Assembly (NCBI GenBank): GCA_028554795.2 | Contig: CM068825.1 | Coordinates: forward strand, 151,378,053-151,442,052 | Direction: 5' to 3' | From: Sinohyriopsis cumingii | Lineage: Eukaryota > Mollusca > Bivalvia > Unionida > Unionidae | Length of the DNA stretch: 64,000 nucleotides | In this document: positions 1 through 64,000 of the stretch, one piece after another | Layout of the letters: each line of letters starts with the position of its first letter | Numbering within the stretch: position 1 is the first letter of the stretch | Program-made: the position numbers and the translations under genes | The notes under the pieces: model-generated | Databases searched by the model: none | What the model was told of the DNA's origin: nothing | What the model saw: only the letters and a program-made list of their open reading frames with translations

Positions 1-470
1 AATGGAGAGAGTCAAGCGATCGTCGTCTTTGGCTTCATATTGTCGTTTCAGCGTTGTTGACAAAGAATCCCTCAAATCAGTGATGAACCCTTCTGTTTTT
101 TCAGCGGTACTTCTGTCTTGAAATCTTTAAATTTCACCATGTACGTGTAGGCTGTGGTTCAAAATTTTCTAGAGGAGCGATTATCCGTCTCTCAAATGTG
201 ACATTATTTTCAGGATGATACTGGTTGACTTTGACTTGGCCAAATCTCTTTCGGTCTGGTCTCAGTCTTAGAAGCTATGAATTCAGTCTCACTCGTGTCG
301 TCTTCAAAATCACTGGCATGGATTTAAGCCAAAAATTCTGCTCGTGTGCGAGGCGATATATCACGTTTCTGCCTCTTACTTTCTTTATCTTCTTTCTCCA
401 TGAAATCGTGCGCTCGTTTCATAATGATTGCAAGTTTGCAAATTTCTAAATGTTAGACGCAACGGAGTCC
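1..470. other. Host intergenic DNA, nothing recognised
   Basis: No convincing gene, RNA or repeat is visible. The one short open frame (225-449) has no recognisable domain. Confidence 0.5.
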
Positions 471-474
471 CCAT

Positions 475-660
475 ACATAAGGTTTGTGTTTTTAGGCTAT
501 AAATATACTTGGGTTTTCCATAGGAATTTCCACAAGTCGTAGCTATAAATAGGTACTTGGTTTTCGCATAAGAATTTCCTACAAGTTGTGACTATAAATA
601 TATACTAGATTTCTCTATAGTCTTTCCTAAACGTTGTGAGTATAAATCGATACTAGCTTG
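475..660. repeat. About 58-bp tandem repeat, first block
   Basis: Three degenerate copies of a unit containing 'actataaatatactngg', 'ttttccataggaatttcc' and 'acaagt'. The same unit reappears at 1,850-1,990, on the other side of the 130-bp array, so the 130-bp array seems nested inside, or inserted into, this older repeat. Confidence 0.75.
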
Positions 661-1690
661 TTTCTATACAGCATATTTGGAGGTGTAAGAGATAGTCCAT
701 AGTGTGAGATTTTATCTCATTCTCTTACATTTTTAGCTACCACAGGGCGTTTGGATAGTGAGTAAAACATAATGGATGGTAAAGTGGATGTAATGGATAG
801 TATTTTTGTGGTGTAAGGGATAAATATTTTGTGAGATTTCATCTCCTTTTTACATTATAAGCGGACACAAGGAATTTTGGATAATGAGTATGATATGCTG
901 GATAGTGTAGCTGGTGTAATGGAAAGTATTTTTGTGGTTTAAGGGATAGTATATTTTGTGAGTTGTCATGGCCTTCTCTGACACTCTAACCCAGCATATG
1001 ACATTTTTTGAATGATGTGTTCGGTGATAGATGGTGTAATGGATAGTTTGTATGGGATGTTGGATGGTATATTAGGTGTGTATATTTTGTTTGCGTTCAT
1101 CTCCTTCTATTTTACTCTAAGCTAAAACAAGGCGTTCTGTGTGTGTTATGGGTAAGGGATGGTATAGGTGATATTTTGGATATTATATTTATGAGATTTC
1201 TTCCCCTTCTCTTAAATTCTAAGTGAACACATGGCGTTTTGGACAGTGAGTATGATATGCTGGATAGTTTAGTGGTGTGATGGCTAATATTTTTGTGGTG
1301 TAAGGGATAGTCTTTTTTGTAAGATTTCATATTCTTGGTTTAGATTATAAACTATAACACAAGACGTTTGGGATAGTCTATTTTGTGAAATTCATCTTCT
1401 TCGTTTTCATTCTGAGCGAGCACATGGCGTTTTGGATAGTGAGTATGATATGTTGGATAGCATAGTGGTGTGATGGATAATATTTTTATGGTATAAGGGA
1501 TGGTCTTTTTGTGAGATTTCATTTTTCTCGTTTAGATTCTGAGCTAAAACACAAGACTTTTGGGATATGTATTTAGGGGATGTTAAATGGCATAGTCAAT
1601 GTGATGGATAGTAATTTGTGGTGTAAGGATAGTCCATTTTGTGAAATTTTATCTTCTTTGTTTACATTCTAAGCTAATACATAAAGTTTG
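660..1690. repeat. About 130-bp degenerate tandem array
   Basis: Nine recurrences of 'gatagt(cc)attttgtgagat' occur near 690, 819, 944, 1,076, 1,176, 1,307, 1,372, 1,500 and 1,630. Each is followed by an 'acacanggcgttttggatag' and 'gtgtaatggatag' block. Spacing is mostly 125-132 bp, with one short unit of about 65 bp. No coding capacity. Confidence 0.85.
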
Positions 1691-1849
1691 GAGTGTGTGT
1701 ATGTGTGTATGTGTGGATATTGGTATTTTCATGTTTTATAAAACTCCCTTTGTCCCTATCAAATTCATTTCACCTACCTACCTACAGTAGCGCGTATTCA
1801 GGTCAGCACCCTAGTGACCAGTACAGTGACGTCATTGAAGCTAGACATT

Positions 1850-1990
1850 TGGAGGCTATAACTATAGACTTGGGTTTTTCCATAGGAATTTCCACCGGTT
1901 ATAGCTATAAATAGATACTAGGGTTTCTAAACAGACTCGTCACAAAACTGAGTCTATAAATGTATACTATGTTTATCCATTTTAGTCTAA
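1850..1990. repeat. About 58-bp tandem repeat, second block
   Basis: Two to three copies of the 'ctataaatagatactagg' / 'ttttccataggaatttcc' unit also seen at 475-660, in the same orientation. Confidence 0.7.
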
Positions 1991-2229
1991 ACCAATGTGA
2001 CCTAATGTTCAGGGATATGTTTAGTCTCCGTTAAATTCAAAAACAATTTTTTAATTTGTGCGTTACTTTTAGTCACATCCATATTGGCGTTTGTCTTTTC
2101 ATGATTATAACTATTTATAGCGTCATTACAATTATACAAAGTTATTATCACGGCCAACATAATTTCAGGTCTAAATAATGCTTTAAATTCAAATCTCGGG
2201 CTTGTATTTGTATATGTCTGTCTCTGTCT

Positions 2230-3200
2230 CTGTTGTGCTTGGCCCTCTACCACCCTTGTCCCTAGACAGACCCTATACAATTTCCCCATTGTCCCTAGAC
2301 AGGCCTATCCATGTTTATGGTCCCCTTGTCCCTAGATAGTCCCATATTTAATTCCTATTGTCACTAGACAGTCCCACCCATGTTAAATTTCTCTTTATCC
2401 GTATAGTATCCCACCCATATTAAAGTTCCCCTTGTCCGTATAGTATGTTTGCGTGATAGATTTATGTCGATAAATCTATGAATATCTATGACTATGTCTC
2501 TAACCTTGTCTCTAACCATATCTCTATGTTTATTCTATAATTGTCACTTGTTCCTAGAGTAGCTCATAATCAGGCCAGCCACTTGTAACACTGTTCCTAA
2601 CCATTCCGCTCGATTGAGGTCAGCCATGTGCAACATTGTGGCCATTGTTTCCCCAGTGTCCAGTACCGTGACGTCAGTCGATCCAATTCCCGTTGGCCCT
2701 ATACATTCCCATCCATGTTCAATTCCTATCTAGTGCCCCAGATAGTCCCACCATGTTAAATTCATATTGTCCCTAGAAAGTCCCAATCTCTCGTCGCTAT
2801 GTTAAATTTCCCTTGTCCCTAGACAGTCCCACCCATGTTAAATTCTCCTTGTCCGTAGACAGGCCCAATACATTGTCGCTGTACATTCCATATGTTACAT
2901 TCCCATTGTCTCTATACTGGCCTACCCATAGTTTCTACGTCTATGTCTCTATTATGTTGATCCGTATCAAACCCTTGTCCCTAGACAGACATATCCACAC
3001 TGGTCCACTTATCCATTTGTGTCTAGACAGTTCCTGTTCCATTTCATTCCCGTTTGGGTCTAGACAGTCCCAAACCCACAGGTCTAGACCAGTCCCAAAC
3101 CCATGGATCTAGACATCCCATAACCCATGTGAGATTCTCGTTTGAGTCTAAACTGTCTCAGAGGTGTTTTCCTTCTATAATCCTTTGGGTCTAAAGTATC
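2230..3200 (+). repeat. 'TTGTCCCTAGACAG...CCCATGTTAAATTCCC' minisatellite
   Basis: About twenty degenerate copies of a 36-60 bp unit built from 'ttgtccctagacag' and 'cccatgttaaattccc'. The 2,640-2,700 part is diverged and contains a chance-like TGACGTCA. The same family lies inverted at 43,710-43,925, directly beside the Polinton. Confidence 0.85.
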
Positions 3201-3282
3201 CCCATTAACTACTCACATTTGACACATTATTGACTATAAAGAAAGTAGTAGACAAGTTCTTTTGCACAGTAATGCCTGGGAG

Positions 3283-3455
3283 ATGAGGCTCTAATTCCTT
3301 CCCCGGGATCAATTAAATAGTCCGCTTATGGACATTAACCAGTTCCTTTGCCAAAGATGACCGAAGGCAGCCGCCTGGCAGGCATTGGCTGCTATTGAAC
3401 CCACGACACTTGAATTACCAATCCAACGATCTGCCAACTGAGCTACCACGGCCCA
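3283..3455 (-). mobile_element. tRNA-derived SINE, family 1
   Basis: Read on the minus strand, the 3,455 end starts with 'ggccgtggtagctcagttgg' (a pol III A box) and then has 'gtgggttcaat' (B box, GGTTCAA), followed by a non-tRNA body ending near 3,283. The cloverleaf is incomplete and there is no proper acceptor stem, so this is a SINE promoter and not a working tRNA gene. Confidence 0.75.
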
Positions 3456-3930
3456 TTGAAAGAAGAAGGAGATGAAAAGAATTGGGAATACCTTGTATAA
3501 GTGTGCTGCTAAATATACTGGTTTGGTTGAAGTACATGTACGTCAAAATAAAATAGACAGCATGGTTTGAGATAATTATTTATTGAGTTAGTTAATGATT
3601 CCTACGCATGTCAAAACAAACGCTTAGCTGTATTTGAGGCAGAAAATCAAAGGTATACTCATCTCAGAAGATTAGCGTGACCTTGGTAATGTAATAAATC
3701 AATTATTGAATGGAAATAGTGTTGTTATCAACAAAGTCATTATAGATTTTGATAAGTCAGTGGACAAAACTATGTCATTGATTTAAACCATTGGAGTGCA
3801 TCGATTTATTGTCGTCAACGTCAAAGTATTTTAGGAGTAAAAACAACAATTCCACTGAACATCTGTATTCCGTTTCATTTTTATCATGTATCAAATCAGC
3901 AGCAATTATCAATATTAGGCTCATTCTATT
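3456..3930. other. Host intergenic DNA, nothing recognised
   Basis: AT-rich sequence without open frames of note or clear repeats. Confidence 0.5.
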
Positions 3931-3934
3931 TTTC

Positions 3935-3971
3935 AGCATATATAAATATTAGGCCTTCATTTTGATATTCA

Positions 3972-4006
<35 letters not shown>

Positions 4007-4290
4007 TTAGCCCTTCATTTTGATATTCAGCAAATATATATAAATATTAGGCCTTCATTTGGATATTCAGCATATATAAATATTATGCCTTCATTTTGAT
4101 ATTCAGCATATGTAAATATTAGGCCTTCATTTTCTTATTCAGCATATTTACATATTAGGCCTTTATTTTCTTTTTTTGCATGTATACCTATTAGGCCTTC
4201 ATTTGTTATTCATCATAAATATATATTAGGCCTTCATTTTCTTATTCAGTATGTATAAATATCAGGCCTTTATTTTCATATTCAGCATTG
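3935..4290. repeat. About 43-bp minisatellite with (TA)n
   Basis: Eight or so copies of 'attaggccttcatttt' plus 'gatattcagcatatataaat'. One unit has an expanded TA run at about 3,977-4,002. Confidence 0.85.
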
Positions 4291-5250
4291 TGAAGCTATA
4301 TATGAACCAGCCGTGATAAAATTTCGATCACTTCAGCTAACTGACAATTTGACAGTGGCAGTTTTTGAAATCATATTAACGCTTTCATGGAAGCTTTACA
4401 GTTAATTGTGTAATATTTAAGAGTACTTGATATACAGTGTGTCCATGAGCATTTATATTATTTTGTGTATTGCTATCTCATATTGGTTGGATAAGGGAAT
4501 ATCAAAACTTAAAGATAAAAATGTTTTAAAAAGCGATAAAAGCATCAATCATTTTCGCTTGTTTCGAAAATCATTAGAAACTACTGAACGACTCCTCTTT
4601 TGATGTATTACCATATTGTATTCCTACACCAGAATACAAATAACCAAACTTTAAAATTGCTGCATAAACTCCTATTTTAAAAAATAAGGGCTCGGACAGC
4701 CATTGGTGTATTTTGAAAAGCATTCAACTTTACTGAACCATCAAGGCCAGTCAATATTATTTCACACATTAAAACATAATTGCTAGATCAATCGTAAGGT
4801 TGTTTTTGAAAATCATAAAAGCGTCTAGACCGGCCCGACTTAAGAGCCAACAGTTTGGTTCTATCATTGATATGTATCACTAATTTACATGCATATTAAT
4901 TCCAAAATCAATATATGATCTACCTGCGATCCTTTCGATAGACAATCAGATCCATTTTGCACCTAATGCTCAATGTCAGGATCCAGCTGGGTTTCTTAAT
5001 CTATTTTTAGACATTCTACTGTATGTTTCCAGAATGTTTTATGGTGTTGCTCAAAGGATTGTTCCATAATTCAATACAAAACTACCAAATCTTTTGATGG
5101 AATTATCATCAAGGTGTTACCCATTAAACTGAACAGCATACAGAGAAGATTTCGTTGGCTTACACTTGACGATGACCTGTGATGGCAATTGTTCCATTAT
5201 CACATTCAAAATTGGAATTTATTCGGAAAACCACTGAAATTCATTCGGAA
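4291..5250. other. Host intergenic DNA, nothing recognised
   Basis: No gene, RNA or clear repeat seen. Confidence 0.5.
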
Positions 5251-5254
5251 TACC

Positions 5255-5435
5255 CTGGACTTTTGGACTTGTGATATAACGTTTAGGGCTATTTGGGATT
5301 TAATTCACAATACAGTATGTTTTTATTTTAATTTTCACTTTGTATTATGGGGAAATAAAGCATCTGTTAAATTTTGCAAAACTAGGTTTTACTCTTTTTT
5401 TGTTACTCAGTTAAAGACCACAGAGTTGTAACACT
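5255..5435 (+). repeat. Dispersed repeat family R1, copy 1
   Basis: Shares 'tatttgggatttaatt', 'attttcactttgtatt', 'ggaaata...ttttgcaaaact' and 'ctctttttgtta' in the same order with 10,700-10,875 (inverted), about 17,245-17,330 (partial) and 40,485-40,640. It is probably a non-coding transposon tail, family unknown. Confidence 0.65.
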
Positions 5436-5504
5436 AACTTCACTTTCATCTTGTTTGCACAATGATTGTAAATGAGGATAACTATAACAGTGATGATGAC
5501 AATG

Positions 5505-6000
5505 ACATTCTGTGATATTCAGTTAATGACAATTAAATTCATTCTGTGATATTCAGTTAATGTCATTCTGTCATATTCAATTAATGTCATTTCGTGATAT
5601 TCAGTTAACGACATTCAGTTACATTGCATGATATTCATTTGATAAGATTCAATGATATTTAATTACTGTCACTTTGTAATATTCCATTAATGACATTCAA
5701 TCACATTTTGTGTTATTCAAATTAATGACATTCAATTACATTCTGTGATATTCAATTAATGACATTCAATGTCATCTTGTGATATTCAATTAATGACATT
5801 TAAATACGTTCTGTGATATTCAATTAATGACATTCAATGTCATTTTGTGATATTCAGTTAATGACATTCAGTTACATTCTGTGATATTCAGTTAATGACA
5901 TTCAGTTACATTCTGTGATATTCAGTTAATGACATTCAATTACATTCTGTGATATTCAATTAATGACATTCGATTACATTCTTTGATATTCATTTAAAGA
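5505..6000. repeat. About 29-bp minisatellite
   Basis: Roughly sixteen copies of 'ctgtgatattcagttaatga' + 'cattcaattacatt', with partial higher-order doubling of the unit. Confidence 0.9.
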
Positions 6001-6284
6001 TATTATAGTCATTCTTGAGAGTTGGTCGTTGATTGCAACAATTAGATAAAAACATACGTCTTTGAGCTGGTGATACTTAGTGACAATCAGTTAGTTCGAT
6101 TTTTCAGCCACCTAAATAATTTGTATTATGCCTTAACAGTGCTATTATTGTCCTTTATCAACAAGGGACACGTTGATTTTGAGGAAACAAAAAGCCTTTT
6201 GCCTTACATAAAATGCATATACTCTTATTCGTCTTTTCTGCTTCTGTGTTTCAATGCCCTTATTGAAATTTGTGAAACTTTGTA

Positions 6285-6395
6285 TGTGTGTTGTCAAAAG
6301 TCCGTAATGTATTAAACTTCCTTCTGCTGTTTGCCAAAAGTCCGTAACGTATTAAACTTCCTTCTGCTGCTGTCAAAAGTCCGTAATGTAATAAA
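6285..6395. repeat. About 40-bp triplicate
   Basis: Three copies of 'caaaagtccgtaatgtatta' + 'aacttccttctgctg'. Confidence 0.8.
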
Positions 6396-7690
6396 ATTCT
6401 TTTCTGCATTTTACCAATGTAAGAATTCAGTTATTGTCTTGCTGTTGTTATGAAGGATATTCAAATGATGCAAACCAAAACAAATGAAAGTTTGTCCATA
6501 TTTGTATGATGTATAGTCTACTAGATGCAACTTGACAGCCACATAAAAAGTAAATACGTGCGAAATGCACAGGTCTAAATTATAACATTTTAAGCGTATG
6601 AAATATAAATATAAGTATCAATTCTGGCTGATTTTAGACCACCCCATGTCTGGCTAGTTCAGTTGTTTATTAATTATTTCGTTTTTACAAGTACACCAGG
6701 ACTGACTAGTCGACGAGTTTTAAGGATTTCTCAAAACCCTCCTAACTTTGATCGCTCTAGTGCTTTTTAATGATTTTCAAAATAACACTATGTCTGAGTG
6801 TCATCGTGTTTTTAAGTCTTGATTTTGGTGTTCTAGTATCTCTGTACGAGAATGCAATACACCACATAATGAGTGGCCTGTTGACTTTTAAGGTTTATTT
6901 TAGTGTTCCCTCCATCAATATACTGCACCACCAAAATACATGGAGTCTAGTGATTTATTTTAATTTTGTGAAATATTATATCGGACTTTCTAATGATTTC
7001 TCTCTTTGAATTTTTTTTTAATGTTTTCGTATCCTCTATAATATGGTATAAAAAAATGAGAAGTCAGGTATTTTTTCATGATTTTCGAAGTATGAAGTAT
7101 TACGGTGGTCTACTTATTTTAGCTTATCAAGTAATTTCCTCAAAATATAGCAGCGGATCATAAATAAATACCGATCGTGCCGTTCTTGGTTCCTTTTGGC
7201 AACTACACCAGACATACTTCTAATAAATTTAAGCTTAATATCTCTGGTGGAAATCTCATGGACCTGATAAATACTTTATCGATCAAAAAAGAAATATTAT
7301 TTACTTTGATTACTTTTCTCTACAGACATTATCATTAATTTCACACCCCTATCAACTGGGCTACATGATTAATTTTGGTCTAAAATTAGTGAGATGGTTA
7401 GGAGTTATGTTAAAAATATATTGATGTTTAGTTATTTATTTTTTTATTCCGCTTCCTTCCTTTATTTCTATATTTTGATATCTTTATATTTTGGCTCAGC
7501 GGTGATCATGATTCTTTCCTGCATTTTTGGGGAAAAAACATCGTCATTTCACAAAGTTCGGAAAATTTAAAAGCACAGCTGATGCATTCCCAGCAAAAGA
7601 TGCGAAGAAACTTTAAGACCGTACTGAATGTGTTGTTAAGTCGCTTATGACCTTGCTCAAAAATTTGTTAATGTCGCTGCCTCGATCCGT
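6396..7690. other. Host intergenic DNA, nothing recognised
   Basis: AT-rich. A short open frame at 6,770-7,009 shows no domain and is not called. Confidence 0.5.
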
Positions 7691-7696
7691 TAGTAG

Positions 7697-8345
7697 TATC
7701 ACAATGGGGATTTGGATTTCGGTAATTGAGATGGACCAACGCCTTCTATGCTCCATGACTTTACTACTTTTACTCCAAACGTCACACACGAGTGTACACG
7801 GTGGTAGTAAATAATACTTCTAACGCTAGAGTGAAAGGCGTAGAAAATTCCGCTAGTGTAAAACTATGTAGATGCTCTTTGAGCGAAGTACAATTAAGTT
7901 TCGGAAATCCACAGCGACGCCTTTAAAATTCTGCCACCGTATGTATAGATAATTCCACTGGTCAACATTGTGGATACACTTTACTTCCATGAACGATTTT
8001 CTTAAACCCTTTGGTCGCGTAAACGATTTTGAAAAGCAGAATCTACTAACACTTGCTCGATTTTCCCTGCCTGTAAATCAATTAACTGCTTTGAATCACT
8101 GGGGTGTCAGCTTTTTGATTGTGGAGCCGTGCAATTACAAAATATTAATAACTGGATTTTTTAAAAATAAGAAATGAATAACGGCTACAAAATTTTACGC
8201 CGAATTTGCTACCTATTTCACGCAAGCGTTAGAATTATTTTTACTGCCCTATACCGCATACACTCGCGTGTGACGTTTGAGGTACAGTGGTGAAGTCCTT
8301 GGGCATATCTCAGCAATCCAAAAGTTCAAAAGCCCCATTGTGATA
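7697..8345. mobile_element. Foldback element or MITE-like inverted repeat
   Basis: The left arm (about 7,697-7,880) and right arm (about 8,177-8,345) are imperfect reverse complements over about 170 bp. Both share, in mirrored order, 'atcacaatgggg', 'caaacgtcacac', 'cgagtgta', 'cttctaacgc', 'gtgaaa' and 'gtaaaa...tgtag'. The loop between them is about 300 bp and has no recognisable protein. This fits a foldback transposon or MITE, or a duplicated-inverted segment. I did not find a clear target-site duplication. Confidence 0.6.
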
Positions 8346-8349
8346 ATAA

Positions 8350-9135
8350 TCTCTTTAATGTGTATTGGTGGACAAATTAGCACAACTATATAGTCAGCAC
8401 GTACCTCGCCTCTAATGACAACGATGAAGTACCATATACGGTTTCCCAAGAGTAATTATTCTCATGTGCTGTATTCGTAGAACGACAGGTTACTCGATTC
8501 ATTACTGGTAACCATAAGGACTTATAGAACCCACAGGTACAATATAAATATGTCATTGTGTTCCCACTACATTGCTGTCTAGAAACAGGAAGAATACCAC
8601 TATTAATGCAGCCGATTTAATTGTCTTACCAGTAACAACCAACAGATCTTGTAGGCTACAAGCCAATGGTAAGAAATTCGAAATTTTTCGGGGCTAAATA
8701 GAAAAAGTGTTATCTATTTTGTGTGTACTTTTTGTTGAACTACTGCTTATGTGACCTCAAATGTGTTTCATAATTTTCTTTACATACTGACGACGCAAAA
8801 CGTTTCCTTTTTCCAATTAATATTCTTGCATGTCTAATATAAAGCTCGGAACAAACAATTATTGTTATTGGAACATATGTTCAGATTAATTTAATGAGTG
8901 AAATCAAAAGTTACCTGTAGCAGACACTGTTATCGACAAAGAAAATATTCGCCCTTGGGACATAGCTTTCAAACAGTTCAGATCCCCACGCTGTAACCAT
9001 ATATTGATTGAAATAGACTTCTTCTTGGGTCCTCACTTGGAAACTCTTGATATCCCCAACCTATAACTATAAATAGGCTTGAAGAGCACGAGTAAGCAAA
9101 TAGACATATTCAGCACAAACGCTGTGTTATGCCCT
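8350..9135. other. Host intergenic DNA, nothing recognised
   Basis: No gene, RNA or repeat seen. Confidence 0.5.
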
Positions 9136-9137
9136 TG

Positions 9138-9138
9138 T

Positions 9139-9170
<32 letters not shown>

Positions 9171-9183
9171 TGTGTCTGCGTGT
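9138..9183. repeat. (GT)n microsatellite at SINE 3' end
   Basis: A GT run with a few interruptions, directly abutting the 3' tail of the SINE at 9,185-9,490. Confidence 0.9.
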
Positions 9184-9184
9184 G

Positions 9185-9490
9185 ATTTGGATTTTTAACA
9201 TGGCTTTAACAATTTTTCGGTCATTCTGCTGCAAATGTCAGCAGTGTGGCAATTTACCGTGATGTCTATCGCTGGGGCATCAAGTCGCAGACATATAGCA
9301 TCATGTCCCACCCGGTCATATGAACCTGACAGTAGCCCAACCAGTCCTAACGCAAAGATCTTAATGCTGAGCGCCAAGCGAGGCAGCTGCTAGAACCATG
9401 AATCTCTGGTATGACTCGTCTGGGGTTCGAATACGCGACCTCCCGCATCCAAAGCAGACACTCAGACCACTTAGGCTACCGGAGCGGTGC
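9185..9490 (-). mobile_element. tRNA-derived SINE, family 2, copy 1
   Basis: Read on the minus strand from 9,490: a tRNA-like head with A box ('gtagcctaagtgg') and B box ('gggttcgaat' type, here 'ggttcgaatacgcgacc' on plus). Then comes a body with 'gctgcctcgcttggcgctca' and 'gcattaagat', and a 3' end 'gttaaagccatg' running into (CA)n. A second copy lies at 28,672-28,973. The body resembles SINEs I associate with bivalves, which is part of the host assignment. Confidence 0.85.
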
Positions 9491-10695
9491 CCTTGTGGTT
9501 GGAAACATGGATCATAACTCAGAGAATGTTAATATTCCCATCCTAGAATATACATTAAATCGGTTCAAAGGAATATCTGCACTTTTACATCCAACATTAA
9601 GTCTTTGCCATGGCCCCGCAGTAGGGTGTTGTTATATATATAAGGGTCTGATGAAGCAATAAAGCGAAACCGGTCACAGATTGGTGTTGTTTATTTTATA
9701 ATTTGTATATATACACCAACTGGATATAAACAGAGAAATACACATTTCCAGTATTGAACAAATTGCCCCTGTACCAGGCCATAACTTTGTGACAGCTGGA
9801 GAGATTTTTATCAAAATCTGCCTTTATATATATCATGACTAGACGGTGTGGTGGTGTTACATACTATATGCAGGTCCCCTGTTCCAAGGTTAAATTCGCA
9901 GCAAGGCAAATGACAATGTAATTATGTGTTCTTATACATATTATGTGGGATAACTTTTAAACTAATGAAGATGTTTTAATGATACCTGAAACTGTATATC
10001 ACACTTAGATATAGCTTAGCCATGACTTCAGCTTTAAGATTAAGAGTGCACGGATGTGCATGTACTGCAACAAAACATCTGCCGCCCCGACAGTCTTCGA
10101 ACCGAGCTGCAGCCACGAAAACTATAAATCAATGACCTCTGTCAATGTACAGGTGTAACATTTTAACCAACGAAGGCATTTTCATGTAATCTTAGCCAGC
10201 TGTATATCTTGACTTAGCGTCTCGTGTACTCATAGTCATACTCTCTACTCCCAAGGTTAAGGTCAAAAACAAGGGAAGTCAGTGGCCTGTTTCTTTATCT
10301 AGACTGTCACGTTTTGATCACTTTTTATATTTTAATGAACTGTTATCCAGCTCCACAATTTATGATGCAGAAAGCAAGTTTATAGCTCTACGGTCACGGT
10401 CATTGGTAGAAAAAGGGCACATGCTGTCTCTTCAAGATCAATGTCGTAGAATTTGATAGAGTTGGTCTACATGCTATTACCATCAACCACGTGACACTAA
10501 CTTGATATTTTAAGTGCTTTGAATACGTACATCTTAGCCAATTTTGACATGAAATTTTAGTCAATTTTCTGTGCATACAGCAATAGCACAAAAGGGTTAA
10601 ATATGTATGGAAAGGAAGAGCATGCAAGTATTATGGTATTCTAAAGATTTCGCTTGTAAAATAACTGTCCAAGTGTTATATATGACACAAATGTT
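9491..10695. other. Host intergenic DNA, nothing recognised
   Basis: No supportable gene. Short open frames on both strands have no domain. Confidence 0.5.
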
Positions 10696-10699
10696 TGTA

Positions 10700-10875
10700 C
10701 TATTACGATGGTCTATAACAAAAAGAGTTCAAGCCAACAAGTTTTGCAAAATTCAACAAATAATGTAATTCCCTAGAATACAAAGTGAAAATTAAAAAGA
10801 ACTTCCAGGATTGAGAATTAAATCCCAAATAGTCCTACAAGTTCTATCACAGGTCCAAATGTGTGAAGTTCCAAT
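10700..10875 (-). repeat. Dispersed repeat family R1, copy 2
   Basis: The reverse complement aligns with 5,255-5,435 through 'actatttgggatttaatt', 'aattttcactttgtattc' and 'gaattttgcaaaacttgtt'. Confidence 0.65.
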
Positions 10876-11485
10876 TGAATTCCAGTGGTGTTCTAAATTG
10901 ATTCTAATATTTAATGTGTTGATGATGTGTTCGTATTCTCGAACGTACTAATGTTTCAATGGCCTGGAATGTGACGATGTGTTAACAGTATTGAGATGTA
11001 TCACAATCATATAATCCAAAATCCCCTTGACTGAATTCACTATGTTCCAAATTAATGTTTTAGTCCAAGAATATTATTGATCACTTTGTAACTCAAGTGA
11101 ATAACACCTTGAACAAACAAAATCTACCCAAATAAAAGGTACACAGTTGACTTGATTTTGGACATAGGTCTATTACATAATACAGATATACATGATATAT
11201 AATCATTGAAAAAACCCAACAAACAATGCAAATTAAATATACATAACAGTACCAAAAACTCCTCTCATGAAAATAATTTTGAAATAGGCTAAAAATATGG
11301 TGAATGTTCCAACCACTAGGAACTTCATTGAAAGTGAGACGTGACACGTATAATATCGTACATAATTCAATTATCAATTGTCCCGTATCAACTTATAAAG
11401 TGACAAAAGTCCAGTTCCCCTAGCTACCTGACGAAAAATATTGGTTGATGTAAAACGAAACAGCGATATTTCGTCAAACAGTTCC
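10876..11485. other. Host intergenic DNA, nothing recognised
   Basis: AT-rich. The open frames on both strands near 11,093-11,653 mirror each other and show no protein family. Confidence 0.45.
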
Positions 11486-11489
11486 ATGG

Positions 11490-11930
11490 TTATTTCAAAC
11501 AAATTCAAAACAAAAAAATATCTGAACAGGTCACAACGCTTGACTCTTTTTCCAAAAATGAATATTCGGGTTGAGGAAACATACAACAATGAAGTACGGC
11601 CCGCTAGGCTTACATTAAATTTAAAAGTACACATATTTGTAATTTGCAACTAAAACTGTGTTCAGAAATATTTACCTAGCTGCAGTAAATTCAGGGAATG
11701 TCCATTTAATTTTCAGAATGGAGTAGGGGCAGGGCTGCAATAAGCTGTCCCCTAAACTACCAATTCCCAGCCCTCAAATAGCTTGAAGAAATTCTGACTC
11801 TGATTTCTGGACCAAAGAATCTATTGTATCCATTATATTGGTTGAAAAGAATATATTATCTTGAGGAATTAAAGAAAATATATGGTTCGAGAAACAAAGT
11901 CAAAAGTGCTCCTCCCCACTTCAACCTCAA
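11490..11930. repeat. Dispersed repeat family R2, copy 1
   Basis: Diverged but collinear with 20,465-20,850. Shared landmarks in the same order are 'acaggtc(a/g)caac(g/t)cttga', a block around 'ccatttaat', 'agggctg', 'ttctg' and 'aatatat' plus a poly-purine stretch. No coding sequence; possibly an old transposon. Confidence 0.5.
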
Positions 11931-12029
11931 TAGTTCAAATGCATGGAAAGCATGCAGAGAGAATCTTTTAAAAAAATAGCATGCTCTTTTTTAAATATGA
12001 AACTGGACCAGTAATATCCTTCTAATATG

Positions 12030-12180
12030 TTGCTGTTGTTGTTTTGGGGGTTTAACGCCATATTTTTAGCGCATGGTACGCTATCCATGGCGGCGAATAT
12101 GGCAAGCTTTCTCACATGCCCACATAAGCCGATCATAAGAATCAAGTCCACATGGACTTTGTTGAGATGGCAGTGATTAG
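12030..12180 (-). mobile_element. Probable SINE/LINE 3' tail
   Basis: On the minus strand this ends in 'atggcgttaaacccccaaaa' followed by (CAACAA)n. A 'GCGTTAAAC' end with a CAA-rich tail is, from memory, common in molluscan retroelements. The 5' part ('ccgccatggatagcgtacc') is not recognised. Confidence 0.4.
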
Positions 12181-12317
12181 TAAAAGCGAGCGTTTATGAC
12201 AACGTGGCCCCCTGTTGCCATTCAACAGAATCTTTGTGAATATATAGCCCTATTTTTTCAACTACGAAACTAACGCTAATACACAAAAGTCATAGTCTGT
12301 AAAATATCAAAAGTAAC

Positions 12318-12450
12318 CAGCAGAGCTGTCAAGAAGTATAGTCACTCTCTAGCAGAGCTGTCAAGAAGCATAGTCACTCTCTAGCAGAGCTGTCAAGAAG
12401 TAGAGTCACTCTCTAGCAGAGCTGTCAAGAAGTATAATCACTCATCATAT
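12318..12450. repeat. 33-bp tandem repeat, four copies
   Basis: Four nearly identical copies of 'agcagagctgtcaagaag' + 'tatagtcactctct'. Confidence 0.95.
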
Positions 12451-12469
12451 AGGAGAGAGCTTCAAGAAA

Positions 12470-12665
12470 AAGAAAATTGAAAATGTACGTGTCCACTATA
12501 TCAAAATGACCAATTGAACATGTATGTGTCCTGTATAAAAATGGCCAATTGAAAATGTATGTGTCCACTATGGAAAAATGACTAATTGAAAGTGTTTGTG
12601 TCTGCTAAAGCAAAATGATCAACTGAAAGTGTCTGTGTGCACTATAACAAAATAGCCAGTCAACA
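12470..12665. repeat. About 42-bp tandem repeat
   Basis: Four to five degenerate copies of 'aattgaaaatgtatgtgtcc' + 'actataaaaatgacc'. Confidence 0.85.
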
Positions 12666-15600
12666 TGCTTCATATTTAAGCAAGATAAAATTGTAACCAC
12701 TGCAAAATTCATTGCACTGAGATAACATCAACAACTGCAAAGAACAAGGACAATGATTTCGGTGTAAAAGCATAGTCCATGAGTTTCTAGATAATTAAAA
12801 CTACATAAATATGATATTTTCAGACACTCTTACGGTTCGATTTCGCAAAATCCTCCATCATTTCTCAATTATCGGAAACTGAGCATATGAGGCAGCCATT
12901 AAAAGGAACAGCAGGGTAATTCAACGCGTACAGTTGCTAATTTTGTCTTTCCGCCTTGACGCCAATAAAGACATTTATACTAATCAGTGGTACTTAATTT
13001 TCGTTTGATATATGGTCAACTACAAAAGTACGATAAATGTTGATGGTGAGGGGAGAATCGACTCTGAGGAAGAAATTTATTGTAGGTTTATCAACAGTTA
13101 TTAGATAGTCATCTTGTTTGCTTTAAGCTAATTATATTGGGGAAAAAAGGCCCAAGGAAAGTACATCTCCACAACAACAACAACAAAACACGACACATCA
13201 CAATACCAGAGTAAACTGGTTTTGTTGGCATAAATTATATTTCTAACTTGCACCACGTTGTCATTGTCTGCTAAAATAACTGAGAAACATCAAAACCCCG
13301 AAAGCAAACTGCAACTACATCATCACAGCGATGACCACCGTATCCTCTTACATACGTACAAATATGTTGCCTACATACATGCTTTATCACATACGTTATT
13401 GCATAAACATATTTAAAATGCACGTAAAGCCCTTCATCACCTTTTTGCGCGAGTTTTTTGTGTGGAAAAGGTATAGTTTCTTGCAGTAGGAAATTTCGCT
13501 CATGTCAATAGATCTTAGCGTTACAGCCTGACAAGCTATCGTGATCTGTTTATTTTTTATCTTCCAAGTATCAGCTAAAAATGACAAGATTTTAATTGTG
13601 ATGAATATTTAAAATCAGATATTACAATTCTAGAGCAAACCTATGTTTGCGATAGTATTGAAACTTGAACAACCATCGCCACATGTCATTTGGTTTCATT
13701 GACATTCCAGTTGGATAATGACCAGATTCTGGTCAAGTTAGACAAGACTGAAGTTAGTTTTATCAAATGCGATGAATTACATGATTGAACAAGCCCATGT
13801 TTATGAATAACGAGAAAAGTTATTAAATTTAGCCAAATACAATTTTCTTTAACAAATCGATAAAAAATGTACTGGTGGAAAATTTGTATTCAAAATACAT
13901 TTACTTTATATACAAGGGACAGCAATTAATGCGGTCCCAAAGAAATAAAGAAAACAATTTGCATCATAAATTAGTGAGACAAATGTAAATATTTCTAAGT
14001 ATTTAACACAAATTGCCTCTTCTTATTTCCGTGAATAAACCTAGTTCATATTTTATGAAAGAATAGTAAAAGAACCTTTTTTGCCTTTTTTAAGCGGTAC
14101 ATTTTTCTTTGATGTTATAATTGCCCCATGGCACGATTTAAAATATTTAATGAACAATAATCCTAATGTTTTAAATATTGGACCACTCCCCACCGCCACA
14201 ATGATTAGAATTTTCACAACATCATACAAATTAGTACCAACGAAAATTAGTAATTGATCTCTGTGCAACTCCTGGATCGAAGTAAGTAGTCCGTGTAAAG
14301 TAAGTCAGTGCAAGGAAAGCTGCTTGAGACAAGCTTTACGTTACGTGTTCGTATTCATGGAAACTGTGCCAAGCTAATCCATTCTATTACATGAATCTTC
14401 AGGCTATATGTTTTTTGTTGTATTTGAAACTTTAGTACAATATATGAAAGAACTGTATACAACGAGGAAATCCATTATGTAGTACTACTATCCAACAAAG
14501 ATGCCATATATCAACTTGAAGGAAAAGAATATTCATGTATCAAATGTGGCAAACTAACAAACCATAATAAATTCCTAGATATCTGAGATAAAGTTCTAAT
14601 TTGAACGAATTCCCTGCATTGAAATGAGAGATTTAGATGAAAATGCCGGAACACTGTTTTTGTAGTAAATGTAATGTTCTTGGGCTTATTGTATCTTATT
14701 AAGATTAGTTTGTCTTGATATTTCGGGACAATCCCGAGTTCCGTAATCATCTATAATTTCTTTATTAGCTGAAACTGAGCCGTCGATTCATTCATTAAAA
14801 TGATTCAGCAGGACGGCAACGGATGCAGTTGTTCAAACCGTTCTTCCTCCCTGGCCCAAAAAAGTTCGTGTTTCTGCATTTCTTTACGCCAATCAATACA
14901 AATCAATTTCCTTTGCTGTAGAGTCGACTCCAGAAATAGTATTAAAAGATTTCAGAAGCACTTTCAGGGCTAAAAAAATAAAAACATGAAAGAAAGTGAA
15001 TATAAGCTGGTCAGGCTACACTGACATCTAGGATTTATTTAAATAAACTATAAAAAAAAAATACTTTGAAATGTACACGTGGCCGCAAAAACCAAAAACC
15101 TTTCAGTACAAGATAAAACAGGTTATCTGGCATTTATTGTATTCCCATTTGCTGTGCATTGTCATTCTCAAATAAATCTTCTTCAAAGAGAAAAATCGCA
15201 GAGAGCAAACTCTTCTTATAATCCTTTGTGGTGCTGGTTACTAGTATACTAAGAGGCGACTCGGAGTTCTCCGCATCGCTTTTCAAGAACAAAAACAACC
15301 GTCTGCATAATCTGAAGTCGTTGTGGTGGCCACTCCAACTACTGTCCAACAGAGATTCTCGAGGTACGAACTAACGTCTGATATGGCGGTTTGGGAATTC
15401 GATGGTCTCCGACGGGGTGATTACGATCGCGATTTCGAAATATTCCTTAGCTGCTGAAGAAGCATATGCGCATATTAACTACCAAATGTTTAATCTTGAG
15501 TTGGAGAAATAATGTACTTGGTCTATATTTTAAAGAAATTTGTGAGATCACACCAGAAGTGGCATAAGTCAGCAAAGTGGTATTCTATGTTGCCGACCAC

Positions 15601-17195
15601 AATTGGTAGATCTGAGTTGGCCAAAGTTCTTGGCATTTGCCCGTTTGCATCGCTTGAAGACATAGGTAGAATAAAGCTTTATAACCAGCAAGATTACGCA
15701 ACCTTGCGCTGTCTCTGGAGAGCATTATTTGAGCCTGTGATAAAAAATTATATTGAGATTACTAGGGCGAAACAATTATAGGCAATGATATTTGCATCAG
15801 AATTATAGACTGTTTTAGTTACTCTCAAGTTGTTTCATCGGAGACTGCAATAACATCTGGCGTTTAGAATTCAAGTGGCCCTTTGTATGAGACGTCATCA
15901 AGTTGCCTGATTGCTGTTTGATGCAAGTATTTTCAGGTTTAGAAGTCTCGGTAATAGCATCATACGGTGTGCTTGTCGACACGATTTCTCGCTGGATCAA
16001 GCTGAATTTTATCCAGAGAATGAAACAAAAAAGTTAATAGTATAGACTACAGCCAACATGAGAAGGATCATATTGCTTGGTATCAGAAGATTCTTTTGTG
16101 CACCATAACAAAACTGAGACAAAATTATATATACATTAAGAAAGAAAGACCAATAGAATATAATATATAATTTTGAATCAAACAAAATAATGGCAGCATA
16201 CGAGAACACACAACGCTCAAGTAAAATTTCTCGTAGGTTGGAACATAGAAAATAAATACTGCAAGATATAAGAAAACAAATTGTTATATAGCGCATACAA
16301 ATTTGTCAAGGACGTTCTCAAATTTTTTATCAGACTTCTAAATACAATAAACTTGGCAGCAAGAAATTTTATATGACTTTGTCAAGACCAGTGTTTACGG
16401 TACGCTATTTCAAAATTCAAGTTGCATTTTATTTTTTTCAATGTAGTTTATTATCTGGCATATGTTATTTATATTTGATTTAATTTATATTTTATTTAAT
16501 TTAATTGCATGTAAGTTTTAAAATCTTTTTATTTCTAATTTCATTACATGTCAAAATAATGTAGTTTTGTTTTCTAGGAACCAGATATTTTTTCAGAAAA
16601 TAGTTTGACCTTGACTCTTTAGTTGTAAACACCTAAAGCTGACCTAGTTCCTGACATTTATTTAGAAATTAGCGAGAGAAGTAAACAACTTTTTTATTTT
16701 CGGAGTTAAATGATTAGTTTTATCAAGATCATACAGGGCTACGTGATTTGTTTAAAATATGTAAACAGCCTCCATTTCGCAATTATGGGCCTTCCGAAAT
16801 TGCGTATTAGTTAGTTTTAATAGTAATGCATAAAGGGAGATGTCTTAGGTCTGGCTTAAAAAAACACTGGGACGTAAAGGTGTCCTTTTGTTGTGTCATT
16901 TTGGAGTTATTTTAATGTTTATTCGAATTATTTTGATTCTAAAGGATAATTCTTTTTCCTGGAAAAAATTGAGTGTTCCTATGGAATTCTTTGACAAAGA
17001 CATTTGAATAATTCAAACACAGGATTATTGTTTGTGAATAACACAGAACTGCAAACATTAGAACACCACAAAGGATACAGTATACGTCACCGCCTTCCAT
17101 CTTAGATTCTTAGTCATGACTCGAACTTGAATTCATTAGGACATTTCATTATTGGGTCTTCTAAAATTTAATTCATGGATTATTACTAGATTTAT
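12666..17195. other. Host intergenic DNA, nothing recognised
   Basis: 4.5 kb without a supportable gene. The longest open frames (for example 15,512-15,781 and 16,009-16,296) have no recognisable domain or start context. Confidence 0.5.
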
Positions 17196-17244
17196 TTTTG
17201 GATTTTATTTTTAAAATCGTAAGTTGTTATTTTTTTAAAATTTT

Positions 17245-17330
17245 TTACAGTGTTTTCCCCGGGAAATAAATTATTTGTTAAACTTTTCAAAGCTTGTTGT
17301 CTTCACTCTTTCTTATGTTACTGTTTGTTC
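17245..17330 (+). repeat. Dispersed repeat family R1, partial copy 3
   Basis: Matches only the 3' part of the R1 family ('gaaataaatta', 'tgttaaacttttcaaagctt', 'cactcttt'). Confidence 0.5.
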
Positions 17331-20300
17331 ATTCCTAAACACGTAACACTTCAGTTTCAGTGCCAACGTTATATTTTATTCTTAAGTGTTTCCGTATTAT
17401 GTTGTATACTATTCGGCATTTTTTTAATCCTATCAACCATGCAAGCAAGTCCTATTTTGATTTAAACTGTTTGTATACGTGACGTAAACATACTTTCTTA
17501 GGCCTTTCTTGTTTTGAATATCTGGCTTCACTTCTCTAAATGCGGTCTACGCTGCAATTTCCACGCTATCAGATGAAATGGGTTTAGGAAAGCGCCCGTA
17601 ATTACAATAATTGCATAACTAAGAACGAGAGGAGTTGCTGTCAACAAAAGCAATAGGAGCTTGTAATATCGGTAAGATTTCGTAAAGCTGTACGATCCAT
17701 TGTGATATCATATGTAATATGCAATGAGTTCTTCGCGTTGTTCTCTTTCAATACAGCAGCTAAAAAGGTTTACAGATCTGGGCTGCAGGGCGGAAAACTT
17801 AGAATTTCTAAGCTTGGCTAAAGTTGGATTTGCTCTAAAAAACTTTCTGAAGATTCTGATGTCAAACTTTCTTTCTTCAAGCTTTGTTTTAATATCACAT
17901 CAGCATTAGTTTATTGAAAATATCTTACGGTAGCTCAGCAAGAAAGTGGTCTTTTGAATTCGCTTCTGCATATTAACAGCTGTAGCAAGCTGATTGGTAT
18001 GAACATCAAGCGGCATCTCGTCAGCATATAATATGCCTCTGCTAATTTTTTTTATTTGCTTATTAGCTTCAGGTGGGGCAAGTGGGGCAAGCTGTCCCTT
18101 TTTCGTTGCAAAACAATTTATCAGAGCCATTATGTTCATTTTGCGACTGCTTTGCTGTCATAATAACAACTAAAAATGTTGTTCATGTTTGTGTCAACAA
18201 TTAACTCTTTGGGATTTAGGCTAACCAGCTTTCATAAGTTTCTAATATTCTGTGGTCTCGTATTATGTTTTGACAAGTACGCCATCACAGTATGTTTCAG
18301 AATGCGTATCCTCAAACTTTAGCTTCTTAAGTTCGCGCGCAATTCTCACAATTCCTGACAAGATATATGGTATGTTGTCTGCAAAATATAATCTTGCGTG
18401 AATATGTTAAAGTATCTAAGGCTGTGGTTTGTTTGCGTTGCAGAACATAGAATATTCTATAGAGGTCATATTTTGCAGTACCTGGATTTGGGATGTCAAA
18501 GCTATATATTTCAAGGCCTATAGTGTAGCTGCCTGAGAAAATGGTGGTCCAGGTGACAAAAACACGTGATGCCTTCAGTCGCCAGTTATTCATAGATTTT
18601 ATTGCCATCCATCCTGCCCCCAATAAAAAACGTCAGATGCATACCACCGCCTGGAAATCGATATTAATCCAAAAATGATTGTATATGTCAGCAGTCGTCC
18701 ACTCGATGCGTTAAATATAGAACGTGGTCAGCAAATGCATAAAAAGGTTTTGTAGCTGATAGAATACATTGAGGAAGTGTATAAAGGAAATCCACGTCTG
18801 TTGGAAACATTAAACGACAGTGGAGGAATGTATCCAGTAGTGTTTATATGAGCTTGATATGAAAATAATGTTTTGTTGCTGCGTTTGTTTTGTCCGATGG
18901 AATGCTTTAATTTTTACTACTGCCGTCTTCACGTCTACGCCAGATGGACGAAATTCAAATACGGACGCATTGATATGATTTGAAGTTCCAAATTCCTCTG
19001 ACGCCTGAATAATTATTGAACTATATGACACCGCAGATGGTTTTTAACAAAACCCTGCCTTGTTAGCAAACGTCATGACAGAACCCGTAATTACAAACCG
19101 TTGCTTGCAACCGACATCTACGCATCTGAAACCTCTGGCACCTCTTCAAGCAATAGGGGAGTTGCTTCCGTCCGCTAGCCTATCGCAATAGGGGAGTAAC
19201 GAAATGTAATTGCGATTCCGTGATAGTATTTGACGACATCAAAATCGACAGAGATAATAAGAATCAAATCAAAGAATATGTTTTGCTGTCACGGGACAAG
19301 CTCTGCGATTCAATATATTTAGCACAGTCTTAATATAACGAGCCAAAATACACCAGACGCAACACGGTCTCCTTTATTTTATTTTCTGGCTTGGCAACCG
19401 CTGTACAGATTCGACTGCACGCGATAATTATCATGGAATCAATTCTGTAAATTTAAACAGTGCTGTAACGAGGCCATAGGTGGCATCAATCATAATCTTA
19501 TGATATCTCTTCGCGATGCAGAAGAAGTCCCTGAAATGTAGCGACGTGGCTCTGACGAATATTATTGGCCAGACTGAAATTGCATGATAGATAATATTCA
19601 TTTATTTAAGCATATAGCATCATGCCTTTTGTCCGAATAGAGGCATCTTCTCTAACCAAGGTTCTTCTGTGATAGCCCTATCTTCACCTTGACGCATCGA
19701 GCGGATACGTCTGTGCTTCTGGTCTGTGAATTTCATTGGACGCGTCAGCAAGCCACTGCATCCAATCAAAATTCACTTGTTCATATGTGAACGCTGTTCC
19801 TACATGATCTAGACAAGGTCAGCACACGACATGAATGGACTCATAAATAAGCAATTTTCCAGTGCCGGTCCGTGTTTATACAATTACCTTTCATTCAAAT
19901 ACACCTACAATGTTATCTCTGGTACATAGCTATACTTTCGATGTTAAACCTCCAAAGTATCCCTTTAAGTCAATTTCACCCACGTTTTTCGGCGGATGTA
20001 CAATGCATCATGCTATTGGTTAGTTGGTAATACATACTGAGGAAGGAAATCCAATAGATGTCGCTAGGACAAAGCACCAATTTATCTGTTCGATCCGCAT
20101 AGGTGTAAATAGCATATCGGAACCTTGGCAGCGAAGATGCAGTAGAACAGCCAAGAGATAAAGTTGCTGTTATGAAAAAATAAGTGAAGCGGCAGCAAGG
20201 ACGTGATCGCATTTTACCAGGGGAAAAAATGGCGAACAATGATTGCAGAAACATTACTTAAGCCAATCACACTAGCAGAAGTTGGCTTCTGCACACGATA

Positions 20301-20460
20301 AAACCAAGACAAGCAAATGGAATGCCATAAAGTTAATGATGACGTCATATCAAAGTTATTGCTGGCGCAAAATACCAAGTATAAAATGCAAGAACAGTTT
20401 TAAGAACAGCCTCTTAATGATCAAAACAAAATAAATCAAATATGCCGCCAATTAATTGCA
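17331..20460. other. Host intergenic DNA, nothing recognised
   Basis: No gene seen. Short open frames at 17,906-18,139 and 18,327-18,623 (minus) lack domains. Confidence 0.5.
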
Positions 20461-20464
20461 TGAA

Positions 20465-20850
20465 AGTCTAAACAAAAATATGTTGGACAGGTCGCAACTC
20501 TTGATTCATTTCCATAAAAAGAAGCGAATTATCATGGCGTAAATGAAATATACTTTAAAAGAACAAAATATGACTCACGTGGCTGAGAGTGAAATGACAA
20601 CAAAATAATAGTAATATGCAGCTTACACTAATGTTTTGATTAATCTCAGACACTACCCATTTAATGTTTAACGATGTGGATAGGGCTGAAATATTTTAAC
20701 CTCACAAATAAGAATTTCCAATATCAAATGGCTTTTTTTAATAAAAATTCTGCTGATGGAAAACAGAATATATCCAATCACATTACTTGAAAAAAATTAA
20801 CTATATTGAGATAATAGAAAATAAATCCATGGTGCCCACCTCACCCTTTG
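20465..20850. repeat. Dispersed repeat family R2, copy 2
   Basis: Collinear, diverged partner of 11,490-11,930. Confidence 0.5.
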
Positions 20851-22740
20851 CCAAAATAATTGTTTGTCTCTTAGCAGACAGTTCTTTGTTTTCTATACAT
20901 ACACCAATTGTAGAATATCTAGAAGGTATATTTTATTTTGTAAAGTTGAACTTAAATTGACATAATAGTATTAAAGATACTAAAACTAGTTTTTACCTGC
21001 CTGATATCAAAGATGCTTTGTTGCTATGGAAGCTATATGAAACAATAATAACTATAACATCCCACATTAAACGTTTCGTTAAAATTTGATAACATTAAAT
21101 AAAGTAATTTTAAAGAATGTGTGAATATTTCTAGTCTGTCTATCAGATAGTCAAGATACATAAATTATTTTTGTAGATTATGACGTAAAAAACATTTCCT
21201 CCAATACTTTTTTTATCAAATATTATTTGTTTTTTGTGGGAAATGTAATAAAAGTATTTTCTACCTATATGCTTTGGAGTTTTAATGGTTGCTATTAAAG
21301 CTGTCAAAACTAGAACTGTACTGAAAAACACTCCTCGGATGTGTGTAACCAAATATAGTTACTTATTTAGATGTTAAACTGAAAAAATTTGATCTGATGT
21401 TTTATCGGAAATGATCATTCGTCACTTCATAAGTTCATTCAAAATTGATTAAGTATGATACTGTATGTGTCTTTTCTAACTGTCCATGAAGTTCCAGCAA
21501 ATGGAAAGCTCCTTATATTCTGAGCCTATTCAAAAATATGATGATGTGAAAAACTGTTTGACACCAACATTTGTGTAATATTAACATTAATGAAAAGTTA
21601 TTTTATGATATAACTATTAGCAGAAAGCATCATGTCTGAAAGATCTTCTTTTTGTATCAATTATTAACCCTATATTTTTAAAGTTGTGTGCAAAGATCAT
21701 TGATGATAATTCCACGACAAAGATATCTTAGTCGCACATTTTCAAAGCACATGTTAGTTCACATTAGTGTGATAAGGGCTCTTGACAAAAGCATCTAGAA
21801 AAAATCTTTTCAAAGTGGAAAATTTTGAACTTGAAGATGGCACCAAAATAATGTGATATGACGTAATCTGGAGGATTTGATTAACAAGAGTACCACACAG
21901 CACACTATGTGCCCTCTCATGCCCTATTACTGACCAATGGCCTTGTTGTCAGAGCTGCAGACCTGGATAAAAGTTCACCCTCCATTTCGCATTTCACATG
22001 GGTTGATGGCAAAACATTAATAAAAACCTTGTGAAAGTTTGCAGTTTTGATCTTGAAATTATCACAAAACCAACGAGACGCGATACAAAATCAATGTTTT
22101 AAGTAACGTGACTACCACACAGCACATTCTTCATTTGCCCTTTGCACTATCAATGACCTTGGTCTTTAAGCCTCAAACCTGCCAGTTGCAGAATACAGGC
22201 GGAACTTGATAAACGTTCATCAAAATACAAAATATACGAAGAAGTTCAAAAGAGACAGTATAGATAAGGTAGCAGGCCACTGACTTAATATGCATATTGT
22301 TATGTGACCATAACTTTATGGCCAAGATTATGAATGTCTCAAAACTTTAGTCTGTAAAATTTTACAGTGCTGGATAAAACTGCTTTTAACGACTTTAAGT
22401 TAAAAGCGTGACATCACAAGAAAGTAACCTTGATAAGAGTGTTACCATATAATCTTGATAGTGGTACACGACAAACTTTCCCAAATATTTTATTTTCATT
22501 ACGCGAACAGTTTCTGAACAACAGGCCAACAATGACTTCGGCATTTTAAATTGGATCATACAATTATTATGTGATGTGTCATTGTGCATGAATAAAAAAA
22601 AACAATTATCTCACTATCCATGATGATTTGGATAGACACCAAATAGACACGGTTTGATCCATGATTTTAACCTTGATAATAAAAATACCATGAAGATAAG
22701 TTACACATTCAGAAGTTATGATGTGAACATGAGTTTAATT
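20851..22740. other. Host intergenic DNA with a faint 217-bp duplication
   Basis: No gene recognised. A diverged block around 'accacacagcaca' at about 21,889 recurs at about 22,106 with similar flanks ('tgacc..tggcctt'), suggesting an old tandem duplication of about 217 bp. Confidence 0.4.
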
Positions 22741-22744
22741 CAAC

Positions 22745-23670
22745 TACGTTTCGTGAATTTAGAACTACAGTTTTAAGTGAGTAAACTTCATATATGACTA
22801 ATATTGCTGATAGAACTACAGTCCTAAGTGATTAAACCTCATATGTGACTTTGATATTGCTGATAGAACTAAAGTCCTTAGTGAGTAAACTTCATATGTG
22901 ACTTTGATATTGCTGATAGAACTAACGTCGTTAAGTGAGTAAACTTCATATGTGACTTTGATATTGCTGATAGAACTAAAGTCCTTAAGTGAGTAAACTT
23001 CATATATGACTTTGATATTGCTGATAGAACTACAGTCCTAAGTGAGTAAACTTCATATGTGACTTTGATATTGCTGATAGAACTAAAGTCCTTAGTGAGT
23101 AAACTTCATATGTGACTTTGATATTGCTGATAGAACTAAAGTCCTTAGTGAGTAAACTTTATGTATGATTTGATCTTGCTGATAGAACTAAAGTCCTTAA
23201 GTGAGTAAACTTCATATACGACTTTGATATTGCAGATAGCACTAAAGTCCTTAAGTTAGCAAACTTCATATGTGACTTTGATATTGCTGATAGAACTACA
23301 GTCCTAAGTGAGCAAACTTCATATGTGACTTTGATATTGCTGATAGAACTAAAGTCCTTAGTGAGTAAACTTCATATATGACTTTGATATTGCTGATAGA
23401 ACTAAAGTCCTAAGTGAGCAAACTTCATATATGACTTTGATCTTGCTGACAGAACTACAGTCCTAAGTGAGTAAACGTCATATGTGACTTTGATATTGCT
23501 GATAGAAGTACAGTTCTAAGTGAGTAAACTTCATATATGACTTTGATCTTGCTGATAGAACTACAGTCCTAAGCGAGTAAACGCCATATGTGACTTTGAT
23601 ATTGCTGATAGATTTAAAGTCCTAAGTGAGTAAACTTCATATGTGACTTTGATCTTGCTGATATAACTAT
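22745..23670. repeat. About 57-bp minisatellite
   Basis: About sixteen copies of 'agtcctaagtgagtaaactt' + 'catatgtgactttgatattg' + 'ctgatagaacta'. Variants (agtcctta/agtcctaa, tatgtgac/tatatgac) alternate along the array. Confidence 0.95.
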
Positions 23671-24470
23671 GCTATTGATACAAATGAAATGGTACACGCT
23701 CAAGCCATGATTTTACAGGGTTAAACCTACCATTCCATGACTTTTAACAATAGCTTTTGGGTGACAGTTTTTGGACACACACACAAGAATGATATTGACA
23801 CGAGCAGTGTGATCTGGCATTACAGATAGGTCGATGAAAATGACAAATGACAACATCAAACCATGCTGTACAGATATTCTAAATTTTATTTAAATTACTT
23901 TATTTTAATAATCTGCAAGTTACAGTAATGTTCACTTCTGACCTTCAAACGAGACTTATGAAAGTGGCAAATTTTACACCCTTTTCCACACATATTTGTA
24001 AATGTTTAACAGTTATCACACCACTAATTCTATCACGTCCTGGGTCACAAACTGCACACTATATATAACCTAAATATGTGACCTTAATATTCAAGAACAA
24101 ACATTCTAGTGTCAATTTCTGCATTTAGAAAACGTCATCCAGCTGATTGGTTAGGTTCAGTAAACCTTCCAAGCAGAATATTTTGGGATGATTTTTGTAT
24201 GTACAAAACTATACAAGTATTCGTGCACTCTGATTCCACATATATTGTTCTATGAGGGGATCTTAACAATGTCCATTTTATGAATCAGGGTCAGATTCCC
24301 AATCACAAGGGCGCAACCCAGAGTCTATTTCGAGCATATGTCTACTTCTATATCCTCGTGCCCTTCAATAACTGGGGAAGAGTTTCCAAGTGAAGACCCA
24401 GTATCATGCATGTCTCCTTCCTTAGGGTCTGTGCTGGAAATTTGTCTGATTTCTTCTCATGTCCTTTAGG
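23671..24470. other. Host intergenic DNA, nothing recognised
   Basis: No gene, RNA or repeat seen. Confidence 0.5.
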
Positions 24471-24477
24471 CAATTTA

Positions 24478-24580
24478 TGTTTCCAAGTTGTGGATGTCTA
24501 CCGTTTCCAAGTTGTGGATGTCTACTGTTTCCAAGTTGTGGATGTTTATTGTTTCCAAGTTGTGGATGTCTACTCTTTCA
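24478..24580. repeat. 24-bp tandem repeat
   Basis: Four copies of 'tttccaagttgtggatgtct' + 'actg'. The unit is a multiple of three, which creates spurious open frames with an eight-residue repeat in two frames. Confidence 0.95.
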
Positions 24581-24584
24581 AAGC

Positions 24585-25553
24585 TATGACTCTATCCACA
24601 ACATAAGGGCCATGACCCACTGTCTGCACTGTATATACCGGTATGTCTAGTTCGGTTTCATTTCCTTCATACACATAGATGGTTACTAACAGAGGATTTC
24701 AACAGTTTCCATGTTGTGACCCAGGTGAAGCATACACAATGTGACCATCACTGCTCACGACCCGTGAGTGTAACACAAAAGCCTGATGCATTTGTCAAAG
24801 CCCTGGCATTGAAATGACACAAACCAACTGTCAGACTTCCATCTACAATTCTTCAAAAACATTTAGAAGCTTAAACCAAAGTAACCATCCAAGACATGTA
24901 TCCTATCCAAGAGTCCTAATTAAAATGTTGACACTACTGTGTACATCTGATGACTACTCCCGATCATATCCGAAAGTTTCAAGGCTATGCCATAATTGTA
25001 TATGAGATACCGATCATTACAAATTGAGTGACTAATAGAAATTCAGACATGGTGACATAACCCGGTGCGTTTTAAAATATGCAGGGGAGGGGGGTAAGTC
25101 ACTGTAATATTCTTTTAACTTAAACGTTTACAATTTACCATTAATGCCCGTACATATTAATGACGACCAATAATAATTATGAAAAGATTTCAAACAATAC
25201 AAAACCGTTGAGAGACAACTGGTTGGCAAAGTAAATTTGTATGAAACAGCTCTTTATGAAATGAGAAGCACAAACTAATTTACATAGATTTAAGTTTGAA
25301 TATGATAGGACGAAATACAAATCTATAAACAGACCAATTATTATTTTATAACAACAATAGACAACATAAACCCTAGCTAAAACATTATCTTGCTTTAACC
25401 TATCAATATTATATTCCATTTGTCTTCCAATATTTAATAAAATTTATATTTTCCATCCAGTTGTCATGACTGTAGTTATGATGTACATAAAAACAGTGAA
25501 ATAGGAAAAGTTAAACCACAATCAACAACCTATGCACATTTCAGGTGAAGATG

Positions 25554-25599
<46 letters not shown>

Positions 25600-28544
25600 T
25601 TTGTTCCATTTTTATGACTGAAAAAAAGGATTTTAAAGTTTGTGATGTATGTGTGGAATTAGATGTAGATTATTTCATGGTATTTTTCACAGGCGAGATA
25701 AAGAATAATGAACATAAAACTAAAAGAAATTCATGAAGTATGAAACCTGCTGAATGCATCTGCAATTCATGCAATGCGTAGCAAATAAATACTGAGTACA
25801 GCAACTGAACGGCGGTTTAAAAGTAACAGTTCTTTGAAATTAATAATATTAATGACATAATAAAAAGTTTCTTGTTATGCAGATAGTATTAACTGCAGTC
25901 ATGCACTCGATCAAGAACAAAATGATCTAAAATATATATTTATGCCTTCACTCTCCAAGTCAATTTACGGTAACGTTAATTATATCCGTTATATTAAATG
26001 CGAATCCATTCCTTCATCATTAATGCAACATACCATTTTGATATAGATTTGCTGAAACATCGACTGGAACTGATAGTACCAACTCGATCATTAATAATTC
26101 TACATTTGTATAATTGTTTTGAAACGCCCCTCGTTCACTCATATCAATATACTTTAAACCATTCTTTATATATGTTGGAAGCATCTAGCTCCATTGTGTC
26201 TGTTGTCCTGTCTTCTGGTTCTTCTTTCTCTGTCTGTACAGACTGGTTTTCAAAAAAATACATTTCTTCTGCTGGGATGTGCGTCTTCAATAACTCGTAT
26301 TTACATGGAATCATGAGCTTCAACGGTAACAGCCGCAATTGTTCGAATATGCATAAATTATTCCTGTGTTATTTATAGAACTCAAAAATGACTTGCCAGT
26401 TTTAAGACCTGGAGGTTTGACTTCAATTATCTATCCGCGTCCAAAATGTCTGACATGTACTTTATGGGTCAGTAAGTTGTGTTTTGCAAAAACAATACGC
26501 AGTTTGAGTTTCCTGGAATTTTGTGTTTTCGATATATGTAGGAGTGCTCCCTTAAACGCCTTAGCTTTTGTTAGAGTATGTTTATTACGTAAAAGTAAAT
26601 ATCTATCAGACAGAACTTGCAACGCATTTTCTAGCTCGAGTGATAAGAAGATACATTATCGAATGCTGAGGATAGTTCATGAAGGAACAATTCGTTGTCG
26701 AAATGATTGAAAGATATGTATTATATTTTCGTGCGTATTTTATGGTCTGTTGAACTGCTTTCGCGGCACATACCAGATAAAGGTTGACAATGACATAATG
26801 ATGTCAAATACGGACTGTGGGGTGAGTAGTGTAAGTGCGATCAATAAAAGCGGATGTTAACTCTATTACCCTGGTTGGTTGATTAGGTGGCAGCTTAAGT
26901 TAGGCTAGGGCAAAAAATCAAGTACTCCCACTTTTATCTGGAATTAGGTCACAATTAATACCTCCAGTTCAGTACCCACGAATGTAGTTCTAGTCTATGT
27001 TTAGAACATTTTTTCCTCTCTCATTTTGGTGGCGATAGAAGAGTTTTATTTATGCATTTTTGTTAGGGATATAAAGGTAACTGTTTATTCTTGATAATAT
27101 GAGCTCAGGGTATTGTTGTCTGTGTGTATTTTGGCGACAGTGCACACTGAGTAATAAGGCCTTGGTGATGATCCGGAAGTGAAATCTGTGTTCTGTTTAC
27201 ATGCTGCTATGTTGACAGTCCAGCATCTCAAAAAAGAGCAGGTCAACATTTGACAAGAACTTTACCGTGAAGTCATTTTTGAAGGTATTTTAGATTAACA
27301 TATGATTTGCATTGATTGTAACACAGTGGAAAGGTCAGTACTGAGAAACAAATGTAGAGAAGACATAGTAAAATTAATTGTGTTATGTCCATCTACGGCA
27401 AAGAATCAAGTACTCACACTTGTATGGCTTTGATTCAGAAGAGCTGCATTACTGTGGCACATTTTGAGGCATTCTATACTGGGCGTACAGAGAGTCTTGC
27501 CAATTCTTGGTTTAAGTATAAGACTTGAGGAAATATTTTGATGTACGATATATAAGCTCCTATCTCCAACTTGATAACCAAAGGGACAATCGTTTGATTA
27601 CCTTTGCCAGAAACAAAATTTGACGTTAATAACACTGGATTTATTGGTAAGGCAGAGAAATGTTTGGGAGATGGCGAATATTATTTATTGAGTTGGGGAG
27701 GGGTAACACAAATCGATTGTCTAAACGGGTAAATTATACTTAATTGTGTAAAAGGTAAGTAATAAAATGTATATCGACCATTGTAATTTCAACCTATTGA
27801 ATTTATCATGATTTGATGAGGGGCACCATCTGTAATTGAAAATCATCTATATGTGTACAATTTTGGACGCATGCCGTCTTACCTGCGTTTAAGAGGATGC
27901 TGTACATGAAGAAAGATGTGAACGTGGTATGACAGCGGATGTATTAACCATCTAGGTGCCTGCTAAAAGGTCTGTTTTGTGCAGAAATTGTGATTTTGAC
28001 ACCAGCTAAAGAACAGAGCAAATACTCTGGATGTTTCTCAAACGTATAGATGTGTCACTGCCACAAAGATGTGTTTCGTAACTGTAACACAGATATATTG
28101 CGACTTTTAAAACTGGTTGAAGTGAGTTATGATTGTCTATACGACTGTTTTTAGTTGTCTACATACCTCTATTAACGTCAAAACTAAACGTTTAACACCT
28201 GCGTCAGCTCCAGAAATTAGAGCCATTCATATTACAGAATGCGTGGGAAGGTAGCCAGGGAGCAGCAAATCACATTTAAACCGAACTGGCCAAGATGTCC
28301 ATGTTTGCTAGCATCGTTTCCATCCATATGCAAAATGAAGGCAACATATGAACACAGATTCATTCGACCCAGGTGTCCACGGAGATAATCAATATTGCGC
28401 ACCTGAATGTTCTGACTTGAACGTCGTCAAGATTGAAGCCCTGAATGTTCCGACTTGAACATTTGCGTCACGACCAACTACACGAATATACTTTAACAGA
28501 GATAACTCAACATTGTCTTTAAAAATACACAAAGACACACACAC

Positions 28545-28545
<1 letters not shown>
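24585..28545. other. Host intergenic DNA with a (TTA)15 microsatellite
   Basis: A perfect ATT/TTA run lies at about 25,552-25,597. Overlapping open frames on both strands at 25,998-26,710 are about 115-126 codons, but no domain, splice-consistent structure or known family is evident, so I call no gene. Confidence 0.45.

Positions 28546-28630
<85 letters not shown>
28546..28630. repeat. (TA)n microsatellite
   Basis: About 80 bp of pure TA beside a short (CA)n; it lies just outside the tail of the SINE at 28,672. Confidence 0.95.
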
Positions 28631-28633
<3 letters not shown>

Positions 28634-28671
28634 AAGGGACAGAGACAGACATAAACAGATAGAGTGTGTGT

Positions 28672-28973
28672 GTGATTTAACGTAGCTTTAACAATTTTTC
28701 AGTCATATCGCTACGATGTCTGCAGTGTGGCAGTTTTTAGTGATTCCTAGCACTGGAAGCTGCCGCAGACATGTAGCACGATGTCCCACCCAGTCACATT
28801 ATCCGGACACCAGGCCGACCAGTCCTAACACTAACCTCTTAATGCTGAGCGCCAAGCGAGGCAGCTGTTAGTACCATTTTTGTAAATCTTTGGTATGACT
28901 CGGCCGATGATCGAACCCACGATCTCCCGCATCCGAGGCGGACGCTCTAACCACTAGGCCACCGGAGCGGTTA
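28672..28973 (-). mobile_element. tRNA-derived SINE, family 2, copy 2
   Basis: The minus-strand head 'gctccggtggcctagtggtt' carries the A box and 'gtgggttcgatc' the B box. The body contains 'cagctgcctcgcttggcgct' and 'cagcattaagagg', and the tail reads 'gttaaatcacacaca'. This copy is less decayed than the one at 9,185. Confidence 0.9.
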
Positions 28974-28974
28974 A

Positions 28975-29000
28975 CAGAGAGAGAGAGAGAGAGAGAGATT
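28975..29000. repeat. (GA)n at SINE 5' end
   Basis: A GA dinucleotide run flush with the tRNA-derived end of the SINE. Confidence 0.9.
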
Positions 29001-32000
29001 AATAATAGCACAAATACAGAGCAGTTTTCCAATTTTTCTAGAGAAGAAAAAAATTATATACTGCACAATGCTGGGGTTTTTTGGAACGTCGGATTCTCGT
29101 CCGTATTGACCAATCTTTTACAAGGTTTTCACTCTTATTCTTAAGCGCATGCTCAAATCTACCAGAGACTCTGTTTAACAAAACACAGGACAGAATGTTT
29201 TCTGAATCATCAGTATGAATTAGTGTTATTTGCCGTTAATTTAATAAAAATATCTCGCTTTAAATCGTCACAAGTGTGTATAATATATTAATTTGTCACT
29301 TGTATTTTCTATATCAATGTTTTTCATCGGCTTGAAATAAAAATTTACCAAGATGACAAACAAATGAATGTGCAAGGATACGCAAGCATGAGGAGGTCAG
29401 TTGAAACTTATTTACGCTTGTCCAACGTTGTTGATAAAAGTAAACCTCGCTAAGTAAATTACGATTCAATTCGGAATTAGTCTGGGTTTTTTTCCACTTT
29501 ACATCCACTTCTTAATATCGAATGTTATACCACGGACATTCAATGTTATATTTATAACACATCTCCTTGAGAAGGAAAATATGAATATAATAAATAAAAA
29601 ATGAACACTTTAGCAAAATGTTATTCTCTTGCGAGAAACAATTTGTTAATTATTTAATCGTCTTATTTTCTTATGGGTACTTTAGTGAAATATAAATAGA
29701 ATAGACTAAGAAAAGAAAAAGACTCTATCCAGCCTATCAATAAGTGTTGAAAGAGACTTTATTTGTGTCATTCAATTTTAATCGACAACTAAGAGACATC
29801 TCTCCCACAGTGAGGTCCAATATCGATAACAATGTGACAAAAATCATTTTGTGAGGACGATTTTATATCATTAAAATATTGCAACTGTTTCCTTGTCCTG
29901 ATCAAAACCAAGAGTAATCTGACTTTTGACATGATATTTCTAATAATCAAAGAGATGAAATACAAAGAATTTATTTTAACTCGCGTGGCTGGATTGAAAA
30001 ATGTACTTAAATGATTTCGACTTCTTTCACATTAAAGGAAACTGCATATGATCAATCTTTAATATGATATCACCTAGTATAAAGAAAAATCTACAATTAT
30101 GAAATTCACGCTCCAGAAATACATTTGCATGTAAAGTAGTCACGTTGAGTTTTGGGATCTACACAGTTGATAAAAAATATAACAAATAAACAGAAACATT
30201 TTTTTCATTTCTTTATGTCCTACCTCTAGCTAAAACTTTAACTACAGTAGCCCATTCCAACAGTCTTTCCTGATAAAAGACATAACGCTATCGCATTTTG
30301 TAATTACTCTCAATGCGTTTTTCAAAACCAGAACGGACATTGTTCTCTACCCCATATCTCAATGACACTAAAATGACCTTGTTTGAGTGTGGCGTCATCC
30401 GTTTTTTAGAAAGGACAGGGTATCCTTATCATCAACATGTAGAAGCCTGCTAGTGAAGCGTTTATATCAATTTTCCAATCTTAAATAATACTTACTACCT
30501 AGTAATTACGGTATACTAACTCGAAATTACGTGATGGCTATTAGGATATACTAAGTGGAAATTACGATTACAAACATTTATTACAATGTGGCACTAGCAA
30601 GCTTCCGTACCGAATCAATACTCTCACATTAGAGAGTAAAATGTGTCATGTTTAGACAAGGCCATTCGGTAATAACAGATTCATTACGATATCAATGCCA
30701 GCTGACGTCTCAGTCTAACAATATAAGTGGTCTTCAACGGTTGCAGTGGAAAAAGAAACGGACTCTATCAATTAGTTTGACCAAGTTCTCGGAACTGCGT
30801 ATATGAGCAAGAATATCCATATTTTCCTGATTTTCAAGAACTATGTTATTTCTATACATTCTATAAAATATCCCTTTGAAATAAGTTTTCTGTTCATTGA
30901 CCATATTATAGCATAGCAATTGTATTATAGAAATATATATAGTTGAAACCACTAAGTCTTGACTGTGATGTACAACAGATTTTACACGTTCTCATAAGTA
31001 TTGTAAATCATTCATGTCAGGATAAGTGTCATCAAATATTTTTGTTATTATACGAATCTTTTTACGTACAGTCCAATGGAACTCTATTATATCTTGTTTT
31101 CCTTCACCTCCTCAAAAGATATAACATTGTATACACACGTAAGTGCATATATAGAGTACTCATGTATATTAATTATATACATTCTTCTAATATCGTCTCA
31201 ATGTCATGAAAGACACTATTGAACTTATTTATAATCCTCTTGATAACTGTTGTCTGTCATAGCAAAGGATTGTTTTTAATGAGTTTATTAACCTAATCAT
31301 TTTATTTGTTCATAATCTTTGGCACATTCACGCCAGTACAAATTAACCAATGTCCAAGTCTTTCATGCTGTTACCTGTTTTGAACCTGTCTTCTGTAGAG
31401 AGTGATTCAAAAAAATGTATAGACGTTTTAATCTTAATTTTCCTCTATTTTATCTGACTAATGATCTGTTTGAAAAATTTCATCACAACGCTAGCACAGT
31501 ATGTAGGACATTCATAATTTGAAAAACATGGAATATGACAAAAAAATCACGTAAAGATCTAAATTTATGTGCATATTCACGATAACCTAGGGACTGGAAC
31601 AGTTAATAGCTTTTTTACCTCTCAGCCTCGTCTGCTACATGGCGAAATCAATTGCATGTTTTACCATGCCGATGTTGTAGATGTATTTATGTAATACAGA
31701 CTTAGTCTGCTCCTGAAAATGATATAGATGCTTTCCTGATAAGGTCACAAGCATACGACATTCTGCACATTTTACCTGGATGATGGGCAACTTGGCAGTA
31801 CAAGGCACACTGAAGCAAAATCCACTTGTAAATTAAAAATATAGACACTAACAGAAAGCCTGATTTGCGTTCTATTTATGTATGTGTCTTGTATAACAGT
31901 CACTTGAGACTCAATGAATTCATTTCAACTTCCAAACACTATCTAAACTCAACGGTAAATCTACCAGCATACCACAAATATGGCTGTTGATGAGGTCATG

Positions 32001-32700
32001 CCGGAACTATCCATAGGTTTACAAACTAGTATAAGACGTGGCAGAAACAAATATTTTTTTCTTCTAGCAAATAAAAAGTAAACCATTATTTGATTGAAAA
32101 CACCCGTGCAATACAGATTTCTTTTACAGGTACACGTTATGCAGTGCAACAAATGTATAGTGTCACGTATACGCATGACGTCACGCGACATCAACTGTGC
32201 GCTCTCGTTAGGCTTATTTCATATTCTCTTTGAACATCAACTCAACTTCCATTCGATGCATGCGGCTTCCTTCATTATAGGCGCTAAATAACACACTTTG
32301 TAGGGAAAACCCAACGGTGTTTTTGTCCTGCTCCTGAAGAATTAATTTAAAAATCTAATTTTACGCCCGGTAAGGCTCTTGTGACTATTTTAGCTCGAAA
32401 AACATGACAAATGGAAAGCAATACTTCCTGACTAAAAAGGTTTGTCATTGCTTACTGGGAACCTTGGAGTGCACGAATGTGACAGAAAAGTATCCTGAAA
32501 GTTAGACGTCGTCTAACGATTGGCCTGCATAGATCGATATGTTTATTAACCGAGCAATTTCGTGTAAATGCTCACATTAATTAGGGTTACACAAAAAACG
32601 ACAAGTTTCTATTACATAATGGTTTGACTGATATGTCAACGGATTCCACCTTTAGTTCTGATGGACAAATATGGCAAAGTATTATTGCCTTGTACATTTT
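29001..32700. other. Host intergenic DNA, nothing recognised
   Basis: AT-rich and without a supportable gene or repeat. Confidence 0.5.
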
Positions 32701-32704
32701 TGGC

Positions 32705-34640
32705 AATAACAACAATGAATATCATGACACAACGACTTTAATTTGTACAAACAATGAATATCATGATACAACGACATTAATTTGTACAAACAATGAATAT
32801 CATGACATAAGAACGACTTTGAGTTCTACAAACAATGAATATTATGAAATAATGACTTTAATTCTACAGACAATGAATATCATGACACAACGACTTTAAT
32901 TTGTACAAACAATGAATATCCTGACACAACGACTTTAAGTTCTACAAGCAATGAATATCCTGACACGAGGACTTTGAGTTCTACAAAAAATGAATATTAT
33001 GAAATAATGACTTTGATTCTACAGACAATGAATATCATGAGACAACGACTTTAATTCGTACAAACAATGAGCATCCTGCCACAACGACTTTAAGTTCTAC
33101 AAACAATGAATATCATGACGCAACGACTTTAAGTTCTACAAACAATTAATATCATGACGCAATGACTTTAAGTTCTTCAAACAATGGATATAATGACACA
33201 ATGACTTTAAGTTCTTCAAACAATGAATATAATGACACAACGATTTTAAGTTCTACAAACAATTAATATCATGACATAAGAACGACTTTAAGTTCTACAA
33301 ACAATGAATATTATGAAATAATGACTTTAATTTATACAAACAATAAATATCATGACATAAGAACGACTTACATTCAGCAAACAATGAATATTATGAAATA
33401 ATGAATTTAAGTTCTACAGACAGTGCATATCATGACACAACGACTTTAAGTTCTGCAAGCAATGAATATCATGACACAACGACTTCTGAGTTCCACAAAT
33501 AATGAATATCATGACACAACGACTTCTGAGTTCCACAAATAATGAATATCATGACACAACGACTTTAATTTATACAGACAATGCATATCATGGCACAACG
33601 ACTTTAATTTCTACAAACAATGAATATCATGACGCAACGACTTTAATTTCTACAAACAATGAATATCATGACGCAACGACTTTAATTTCTACAAACAATG
33701 AATATCATGACGCAACGATTTTAAGTTCTACAAACAATGAATATTATGAAATAATGACTTTAATTTATACAAACAATGAATATCATGACATAAGAACGAT
33801 TTTAAGTTCTACAAACAATGAATATTATGAAATAAGTTCCACAGACAATGAATATCATGACGCAACGACTTTAATTTGTACAAACAATGAGTATCATGAC
33901 ACAACGATTTTAAGTTCTACAAACAATTAATATCATGACACGAGGACTTTAAGTTCTACAAACAATGAATATCATGACACAACGACTTTAAGTTCTACAA
34001 TGATTATCATGACATAAGAACGACTTTAAGTTCTACAAACAATGAATATTATGAAATAATGACTTTAAGTTCCACAGACAATGAATATCATGACACAACG
34101 ACTTTAATTTGTACAAACAATGTGTATCATGACACAACGATTTTAAGTTCTACAAACAATTAATATCATGACACGAGGACTTTAAGTTCTACAAACAATG
34201 AATATCATGACACAAGGACTTTAAGTTCTACAAACAATGAATATCATGACACAAGGACTTTAAGTTCTACAAACAATGAATATCATGACACAAGGACTTT
34301 AAGTTCTACAAGCAATGAATATCATGACACAACGACTTCTGAGTTCTACAAACAATACATATCATGACATAAGAACGACTTTAAGTTCTACAAATAATGA
34401 ATATCATGACACAACGATTTTAAGTTCTACAAACAATGAATATCATAACACAACGACTTTAATTTCTAGAAACAATGAATATCATGACTTAAGAACGACT
34501 TTAAGTTCAGTAAACAATGAATATTATGAAATAACATTACAGGACGACTTTAAGTTCTTGAAAAAATGAATAAAATGACAGAAGAACGACTTTAATTTAT
34601 ACAAACAATGAATATCATGACATAAGAGAAAGTTCAATTT
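32705..34640. repeat. 1.9-kb array of about 38-41-bp minisatellite
   Basis: About fifty copies of 'acaaacaatgaatatcatga' + 'cacaacgactttaagttct'. Several variant types occur (with 'cataagaacgact', 'ttatgaaataatgact', 'cgcaacgact') in higher-order groupings. The units put long but spurious open frames on the plus strand. Confidence 0.97.
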
Positions 34641-35340
34641 CAAGAAAACATATGGCAGTAATTCCTGCTCGTTTTATTCCCGTACTTTCACAGTATCTGA
34701 ACTTAAAAATTTACAAGTCACCATTTAACATGACACCACAGGATGACAATTTCAAAGCTGTTCGAATTACTCAATTCATCTTCTTCATCACAAACCAGTA
34801 ATGATTAATTCAGTCATGTGCTTCCATTTCAGAAGTTTAAGTCTTTTGACAAAATATTTAATGAACACATGAATAGAATTTTTTTTTGCGTATAACGATA
34901 ACAACTGGTCTGGCTTGACTAGAGAAATAGATATATGTATACATGATAATAGATTCTATTGTAGAGATCTTATATTAACTAACAATCAACAATGTAGTGA
35001 CTTTTAAATCAAAAGAAAAAAATGTTATTTTGTGCCGCATGCTCCGGTAAGCATCTTAAACAATCAACGAAACAAATATATATTTTGTGCATGAATCATG
35101 AAGGATGCAGTGTACCAAATGTGAATGTTTACATTTGGTTTTCATTTATTTCACAATAAAGTTACATATTATAGTTTTCGTATTGATGACATAGCTGTTT
35201 CGCGAAACTCTTCAAAGTTATTCATGTATTCACATGGGTAAGTGTTTTTTCCACAAATATTTAGATTTCATGCTACTATAACGTTTCTGTGTGTCTGTAA
35301 TTATTTAAACTTTTTACCTCTTCAACACGATCATTTTAAA
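34641..35340. other. Host intergenic DNA, nothing recognised
   Basis: No gene or repeat seen. Confidence 0.5.
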
Positions 35341-35344
35341 CCAT

Positions 35345-36280
35345 GTCTAGAATTGTTACTACTAATTTATTAAACTATGTCGATTAACAGACTCCTCTCA
35401 CTAATAAACTATGTCTTGAAGAATAGACTACTCAATGCTAAACTATGTCTAGATGAATAGACTACTCTATCGTAAACTATGCCTAGATTAATAGACTAAT
35501 CACTACTAAACTATGTCTAGATTAATAGATTACTCTCACTAATAAGCTATGTCTAGATTAATAGACTACTCTCAATAATAAATTATGTCTAGATTAATAG
35601 AATACTCTCAATAGTCAACTATGTCTAGATTAATAGACTACTCTCAATAGTAAACTATGTCTAGATTAATAGACTACTCTCACTAACAAACTATGTCTAG
35701 ATTAATAGACTCCTCTCACTAACAAACTATGTCTTGATGAATATACTACTCAATGCTAACCTATGTCTAGATTAATAGACTACTCTCACTAACAAACTAT
35801 GTCTAGATTAATAGACTAATCACTACTAACAAACTGTCTAGATTAATATTACTCTCACTAATAAGATATGTCTAGATTAATAGACTACTGTCACTAACAA
35901 ACTATCTAGATTAATAGATTACTCTCACTAATAAGCTGTCTAGAATAATAAATTACTCTCTATACTAAACTATGTCAAGATTAATAGACTCATCTTACTA
36001 CTAAATTATGTCTTGATGAATAGACTACTCAGTGCTAAACTATGTCTAGATTAATAGACTAATCACTAAAATAAACTGTCTATATTAATATTACTCTCAC
36101 TAATAAGATATGTCTAGATTATTAGACTACTCTCAATACTAAACTATGTCTAGATTAATAGATTACTCACACTAATAAGATATGTATAATTAATAGACTC
36201 CTCTCACTACTAAACTATGTCTTGATGAATAGACTACTCAGTGTTAAACTATGGATAGATGAATAGACTACTCTATCGGA
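35345..36280. repeat. About 36-bp minisatellite
   Basis: About twenty-five copies of 'aaactatgtctagattaata' + 'gactactctcacta', with frequent small deletions. Confidence 0.95.
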
Positions 36281-39200
36281 TAAGTTGTGAATAATCAGTG
36301 GTTTATGTCCTTTTTATGTATGATTCATGTTGCAATCTTTAAATTCTGCTCAATTATACCTTCTGTGAAATGGTTATGGTGTTTCATTTTGTTTTCAACT
36401 TTTTTCTCACAGATGTAACACGTACCTGTTGAAGACGTATTTCATATTCCACAGTGAACACCGTTGTTTTACATTCGATTGTCTTCATTTCCATACCTTC
36501 TCTTTTGCGGAAGTGTATTTAACCTTAAGACGTATACAGCTATCCTAATTTTCTAGTACTGACACTGTTCAACACTAATATTTATTTTTGGCCTTTCATG
36601 TTTCAAGCATTTTAATCTTTCTCATCTACGATCATAAAGCGACACAGTTATAAATAATGTTGCTTTAATGACAAGAAACAGGATGGCAAGAAGTCGATTT
36701 ACACAAATCTGGCTTGAATTTTAAATAATATTCAACCAAAAAGAATCGCATTTGTTGCAAAATAAAGAAAAATAAAGTTAGTTTCTTTTGTAAAAGCTTA
36801 AAATATTAAACTGTTTGATTGGAAGTGTCTGAAATGTGCCACGTAACAATGACGTGCAACAAAAATTCAGCATTTTTGGTGTTTTTGGCAAACTCTCTAG
36901 TGCCAGAAATTACACACGTGAGAAATAGTATTTACGTGAGAGTGCGTTACACTATAAGATGGATATCGAGAATCTACAATTAATTAATGTTCTTTATGCA
37001 AAATATTTTAGGGTCTTACTGCGGTAGACATTTTTAATATACTTTATACTTTAGCGCTGTCTTATATGTACACAATATGGTGACAAAGAAATATATGAGT
37101 GGCATAACGATGTTAGCTTTATAATAATCATCAAATTCCCAAGTCTTGCTGTTCTAATACCTTTTACAATTGATCTTTAAAAAGGTTTGTATTTCGATAC
37201 ATGATGCACAACACAAAACTCTGCTGCTAATTACTACGTCTGTTAACTATTCAGTTCATCCATAGAAAATGGATTTCTGACATTTTCCTGTCAAACGAAG
37301 CAAAGATTGTCAGAGAGCAGCATTCGTTCATTACAGACTGGCAACCAGCCTTGAAATGTTTGCAAGAGACAAGAAATTATATTGATATTGATGCTCATTC
37401 TGGTATAAACCTGATTTTCCATTAAAATGAAGGAAAATCTTGTTACGGTGATTTATTTGCATATATGATAGCGTGTTGGTGGTTGTCATTAATTGTAAGC
37501 AATCGAAGTCAAATACACCTGACGTGTTCTGACAGTCGCTTTTCAAAGATGACTAATGGAGAGATCTCGTCAACAAGTTTCTTCCGTGACTGTCTTTTGT
37601 CACGCATTTTGACATGTGAAATGCTCAAGAAGTTCAATGTCCGATTTGAGAAGAGTTTAAATAGAAGTTATAGAATTCTAGAGAAAGCACTTAAGTTTCT
37701 TATCTATGATATGTGTACATACTAATATTTTGGATGGTTTTACCAACAATCCCACTGATATCAGAATGTATTCTGGGATTTTGGGGGGCAGTAGAGAACT
37801 GTGGAAACAACCCTATAGGCCAATATTGAATTCCTGGGTTGAATTTCAAAATAATGCTTGTTTTGCTCGATTTCGAAATGAAACCAGAACAGAAAAAACA
37901 TTTATGAATACGTTTAACGTCTGGTGATATATTGATCAAAATCTAAGATTGTACAATGACGCGAATATAATTCGAATCTTTTCTCCCATAGCTTCCTTTT
38001 AATAATAGCTGATTAATCGTGTGAAAAGTTTGCTCTAATTTCTTTGTGAAATAATGTGCCGTTGGTACTGTTGTAGACGTGATGTGTTGAGGTGCTCGAT
38101 TGAATCAAACACGCCTGACAGGCATAGGACCTATGCTTTCAATTATGTAAATATTTGGATGTATTCCAAGCCAAATGCGAATTTTCGTATTACTAATAAG
38201 AACGTGATTCCGTCCCTTGACTTGCCAAAGTAACTGCCTTTCATTACATTCCGTGTGAAAACCACTAGTGTAGGAAATTGAAGAAGAAGGTAATAACATG
38301 TTTTATACTTAAGCCCGCTATTATTGTTTGCTGAAAATCTATAGAGTAGTTTTATGTCAAAGGAATAAAGTTCAAAAAGCTCGGAAAATCCGTGGTTGGA
38401 AATATTTTTGTCCTAAAATCAAACTTTCATTCTCGTCTGTTCGTGCTCATTAAAATTCCAATTTTGTAATTAAGAAAACAGACATCAAATAACTGTGCTG
38501 CATAGAAATCCAATTAATCAGGAAAACTTCAACTAAAAGGTAATACACTTCAAAACTTGGAATTAAATCCTGACTGCTCAAAAAATATTTTTATCGAGAG
38601 CTTTTATTGCAGCGAAAGGACGTTACAATTCGTTACAATGTCACCATTTAAAGGACTTGAATTCTTTCAACTAAGACAGTCATCGTAACTAAATTGAACA
38701 TACTGCGTGCTTGTTTATTTCGTTAATATCTCAGAGTGAGCGAAGTTTGTGTTCATTACACGCGACATCATGTTCCTGTAATTGATCAAATAGATGTACA
38801 CTCATGGCGACAACAGTGAAACCTTTACGGCATTCTTTACTTTAACACCAGCAAATTGATTTATATTGATATGGAGAATTAAGCACGTTGGCTGACATGT
38901 CTGGTTCTGAACTACAGGCGGGGTTACATGGGAGAGTGCATGGAACTGAAAGAACGGAGAACCTATTAGGTCAAGAGGACAGCCAAGTGAATTAAAATTA
39001 GCCCTTAACGCAAAACGATTTCCCTACCTTCTGTCAACATTATAGAGGTCATCTTTTCAAACGGCTTTTATGGAACAATCGGAAAAATAAGCTTGTCTAC
39101 GAAAGATTTGATATTCTTGCATCCAGACTTATTCACACGAAATTTTCCAACTGATCTCTCACGACAAACGACATTCACAAAATATCCGACAGAAAAACAC

Positions 39201-40480
39201 GAGCACTATCAAAACAGATATTCAAAAGGAGCATGGTTCTGTTATCAAACCGACATGACTTATCGGAAAGACAGTATATGTTGCTTTGACTATATTAATT
39301 GCCTACCTCTGTTTACTGTTGGTATATTTATTGGTTTGAATAAATATTTATACGTAATTTTCGTACAATAATTAATTAAGGAATCATAACCATCGTGTTT
39401 TGTTGTGTACAAAAGTCTACCGCAGCACTCTGGAAAAACATGAGACCCCTTCGGGTTACATTTACATCATGCTCACACAGCTGTTGAACAAAGTGAACTG
39501 TATATAATCCCAAAAGTTATATATAAAACTCATCAAAACATTCTTGTAGATATGTCCAATGTAAAAAGCGCCATCTATTCAAAACCGATTTGTAATTCAG
39601 TTGTTATATCCACTGAACTCACGATAATTGCAAACGAGATTATTGTGTCGTGATGGAAGGATAATTGCTGCAGAAATATACATAAATCTGGAAAACTACA
39701 TTTATTGCAATATCGATACTTCTTTGAAGATACATTAAAGTCCATTTAGTCCCATATTGCTCTTCGTATCTACTAAGTGAGAGGATTAAATAACAAACTA
39801 GACTTACTGTGATGGTTTATGTCATGACTTTAAGTATCAATTTGTCACAACTATAAGTAATTTAGTTGTTTCAAGGAAAGCTCAAACTACCTGTCTGTGA
39901 AAGTAATGTTGCAATCCTCTATTAACCCAGTCTTAATAAAGGAACGCTCCACTTTCCATTCGTCTTCTCTGTTTGATTCAAAATGGCTCAGTTTTGTTTA
40001 TTTCGACCTAATAATGCTGAATATAACGTGGCAAATCAACATATCAATCTAATGCGTAAACGACGTGAGAGTGGAAGTTGATGCTTTCACATTACTTTGT
40101 GTGATAGTAAAGACAACTGTTATTTATATTTTATTAGCTTGTTTGTTACTTAGTTTTTTGTTGTTTTTTTTATTTCATTACATGCCTTTGTAATATAACA
40201 TTGTAGGCTGGACTTGACTTTGTCCAAAATTGAGTTAATTTCTGCTTGGCCTGAATAGATTGTTGTTAAAATTTTATTCTGTAAACAACTAATGCATAAC
40301 TAAATTATTCTCTGTGTGTATGGGTTTAAAATCGGAAATGTTATTAATAGAAGTAAATATGATTTTTTGGGTCTAGGTCTAGGTTTTAGAATTTTCTTAG
40401 TGTATTTATAATGGGCCGTGTTCTAATATTTTTATTTTGTAAACATCAGGAAAATTCTAAAAGGTTATTTTTCATGGTCT
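36281..40480. other. Host intergenic DNA, nothing recognised
   Basis: 4.2 kb without a supportable gene. Overlapping frames on both strands at 37,331-37,939 have no recognisable domain. Confidence 0.5.
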
Positions 40481-40484
40481 GTAA

Positions 40485-40640
40485 TTGTAGGTTTATTTGG
40501 GATTTGTAAAACCTTAAGTTCCTTTTATTTCATTTTTACTTTGTATTCTAAGGAAATACATTAATTTTGAATTTTACAAAGCTTGTTGCTTTTCACTCTT
40601 TTTTGTTGCTTATTTTAAGAGCATAGATTCGTAACACTAG
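40485..40640 (+). repeat. Dispersed repeat family R1, copy 4
   Basis: Contains 'tatttgggatttgtaaa', 'atttttactttgtattctaa', 'gaattttacaaagcttgtt' and 'cactcttttttgtt' in family order. Confidence 0.65.
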
Positions 40641-40793
40641 GTACTGCTGTCACCGATGGGATGAAATAGTTTTAATACATAGTAATATACACTGTTTGAA
40701 GTAAAGCGATTTTTATATGCAGTTTTAGAGCAGTGGATAAAGCAATTAATGTGTTTTATAATGGGATCCTGGGGTTAATCTTATAGTGTTACA

Positions 40794-40794
<1 letters not shown>

Positions 40795-40842
<48 letters not shown>
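40795..40842. repeat. (CT)n microsatellite
   Basis: An uninterrupted CT run of about 46 bp. Confidence 0.95.
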
Positions 40843-40848
<6 letters not shown>

Positions 40849-41214
40849 TAGAAGCGAAGGGAAATTCGTAGAAAACAAATTCCAGATCCATGTTTTCTAT
40901 ATCGTGGGGAAAAGAATGTTGCCTACGTTTTGTCAGAGAGTGAAAACAGGGCAAGAAGTTAGTGACTAAACGATGGTATTTCAACAGCATCAAATGATAT
41001 CCACTATTAGCTTCTGAAACACTTACCTCACACAGCTTATGACGATAGCCCCATCAAAATTTATCACATGATTACTGTAATATTTACGTTAATATATCCA
41101 TATCACAATTTTTACATATGCAGCACTTGTAATAAGACCTTATCACCTTCAGAATAGCATGATTATGTCATGCAATTGAAAGGCTTAATGGTAGAGGCAA
41201 AGGAATATATTTTA

Positions 41215-41760
41215 GTCATGCAAAGGAAAGGCTAAAAGATCGATGCACTGGAAAGCATTTTAGTCATGATAAGGAAAGGCTAAACGATCGATCCATTGGA
41301 AAGCATTTTAGCCATGATAAGGAAAGGCTAAAAGATCGATGCATTGGAAAGCATTTTAGCCATGATAAGGAAAGGCTAAACGATCGATGCATTGGAAAGC
41401 ATTTTAGCCATGATAAGGAAAGGCTAAAAGATCGATGCATTGGAAAGCATTTTAGCCATGATAAGGAAAGGCTAAAAGATCGATGCATTGGAAAGCATTT
41501 TAGCCATGATAAGGAAAGGCTAAAAGATCGATGCATTGGAAAGCATTTTAATCATGCAAAGGAAAGGCTAAAAGATCGATGCATTGGAAAGCATTTAAGT
41601 CATGCAAAGGAAAGGCTAAAAGATCGATGCATTGGAAAGTATTTTAGTCATGCAAAGAAAAGGCTAAAAGATCGATGCATTGGAAAGCATTTTAGCCATG
41701 ATAAAGAAAGGCTAAAAGATCGATGCATTGGAAAGCATTTTAGTCATGCAAAGGAAAGAA
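41215..41760. repeat. 48-bp minisatellite, about eleven copies
   Basis: The unit is 'catgataaggaaaggctaaa' + 'agatcgatgcattggaaagc' + 'attttagc'. Central copies are almost identical and outer copies carry 'gtcatgcaaa', so the array looks recently homogenised from the middle. Because 48 is a multiple of three, it produces a spurious 16-residue repeat ORF on the minus strand. Confidence 0.97.
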
Positions 41761-43490
41761 GTAACGTTATTTTGCTACACTCTTAAGCATTTCGTGAAAT
41801 AAATAAAACTCGTAGAGTAATTTCAATCTTTTCTTTTCAAAGGCTCACAAAATGTCGTTTTTTTTAAAATGAACATTCATATAACATCTATTTTGACATC
41901 CATTATTTATTATCAAAAACATAAGAGATTTCTCTAGTATATCTGGAATCCAATAAACTTCTGTTTGTTCTTCAATGTCCATTCAAGTGCCAGCAAACAC
42001 AATTGAACATCTGATCGGAATTGAATATTTTTAACAGAGAAACTTTCGTTAAGAAAAAGCATTTAGTAGCCAAGTATTTTTAATTGGAGGAAGTTTATAA
42101 CAACTTATGGAAGTACGGCATATTGAATGACCTAGGTCTAAGCTATACCTATATAGGTTTCTGACAGACTCGCCTTTCAGACAGGTTGATACCTCGCTTT
42201 CTAAAATCCATCCGCATATGGCTGTACCTGAGCTTCAGAAATTGTAACCTTGCTCAAGGTCGAAGTATACAACATTTTCAAATGCTATACGGATCTCTGC
42301 TAGTTTACCCTCATCAACAAATTGCAAATATCATTCTTGTCTATACTGAAAAGCTCATTATTTCCAAAATTAATTACCATAGATACTATCGAAAATTATC
42401 TCACCCCACCCCGTTCAATGCTATTTAATCTTTTCAGCTTCAAAAGCCTCTACCAATCCTCAAATCTTATGATGGATATCTGAAAAGTTTGTACTACTTT
42501 GTTTCAACTTTTGTATTTATTTCAACCTGTCAATAAATTTAACACCAATCATTAGAACAAATAACATTCTTTCAAATTATATGTACCTCAACGTGTTACA
42601 CGCCGGACACTACATATAAATGCGTGTGACATAACCGAGGTAAATGACAGTGACGCAAATGTGGGACAGGGCTAACAATTCTGCTACTTAACTGAGTTCA
42701 TACTGTAAAATCCGGGTACACTTAAGTTACTAAAAATATGGAAGAACGGGAACCAGTCGAGAAATGGGTGGACATAAAAGATAGCATATGTGGGTCTTGG
42801 ATGGTTAGGACTGGTTGACAATAAGAGTAAAACTTCAAGAACAGGAGTGTTTTGAGAGCTTGTCATGGTTGTAAATGAACAAGATGGAGGCAATGTTTTC
42901 TTGACTGAATTTCAGTCATTTTTCAGACGAGTTTCAAAAGCTCATTACTGAAATTATCACCTGACTAATTGATACTGAATTGAAACCATATGTTCCAAGT
43001 ACATGTAGATCCCAACAATGTCTCCATTATGGCTACTCTTAAGCCAAAATGATTGGTCAAATTGTTTTGGAAAATACAAGTACACATAGTACACGAACAT
43101 TATATAACTGAACAATAGGTAAATTCACAACCCAGGAATATCTGACTCGGATGTGACTTTCACATGTTTAACATTAAGTTAGAGACCGTCCGGCAAAAAG
43201 GAAACTGGACATAAATTTGAAATATTATTTATCGTAAAATATAATTGGTGGCAGCCTTATAAGCAGTAGGGGTGCCTTTTTGGAGCCCTGCTCTCTGTTG
43301 CTTGCTTAGGAGGCATTGTACTAGCGGTGAAGCGCAAAAGTCAAATAGTACACGTGTACAAATTAACCAGTCGCACATACCAAACGGTGCACGTGACTTT
43401 AATCCAGAGTAGTAGTAGTCTCCATTCATGTGGTTATCGCCACACGGGATTTTGCATCAAGGAAATGTCTGTATTTATAAATATAGGTTT
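41761..43490. other. Host intergenic DNA, nothing recognised
   Basis: No gene or repeat seen. Confidence 0.5.
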
Positions 43491-43494
43491 GATG

Positions 43495-43675
43495 AACATT
43501 CAGAAATTTAAAGTTATTGAATGTTTCCATATGTCTACTGTCATGTTATTGAATGTTTCCATATATCTACTATCATGTTATTGAATGTTTCCGTATGTAT
43601 ACTATCAGTTATTGAAAATATCCATATGTCTATTATCATGTTATTGAATGTTTCCATATGTTTACTATTGTGGGA
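43495..43675. repeat. About 32-bp tandem repeat
   Basis: Five to six copies of 'ttattgaatgtttccatatg' + 'tctactatcatg'. Confidence 0.9.
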
Positions 43676-43709
43676 GCTGAATTAGTAGCGTGAGTAGTAG
43701 TGAATAGGG

Positions 43710-43925
43710 GCACCCTAGGGACAATGGGACTTACCATTAAAAACAGGGTCCCGGCACTCTGGGGACATTGTAAATTTAACATGGGAAATATTGTCGCGGC
43801 ACTCTAGGAACAAGGGGAATTTAACATGGGAATAGAGTGTGGGTCTGTCTAGGGACAAGGGGAATTGAACATGGAACTATAGTTTGGGTCTGTCTAGGGA
43901 CAATGGGAATTTAACATGGGATTTT
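43710..43925 (-). repeat. Inverted copy of the TTGTCCCTAGACAG minisatellite
   Basis: The reverse complement shows 'ttgtccctagacagaccca' and 'cccatgttaaattcccctt', the same family as 2,230-3,200. It ends at an A/T-rich tract immediately left of the first Polinton end-signal. Confidence 0.85.
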
Positions 43926-43949
43926 TTTTAAAAAAATAAAAAAATAAAA

Positions 43950-44020
43950 AAATGGGGCTAGGCAATTGAAAGTCTATCTCTTTTCGAGAGATTGGAGTGG
44001 CCCTGAAAAGGGCCTTTGGG
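43950..44020 (-). repeat. Inverted repeat arm A (partner 45,057-45,137)
   Basis: About 70 bp here, including 'caattgaaagtctatctctt' and the stem-loop, are the reverse complement of 45,057-45,137 with about 10-20% differences and small gaps. The two arms bracket the divergent gene pair, so both transcripts end in the same 3' module. A third diverged copy lies at 58,700-58,760. Confidence 0.8.
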
Positions 44021-44026
44021 TTTATG
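43976..44026 (-). terminator. Histone-type 3' end A (stem-loop + purine box)
   Basis: On the minus strand 'acccaaa' precedes the 16-nt hairpin GGCCCTTTTCAGGGCC (43,999-44,014): six perfect pairs closing a UUUC loop, then ACTCCA. The purine-rich 'tcgaaaagagatag' follows at about 43,976-43,988. This is the established architecture of metazoan replication-dependent histone mRNA 3' ends (SLBP hairpin, cleavage, then a histone downstream element pairing with U7 snRNA). The stop codon of the upstream minus-strand frame (44,043) lies 28 nt before the hairpin, as in histone genes. Confidence 0.85.
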
Positions 44027-44052
44027 TTAATATTAAGATATATTAACATAAA
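44021..44052. repeat. 13-bp palindrome beside end A
   Basis: The arms TTTATGTTAATAT and ATATTAACATAAA are perfect complements separated by six bases, making a second, AT-rich hairpin between the minus-strand stop codon and the histone-type hairpin. Function unknown. Confidence 0.85.
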
Positions 44053-44276
44053 GGGCACCGCATTGGTCTTCTTCTTGTCCTTAGGCTGCGCCTGACTGCA
44101 GGACCGTAAATCAGGACTCTTTTGAGGCATCCTTGACGCTCCACATATACTCTTCGCATCCACAGACTGGTGTCTGTCCTGTGGACAACTGTCCACTTGG
44201 ATCGGACATACATCGGTATGTCCGTCCTGAACATCATCGAAGATACAAGGGTTGAAGATTGAACGTCGGTCCACAT
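44043..44276 (-). CDS. Small unknown protein, left divergent gene
   Basis: A 77-residue frame starting at the first ATG (44,276) downstream of a minus-strand TATA box (44,320-44,327; spacing about 45 nt, like the other genes of the element) and stopping 28 nt before a histone-type hairpin. The product is rich in Arg, Ser and Val with a basic C-terminus; no domain is recognised. An overlapping frame (43,894-44,304) is longer but starts on TTG and runs through the hairpin, so I prefer this one. The Asp/Gln/Lys-rich composition of the other frame keeps open the chance that the gene has suffered a frameshift. Expression would diverge from the 44,496 gene. Confidence 0.35.
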   Translation of the reverse strand: MWTDVQSSTLVSSMMFRTDIPMYVRSKWTVVHRTDTSLWMRRVYVERQGCLKRVLIYGPAVRRSLRTRRRPMRCPLC

Positions 44277-44309
44277 ATTGAGGCGCCGAGAACAGGTGAA
44301 TCAATGCAG

Positions 44310-44455
44310 TAAACTGCGCTTATTTATAGGTAGAGGAAGGATTGAAACGGATTGAGTTTATTGACCAATCCAAACACACGTTACAAAATTCAGTCAGCCC
44401 ACATCCAATCCGAAGAGAGCAGTCTGTGACGTCAGTAGTCTATATAGATTCGCTA
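44310..44455. promoter_or_regulatory. Divergent, histone-pair-like promoter
   Basis: Left-facing TATA (TATAAATA, minus, about 44,320-44,327) and right-facing TATA (TATATAG, about 44,440-44,446) flank CCAAT boxes at 44,365-44,369 and 44,405-44,409 and a perfect TGACGTCA (CRE/ATF site) at 44,427-44,434. The first ATGs lie about 45-55 nt beyond each TATA. CCAAT/CRE/TATA between divergent genes that both end in a histone-type 3' hairpin copies the layout of animal H2A-H2B gene pairs. Confidence 0.7.
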
Positions 44456-44495
44456 GCGCCAGTGCGCAGTCAATCTATGCGACAGTTTTCTCAAC

Positions 44496-45041
44496 ATGAC
44501 TGAAACTCGGAAAACGATCAATTGGGGTGTACCAGCCGTTGAGACTACACAAGGGAACCCGGGCTTACTTTCAGAAGAGGTGAATTGGGATAATGTGGAT
44601 TTTCTTACCTCGCAAGAATTTGTTCCAGAACCTTCGTCACCTTCTCCTTCATTACCACACGTGGAGAATTTTAGACAGAGACAGAAAGAAGAATTGGAGA
44701 AATTTATACAGCAGCAAAAGGAAACAGAACAAGCTTTTCTTCTACAGCAACAGCAGCAAGAAGAAGAGGTAAGGAAAAAACAAGAAGAAGTAGCAAAGAA
44801 ACAAGAGGGTGAAAGTCAAACCGTCACGGTACTGTTGGATATTTTAGCGGAGTTAAGAAGTCTCAAACAAATGTATCAGACTTATTTATCACGACCGAAG
44901 AGAATACGACCTTCCCGAGCTAAACACTCCAGCCCTGTGACTAAGCCTACCGTACCATCCTTAGTGATTTCAACCAAATCATCATCAGAAGTAGGCCTCG
45001 GCCGTGGCAAAAGCTTAACACAGTTAAAGTTGATTGCTTAA
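44496..45041 (+). CDS. Q-rich coiled-coil protein, right divergent gene
   Basis: 181 residues, starting at the first ATG after the TATA box (about 55 nt). The N-terminal 60 residues are Ser/Pro-rich. Residues about 65-115 are a strongly charged coiled coil of Glu/Lys/Gln with a Q5 run ('LLQQQQQEEEVRKKQEEV'), followed by a hydrophobic helix (ILAELRSLKQMYQTYL) and a basic, Ser/Pro-rich tail. I do not recognise a family. The stop is followed after 20 nt by a histone-type 3' hairpin. The gene at 58,311 at the other end of the element has the same composition (charged helix, Q-run, basic tail) and the same 3' end, so the two may be functional or evolutionary counterparts. The frame is undamaged, unlike most neighbours. 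Confidence 0.75.
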   Translation: MTETRKTINWGVPAVETTQGNPGLLSEEVNWDNVDFLTSQEFVPEPSSPSPSLPHVENFRQRQKEELEKFIQQQKETEQAFLLQQQQQEEEVRKKQEEVAKKQEGESQTVTVLLDILAELRSLKQMYQTYLSRPKRIRPSRAKHSSPVTKPTVPSLVISTKSSSEVGLGRGKSLTQLKLIA

Positions 45042-45053
45042 ACTCACCCCTAT

Positions 45054-45102
45054 AATAAAAAGGCCCTTTTCAGGGCCACCCCTATGTCTCGAAAAGAGAT
45101 TG
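45054..45102 (+). terminator. Histone-type 3' end B
   Basis: AATAAA (45,054-45,059) abuts the hairpin GGCCCTTTTCAGGGCC at 45,062-45,077, followed by ACCCC (canonical ACCCA) and, 13 nt after the stem, 'gaaaagag' (45,091-45,098) inside 'gtctcgaaaagagattg'. The AAAAGAG core is complementary to the conserved CUCUUUU of U7 snRNA. It sits 20 nt after the stop codon of the 44,496 gene. A poly(A) signal touching the hairpin offers a possible alternative end. Confidence 0.88.
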
Positions 45103-45194
45103 ACTTTCAATTGCCAATAACCAAAAAGCCCCATTTTACCCCTATAGTACGTGTCTGTGTATGAGTGCGTGAGTATAGGTTCTTATTTTAAAAT

Positions 45195-45240
45195 CAAAAA
45201 CCCAAAGACACTTACCTTTTATAATCAATTTATTGTTTTT
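45195..45240 (-). promoter_or_regulatory. Second copy of minus-strand TATA block and poly(A) signal
   Basis: On the minus strand 'tataaaaggtaagtgtctt' (about 45,198-45,217) nearly repeats 'tataaagggtaagtgtctt' of the zinc-knuckle promoter at about 45,797-45,815. Just upstream on the same strand is AATAAA (about 45,229-45,234), a plausible poly(A) signal for the zinc-knuckle gene. The repeated block may be a remnant promoter; GTAAGT is also a 5' splice-site match. No gene is seen downstream of it on this strand before 44,276. Confidence 0.4.
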
Positions 45241-45323
45241 TTAAATATTTACAATCCAATTCACAATTCACAATTCTCAACAGAACACTTTAAAAAGTTC
45301 ATACACTTCTTCTGTTTCATTGT

Positions 45324-45754
45324 TCACTCTCTCTGTTTTTTGAATTTCTTCACCGTCACAGTCTTTTCCTCCTCTTCCTCCTCACTTTCTTCCCTTCATC
45401 TTTTCTTCTCCTGTTTCTTTTTCGTCACCTGTCTGCTTTCTTCCTCGTCTTCTTCCTCTGAAGAATCCCTCTCTTCTCACTCCTCTTGTTTCTTTTTTGG
45501 GCAATCTGGAGACCAATGTCCTTTTTCTTGACAATGATAACAGGTATCTTGACCGTCTCTTTTAACCCCTGTTTTTCGTTTTTGACGGTCTGGACACTCT
45601 CAAGACTAATCCCTTTCTTCTGACAGATATAGCAAGTATCTTCACTTTTATCTCGAAAAGAAGGAGAGTAGTCCGAAGGCTGGTCTGAAGAAAATTTTCT
45701 AATGACCCCTCGCAAAGCTCTGATGAAACGTTCGATCTGGGTAGTCTCTTCCAT
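45324..45754 (-). pseudogene. Double CCHC zinc-knuckle protein, broken
   Basis: Start ATG 45,754 lies about 55 nt after a minus-strand TATA (45,808-45,817). The first 45 residues are helical. Two retroviral nucleocapsid-type knuckles follow: 45,594-45,634 (Cys-X2-Cys ... Cys, 41 nt, so one base is missing and the His position is lost) and 45,501-45,542 (C-Y-H-C-Q-E-K-G-H-W-S-P-D-C, a perfect C-X2-C-X4-H-X4-C). The knuckle 2 frame differs from the knuckle 1 start frame, which proves a frameshift between them; in-frame TAG/TGA in knuckle 1 and two TGA in the acidic Glu/Lys tail add to the damage. The role is inferred to be single-stranded nucleic acid binding. Such a protein is not among the usual Polinton genes I know. 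Confidence 0.75.
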
Positions 45755-45796
45755 CGTTCTACTCGGTTTGAGAGTGAAATGAATAGTGAAAGGACA

Positions 45797-45842
45797 AGAC
45801 ACTTACCCTTTATATACGCTGGTCTGCCATGACTATAAAGTA
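45797..45842. promoter_or_regulatory. Compact divergent TATA pair (zinc knuckle / polymerase)
   Basis: A minus-strand TATATAAAG (45,808-45,817) and a plus-strand TATAAAG (45,834-45,840) lie about 20 bp apart and point outward. Each is about 54 nt from the ATG of its gene (45,754 and 45,888). Confidence 0.7.
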
Positions 45843-45887
45843 GCCCATGGTGTTTAAACTTTAGTCATTTGCCGTTTTTCACTCAAG

Positions 45888-48800
45888 ATGAAACGATCCA
45901 ATTCATTTGAGAAGAAAGAAGAAAGTAGGAGGCAGAAACGTGATATATCGCCTCGTACCAGGGCTGAAGTCTTGGCACAAATTCATGCCAGTGATTTTGA
46001 AGAGGACATGAGCGAACCAGAATCCAAACCCTCTAAACAAAGTTCACCACCCTTAGTTAACCCTGAAAAATACTATTCCATTCGAGAGACAGAAAAGCGC
46101 TCCTCTAGAAAATTTAGAACCACGACTTACAAATACACGGTGAAGTTTAAAGATTTCAAGTCCGAAGTACCGTTGGAGAAAGCAGAAGGGTTCATCACCG
46201 GGGTGTGGGATTCTTTACTTACCACACTCAAGCGACAATGTCAACCCAAAGAAGACGATCGCTTGAGACTTTCCATACAACACGACGGTTTGAAATCCCC
46301 TGTTTGGATCGAGTTTAGCGCCCCTACAGAATTGACTGCTTCCAAAGTCATGGACAAAATGCAACACGTACAACAATCCAATGACTAGTTTGACATCACC
46401 GATGGAAAAGACACACCGGACATGACCCACGTCTCTCCTCCTCAAGGGACTGGACGCAAAAAGATGTTATTGGTGGACGAGCTTCGCAGCACCAAAACAA
46501 CTCTCGTCCGAATTCACAACCCTCAAGACCAGATGTGTTTAACCAGGGCTATTGTGGTGGGACGAACCTATGCCAACAAGAACGACACGGCAGAATGGAA
46601 AAGAGACTGGGAGAATATTCGAAAATCGAACCCAGCCAAACAACAAAGTGAAGCAGAACTCCTGTTGCAACAAGCCGACTTGCCCAAAGACACACCCTGT
46701 GGCATTCCTGAAATGCAAAAATTGCAAGATGTCTTAGCTCCACGCTACACCTTGAAAGTGCACCCTCAAGAAATGCGTGAGCCTCTGTTGTTTCGAGGGA
46801 AAGACTTCAAGGATGGAAAATACATTCACGTCTATCATCACGATGACCATTTCGATACCATTACCACTATCACTGGATTCCTGGGATACAGATATTACTG
46901 TGAGAAATGTGACTATGCCTATCATAATCGAGAGCAACACAAGCATTGTGGATCGAAATGCTCAGGATGTTTGGCCTCTCCACCCTGTCTGAGCGAAGGA
47001 CAAGAACCAGTGCATTGTTTCACTTGTCTACGCACGTTTGTCAGCCCTGCCTGTTACCAACAGCATTTGAAGACGCAAGGTTCACAGAAGAAATGCGCTT
47101 GTCAACTGCTGAGATTGTGCCCCACGTGTGGACAAGGCATATGTACCAATAGTGCCAAGGGACACGTATGTTCAGGAAAGAAAAAATGTCACATTTGTCA
47201 TCACATCGTGGACTTGGAACACCAATGCTACGTGCAAACCTACCAACCCCAACCAGAGAAAGAGGATGGACACAAGAAGAAAGGCAATTTCATCTTTTTT
47301 GATTTCGAATGCATGCAAGAGACTGGTGTTCACATTCCTAATTTCTGCGTGGCTCATCGAGCGTGCGAGAAGTGCATTCAAGAACCTATCGTGAGTCATT
47401 GCTCTTACTGCAGTAAGATTCCTGGAGGGCATGAAAAAATCTTTCGGGGACCGAACACGCTAGCCGATTTCCCACAATGGGTCTTAGACCCCATCGACAA
47501 GACGTGGAGCCAAGAGGACATCGAACGTTACGGAGATTGTCATCGTCATGCCACGGTGATGGCTCACAATTTCTCCGGATACGATGGACAGTTTCTTCTC
47601 AGATACTATACGGAACAAGGCACCGAGCGTCCTAAACTCACTTTGAACGGAGACAAAATCATTTTCATGCAAGTGGGACAAGTACAGTTTACAGGTTCGA
47701 TGAGCTACTTGGCCATGCCTTCGAGTCGAATGCCTAAAACGTTTGGAATGACAGAAATGGCATAAGGGTACTTTCCACACTTTTTCAATACGGAAGCCAA
47801 TCAACACGCCGTTCTACCCCATTTGCCTGAGGCTCACTATTACGACCCCGACAACATGCGTACCGAAAAACGAGAAGCTTTCTACGCTTGGTACCAGGCT
47901 CACGCCTCAGACCCTTTTAACTTTCAGGAAGAAATGCTAAAGTATTGTCGTTCCGACGTGGACATTTTACGGCGTTGCTGTGGAAAATTTCGAGAACTGT
48001 TCATGGAACACGGAGGGGTCGATCCTTTGAAAGAAGCTTGCACCATTGTAAAAGCGTGTTCCTTAGTGTACCGCCTACGATTCATGCCTGAAAACACCGT
48101 GGCTGTCATCAGTCCTCAAACGACCAACTATGTCAAACGTCAATACTCGGTCAAAGCCCTACGCTGGTTACATTACTTGTGCGACAAGGAAGACAAATGG
48201 ATTCAGCATGCCCGCAACGGAGGGGGCGAAAAGACCATCGGAACGCATTCGGTTGATGGCTGGGACTTAGAAAACCCCAAGATTGTGTACGAGTTTAACG
48301 GTTGCTCATTTCACGGATGTCCCGTCTGTTACCCTGACCGTGGCACTAGAAATCAGTTTTTACAACGAACCATGGAAGACTTGTACCAGGACACTTGTCA
48401 GCGACGCCTAAAGTTAGAACAGGAAAGATACCAAGTGGTGGGAATGTGGGAACACGAATACGATTACCGTTTGAAAACCGATCCCGAGTTTAAACGCCTC
48501 GTGGAAAGTAACCAGTTCATGGACCCCCTGAACCCGAGGGATAGTTTGTACGGAGGAAGGACCAATGCCACCTGTTTGCTGTACCAAGCCGACGAAGGGA
48601 AAGGAGAAGAAATCAAATACTTGGACGTGTGTTCGTTGTATCCCTACGTGTGCAAATATTGTCGCTTTCCTGTAGGGCACCCAAAATTTTTCACGAACAC
48701 ATCGACCTGAAAAACATTCGACAATACGAAGGCTTGATCAAGTACAAAGTTTTGCCTCCCACGAACTTATACCATCCCGTCTTACCTCACCATTGCCAAG

Positions 48801-49927
48801 GCAAACTGATGTTTCCTTTGTGCCGTACTTGTGCTGAAACGTGCAACCAAGATCAACCTTGTCATCACACCCAGGAATAATGGGCCTTGACGGGAACGTG
48901 GGTCAGCGTACAATTGTACAAAGCTCTGGACATGGGATACCAACTGTTAGAAGTGTACGAAATTTGCCACTTTCCCAAGACACAACAATACCACAAGGGT
49001 GACCCCACTCAGAAAGGCATTTGCGCAGACTACGTGGATGTCTTTTTGAAACTGAAGCAAGAAGCCAGTGGCTATCCTTCCTGGTGTCACACTCCCGAAG
49101 ACCAAATACATTTCAAAGAGAAATACCGGGAACAAGAAGGCATCACTTTAGATCACATCGAGAAAAACGAAGGCAGGCGATTGTTTGCCAAAGTGATGTT
49201 AAATTGCTTGTGGGGTAAAATGGCACAACGACCGTGTTTACCCAAGACGGAATATTTGACAGAACCTTCCCGCTACTTCCAGATGATTCACGACAAAACC
49301 AAATTCATGAAACACGTGGACGTCGTTCGCTAAAATTTGATCTTAGTGAATTACGAAGAAGATCTGGACTTTGTACAAGACGACCCTTTTGGAAATGTCA
49401 TCATTGCGGCTTACGTGACATCTCATGTTCGCTTAAAATTGTACGAAGCTTTAGAACTGTTAGGGGAACGCGTCCTGTACTTTGACACGGACAGTTGCAT
49501 TTACATCCATCACCCGAGTCAACAGCACCCTGACATCGAAGGAGACCGTTTAGGAGCCTGGACAGACGAGCATCCCGACGACAAGGTTCTAAGTTTCGTC
49601 AGTGGTGGTCCAACAAATTACGGTTACGAATACCGTGACAAACAAGGAGAAGTGCACACGACGTGTAAAGTGAAAGGATTGACTCTGAATTATCGTACCA
49701 GTCGTGTGGTCAACTTTGGGGTATTGAAAGAAGCCTTACAGTCTAGAGAAGATGAACACTTTAAAGTGATCACCTATCAACCGAACAAGATTGTACGTTT
49801 ACCCACTCACCACATCGTCAGTCGACCCTTGGAAAAAGTCTATCAAATCGTGTACCAGAAGCGAGTGCGACTTCCCAATCATTTTACCTTACCGTATAGA
49901 CATGTCGATATAAAACATTGGCTGTAA
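45888..49927 (+). pseudogene. polB: Protein-primed family B DNA polymerase (pPolB), broken
   Basis: About 1,346 codons, a normal Polinton length. It replicates linear element DNA using a terminal protein primer (family knowledge). Visible parts in order: N-terminal region; Cys-rich zinc-binding cluster (about 46,890-47,230); exonuclease motif I DFE (about 47,300), II NFSGYDG (about 47,570), III YCRSDVD (about 47,943); polymerase motif A DVCSLYP (about 48,623), motif B KVMLNCLWGK (about 49,190), motif C YFDTDS (about 49,480). Breaks: in-frame TAG 46,386-46,388, TAA 47,763-47,765, a one-base loss at about 48,679-48,690, TAA 48,878-48,880 and TAA 49,331-49,333. All catalytic motifs are otherwise preserved, so decay is recent or several events hit one good copy. 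A TATA box for the next gene lies inside its 3' end. Confidence 0.96.
49909..49915 (+). promoter_or_regulatory. TATA box for BIR gene 1
   Basis: TATAAAA, 38 nt before the ATG at 49,947, inside the polymerase coding region. Confidence 0.55.
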
Positions 49928-49946
49928 AAGGATTGCCTCCAGAAGG

Positions 49947-50318
49947 ATGACTTCTCCACAGCAAGAATCCAGTGAGAACTCCAAGTTCAAACCCTACCAT
50001 TTTCCGGTCTTCTTACCTGACTATTGTGATTGTGCCCGTCGATTGGACACGTTTCAAGCATGGCCTACGGATAGGGAAGGATTACCTTCTTCGCATGTTT
50101 TAGCTAGAACAGGATTTGTCTACTTGGGACCTGAGACTGAATTGGGATACGAAGTACAGTGTTTCGCTTGCGCACTGAAGTTACGAATGGATCTATGTAT
50201 CTATAAAGATTCAGCTATTCTGGAACATACTCGATGGTATCCGCACTGCCCTTACCTTTCTATGGCCTTTCCACCCATCACACTACGGTACAATTATGAT
50301 GGTACCTTCCAAAACTAG
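49947..50318 (+). CDS. BIR-domain (IAP-like) protein 1
   Basis: 123 residues and intact. One BIR domain spans about residues 22-105: 'RRLDTFQAWP', 'LARTGFVYLG', zinc ligands C72 and C75 (CFAC), then H94 and C101 (EHTRWYPHC), i.e. CX2C-X18-HX6C, two residues longer than the usual X16 loop. There is no RING or CARD. Family role: binding and blocking of caspases or related apoptosis proteins; baculoviruses and several adintoviruses carry similar genes. The start is the first ATG after a TATA box and lies 19 nt after the polymerase stop. In this element it probably restrains host cell death (inference). Confidence 0.9.
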   Translation: MTSPQQESSENSKFKPYHFPVFLPDYCDCARRLDTFQAWPTDREGLPSSHVLARTGFVYLGPETELGYEVQCFACALKLRMDLCIYKDSAILEHTRWYPHCPYLSMAFPPITLRYNYDGTFQN

Positions 50319-50365
50319 ACACAAAAAAGGAACGATGTAAAAGCTTGAGACTGCATTGCGACTAG

Positions 50366-50372
50366 TATAAAC
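50366..50372 (+). promoter_or_regulatory. TATA box for the 50,429 gene
   Basis: TATAAAC in 'actagtataaacagggg', 63 nt before the ATG. Confidence 0.6.
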
Positions 50373-50428
50373 AGGGGTTATGGTCAAGATCGATAGTTCA
50401 TTGTGACTACCAAGACCAAGCGAACAAG

Positions 50429-50704
50429 ATGAATACTTTCAGAGAAACACAAAACAAGTTCAGAAAGGCACAATTCAAGTTTGGGGCTTCTGAAGTGGAA
50501 TGTGATTGTGAGCCTTGCGATGGGAACGATGCTGTACTCTGTGACCTTAGCGATGCCGTAAAGCATCATGGGAACTTTGTTCTCACTACTCCTGTCATGG
50601 AAAGTGATGCTGTGCATGTCAAACCTGAGGGATGCGAAAGCGATGCCGCTCGTCCTCTTGAACACTTTACTGGGTTTCGTTTTAAAGGTGAATGTTCACC
50701 TTGA
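50429..50704 (+). CDS. Small unknown protein with CDCEPC motif
   Basis: 91 residues with their own TATA box. The N-terminus is basic and amphipathic (FRETQNKFRKAQFKFG); then come a Cys cluster (ECDCEPCDG), a further Cys, and three 'DAV/SDA' repeats whose DNA ('gcgatg..gatgctgt', 'agcgatgccg', 'agtgatgctg') repeats too. No domain recognised. It lies between the two BIR genes and runs in the same direction. Function unknown. Confidence 0.55.
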   Translation: MNTFRETQNKFRKAQFKFGASEVECDCEPCDGNDAVLCDLSDAVKHHGNFVLTTPVMESDAVHVKPEGCESDAARPLEHFTGFRFKGECSP

Positions 50705-50752
50705 CGTCTACCCCCCTACGGATGTCATCCAGCCCTGAGCAAACTCCTGTCC

Positions 50753-51442
50753 ATGTCACCCAACCCTCATCGAAACGAACCTGTGAAAGACGAATATTCG
50801 TTTCCTGTGCGTTTGTCGGAATACTGCGACTTTGAAAATCGTCTTCAATCGTTCAAAGGAAAATGGCCAAAGTATCTGGGAGGACCAACTCCTGAAGAAT
50901 TAGCCAGAGCCGGATTTTTCTACTTGGGCGAAGGGGATAAAGTCAAGTGTTTCAGTTGCGGTGTGTCACTTCACCACTGGGAACCGCAAGATTCGGCCTA
51001 CCTATTCCTATTCATGGATACTTTACAAGAGAACATTCGTGCTTTGCCTGTCGAGTTGAAAGAACGCATTTACCGAGAGCTGGTCAAAATACAAGTCAAA
51101 CGTAAAGAACAGTTGCATCCGTTACGTCACCAGATCTTTAACCACTGGTACCTGAATGGTATAAGAGAACTGATTCGTCAGAAATTGTTTCAGTGGTCAG
51201 ACCTTGTTCAATACTTCCAGGCCCCCGATGATCCACGTGTTCATCATTTTGGTTACTTCGAGATTCACCTAGTGAAACACATTGAGGAAAACAAGTTAAA
51301 GGATTACCAACATATGTTACGTGGAAACTACTTAGAGAAAGAGGAAACGTCTAATCGAACTTTGAAATATAGGTTACAGTTTGGAGCATTTAGATTCCCC
51401 ACTGGAGCACGAAGATCTCTGGCTAGAAAGTACGTGTATTGA
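50753..51442 (+). CDS. Truncated BIR domain fused to helical unknown domain
   Basis: 229 residues. Residues 18-82 are the first half of a BIR domain ('YCDFENRLQSFKGKWP', 'ELARAGFFYLGEGDKVKCFSCG', C66 and C69). Compared with BIR gene 1 the text jumps from 'DSA' straight to 'YLFLF', losing about 12 residues that include the His and last Cys zinc ligands, so this BIR should not bind zinc. From residue 88 (an internal ATG at 51,014) the protein is helical: 'LPVELKERIYRELVKIQVKRKEQ' resembles the F-box-like start of proteins I have seen in large DNA viruses, but I cannot name it. The two halves may be natural partners or two genes joined by the deletion. The frame is open throughout. Confidence 0.75.
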   Translation: MSPNPHRNEPVKDEYSFPVRLSEYCDFENRLQSFKGKWPKYLGGPTPEELARAGFFYLGEGDKVKCFSCGVSLHHWEPQDSAYLFLFMDTLQENIRALPVELKERIYRELVKIQVKRKEQLHPLRHQIFNHWYLNGIRELIRQKLFQWSDLVQYFQAPDDPRVHHFGYFEIHLVKHIEENKLKDYQHMLRGNYLEKEETSNRTLKYRLQFGAFRFPTGARRSLARKYVY

Positions 51443-51459
51443 CTCCGAAACAAATAGAG

Positions 51460-51467
51460 TATAAAAA
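51460..51467 (+). promoter_or_regulatory. TATA box
   Basis: TATAAAAA just after the 51,442 stop; it would drive the 51,477-51,943 region. Confidence 0.6.
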
Positions 51468-51476
51468 CAGGCTGCC

Positions 51477-51943
51477 ATACCACGACTTTTATCACATGTA
51501 ATTGAACAGATTCCGTGGCAGGAACTTAATGACCATACTCAAACCGTGGATCATTACCATCAATTATTAGAAGAACTGTATCCAATCAATTTGGGACGAC
51601 GCATAGTGTATGTCTTAGTGACTTGTTTTCTGGGATTTCGTTTACCAGCCGATTCCTTGTGGACTCTTTACGAACAGTATTTACCACCTCATTCAACATG
51701 AAAGTGGTGCCTTTAAATGTTCACGAGAGACTCATTTTGCTCAAAACCTTATGTTTTCATCTGGATACTTCTCGACCTCTACGGGAAAAAAAGATTCGTC
51801 AACTTTTAGCTACCCAAGATGTGTATGACGATGTGTGTGTAGCGTTTGACTTACACCCCCATTGGACAGATGTCCGTGCCTGGAAAAAATGGGATTTTGG
51901 GGCTTGGACCGAAGAAGTGGCACAGTATGCTCGAGAGTTGTGA
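51477..51943 (+). pseudogene. Helical unknown protein in two frames
   Basis: The first frame (about 51,477-51,701) is open and protein-like ('IEQIPWQELNDHTQTVDHYH') but has no ATG near its start; an ATA at 51,477 could be a lost ATG, though it lies very close to the TATA box. It ends at TGA 51,699-51,701, overlapping an ATG (51,698) that opens the second frame, 51,698-51,943 ('LNVHERLILLKTLCFHLDT ... DVYDDVCVAFDLHPHW'). Either these are two genes with an ATGA overlap or one gene with a frameshift. Both parts look all-alpha and lack a recognisable domain. A death-fold adaptor is conceivable beside BIR genes, but I see no motif proving it. Confidence 0.5.
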
Positions 51944-52229
51944 TCCTTCCTTTCAACGTCCAAAGAAAAAAGTCAATTTTCAACCTGTGTTAGTGACAGT
52001 ACCAGAAGAACCTGTCACCCAGGACAGGACTGTCGTGGACATGCCTGAAAGACCCTTTCGGGAGGACACTTGTGTGACCTTACCCCCTATAGAACTGGTC
52101 AGAACATTACCCAAAACATGTTGTACAGACACTTGTGTTTATTCTACGTTGATGATTTTGATGTGCCTTTTATCGTTGTACTTAAGCCTTTGGCTTTTAT
52201 ATATTTTTGTCTTTCGTGTTCATGTTTAA
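51927..52229 (+). CDS. Small single-pass membrane protein
   Basis: 100 residues from ATG 51,927, overlapping the previous frame by 17 nt. Residues 1-70 are Pro/Arg/Glu-rich and soluble; the C-terminus is one strong transmembrane segment (residues about 73-98, 'STLMILMCLLSLYLSLWLLY') ending in 'VFRVHV'. Cys pairs precede the membrane segment. An upstream frame extension to 51,846 only shadows the previous gene and was not used. AATAAA at 52,237 follows the stop by 7 nt. Function unknown. Confidence 0.6.
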   Translation: MLESCDPSFQRPKKKVNFQPVLVTVPEEPVTQDRTVVDMPERPFREDTCVTLPPIELVRTLPKTCCTDTCVYSTLMILMCLLSLYLSLWLLYIFVFRVHV

Positions 52230-52236
52230 AACATTC

Positions 52237-52266
52237 AATAAACGTGTCCTGAAAAAAGTATATAAA
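52237..52266 (+). promoter_or_regulatory. Poly(A) signal followed by ATPase TATA box
   Basis: AATAAA at 52,237-52,242 ends the preceding unit; TATATAAA at 52,259-52,266 is 54 nt before the ATPase ATG. Confidence 0.7.
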
Positions 52267-52312
52267 CTCTTGTCTTGTTTGTTTTCGTGTCACAAGTGAC
52301 ATTCCTGACACT

Positions 52313-53066
52313 ATGGCTACTTCTGCTGTCTCTGCTCCCTCTTCCTCTACTGTCAATGTCATCGACGAACACTTAGATCGTGCCAGTTGGGAGGCTTTGT
52401 ATCTTCGCCATCTCTTTAACATGCTCATTGCTGGACCTAGCGGTTCAGGCAAAACCGAATTCGTCAAACGTTTGATCGAACATAAACATCATTTGATCGA
52501 TCGACCACCTCAACGTATCGTGTGGTGTTACAAAGAGTGGCAATCGGCATACAGCCTCTTGCGAGAAAGTCAAGGCGATTCCATCGTGTTTGTGGAAAGC
52601 ATTCCTAAAGAAGACGACGGCATCGTCTCTGACTCCCGTCAAACCGATTTGGTCGTTTTTTGACGACATATTAGGAGAAGACGAAGAAGAAATTAAACTG
52701 TGGTTCACGCGCAAAGGGCATCACCCTAATGCCAGTGTCGTTTGCATCACTCAAAATTTGTTTCAACAAAGTAAAGCCCATCGCACCATCAGTCTCAATG
52801 CGCATTACGTGGTCTTGATTAAAAGCCCTCGAGATAACTCGCAAGTGCAAGTCTTAGCCAAACAGTTAGGAACGCCTTGGCTGACTCAGGCGTACGACGA
52901 TGCCACTCAAACTCCACACGCCTATTTAGTCGTCGATTTGAAACCTACGACCCCGATGATTTGCGATTTCGTACCCACTTGTTTCACCACTGGGGCCAAG
53001 AAGGAAGGCCTGTCCTGTACACGTCTCCCTCCTCGACTTAACTTCACTCCACAAAAAAATCTATAA
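52313..53066 (+). pseudogene. FtsK/HerA-type genome-packaging ATPase, one frameshift
   Basis: About 250 residues. Walker A is GPSGSGKT (residues 41-48 of the first frame). Walker B is 'DLVVF' followed by two Asp in the next frame, at about 52,645-52,668. A sensor-like 'VVCITQN' lies at about 52,738. The frame changes at a T6 run (52,656-52,661): removing one T restores a continuous hhhhDD Walker B, so this is a one-base insertion or a homopolymer reading error. Downstream 'LNAHYVVLIKSPRD' and 'LAKQLG' are typical of the Polinton/adenovirus-like packaging ATPase branch. Role: ATP-driven DNA packaging into the capsid (family knowledge). The start is the first ATG after the TATA box. Confidence 0.93.
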
Positions 53067-53069
53067 AAA
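53062..53069 (+). promoter_or_regulatory. TATA box for the core-like gene
   Basis: TATAAAAA overlapping the ATPase stop codon, 45 nt before ATG 53,107. Confidence 0.7.
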
Positions 53070-53106
53070 CCTCAGACACCTTTCGTCTGTTTCACACAGC
53101 ATCAAC

Positions 53107-54067
53107 ATGACGTCCCTTCAATCACATCTCCCTGTCAAATTGATTCGTGCCTTGTATGGCATCAGTTGAGAATTAAAACCACAAATACGAGCTCGTGTCT
53201 TAGAAGCTAGTCTCAAAAAAGTCTTACGATGGTTCACGGTGACAGCACGTCAATTACTACAAGGGATCATTCAGATTCCTCATCAAACTAAACGCTTTTT
53301 TGATCGAAACAAAGTCGCTTTGACCCAACTGGCCGATCCTCGCATCGACACTCAAACCAAAAAACAAATCATTTTGAAACCTGGAGGGAGCGGTACTCTA
53401 GGAGGGGTCATCATTCGCTCTCTCTTAAGATGGGATCCTAATGCCCCCAAAGTTCTCACCAAGAAAAAAGTCAAACGAAGCTCCAAGAAGAAGAAGAAAA
53501 AGACCAGGTCCCCAAGGAGACCCGTGTCTGCAAGAACTTCTCCAGTGGCGGGACCTTCCTCTTACCAGACACCACCCCGGAAAAAGAAAAGAAGCCCCCA
53601 GAAAAAAGAAGCAGAGAAAAAGTCCCCAGAAAAAGAAAAGTCCACAAAAAACTAGTCGCAAGAGAGGCACTTCGGCCAGGACGCAACCTAACACTCGCAA
53701 ACCACGACCTGCAACGGCGGTGACCGCGTCTCCGGTAGCCTCAGGTTCATTCACTTCCCCGTTGATGTCACCAAGAACTGATGAGTACTTGGAGACGTTG
53801 ATCACACCAAGAACTTCTCCGTTGATAATCCCAAGAACTTCCCCAGTGGCAGGACCCTCCAATTTAGTGACAGTGGCCGCTGCTCACAAAGTAACTGCTC
53901 CCAAAATCAAAGTTCAAGAAAGATCGGGCATGTTACAAAGTTTACTGGATTTGTCCATGCAATAACTGACTCGATTTAGTCCGTTACGTACCCCTGCACG
54001 ACGTGTCATGCCTGTCTTGAAGTTGATACGACGTAAAGACAATCAGTGGCGACGCGTTCCAGTATAA
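53107..54067 (+). pseudogene. Basic core-like protein, broken
   Basis: An original frame of about 320 codons. Residues 1-20 are followed by TGA 53,167-53,169. An 'ADPRIDTQTKKQIILKPGGS' block resembles the QKKK..LVQRGG block of the pX-like gene next door. Then comes a very basic Lys/Arg/Ser/Pro region. The motif RTSPVAGPS appears once in the first frame (about 53,536) and again in another frame (about 53,827), and a similar 'TPRTSPLI' lies between, so one frameshift occurred in the A-rich stretch about 53,590-53,655. A further TAA at 53,963-53,965 is followed by 33 open codons (basic, 'TPARRVMPVLKLIRRKDNQW') to the stop at 54,065. Probable DNA-condensing virion core protein, by composition and position. 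Confidence 0.7.
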
Positions 54068-54071
54068 AAAA
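54063..54071 (+). promoter_or_regulatory. TATA box for the pX-like gene
   Basis: TATAAAAAA overlapping the preceding stop codon, 54 nt before ATG 54,117. Confidence 0.7.
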
Positions 54072-54116
54072 GCTCTGTGACCAAGTAGGGGTATCAATGT
54101 TTTGGTGCTCCTGAAG

Positions 54117-54523
54117 ATGTCACCCTCCAGAAAACATCCCTCTTCTAAACAGTCCCAAGGAGAGCAAAGGAAAGGACTACCTCCTCGTTGAGTCAAGCAT
54201 GGGGACATGTTATCTGTCCTGGCCAAAGCTTCTCCACCCCTACGAAAAAAAAAATCATTCAAACGGCTTCCAAAGAGGTTATCAATACCGTGTTCGAATG
54301 TTGTTTGAACGTCTTGAAAGGTACGATCCCTTTGTCCAAATACCATAAACAATGCTTAGGCAAACATCGTCACGTTCTTCGCCAAATGGTTCAAAAGAAA
54401 ATCCCCATTCGTCAAAAAAAGAAGATGTTGGTCCAACGTGGAGGAATTTTGCCCCTCTTGTCAGGTCCCTTACTGAAAGGAGTCATGGGAACCATGTTCG
54501 GAGGACTCGTGGGAGCAAGATAA
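54117..54523 (+). pseudogene. pX-like core/hydrophobic-tail protein, broken
   Basis: About 135 codons. An N-terminal basic stretch is interrupted by TGA 54,189-54,191; then 'MLSVLAKASPPLRK' leads to an A10 run (54,244-54,253) where the frame changes. After it, 'IIQTASKEVINTVFECCLNV', 'LRQMVQKKIPIRQKKKMLVQ' and 'RGGILPLLSGPLL' with a Gly-rich hydrophobic end. The helical 'ASKE.IN..ECCLNVLKG' followed by a KKK..LVQRGG and hydrophobic tail is a very common small protein of animal Polintons/adintoviruses, likened by others to adenovirus pX. It is probably a virion protein associated with DNA or membrane. Confidence 0.8.
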
Positions 54524-54527
54524 AAAG
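54519..54527 (+). promoter_or_regulatory. TATA-like box for the VPY gene
   Basis: GATAAAAAG overlapping the preceding stop, 53 nt before ATG 54,572; weaker than the other boxes. Confidence 0.45.
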
Positions 54528-54571
54528 GCCCTCTGAAGTCCCAAGATCTCAGAATCGACCCCTGACATCCC

Positions 54572-55189
54572 ATGGAAGGACGAAAACTAGCTTTAGTGCC
54601 CTACAAACGATGGATGGAATACCATCGTTGCCAAGAACAACGCACCCCGCATTTACCTCCCAATCCCCATTTGACTGAGATGTCCCAGTTACAACACGAA
54701 TTGCAGTTCCTTGATGGATCGCCAAGATTTGTCCGAAACAGAAAAATCGCAAAAGTACGGTCAACTCTTGCAACGACTGCAACTCTTTCACCAGAAAGCT
54801 TTAGGCGAAACAGCTCTACCCACTCTGAAAGATTTCAAGACCTTGATGAAAAGTACAGCACCATCACCAGTACCACTACCACCACTACCAGTGACCAAGA
54901 CAGAAAAAGGAGAAGAAGAGAAGGGTTTCAAACTCCACCAGAAAAAGTACGCAAGTTAACAACACCACCTACCTCCAGAATTGGATGGATTAAAAAGATG
55001 ATGACCACCCCTTCTTCATCAGAAGAGAAAAAGAAGGTGAAGACAGAAGTGAAACAAGAAAAAATATCCCCTGTTCAGATATCCTCCTCCTTCACACCTA
55101 TTGCCGGTCGTACACGCAAAGCATTGCAATCCAAAAAAGTACCCCACGAGAAAAAGAGTAGCATCTTCCAAGACTGGGTGCCTTACTAA
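54572..55189 (+). pseudogene. Conserved Polinton 'VPY' protein, two compensating frameshifts
   Basis: About 205 codons. 'KLALVPYKRW' opens the protein, as in many Polintons ('..LVPYEKY..'). The next conserved part, 'MDRQDLSETEKSQKYGQLLQ RLQLFHQKAL', sits in a different frame from about 54,711, and the C-terminal 'PPTSRIGWIKKMM' to 'FQDWVPY' is again in the first frame. Two opposite shifts, at about 54,700-54,712 and 54,900-54,945, therefore bracket a 200-base stretch read wrongly in the first frame. The middle is Pro/Thr/Lys-rich. Function in the family is unknown; its position between pX and integrase is typical. Confidence 0.72.
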
Positions 55190-55204
55190 CACACAAACAA
55201 AAGA

Positions 55205-56314
55205 ATGGAAAAAGTCTTAGCCAGCATTTACTACGATCCCTCCCATCCTGCAGGTTACGCAGGGGTTCAAAAATTGTATCGTGCTGCCAAAACTCGACTG
55301 AAAAGTCTCCGTTTACCTCAAGTGCAACGATGGTTACAAAAACAAGCTACTTACCCTTTACACAAACCCATTCGACGCAAGTTTTCCAGAAGTCGCACCC
55401 GAGTGGAAGGCATCGATCATCAATGGCAAGCCGATTTAGCCGATGTCTCTCATTTGGCCAGCTACAATCGCGGGTACAAATATTTGTTTTGTGTCATCGA
55501 CGTCTTTTCCAAATTTGCCTGGGTCGTGCCCTTGACTTCCAAATCGAGCAGTGAGTTAGTGCGAGCCCTGCAACGGGTGTTGAAACAAAGCGGTCGTCAC
55601 CCTCTTCGATGGCAAACGGACAAAGGCACCGAATTTCTGAACCAAGCTTTCCAAAAAGAATTAAAGAAACGTGACATTCATTTTTTTACCACCGAGAATC
55701 CTGAACCCAAAGCCAGCATCGCGGAACGTTTTCAACGCACTTTGAAAGAACGCATGTGGAAATATTTTACGCATCATCACACTCTGAAGTACATTGACAT
55801 CTCACCGCACCTGGTGCAAGCGTACAACCAAACTTACCATCGAAGTATCGGACGTGCCCCGCAAGAAGTGACTCCCGAGAACGAAGTGCTGGTGTTCAAG
55901 CACCTGTTTGGTACGTCTCCGACGAGGGCTATCCCCAAGAAAAGTAGAGTGTTGACCGTAGGAGATTGGGTGCGCATTGGTAAAACTAAACGCACTTTCG
56001 ACAAAGGTTACTTACCTAACTGGACTACCGGATTGTTTCGTGTCACTGGACGAGTGCATGGCCGTCATCCTGCCGTCAATAAATTAGAAGACATGAACGG
56101 AGAAGTGCTCAAAGGAACGTTTTATTTGCTCGAGTTACAACGTGTCACCAAAAAAGAAGACGACGTGTATGACATCGAAAGCATTCTCGGACGCAGAACC
56201 CGTAAAGTGGGCAAACGACGTGTCAAAGAAGTCAAAGTACGCTGGAAAGGATATCCACCCAGTTTTCATTCTTGGATCGACGTTTCGCAAGTCATCGACT
56301 ATAAAAAGAAGTGA
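55205..56314 (+). CDS. int: Retroviral-type integrase with C-terminal chromodomain
   Basis: 369 residues, uninterrupted. Domains: N-terminal helical region with 'IYYDPSHPAGYAGVQKL'; rve catalytic core with D77 (WQADLAD), D139 (WQTDKGTEF) and E174 (KASIAERFQ), a proper D,D-35-E triad; SH3-like barrel around 'VGDWVRIGKTKRTFDKGY'; chromodomain (residues about 323-369, 'YDIESILGRR', 'KVRWKGY', 'SWIDVSQV'). It catalyses 3' processing and strand transfer of element ends into chromosomes; the chromodomain is thought to guide it to modified histones. There is no clear TATA box before it and it starts 15 nt after the VPY gene. It is the only large gene of the element without a stop or shift. Confidence 0.96.
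   Translation: MEKVLASIYYDPSHPAGYAGVQKLYRAAKTRLKSLRLPQVQRWLQKQATYPLHKPIRRKFSRSRTRVEGIDHQWQADLADVSHLASYNRGYKYLFCVIDVFSKFAWVVPLTSKSSSELVRALQRVLKQSGRHPLRWQTDKGTEFLNQAFQKELKKRDIHFFTTENPEPKASIAERFQRTLKERMWKYFTHHHTLKYIDISPHLVQAYNQTYHRSIGRAPQEVTPENEVLVFKHLFGTSPTRAIPKKSRVLTVGDWVRIGKTKRTFDKGYLPNWTTGLFRVTGRVHGRHPAVNKLEDMNGEVLKGTFYLLELQRVTKKEDDVYDIESILGRRTRKVGKRRVKEVKVRWKGYPPSFHSWIDVSQVIDYKKK
56299..56307 (+). promoter_or_regulatory. TATA box at integrase 3' end
   Basis: TATAAAAAG overlapping the last integrase codons. Only 21 nt separate it from ATG 56,320, which is short for this element. Confidence 0.4.
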
Positions 56315-56319
56315 CCATC

Positions 56320-56726
56320 ATGCCTTTCACACAGACGCAGCTCCTACTGCTACCACTCCTTCACCCAGTTCTTCTCTGAAAGATTTACAAAAACAACCTT
56401 TGTGGGTGTGGTGTGGAGAACGTGTGCCTAAAACGCACATCGTCTTTTTCTGCCAAATCTTCGTGGTGTATTGTGTCATCGGGGAAGCCATCGCCAATTT
56501 AATTTTGCAACAAGAAGACAAACAATTGTGGACCATTTTATTGAGCAGCTGCATCGGTAACCTGCTACCCAATCCCTCCCTGAAATTCTCTTCCAACGGG
56601 AACCACGGGAACCTTGTGTCCAGTGCCAGTGTCAGTCACCACTCCAACAACAACCCTATTTTGGGCGGAGACACGCCTCTGACGTCCAGTAACCCCTCGG
56701 ACAGCCACAGAACTCTGGAATTCTGA
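56320..56726 (+). pseudogene. Small membrane protein, start frame uncertain
   Basis: The protein-like frame reads 'SLKDLQKQPLWVWCGERVPK' then two hydrophobic helices, 'IVFFCQIFVVYCVIGEAIAN' and 'LWTILLSSCIGNLLPNPSL', and a Ser/Asn/Pro-rich tail ending at TGA 56,724-56,726. The 'VVFFCQ..., LW..LLSSC.G.LLPNP' pattern is conserved in small two-helix proteins of animal Polintons next to the penton gene. The only ATG after the integrase stop (56,320) is in another frame, so a one-base indel probably separates the start from the body. Possible virion membrane protein. Confidence 0.6.
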
Positions 56727-58064
56727 GTCACACTAACCAATTTTACTTAACCTTACCCAGTGACAGTTCCATGGAGGTGTTTCCCAACAACACCTTGTGC
56801 TGTTGCACGGCCAAATTACCTCAGATCATCCCATTAGATCACGAAGCCCATTGGGAAGTGGCTTTGGTGGAAATGATTCACCCAACACAAATCAAAAACA
56901 TCACTGAAACTCAAAACATTTTTGAGGTCGAAATCCTTAACCAACAATAGCAAGAAACCATGAATGAAATCGGGTTTTCAGGCGACGTAAAACCATCCAA
57001 CAATTCACTCTTCAGTATCTACACCTTGAAAATTCCGTCAGGGTTTTATTTTAGTGGTCAACATTTGGTGGATACCATTGCTTCCAGATTCGAGTTAGCC
57101 TTTGGCAAAATCCTGAACAGAACCAAAAAAAGTGTCACCTTGGAGTACCATAAAGTGGCTCGTCGTTTACTGATGAAATTTCAGGATACCCAAACGTTGT
57201 CCATCAGTTTTATTCGTGACTTGTCTGATATTTTAGGTGGAGACACAAAAATGGCTCCAAATTTTAAACCGAAGATCAACAGCAATATGGAATTTTACAA
57301 GTTTTTTCGATTCCCTGTAGAACTGAACCAAGGACTGAATTTGATGTTTGTGTATTCCGATGTGGTGGAGTACAACGTGGTTGGACACACCTCCGTACCG
57401 TTACTGCGTGTCATTCCTTTCAAAGTGGATTCTGCCACGACCACTGACGAGGAAGGTGGAAACACTTACCACGTCCACCGCGAATTTGTACATCCTCCCT
57501 ATTTGCCTGTCAGCAAGTCGTATTTGGACACGGTCAACATTGCTATAAAAGGAGATCTGGGACAAAATATTTCATTCACCAAAGGAAAAGTCACGGTGAA
57601 ACTCCATTCTCGAAAACGGTTCTCTCACGACTCGCAAGTCATGTATCCAGTGTACCGAGGGGTTGCTTGACAACGAGGACACGGTTTAGGAGATATGTTA
57701 AAATCGGCCTTTCGTTCGGTGGCTTCGGTGTTGAAACCGATGGTGACACGCGGATTGCACGCCTTGAAAGATGCGTCACTGACACACGGTAAAGAATTTC
57801 TCCAAAATGTCATCATCGAGAAACAAAACCCCAAAGAAGCTTTCTTGAGGGCAGGCAAAACTGTCTTGCTGCAAATGGGTAAAGACCTTTTAGGCCGACG
57901 AGAAACTCCTATAAATGCCCTGCACGCTACCGAGTCAGGCAATCAGCAAGGACAAGGCAAAGAGACGACGAAGAAAACACCCTTTCACCAGACTTCACAC
58001 GTCTAAAGCTAGAAAGGCAAAGAAAAGAAGAAACGTTCGAGACCTAGACGTTTTTGATTATTGA
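56723..58064 (+). pseudogene. Penton/minor-capsid-like protein with basic tail, broken
   Basis: About 447 codons in one original frame. The N-terminal beta-rich domain has 'FYLTLPSDSSMEVFPNNTLC' and 'HWEVALVEMIHPTQIKNI', a signature of Polinton penton/fibre-type proteins; 'KIPSGFYFSGQHLVDTIASR' follows. The C-terminal part 'QRGHGLGDMLKSAFRSVASV' and the helical segment after it match the membrane-active/basic tail usual in this family. Damage: no ATG before residue 17 (a CTG at 56,723, overlapping the previous stop, could be a lost ATG in an ATGA overlap), TAG 56,948-56,950, TGA 57,668-57,670, and a frameshift at about 57,905-57,960, after which the Arg/Lys-rich end ('NVRDLDVFDY') finishes at TGA 58,062-58,064. 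Role: capsid vertex and internal protein (family knowledge). Confidence 0.82.
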
Positions 58065-58077
58065 GACACAGAAAAAA

Positions 58078-58326
58078 ATGATGCACCGAGAATCTTGCTC
58101 TTGTTCCAAGTCGGAACTGGATCTGTTTGCCATGCCCCCCACCATGATAACGATGCAAGAATCCCAGTGGGTGGAATTTCTCATGACACTCATTGAACGT
58201 TGCGGCTCGAAAACCGTGGAGGGATGTTTTCCTTCACGTCCGCGCATTGACTTTAAAGCCGGGGTAGCCTCCAGTCTAACCATCCATTGTCGACTCATCC
58301 TCCTACGAAGATGTGCTCCAAACTAG
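58078..58326 (+). pseudogene. Major capsid protein (hexon-like), N-terminal stub only
   Basis: The first about 34 residues, including 'CSKSELDLFAMPP' and 'QESQWVEF', match the start of the double jelly-roll major capsid protein of animal Polintons ('SELDLF..PPTQTS...WVEY'). After about 58,179 the resemblance stops; the remaining frame to 58,326 is unlike the family, which normally has 450-650 residues. More than 90% of the gene is therefore deleted here. It starts 14 nt after the penton-like stop, the usual order. Confidence 0.72.
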
Positions 58327-58673
58327 CTAAGCTAAACGAAGCCTACGTGAATTTGCATAGGGTCAGACACAGTCTGATACCGAAGCCAGAAGAGACAGAG
58401 AATGTGAGAATGTTAAAAGTCACTGAAGACCTGATAGAAGAGCTCTTCAGAGAAGAAGTGAACAGGGAAAAAGAAGAATGGACAGAGAAGTACAGACTTC
58501 AGAAACAGCAGAGAGAGCAGCAACAGCAGCAACAACAGCAGCAGGAACCTGAACCTGACAGAGGCTTTGTCGATTGTCGTATCGACACCAAAGAGTTCTT
58601 CTTCTCTTCCCGAAGAAGCAGACCTATCGTCAGAAAGTCTATCGTCAGAGGACGTCGCATTCTTAGAAACTAA
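58311..58673 (+). CDS. Q-rich coiled-coil protein at right end
   Basis: 120 residues from ATG 58,311 (an upstream extension to 58,287 would need a TTG). Helical N-terminus ('LAKLNEAYVNLHRVRHSL'), charged coiled coil ('LIEELFREEVNREKEEWTEK'), a Q9 run, 'EPEPDRGF', then an Arg/Ser-rich tail. An alternative tail in another frame (acidic, 'LSSESLSSEDVAFLETK') also looks protein-like, so a late frameshift is possible. The stop at 58,673 is followed after 37 nt by a histone-type 3' end, as in the 44,496 gene, whose composition is similar. No family recognised. Confidence 0.6.
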   Translation: MCSKLAKLNEAYVNLHRVRHSLIPKPEETENVRMLKVTEDLIEELFREEVNREKEEWTEKYRLQKQQREQQQQQQQQQEPEPDRGFVDCRIDTKEFFFSSRRSRPIVRKSIVRGRRILRN

Positions 58674-58710
58674 ACGATCGCCCTAGCTTCAACTTCGCAC
58701 ACAAAAAAAC

Positions 58711-58748
58711 AGCCCTTTTCAGGGCTACCACAATCTCTAGAAAAGAAA
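58711..58748 (+). terminator. Histone-type 3' end C
   Basis: Hairpin AGCCCTTTTCAGGGCT (58,711-58,726): six pairs and a UUUC loop, with the first G-C pair changed to A-U as a compensated pair. It is preceded by an A-rich 'caaaaaaac' and followed by ACCACA and, 13 nt after the stem, 'gaaaagaaa' (58,740-58,748). Same spacing as end B. The compensatory first pair argues that the stem is under selection and not merely copied. Confidence 0.85.
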
Positions 58749-58764
58749 TAACAATAGATTTGCC

Positions 58765-59870
58765 AATGTAGAGTAGTGTGAATATAAACACTGACTCTTA
58801 TGTGGTGTGAGTGTATGTGTTTGTGTGGATAGTAGATAATGATAATGTTTTTTTGTTGTTTGACGTGCGTGGAGAGTAGATTTGGGGTTTGATCTGATTG
58901 CTTTGCGTATGTGAATAGTATTTTGAAGTGATTAATAAAAATTTTTAAATTAGTAATTTATAGTTAGAGTGAGTGTTTCTTTTAGGTCCGCGCGTTTTTT
59001 TGGTCATGATCTAGGTAATATAACTTTTGTCTCATAATTTTAAAAGTTCTACTGAGTGTGGCCACCACCAACACCAATTAATACAGAAAAAAGGAACAGA
59101 ACAACTTGTGCAAAGAAATAATGCTAAGAAGAAGAAACGATTAGCAACCCGCCAAACCGTGAACAATTGAAGTGCACAGATCAAAGGAACTCTCACAAAG
59201 GAACGATAGGAACACTCAGTAAGATAGTAATATAGTAATATATCAGGCAAAGGAAATCCAGCCAAGCAGCCCGCCACGCAGCCATTTTGGATCATGCCAC
59301 CTCGTATAATATCTAAGTACTTTAGTACAAGGTAGGAAAATTACTAAGCCTGCGGGCAATTAAAACTCTGTGCTGTTTACATCTCACTATAATATATTTT
59401 ACCTTACTTGTACTAAATTCCGTATCTACTCAATTTGCCGCCTATTCTCTTAAACAGTCTCTAAGAACCATACTAGAACCGACTGGATTGAACTCACACA
59501 TGATAAAAGCACCAACTATCATTCTGTGATTTTCAATCATAAAGAATAAATACGACAAATTACACAACTAACCACTACCTTTTTCTCATAATAACAACTC
59601 TAGCTGTTAGCACTGTTCCCGAAAACAGGCACTAGGAAACACACTGGTACCACGCCTGGTCAGAATCTCACAAGTTACAAGCACAAGCTAACCGCTGTAA
59701 GATTTTCCGATTCACGGAACATAACAGAATCTCATCTCTCATTGTTTCTTCCTAACCACAACCACTATTAACAACAATAACTAACCTAAACCTTATTCAA
59801 AACCAAAGTAGGAATGTCTCAATCAATCACAAACTTAACTTTAACACTAGAAAACAAATTCTTAGAAACA
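58765..59870. other. Between the two elements, nothing recognised
   Basis: AT-rich. 58,765-59,000 may contain the right end of the Polinton (GT-rich; AATAAA near 58,933). No gene is recognised up to 59,870. Confidence 0.45.
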
Positions 59871-59872
59871 AT

Positions 59873-60265
59873 ATGCTTGAAAAGGAAATGAAATCACATA
59901 AAGCCCACACCCCTATGACACCAAACCCGCAAATAATCACGGGGAAATTGGATCTCAGTGCAAACTCCAAGCACCTTGAACTTTGCGAGAAGAAACTCAA
60001 CTTCTCATCCACTCCTGAAAGGAATGATTTAACAACACCGCATCTAACCACCCCTGAGAGAAATGAACTAATTCAAATATCAGCAGCCGACTTAAGTATC
60101 AACTCAACTGTAAGTTTCAAAAACTTACTTGATCCATCGGCAAACAATGAACTGGACGATACAATACCTATAGAAACACCAATATCGCCACTCCAAAAAC
60201 AAGACCAGCCCCCCACCCCCAAATACATGGTCATTGCACAATCCCCAGAAAAAAAAAACAAATAG
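59873..60265 (+). CDS. Possible retroelement ORF1/gag-like N-terminal fragment
   Basis: 130 residues, Asn/Ser/Pro/Thr-rich and hydrophilic ('SSTPERNDLTTPHLTTPERN' contains a short repeat). The frame ends at TAG just after an A10 run. It resembles the disordered N-terminus of retroelement ORF1/gag proteins only by composition; no zinc knuckle or RT is in the window. Low certainty. Confidence 0.3.
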   Translation: MLEKEMKSHKAHTPMTPNPQIITGKLDLSANSKHLELCEKKLNFSSTPERNDLTTPHLTTPERNELIQISAADLSINSTVSFKNLLDPSANNELDDTIPIETPISPLQKQDQPPTPKYMVIAQSPEKKNK

Positions 60266-60540
60266 CCATGATAATAGGAAACCCACCGAAAATAGGGCCC
60301 AACTCATGTAACAAAGGAAAAACTACACCCAAAATGGCGCCCATGGTAACCATAACTCCACCCATTCATATTAATAACAACAAACCGAAATATCATAACA
60401 GTCAGACCCCTGGACCATCAAAACCCTTAACTGAGAAAAATTACTCAGCAGCCGAAACAAAACACAAGCTAACCCAACCACTAAATCAAAACCTAACGTG
60501 TGGGATGGCAAGGGTAAAGGGAAGGGACCCATGTTTAGCA
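60256..60540 (+). CDS. Continuation of the 59,873 frame after an A10 run
   Basis: The +2 frame is open through the A10 run and continues with the same hydrophilic Pro/Asn/Lys composition ('PKMAPMVTITPPIHINNNKP'). An indel of the run would join both frames. Beyond about 60,535 the frame crosses into the G-tract module and is no longer protein-like. Confidence 0.3.
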
Positions 60541-60785
60541 GCAGGGGGGGGGGCGAATCCGACATTTTGTCCAATCGTTATTTTGCTTAATTATTACTTT
60601 CTGCACTCAGCGGATCCGGTGTCGTCAGCGCCTGGTAAAAAAAAACGACGTCGTCGTCGAGGGGATCGTCCGGACGTCATTTGGTTTAATTAATACCTTC
60701 TGCGCGTCGATCCCCAGCGTCGTCAGCGTCCGGTAAGCACATCGACGACCGCGTCGATGTCATCGCCCCCCCCCCCCCGCTGCTA
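60535..60785. repeat. G/C-tract inverted ends with two 99-bp direct repeats
   Basis: The left end TTAGCAGCA-G10-CGA (60,535-60,556) is mirrored by TCG-C13-GCTGCTAA (60,763-60,785). Inside, a unit beginning 'tcc(aatcg/ggacg)t' and containing 'ttaatta', 'ctttctgc/ccttctgc' and 'cgtcgtcagcg' to 'ggtaa' occurs twice, starting at about 60,570 and 60,669. Likely a terminal structure of the right-hand element or a small inserted module. Confidence 0.6.
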
Positions 60786-60809
60786 AGGAGTTATTTACAA
60801 TGAGGGTCT

Positions 60810-62120
60810 TTATGATCTTACAAACAGAGTGATCACTAACTCCTCCTCCTGTAGATCAATTAGGTTATTTGACTGATCGGTGAGTTTAAAATTAATTCTC
60901 GTTAAAAACCGATCATGGCATCGCATATAGACCGGATTAATCGGATTCTCAACGATTAAATATCCCGGAGGGGCTGTTGGTGAAAATGAATAAAGGATAT
61001 ATCCCTGTTGAGCTTGATTTGATTGATTGGTATCCACCTGGTAACTCCCTTCGATAGCATCACACACTAGATTAATTGCTATCACCGATGCGATATTTAC
61101 GTTGTATGGAGCAATATGCCTACCATCATCTCCGTTATCGTGTCTGAGGATATGAGTTGATGAACTGATAAAATCATTAAGAGACTTTCTTAGTTCTGCC
61201 GCGTTGTATCCTGGAAACTTGAAATCAGGTAAATCGGCTTCTGTGATATTATACTCGGTTAGGAATTTTTGTTTATTATCATCGCTGCTATCGGATATTA
61301 CTTTAACGATTCGTTCATTGATATATTCCATGTCTGATATAAGTTGATTTAACACCTCAACGTGTTTTTGTGCTTTTGTCTCTCGTAGCTGTTCTAGTTG
61401 TAATTGGTAATAATGATTAATTTCGGCAAACATATCAGTGATATTCTTTAAACTAATTACGAATGTGGTGTGCAATTTAGGAGTTTCCCCATGCTGAAAA
61501 TACCATTGCATGTTATTCCTGTCTTGAAATGCAAATATACTGGGTAATAACGCGTTTTTCATATTATACAATTTATTTTGATAATTGGGATTAATCTCAT
61601 GATACGATTGCTTGTCCGCGGGGGTTTTATGAGGTGGATTCTCAGGCCATCCTAGTATGGTTCATATTGAACTGTTATAAATATCAACCATATACCCCGG
61701 TGTGCTTATTTCAATCGTCGACGATAACGTCGGTTCATGAACCGTAATAGCGATTTTTGATTCCTTTCCTGTGATCGATTTTATCCTGCGTTGAAATTCT
61801 TTATTGATTTGTTCTATTTGGTATGACCCAGTTGGTATTGTAACCTCCTCCCAGTCTGGGGTCCCATCGGGTTTATTTGTCCGTGCAAAAACCAGCGAGT
61901 TATTAGGTTGTTGTCCGTTAAATGCGTCCGCTCGGATATTAGGCCAACTGTGATATACTCGCAATTTTGCCAGCGCTATTTCCTTCACTGGAACCGGCGA
62001 TGGGAAGTTCACACTGAATTCGGGTTTCGTTGACGTTATCGATATCATACTTGTTTGTACCGGAGTGGTGTTCTCCGCGATCCGCTGAAGTAATTGAAAC
62101 CCTTCGGGGTTCAGCGACAT
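60810..62120 (-). pseudogene. Penton/fibre-base-like protein with one in-frame TGA
   Basis: 437 codons in one frame from ATG 62,120 to the stop at 60,810, interrupted only by TGA at 61,662-61,664. The N-terminal domain has 'FSVNFPSPVPVKEIALAKLR' and 'VYHSWPNI', then 'IPTGSYQIEQINKEFQRRI': the same plan as the penton-like protein of the first element ('..VALVEMIHP..', 'IPSGFY....L...I'). The TGA falls just before 'TILGW', a position where relatives I remember have a residue within 'NS(L).T.LGF'. The C-terminal half is helical ('INHYYQLQLEQLRETKAQKH') with a beta-rich end. Role: probable capsid vertex or fibre anchor (inference). Confidence 0.65.
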
Positions 62121-62151
62121 TATTATTATTCGTTGTCTTTAGTGTCTAATT

Positions 62152-62673
62152 TCAACAACCAGAGCCCATTGAAGTGGTTCCGGCTTCCAGTTGAAAATCC
62201 TCGATTTTTGACATCGCGGAGCTATACAACTGGACCATCGTGGAGAATTCAACATCGGATACGAACAAATTATCAATTGACAACGAGATCAACCCGGATA
62301 ATTTCGAGTACGCGTCGGATACTATTTGATGTTTTACTGTATACTCGTTGAGTTTTTTCTGAAAACACGATGATATCTTCCTAGTGATTGCGTTGGCGAC
62401 TCCAGCAATTGTTGTCATCGCGGAGACGGCGATTGGAACAGCGATCGGGGCTATCGTGGTCACCGTGGATAAAACGACGCCGGTACCGGCCACTATACCC
62501 GACACCGAGTACACGACCGCGTCGATGGCGGTTATTTTTCGGCGGTATTTTTTTATTTTTGCACGGTATTGTTCGGAAAGCGTTTTCAAGTTCGCGGAAA
62601 ATTCTTTTGCGGTATCGAATCGATATTGATGTGACGTCGGTGATACCTCTGATTCAATTTCCTTGGTGGTCAT
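62152..62673 (-). CDS. Two-helix membrane protein
   Basis: 173 residues, ATG 62,673. A charged helix ('LSEQYRAKIKKYRRKITAID') leads into two Ala/Gly/Val-rich hydrophobic segments, residues about 52-72 ('AVVYSVSGIVAGTGVVLS') and 74-94 ('TIAPIAVPIAVSAMTTIAGV'), joined by a short turn (membrane hairpin). A helical region ('FQKKLNEYTVKHQIVSDAYS') and a Ser/Gly tail follow. Similar 'KYRR..+ Gly/Val hairpin + K.LENK..KH' proteins are frequent beside fibre genes in invertebrate virus-like elements (from memory, for example in cnidarians). Probable virion membrane or membrane-piercing protein. It lies 31 nt upstream of the penton-like gene and 25 nt downstream of the fibre gene. Confidence 0.65.
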   Translation of the reverse strand: MTTKEIESEVSPTSHQYRFDTAKEFSANLKTLSEQYRAKIKKYRRKITAIDAVVYSVSGIVAGTGVVLSTVTTIAPIAVPIAVSAMTTIAGVANAITRKISSCFQKKLNEYTVKHQIVSDAYSKLSGLISLSIDNLFVSDVEFSTMVQLYSSAMSKIEDFQLEAGTTSMGSGC

Positions 62674-62698
62674 TTTTATTTTAAAAGAGCTAGTGTTT

Positions 62699-64000
62699 TT
62701 AATTACTTAGATTCGCTACAAATTCCACATACCATGTAATGTTTGCCCCGGTTAGATTTCTATCAACGGCATAAATTGTAAACAGTTCAGTTGCGTTCTT
62801 GTCTATAATTGTTGATATTGTATTGTTAAACCCGGATGAACTCGACGATAATATATTAAACTGCATCATTGAAACCAGTGTCAGTCGATAAATGCCCTTA
62901 ACAGTTGCGGTGATATTTACTGTATTCTGTGTAGGAGTCCAATCGAATGATCCATGCCGAATTGTGTATACTGTGTTGATGATGTTCTCATGAGGGGTTT
63001 TTATTTTTTCGAGTTGCTCTGCTACTCTCGGAAGCCCGTCTTTAATCGCTTCAACATCAGTTCTGATTATTTCTATTCTCCGCAAATTCGCGTCCATATT
63101 ATTCTTGTTTGCTGCAACATTAGTTTTGATTCTTTCTATTTCCCGTGTAGTCTCGGTCATACTTTTTTTGTTCGCTGCAACATCAAGTTTGATTGTTTCT
63201 ATTTCATATGTATGCACGTCTATACCTTTTTTATTCGCTGCAACATCAGTTTTAATTAATCCTATTCCCCGCCAATACGCGTCTACATTTTTTTTGTTCG
63301 CTTCAATATCAGTTTTGATTGTTCCTATTTCCTGTGTATGCGCGTCCGCACTCTTTTTGTTCGCTTCAATATCAGTTTTGATTGTTCCTATTTCCTGTGT
63401 ATGCGCGTCCATATTATTTATGATCGTTGTAACATCAGTTTTGATTGTTTCTATTTTCCGTCCATGCGAGTCTACATTATTTATGATCGTTGCAACATTA
63501 GCGCCGATTATTTCTATTTCCCGTTCATGCGCGTCTACACTCCTTTTGTTTGTTGCAACATCAGTTTTGATTGTTTTTATTTCCTGTCCATACGCAGTGA
63601 TATCATTTATAGTTATTGTAATCTCATCCGGCTTGGTATTTTTTTTACCAAAGAATTTATCAAAGTTGTCATCGATCCTGTTAACATTTTTTCGCAACGG
63701 GGGTAAATTGGCCGACATCGCCATAAGCTCCGAAATAGCATTTTTTATTATTACAAGATTTGGTTGGTCTGCCGTCGGGGGTCCACGAAAAAAACTATCG
63801 ACAATGTATTGCACATCGGCGAAATGCGTTAGCGTCGACCTGAACCGTTCTTCATGCAAGTTAAATTCACTACGTAAACCTTTTAACGAATTTGACATGG
63901 TTATATAATTGTCGCCAAGTGTACTTATTTTTCCATTTATCGTCAAGATGGATTCACCCGGTTTGAGTCGTCCGTCGCTGGTATACAGCGCGATAGTGTC
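62699..64000 (-). CDS. Trimeric-fibre-like protein, 5' end outside window
   Basis: At least 433 residues; the frame is open to the window edge, so the start is not visible. Order: N-terminal part with 'ALYTSDGRLKPGESILTING' and helices; a shaft of about nine 21-residue repeats (63,033-63,605; consensus 'EIxTIKTDVAANKKxxDAHT'), exactly three heptads each, predicting a parallel coiled coil; then a beta-rich head of about 95 residues ('GSFDWTPTQNTVNITATVKG' to 'ITWYVEFVANLSN') resembling the C1q/TNF-like jelly-roll heads of fibres. Two neighbouring repeats (about 63,296-63,420) are nearly identical in DNA, showing recent unit duplication. Probable receptor-binding fibre of the virus-like element (inference from architecture). 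Confidence 0.75.
   Translation of the reverse strand, partial: DTIALYTSDGRLKPGESILTINGKISTLGDNYITMSNSLKGLRSEFNLHEERFRSTLTHFADVQYIVDSFFRGPPTADQPNLVIIKNAISELMAMSANLPPLRKNVNRIDDNFDKFFGKKNTKPDEITITINDITAYGQEIKTIKTDVATNKRSVDAHEREIEIIGANVATIINNVDSHGRKIETIKTDVTTIINNMDAHTQEIGTIKTDIEANKKSADAHTQEIGTIKTDIEANKKNVDAYWRGIGLIKTDVAANKKGIDVHTYEIETIKLDVAANKKSMTETTREIERIKTNVAANKNNMDANLRRIEIIRTDVEAIKDGLPRVAEQLEKIKTPHENIINTVYTIRHGSFDWTPTQNTVNITATVKGIYRLTLVSMMQFNILSSSSSGFNNTISTIIDKNATELFTIYAVDRNLTGANITWYVEFVANLSN

Follow-up and report, generated by a model that had tools for sequence, protein, structure and literature searches.

The window, a 64,000-nt stretch of Sinohyriopsis cumingii DNA, contains a virus-like element whose outermost genes finish in a hairpin and purine box like those of histone genes, and the question raised is whether an element that encodes no histone uses the host histone pre-mRNA signal.

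Histone-type 3′ ends of genes A, B and C

The 3′ ends and the genes that precede them were located as follows.

43979..43985, minus strand: GAAAAGA purine box resembling the histone downstream element, 13 nt past stem A (sequence; equal spacing in other copies and in host histone genes)
43999..44014, minus strand: histone-type hairpin of gene A (Rfam RF00032, 35.9 bits, above gathering)
44043..44276, minus strand: gene A, 77-aa basic protein (reading frame kept across A modules; substitution pattern)
44277..44495, no strand: promoter region shared by A and B, which diverge from it (CCAAT boxes, TGACGTCA and a TATA-like motif at either side)
44496..45041, plus strand: gene B, 181 aa, basic in its C-terminal part and with a long helix (database relatives; AlphaFold2)
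45062..45077, plus strand: histone-type hairpin of gene B (RF00032, 36.5 bits)
45091..45097, plus strand: GAAAAGA purine box, 13 nt past stem B (sequence)
58311..58673, plus strand: gene C (C1 type), 120 aa (10 database relatives, identity 66-86%)
58711..58726, plus strand: histone-type hairpin of gene C, opening with an A-U pair in place of G-C (RF00032, 28.9 bits, under gathering)
58740..58746, plus strand: GAAAAGA purine box, 13 nt past stem C (sequence)

Hairpins were scored with RF00032 (Histone3), for which the gathering score is 34 bits. Perfect 6-bp stems with a UUUC loop, as described in an earlier note on this DNA, were present in all three, and the distance from stop codon to stem, given there as 20-37 nt, was measured as 28 nt (A), 20 nt (B) and 37 nt (C). 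The same note took all three for complete SLBP-type hairpins; A and B pass the gathering score (E = 9.6e-7 and 5.5e-7, 64 kb searched against 4227 families) but C falls below it (E = 1.3e-4 in a 22-kb search). The purine box had been placed 13 nt after the stem at B and C, where it was found, but it is not confined to those two ends, being present at A as well. The core pattern, with up to 2 mismatches allowed, gave 3 matches in the window, a number reached by 1 of 100 shuffles. Region-by-region counts of the differences between A and B did not reach significance (p 0.29).

Core-histone peptides compared with the six frames of the window scored no higher than 56, in agreement with the claim that no histone is encoded; the window genes lack the histone product of a replication-dependent histone gene. 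Of 49 A modules, 40 have a reading frame of at least 74 aa ahead of the hairpin. Differences among copies of gene A fall mostly at third codon positions, with a dN/dS ratio of 0.13, and its protein is under purifying selection. Gene B has 19 database relatives (identity 58-80%) and a helix predicted over residues 54-131 (AlphaFold2, mean pLDDT 69); a Pfam search gave no family above cut-off. Judged by their sequences, the products of A, B and C are conserved non-histone proteins. One database relative, P0131, extends past the usual stop, its frame reading through the module.

Host H3, H4 and H2B end in a stem identical to that of the element, again followed after 13 nt by GAAAAGA, with stop-to-stem distances of 28, 27 and 34 nt and RF00032 scores of 35.9-38.2 bits. 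The element shares with the replication-dependent histone mRNA 3′ end the stem GGCCCU/AGGGCC, the gap, the box and the short distance from the stop codon. Its UUUC loop is that of host H2B, whereas the loop of H3 and H4 is UUUU. It differs from histone mRNAs in that its genes are not histone genes and belong to a virus-like element and in that the C types open with an A-U pair.

A search for the host U7 gene with RF00066 returned three weak matches, the best at 29.3 bits (cut-off 34), which were taken as chance. As the three examined host histone genes carry an identical box at identical spacing, the U7 serving those genes should pair also with the GAAAAGA of the element. Duplexes between the box and the human U7 5′ end were equalled or bettered by 79, 93 and 15 of 500 base-shuffles (A, B and C, respectively), and those with the fly U7 5′ end by 0, 3 and 169.

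Structure and identity of the element

The remaining features of the element, outside the three 3′ ends, are listed below.

43696..44017, no strand: left terminal repeat (5′-AGTAGTG terminus, then ~45-nt tandem repeats; inner edge is the gene-A 3′ module)
45425..45754, minus strand: convergent neighbour ORF (ordinary AATAAA downstream at 45,224-45,229, minus strand)
46389..49927, plus strand: family-B DNA polymerase, split over several frames (Pfam DNA_pol_B_2, two pieces searched apart: E 1.3e-13, passing the cut-off, and E 1.9e-5, 24.2 bits, under 25.8)
49947..51442, plus strand: two BIR-domain (inhibitor of apoptosis) ORFs (Pfam BIR, E 1.4e-13 and 3.7e-17)
52253..53066, plus strand: FtsK-like packaging ATPase, two frames (Pfam FtsK_SpoIIIE, first piece, E 7.2e-5, 22.8 bits, cut-off 24)
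55205..56314, plus strand: integrase with chromodomain (Pfam rve E 2.8e-14, Chromo 1.5e-6)
56693..57670, plus strand: penton-like minor capsid protein, internal stop (the portion past the stop matches Polinton loci L102, L105 and L110 by tblastn)
58048..58190, plus strand: start of the major capsid protein, remainder absent here (tblastn to the L110 capsid gene, E 2e-8, 31 residues)

The window element is a Polinton (Maverick) in a decayed state, from a lineage whose ends are repeated across the genome of its own host. The Polinton identity proposed earlier is borne out by the family-B polymerase and the rve-type integrase (Pfam DNA_pol_B_2, rve and Chromo); the integrase has 1001 database relatives at E ≤ 0.001, of which the best 120 were listed, with other molluscs and lancelets among the named sources. 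Packaging and capsid genes are represented by the FtsK-like ATPase, just under its cut-off, the penton and the capsid start, all broken or truncated here. With Polinton/Maverick elements and adintoviruses the element has in common PolB, the FtsK-like ATPase, the rve and chromodomain integrase, the penton, the capsid start and AG-terminated repeats; it departs from them in the histone-type ends on its terminal genes, which were not found in nine more distant Polinton loci, and in its BIR-domain ORFs.

Both boundaries given in the earlier note had to be revised. Its start lies not at 43,976 but near 43,696, to which the terminal repeat extends, and the right-hand hairpin is not its terminus, as other right ends continue into an additional gene, D, and a terminal repeat. 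Gene D and the right terminal repeat were looked for in the window copy and not found. Outward A-end and D-end sequences from two other loci (L233 and L211) align from the hairpin to ...ACTACT, and the identical terminus is present in the window. A host-satellite origin had been considered for the ~45-nt repeats that lie to the left of 43,921; this was rejected, the L233/L211 alignment placing them within the terminal repeat. The six bases outside the two compared ends, which may belong to separate elements, did not match as a 6-bp target site duplication would.

Recurrence in the host genome and alternative readings

The Rfam check on related elements that the earlier note called for was run in the 2.9-Gb genome of S. 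cumingii. All 75 scored Histone3 matches lay at further copies of the ends of the element, and histone peptides were found beside none of them. These 75 were scored out of 589,472 first-look candidates and are not a census of the hairpins of the genome: the host histone hairpins (35.9-38.2 bits) and the two of the window itself lie outside the list although its floor is 34.5 bits. Scores in other copies reached 45.6 bits. For L279, L280 and L281, three of these 75 loci, the strict pattern did not recognise the Rfam match itself, and an altered hairpin was seen in L280 and L281.

Modules were classed by gene (149 in all, nine of them sorted by hand). The layout recurs, with divergent A (minus) and B (plus) at left ends and one or two C genes (C1, C2) followed by D at right ends. 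Median stop-to-stem distances were 24, 25, 30 and 31 nt for A, B, C and D, with outliers from broken frames. A sample independent of Rfam was obtained from 91 gene copies whose C-terminus was reached by tblastn, from which 34 Rfam matches were removed to leave 57 sites. The 6-bp hairpin was complete in 48 of these (A 19/21, B 20/26, C1 9/10; two with a G-U pair) and had one or two broken pairs in the remaining nine. The loop was TTTC in 55/57. GAAAAGA began 13 nt past the stem in 52/57, the spacing of host H3, H4 and H2B, and 14 nt past it in 2/57. The first stem pair was A-U in all ten C1 sites and G-C in 41 of the 47 A and B sites.

The modules could instead be terminal-repeat DNA elements, such as integrase or replication sites, that resemble histone ends by coincidence. 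At both ends of the element the terminal repeats are bounded on their inner side by the A and D modules, which face outward, and the A and C modules of the window are 87% complementary over 39 nt; as A and D lie inside the repeats, a DNA role is possible for these two. Those of B, C1 and C2 lie in the interior of the element, however, and the modules trail reading frames on the sense strand at the median distances given above. They agree with host histone genes in stem, loop, box and the 13 nt between stem and box, and the first stem pair of C is changed on both sides. On this evidence the reading as a DNA element is considered improbable.

Conservation along the 3′ flank bears on a further reading, in which a captured histone gene pair left these signals behind as relics, they no longer work and the mRNAs of the element are polyadenylated. 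Divergent histone gene pairs are short genes with a single promoter region containing TATA-like and CCAAT motifs and a stem-loop end on each gene. A and B resemble such pairs in layout, promoter motifs and stem-loop ends but are without histone sequence. Promoters were delimited in 33 of 41 A/B pairs, with a TATA-like motif on the A side in 33/33 and on the B side in 30/33, at least two CCAAT motifs in 32/33 and GACGTCA in 30/33. The nine broken hairpins would suit relics, as would an AATAAA immediately 5′ of the gene B hairpin, which counts against a histone-type ending. Relics would, however, decay at the neutral rate, whereas in all three gene sets conservation along the 3′ flank peaked, or nearly so, at hairpin and box, compared with 71-90% at +60 to +95; moreover, several unrelated genes bear the module. 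The hairpin-box spacer was 92-94% conserved and the end of the B coding frame 98%, and as the copies are alike, hairpin and box exceed their surroundings in conservation by a modest margin. A relic origin without function is rated slightly less probable than a DNA element.

Least probable of the three is an RNA decoy, in which the hairpins would bind SLBP and U7 snRNP, starve host histone production and keep the DNA of the element nucleosome-free, with mRNA ending secondary: several modules per element in many copies would suit a sponge, but the modules lie shortly past coding frames like true 3′ ends, the gene A protein is under selection, and a decoy needs neither a reading frame nor a steady stop-to-stem distance.

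Proposed mechanism, distribution and significance

It is very likely that the terminal genes of this Polinton lineage end in the host histone pre-mRNA signal, with cleavage by SLBP and U7 snRNP, mRNAs without poly(A) and build-up in S phase as the inferred consequences. Genes A and B at the left end and C1, C2 and D at the right would each finish in a stem-loop for SLBP followed, after 13 nt, by a purine box for the U7 snRNP. SLBP and U7 snRNP would cut the transcripts a few nt past the stem, leaving mRNAs without poly(A). Most of their accumulation would fall in S phase, the time at which SLBP is abundant and replication of the element would take place. The histone-type endings suggest that the element ties gene expression to the DNA-copying phase of its host.

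The core genes of the window (polymerase, ATPase, integrase and capsid) carry no histone-type 3′ signal, so that the element would run two mRNA classes. It is probable, with somewhat less assurance than for the endings themselves, that in this lineage five or more non-histone genes, unrelated to one another, have been brought under the histone 3′-end code, giving non-poly(A) S-phase mRNAs from the terminal genes and ordinary poly(A) mRNAs from the core.

Nine Polinton loci of more remote kinship (integrase identity 33-46%), mostly fragments and situated in prokaryote-genome contigs taken as contaminants, gave no Histone3 match; in these loci the model R1 matched only at E ≥ 0.41, and the B and C genes were not found. 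Weak as evidence because several of the nine are fragments, the absence of the signal from them suggests that it is probably a trait of a single lineage and not of Polintons at large. In IMG/VR, the strict stem pattern gave 101 stretches, with AC following in none. A looser pattern gave 95 stretches, seven with paired stems, all of one GGGGCTTTTCAGCCCC type, and the module pattern gave one match, with prophage-like ORFs and without an Rfam match; these candidates were rejected. IMG/VR yielded no confirmed relative in protein scans that used the integrase (as a single sequence and as an alignment), part of the polymerase, B or C.

No mention of histone, stem-loop or polyadenylation was found in PMC8097293. 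Searches of the open-licence literature turned up no description of Polintons, adintoviruses or transposons with histone-type ends, and the novelty claimed earlier stands to that extent. To our knowledge, the SLBP/U7 pathway in animals serves, as a rule, histone genes only, and we know of no earlier virus-like element that uses it. If the proposed reading is true, this element would be, as far as we know, the first of its virus-like kind to use SLBP and U7, and it would break the histone-only rule of animals. The unrelated genes placed under the histone signal would be natural test cases for SLBP/U7 target choice, and the element would show a way in which the genes of a virus-like element may be timed to host DNA replication.

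Histone-type hairpins in the window

Three histone-like hairpins had been claimed at the ends of the Polinton (Maverick), and all three were present. They were scored with Rfam Histone3 (RF00032), the model of the 3′ stem-loop of replication-dependent histone mRNAs, for which the gathering score is 34:

43,974-44,019, minus strand, hairpin of gene A, 35.9 bits (above gathering)
45,057-45,102, hairpin of gene B, 36.5 bits (above gathering)
58,706-58,751, hairpin of gene C, 28.9 bits (below gathering, E = 1.3e-4)

The stems began 28 nt (A), 20 nt (B) and 37 nt (C) after the stop codon, matching the claimed range of 20-37 nt. The purine box GAAAAGA, previously assigned to B and C at 13 nt past the stem, was found there and, with the same spacing, in A as well. 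When the window was shuffled 100 times, three core-pattern matches with at most 2 mismatches were reached once. The purine box can form a second small hairpin in A (43977-43993) and B (45086-45100); the C box does not. An AT-rich near-perfect palindrome, TTATGTTAAT..ATTAACATAA (44021-44052), separates the gene A stop from the A hairpin; it also occurs in other A copies and was absent before the B hairpins inspected.

Within the window, Pfam cut-offs were passed by the integrase with its chromodomain, by both BIR-domain ORFs and by one piece of the family-B polymerase; a second piece of the polymerase and the FtsK-like ATPase scored slightly below them. Matches to Polinton loci from contaminated prokaryote assemblies were obtained for the penton and for the beginning of the major capsid gene, and one of these loci, L110, has the same ATPase-to-capsid gene order. 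Among the best 120 matches listed, the named integrase relatives were from oysters and lancelets. The window copy is a decayed Polinton: the reading frames of its polymerase, ATPase and penton are interrupted, and its major capsid gene is cut short. The BIR-domain (inhibitor of apoptosis) ORFs lie at 49947-51442, with polymerase on one side and ATPase on the other. A second virus-like gene cluster adjoins the element on the minus strand (60810-64000), with ORFs resembling, by eye, a penton, an amphipathic capsid protein and a long coiled coil; it had neither a Histone3 match nor a Pfam family above the cut-off. The Histone3 search gave no histone-type signal at the core genes of the window, and none was found at nine more distant Polinton loci, most of which are fragments.

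Recurrence of the module and likeness to host histone ends

The 2.9-Gb assembly containing the window was searched with Histone3, and 75 of 589,472 first-look candidates were scored. The earlier note had proposed this model as a check on this and related Polintons. All 75 scored matches were above the cut-off (69 at ≥42.6 bits), and all lay at copies of the element's ends that carry its modules of hairpin, spacer and box. Five short peptides of core histones or H1 were looked for in their surroundings, and none was present. Including the window, 149 modules with a complete hairpin were counted (53 A, 43 B, 29 C and 24 D), 9 of them assigned to a class by hand. The 76 loci comprised 50 left ends, 22 right ends and 4 with both kinds. 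Left ends typically carried A and B in divergent orientation, ∼1.0-1.1 kb apart, and right ends one or two C-type hairpins followed by D. One copy, L282, contained two reverse-transcriptase/RNase-H-like ORFs (by eye) within its right part, apparently a nested retroelement.

Conservation was measured at 57 gene copies (21 A, 26 B and 10 C1) that had not been picked up through an Rfam match at their own site. The complete 6-bp hairpin was present in 19/21 A, 20/26 B and 9/10 C1 sites, two with a G-U pair; the remaining 9 kept the hairpin in position but with one or two of its pairs broken. The recurrence of the hairpin is not produced by how the copies were found. The loop was TTTC in 55 of the 57. 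The gap from stem to GAAAAGA was 13 nt in 52 sites and 14 nt in 2; a further 2 had a variant box at 13 nt, and 1 had no box. Alignment columns were 97-99% identical within the hairpin and 99-100% within the box; between +60 and +95 the value was 71-90%. Nearer parts gave 92-94% (spacer), 78% (three bases past the stem in A) and 98% (end of the B coding frame), a modest contrast. The first stem pair was A-U in 10/10 C1 and G-C in 41/47 A and B; this change on both strands of the stem may be a single event.

Host histone genes were located by a Pfam search of the genome in which 150 of 662 candidates were scored. Many were spaced by ∼8.3 kb along shared contigs, an arrangement that indicates tandem histone clusters, and one 3.2-kb piece carried H3, H4 and H2B. 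Their 3′ ends contained GGCCCTTTTTAGGGCC (H3 and H4) or GGCCCTTTTCAGGGCC (H2B), followed in each by 13 nt and GAAAAGA, with stop-to-stem distances of 28 (H3), 27 (H4) and 34 nt (H2B) and Histone3 scores of 35.9, 37.7 and 38.2 bits, respectively. Over 40 aligned nt the window modules and the host ends were identical at 29-34 positions, compared with 33-35 for host ends against one another; in the next 20 nt modules and histone ends agreed at only 6-10. By the best non-RNA test available, the element therefore carries a signal of the host's own histone kind. No host U7 gene candidate above the cut-off was obtained in an Rfam search of the genome, and pairing of the element box with the human and fly U7 5′ ends gave mixed results.

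Proteins, promoter and element ends

The reading frames preceding the hairpins encode real proteins. Database relatives numbered 19 for gene B (58-80% identity) and 10 for gene C (66-86%), and an ORF of ≥74 aa preceded 40 of 49 A hairpins. At 17 loci, differences by codon position were 0.11, 0.07 and 0.28 per codon in gene A, mostly third-position, and 0.17, 0.15 and 0.17 in gene B, without third-position bias. Dividing mean dN by mean dS gave 0.13 in gene A (40 ORFs), 0.39 in gene B (24 ORFs) and 0.21 in C2 (6 ORFs). A, B and C were without histone sequence, as had been claimed. C1 is a different gene from C2, and D comprises at least two unrelated types; at the right end of locus L238 the D-type frame begins with a continuous cysteine-protease-like part (adenain-like by eye). 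Where both A and B are intact (17 left-end loci), nucleotide identity was only 82% in gene A versus 95% in B; lineages exchanging sequence, or a difference in rate, may be the reason.

P0131, a database relative of gene B, extends beyond the usual stop into the would-be 3′ flank. Its tail matched the translated B hairpin-plus-box module with a score of 70 (maximum of 2000 shuffles, 43), and against all six reading frames of the window its three highest scores fell on the modules of B (73), A (56) and C (48), the next being 33. Its source may be the same or a near species.

The common A/B promoter region was ∼219 bp, delimited in 33 of 41 pairs and not delimitable in 8. The delimited pairs carried a TATA-like motif on the A side in 33/33 and the B side in 30/33, at least two CCAAT boxes in 32/33 and GACGTCA in 30/33. 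At the two ends that were compared over their full length, the inner edge of the terminal repeats was formed by the A and D modules; ∼45-nt tandem repeats followed outward, and the terminal repeats finished ...ACTACT, or 5′-AG read from outside. Terminal-repeat comparison moved the left boundary, earlier put at 43976, to near 43,696. The window copy yielded neither gene D nor the right terminal repeat. The six bases outside the two compared ends, which come from two different loci, did not match as those of a target site duplication would.

A histone-type 3′-end signal in a Polinton lineage

The signal, its place and strand, its recurrence and its likeness to host histone ends were established directly. 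Judged from sequence, this Polinton lineage very probably uses the host histone pre-mRNA 3′-end signal for its terminal genes; the modest conservation contrast tempers this slightly. Transcripts acting as a decoy, or modules persisting as a dead relic, fit less well. A DNA role within the terminal repeats cannot explain the modules of B, C1 and C2.

For use of the host signal, the known histone pathway predicts that SLBP would bind the stem, U7 snRNP would pair with the box and the transcript would be cut just 3′ of the stem, giving an mRNA without poly(A) that would live mainly in S phase. In line with the earlier note, which knew of no such description in Polintons or adintoviruses, a search mainly of the open-access literature found no earlier report of histone-type ends in Polintons, adintoviruses or transposons. 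A DNA-copying virus-like element would gain from S-phase output of small, partly basic proteins.
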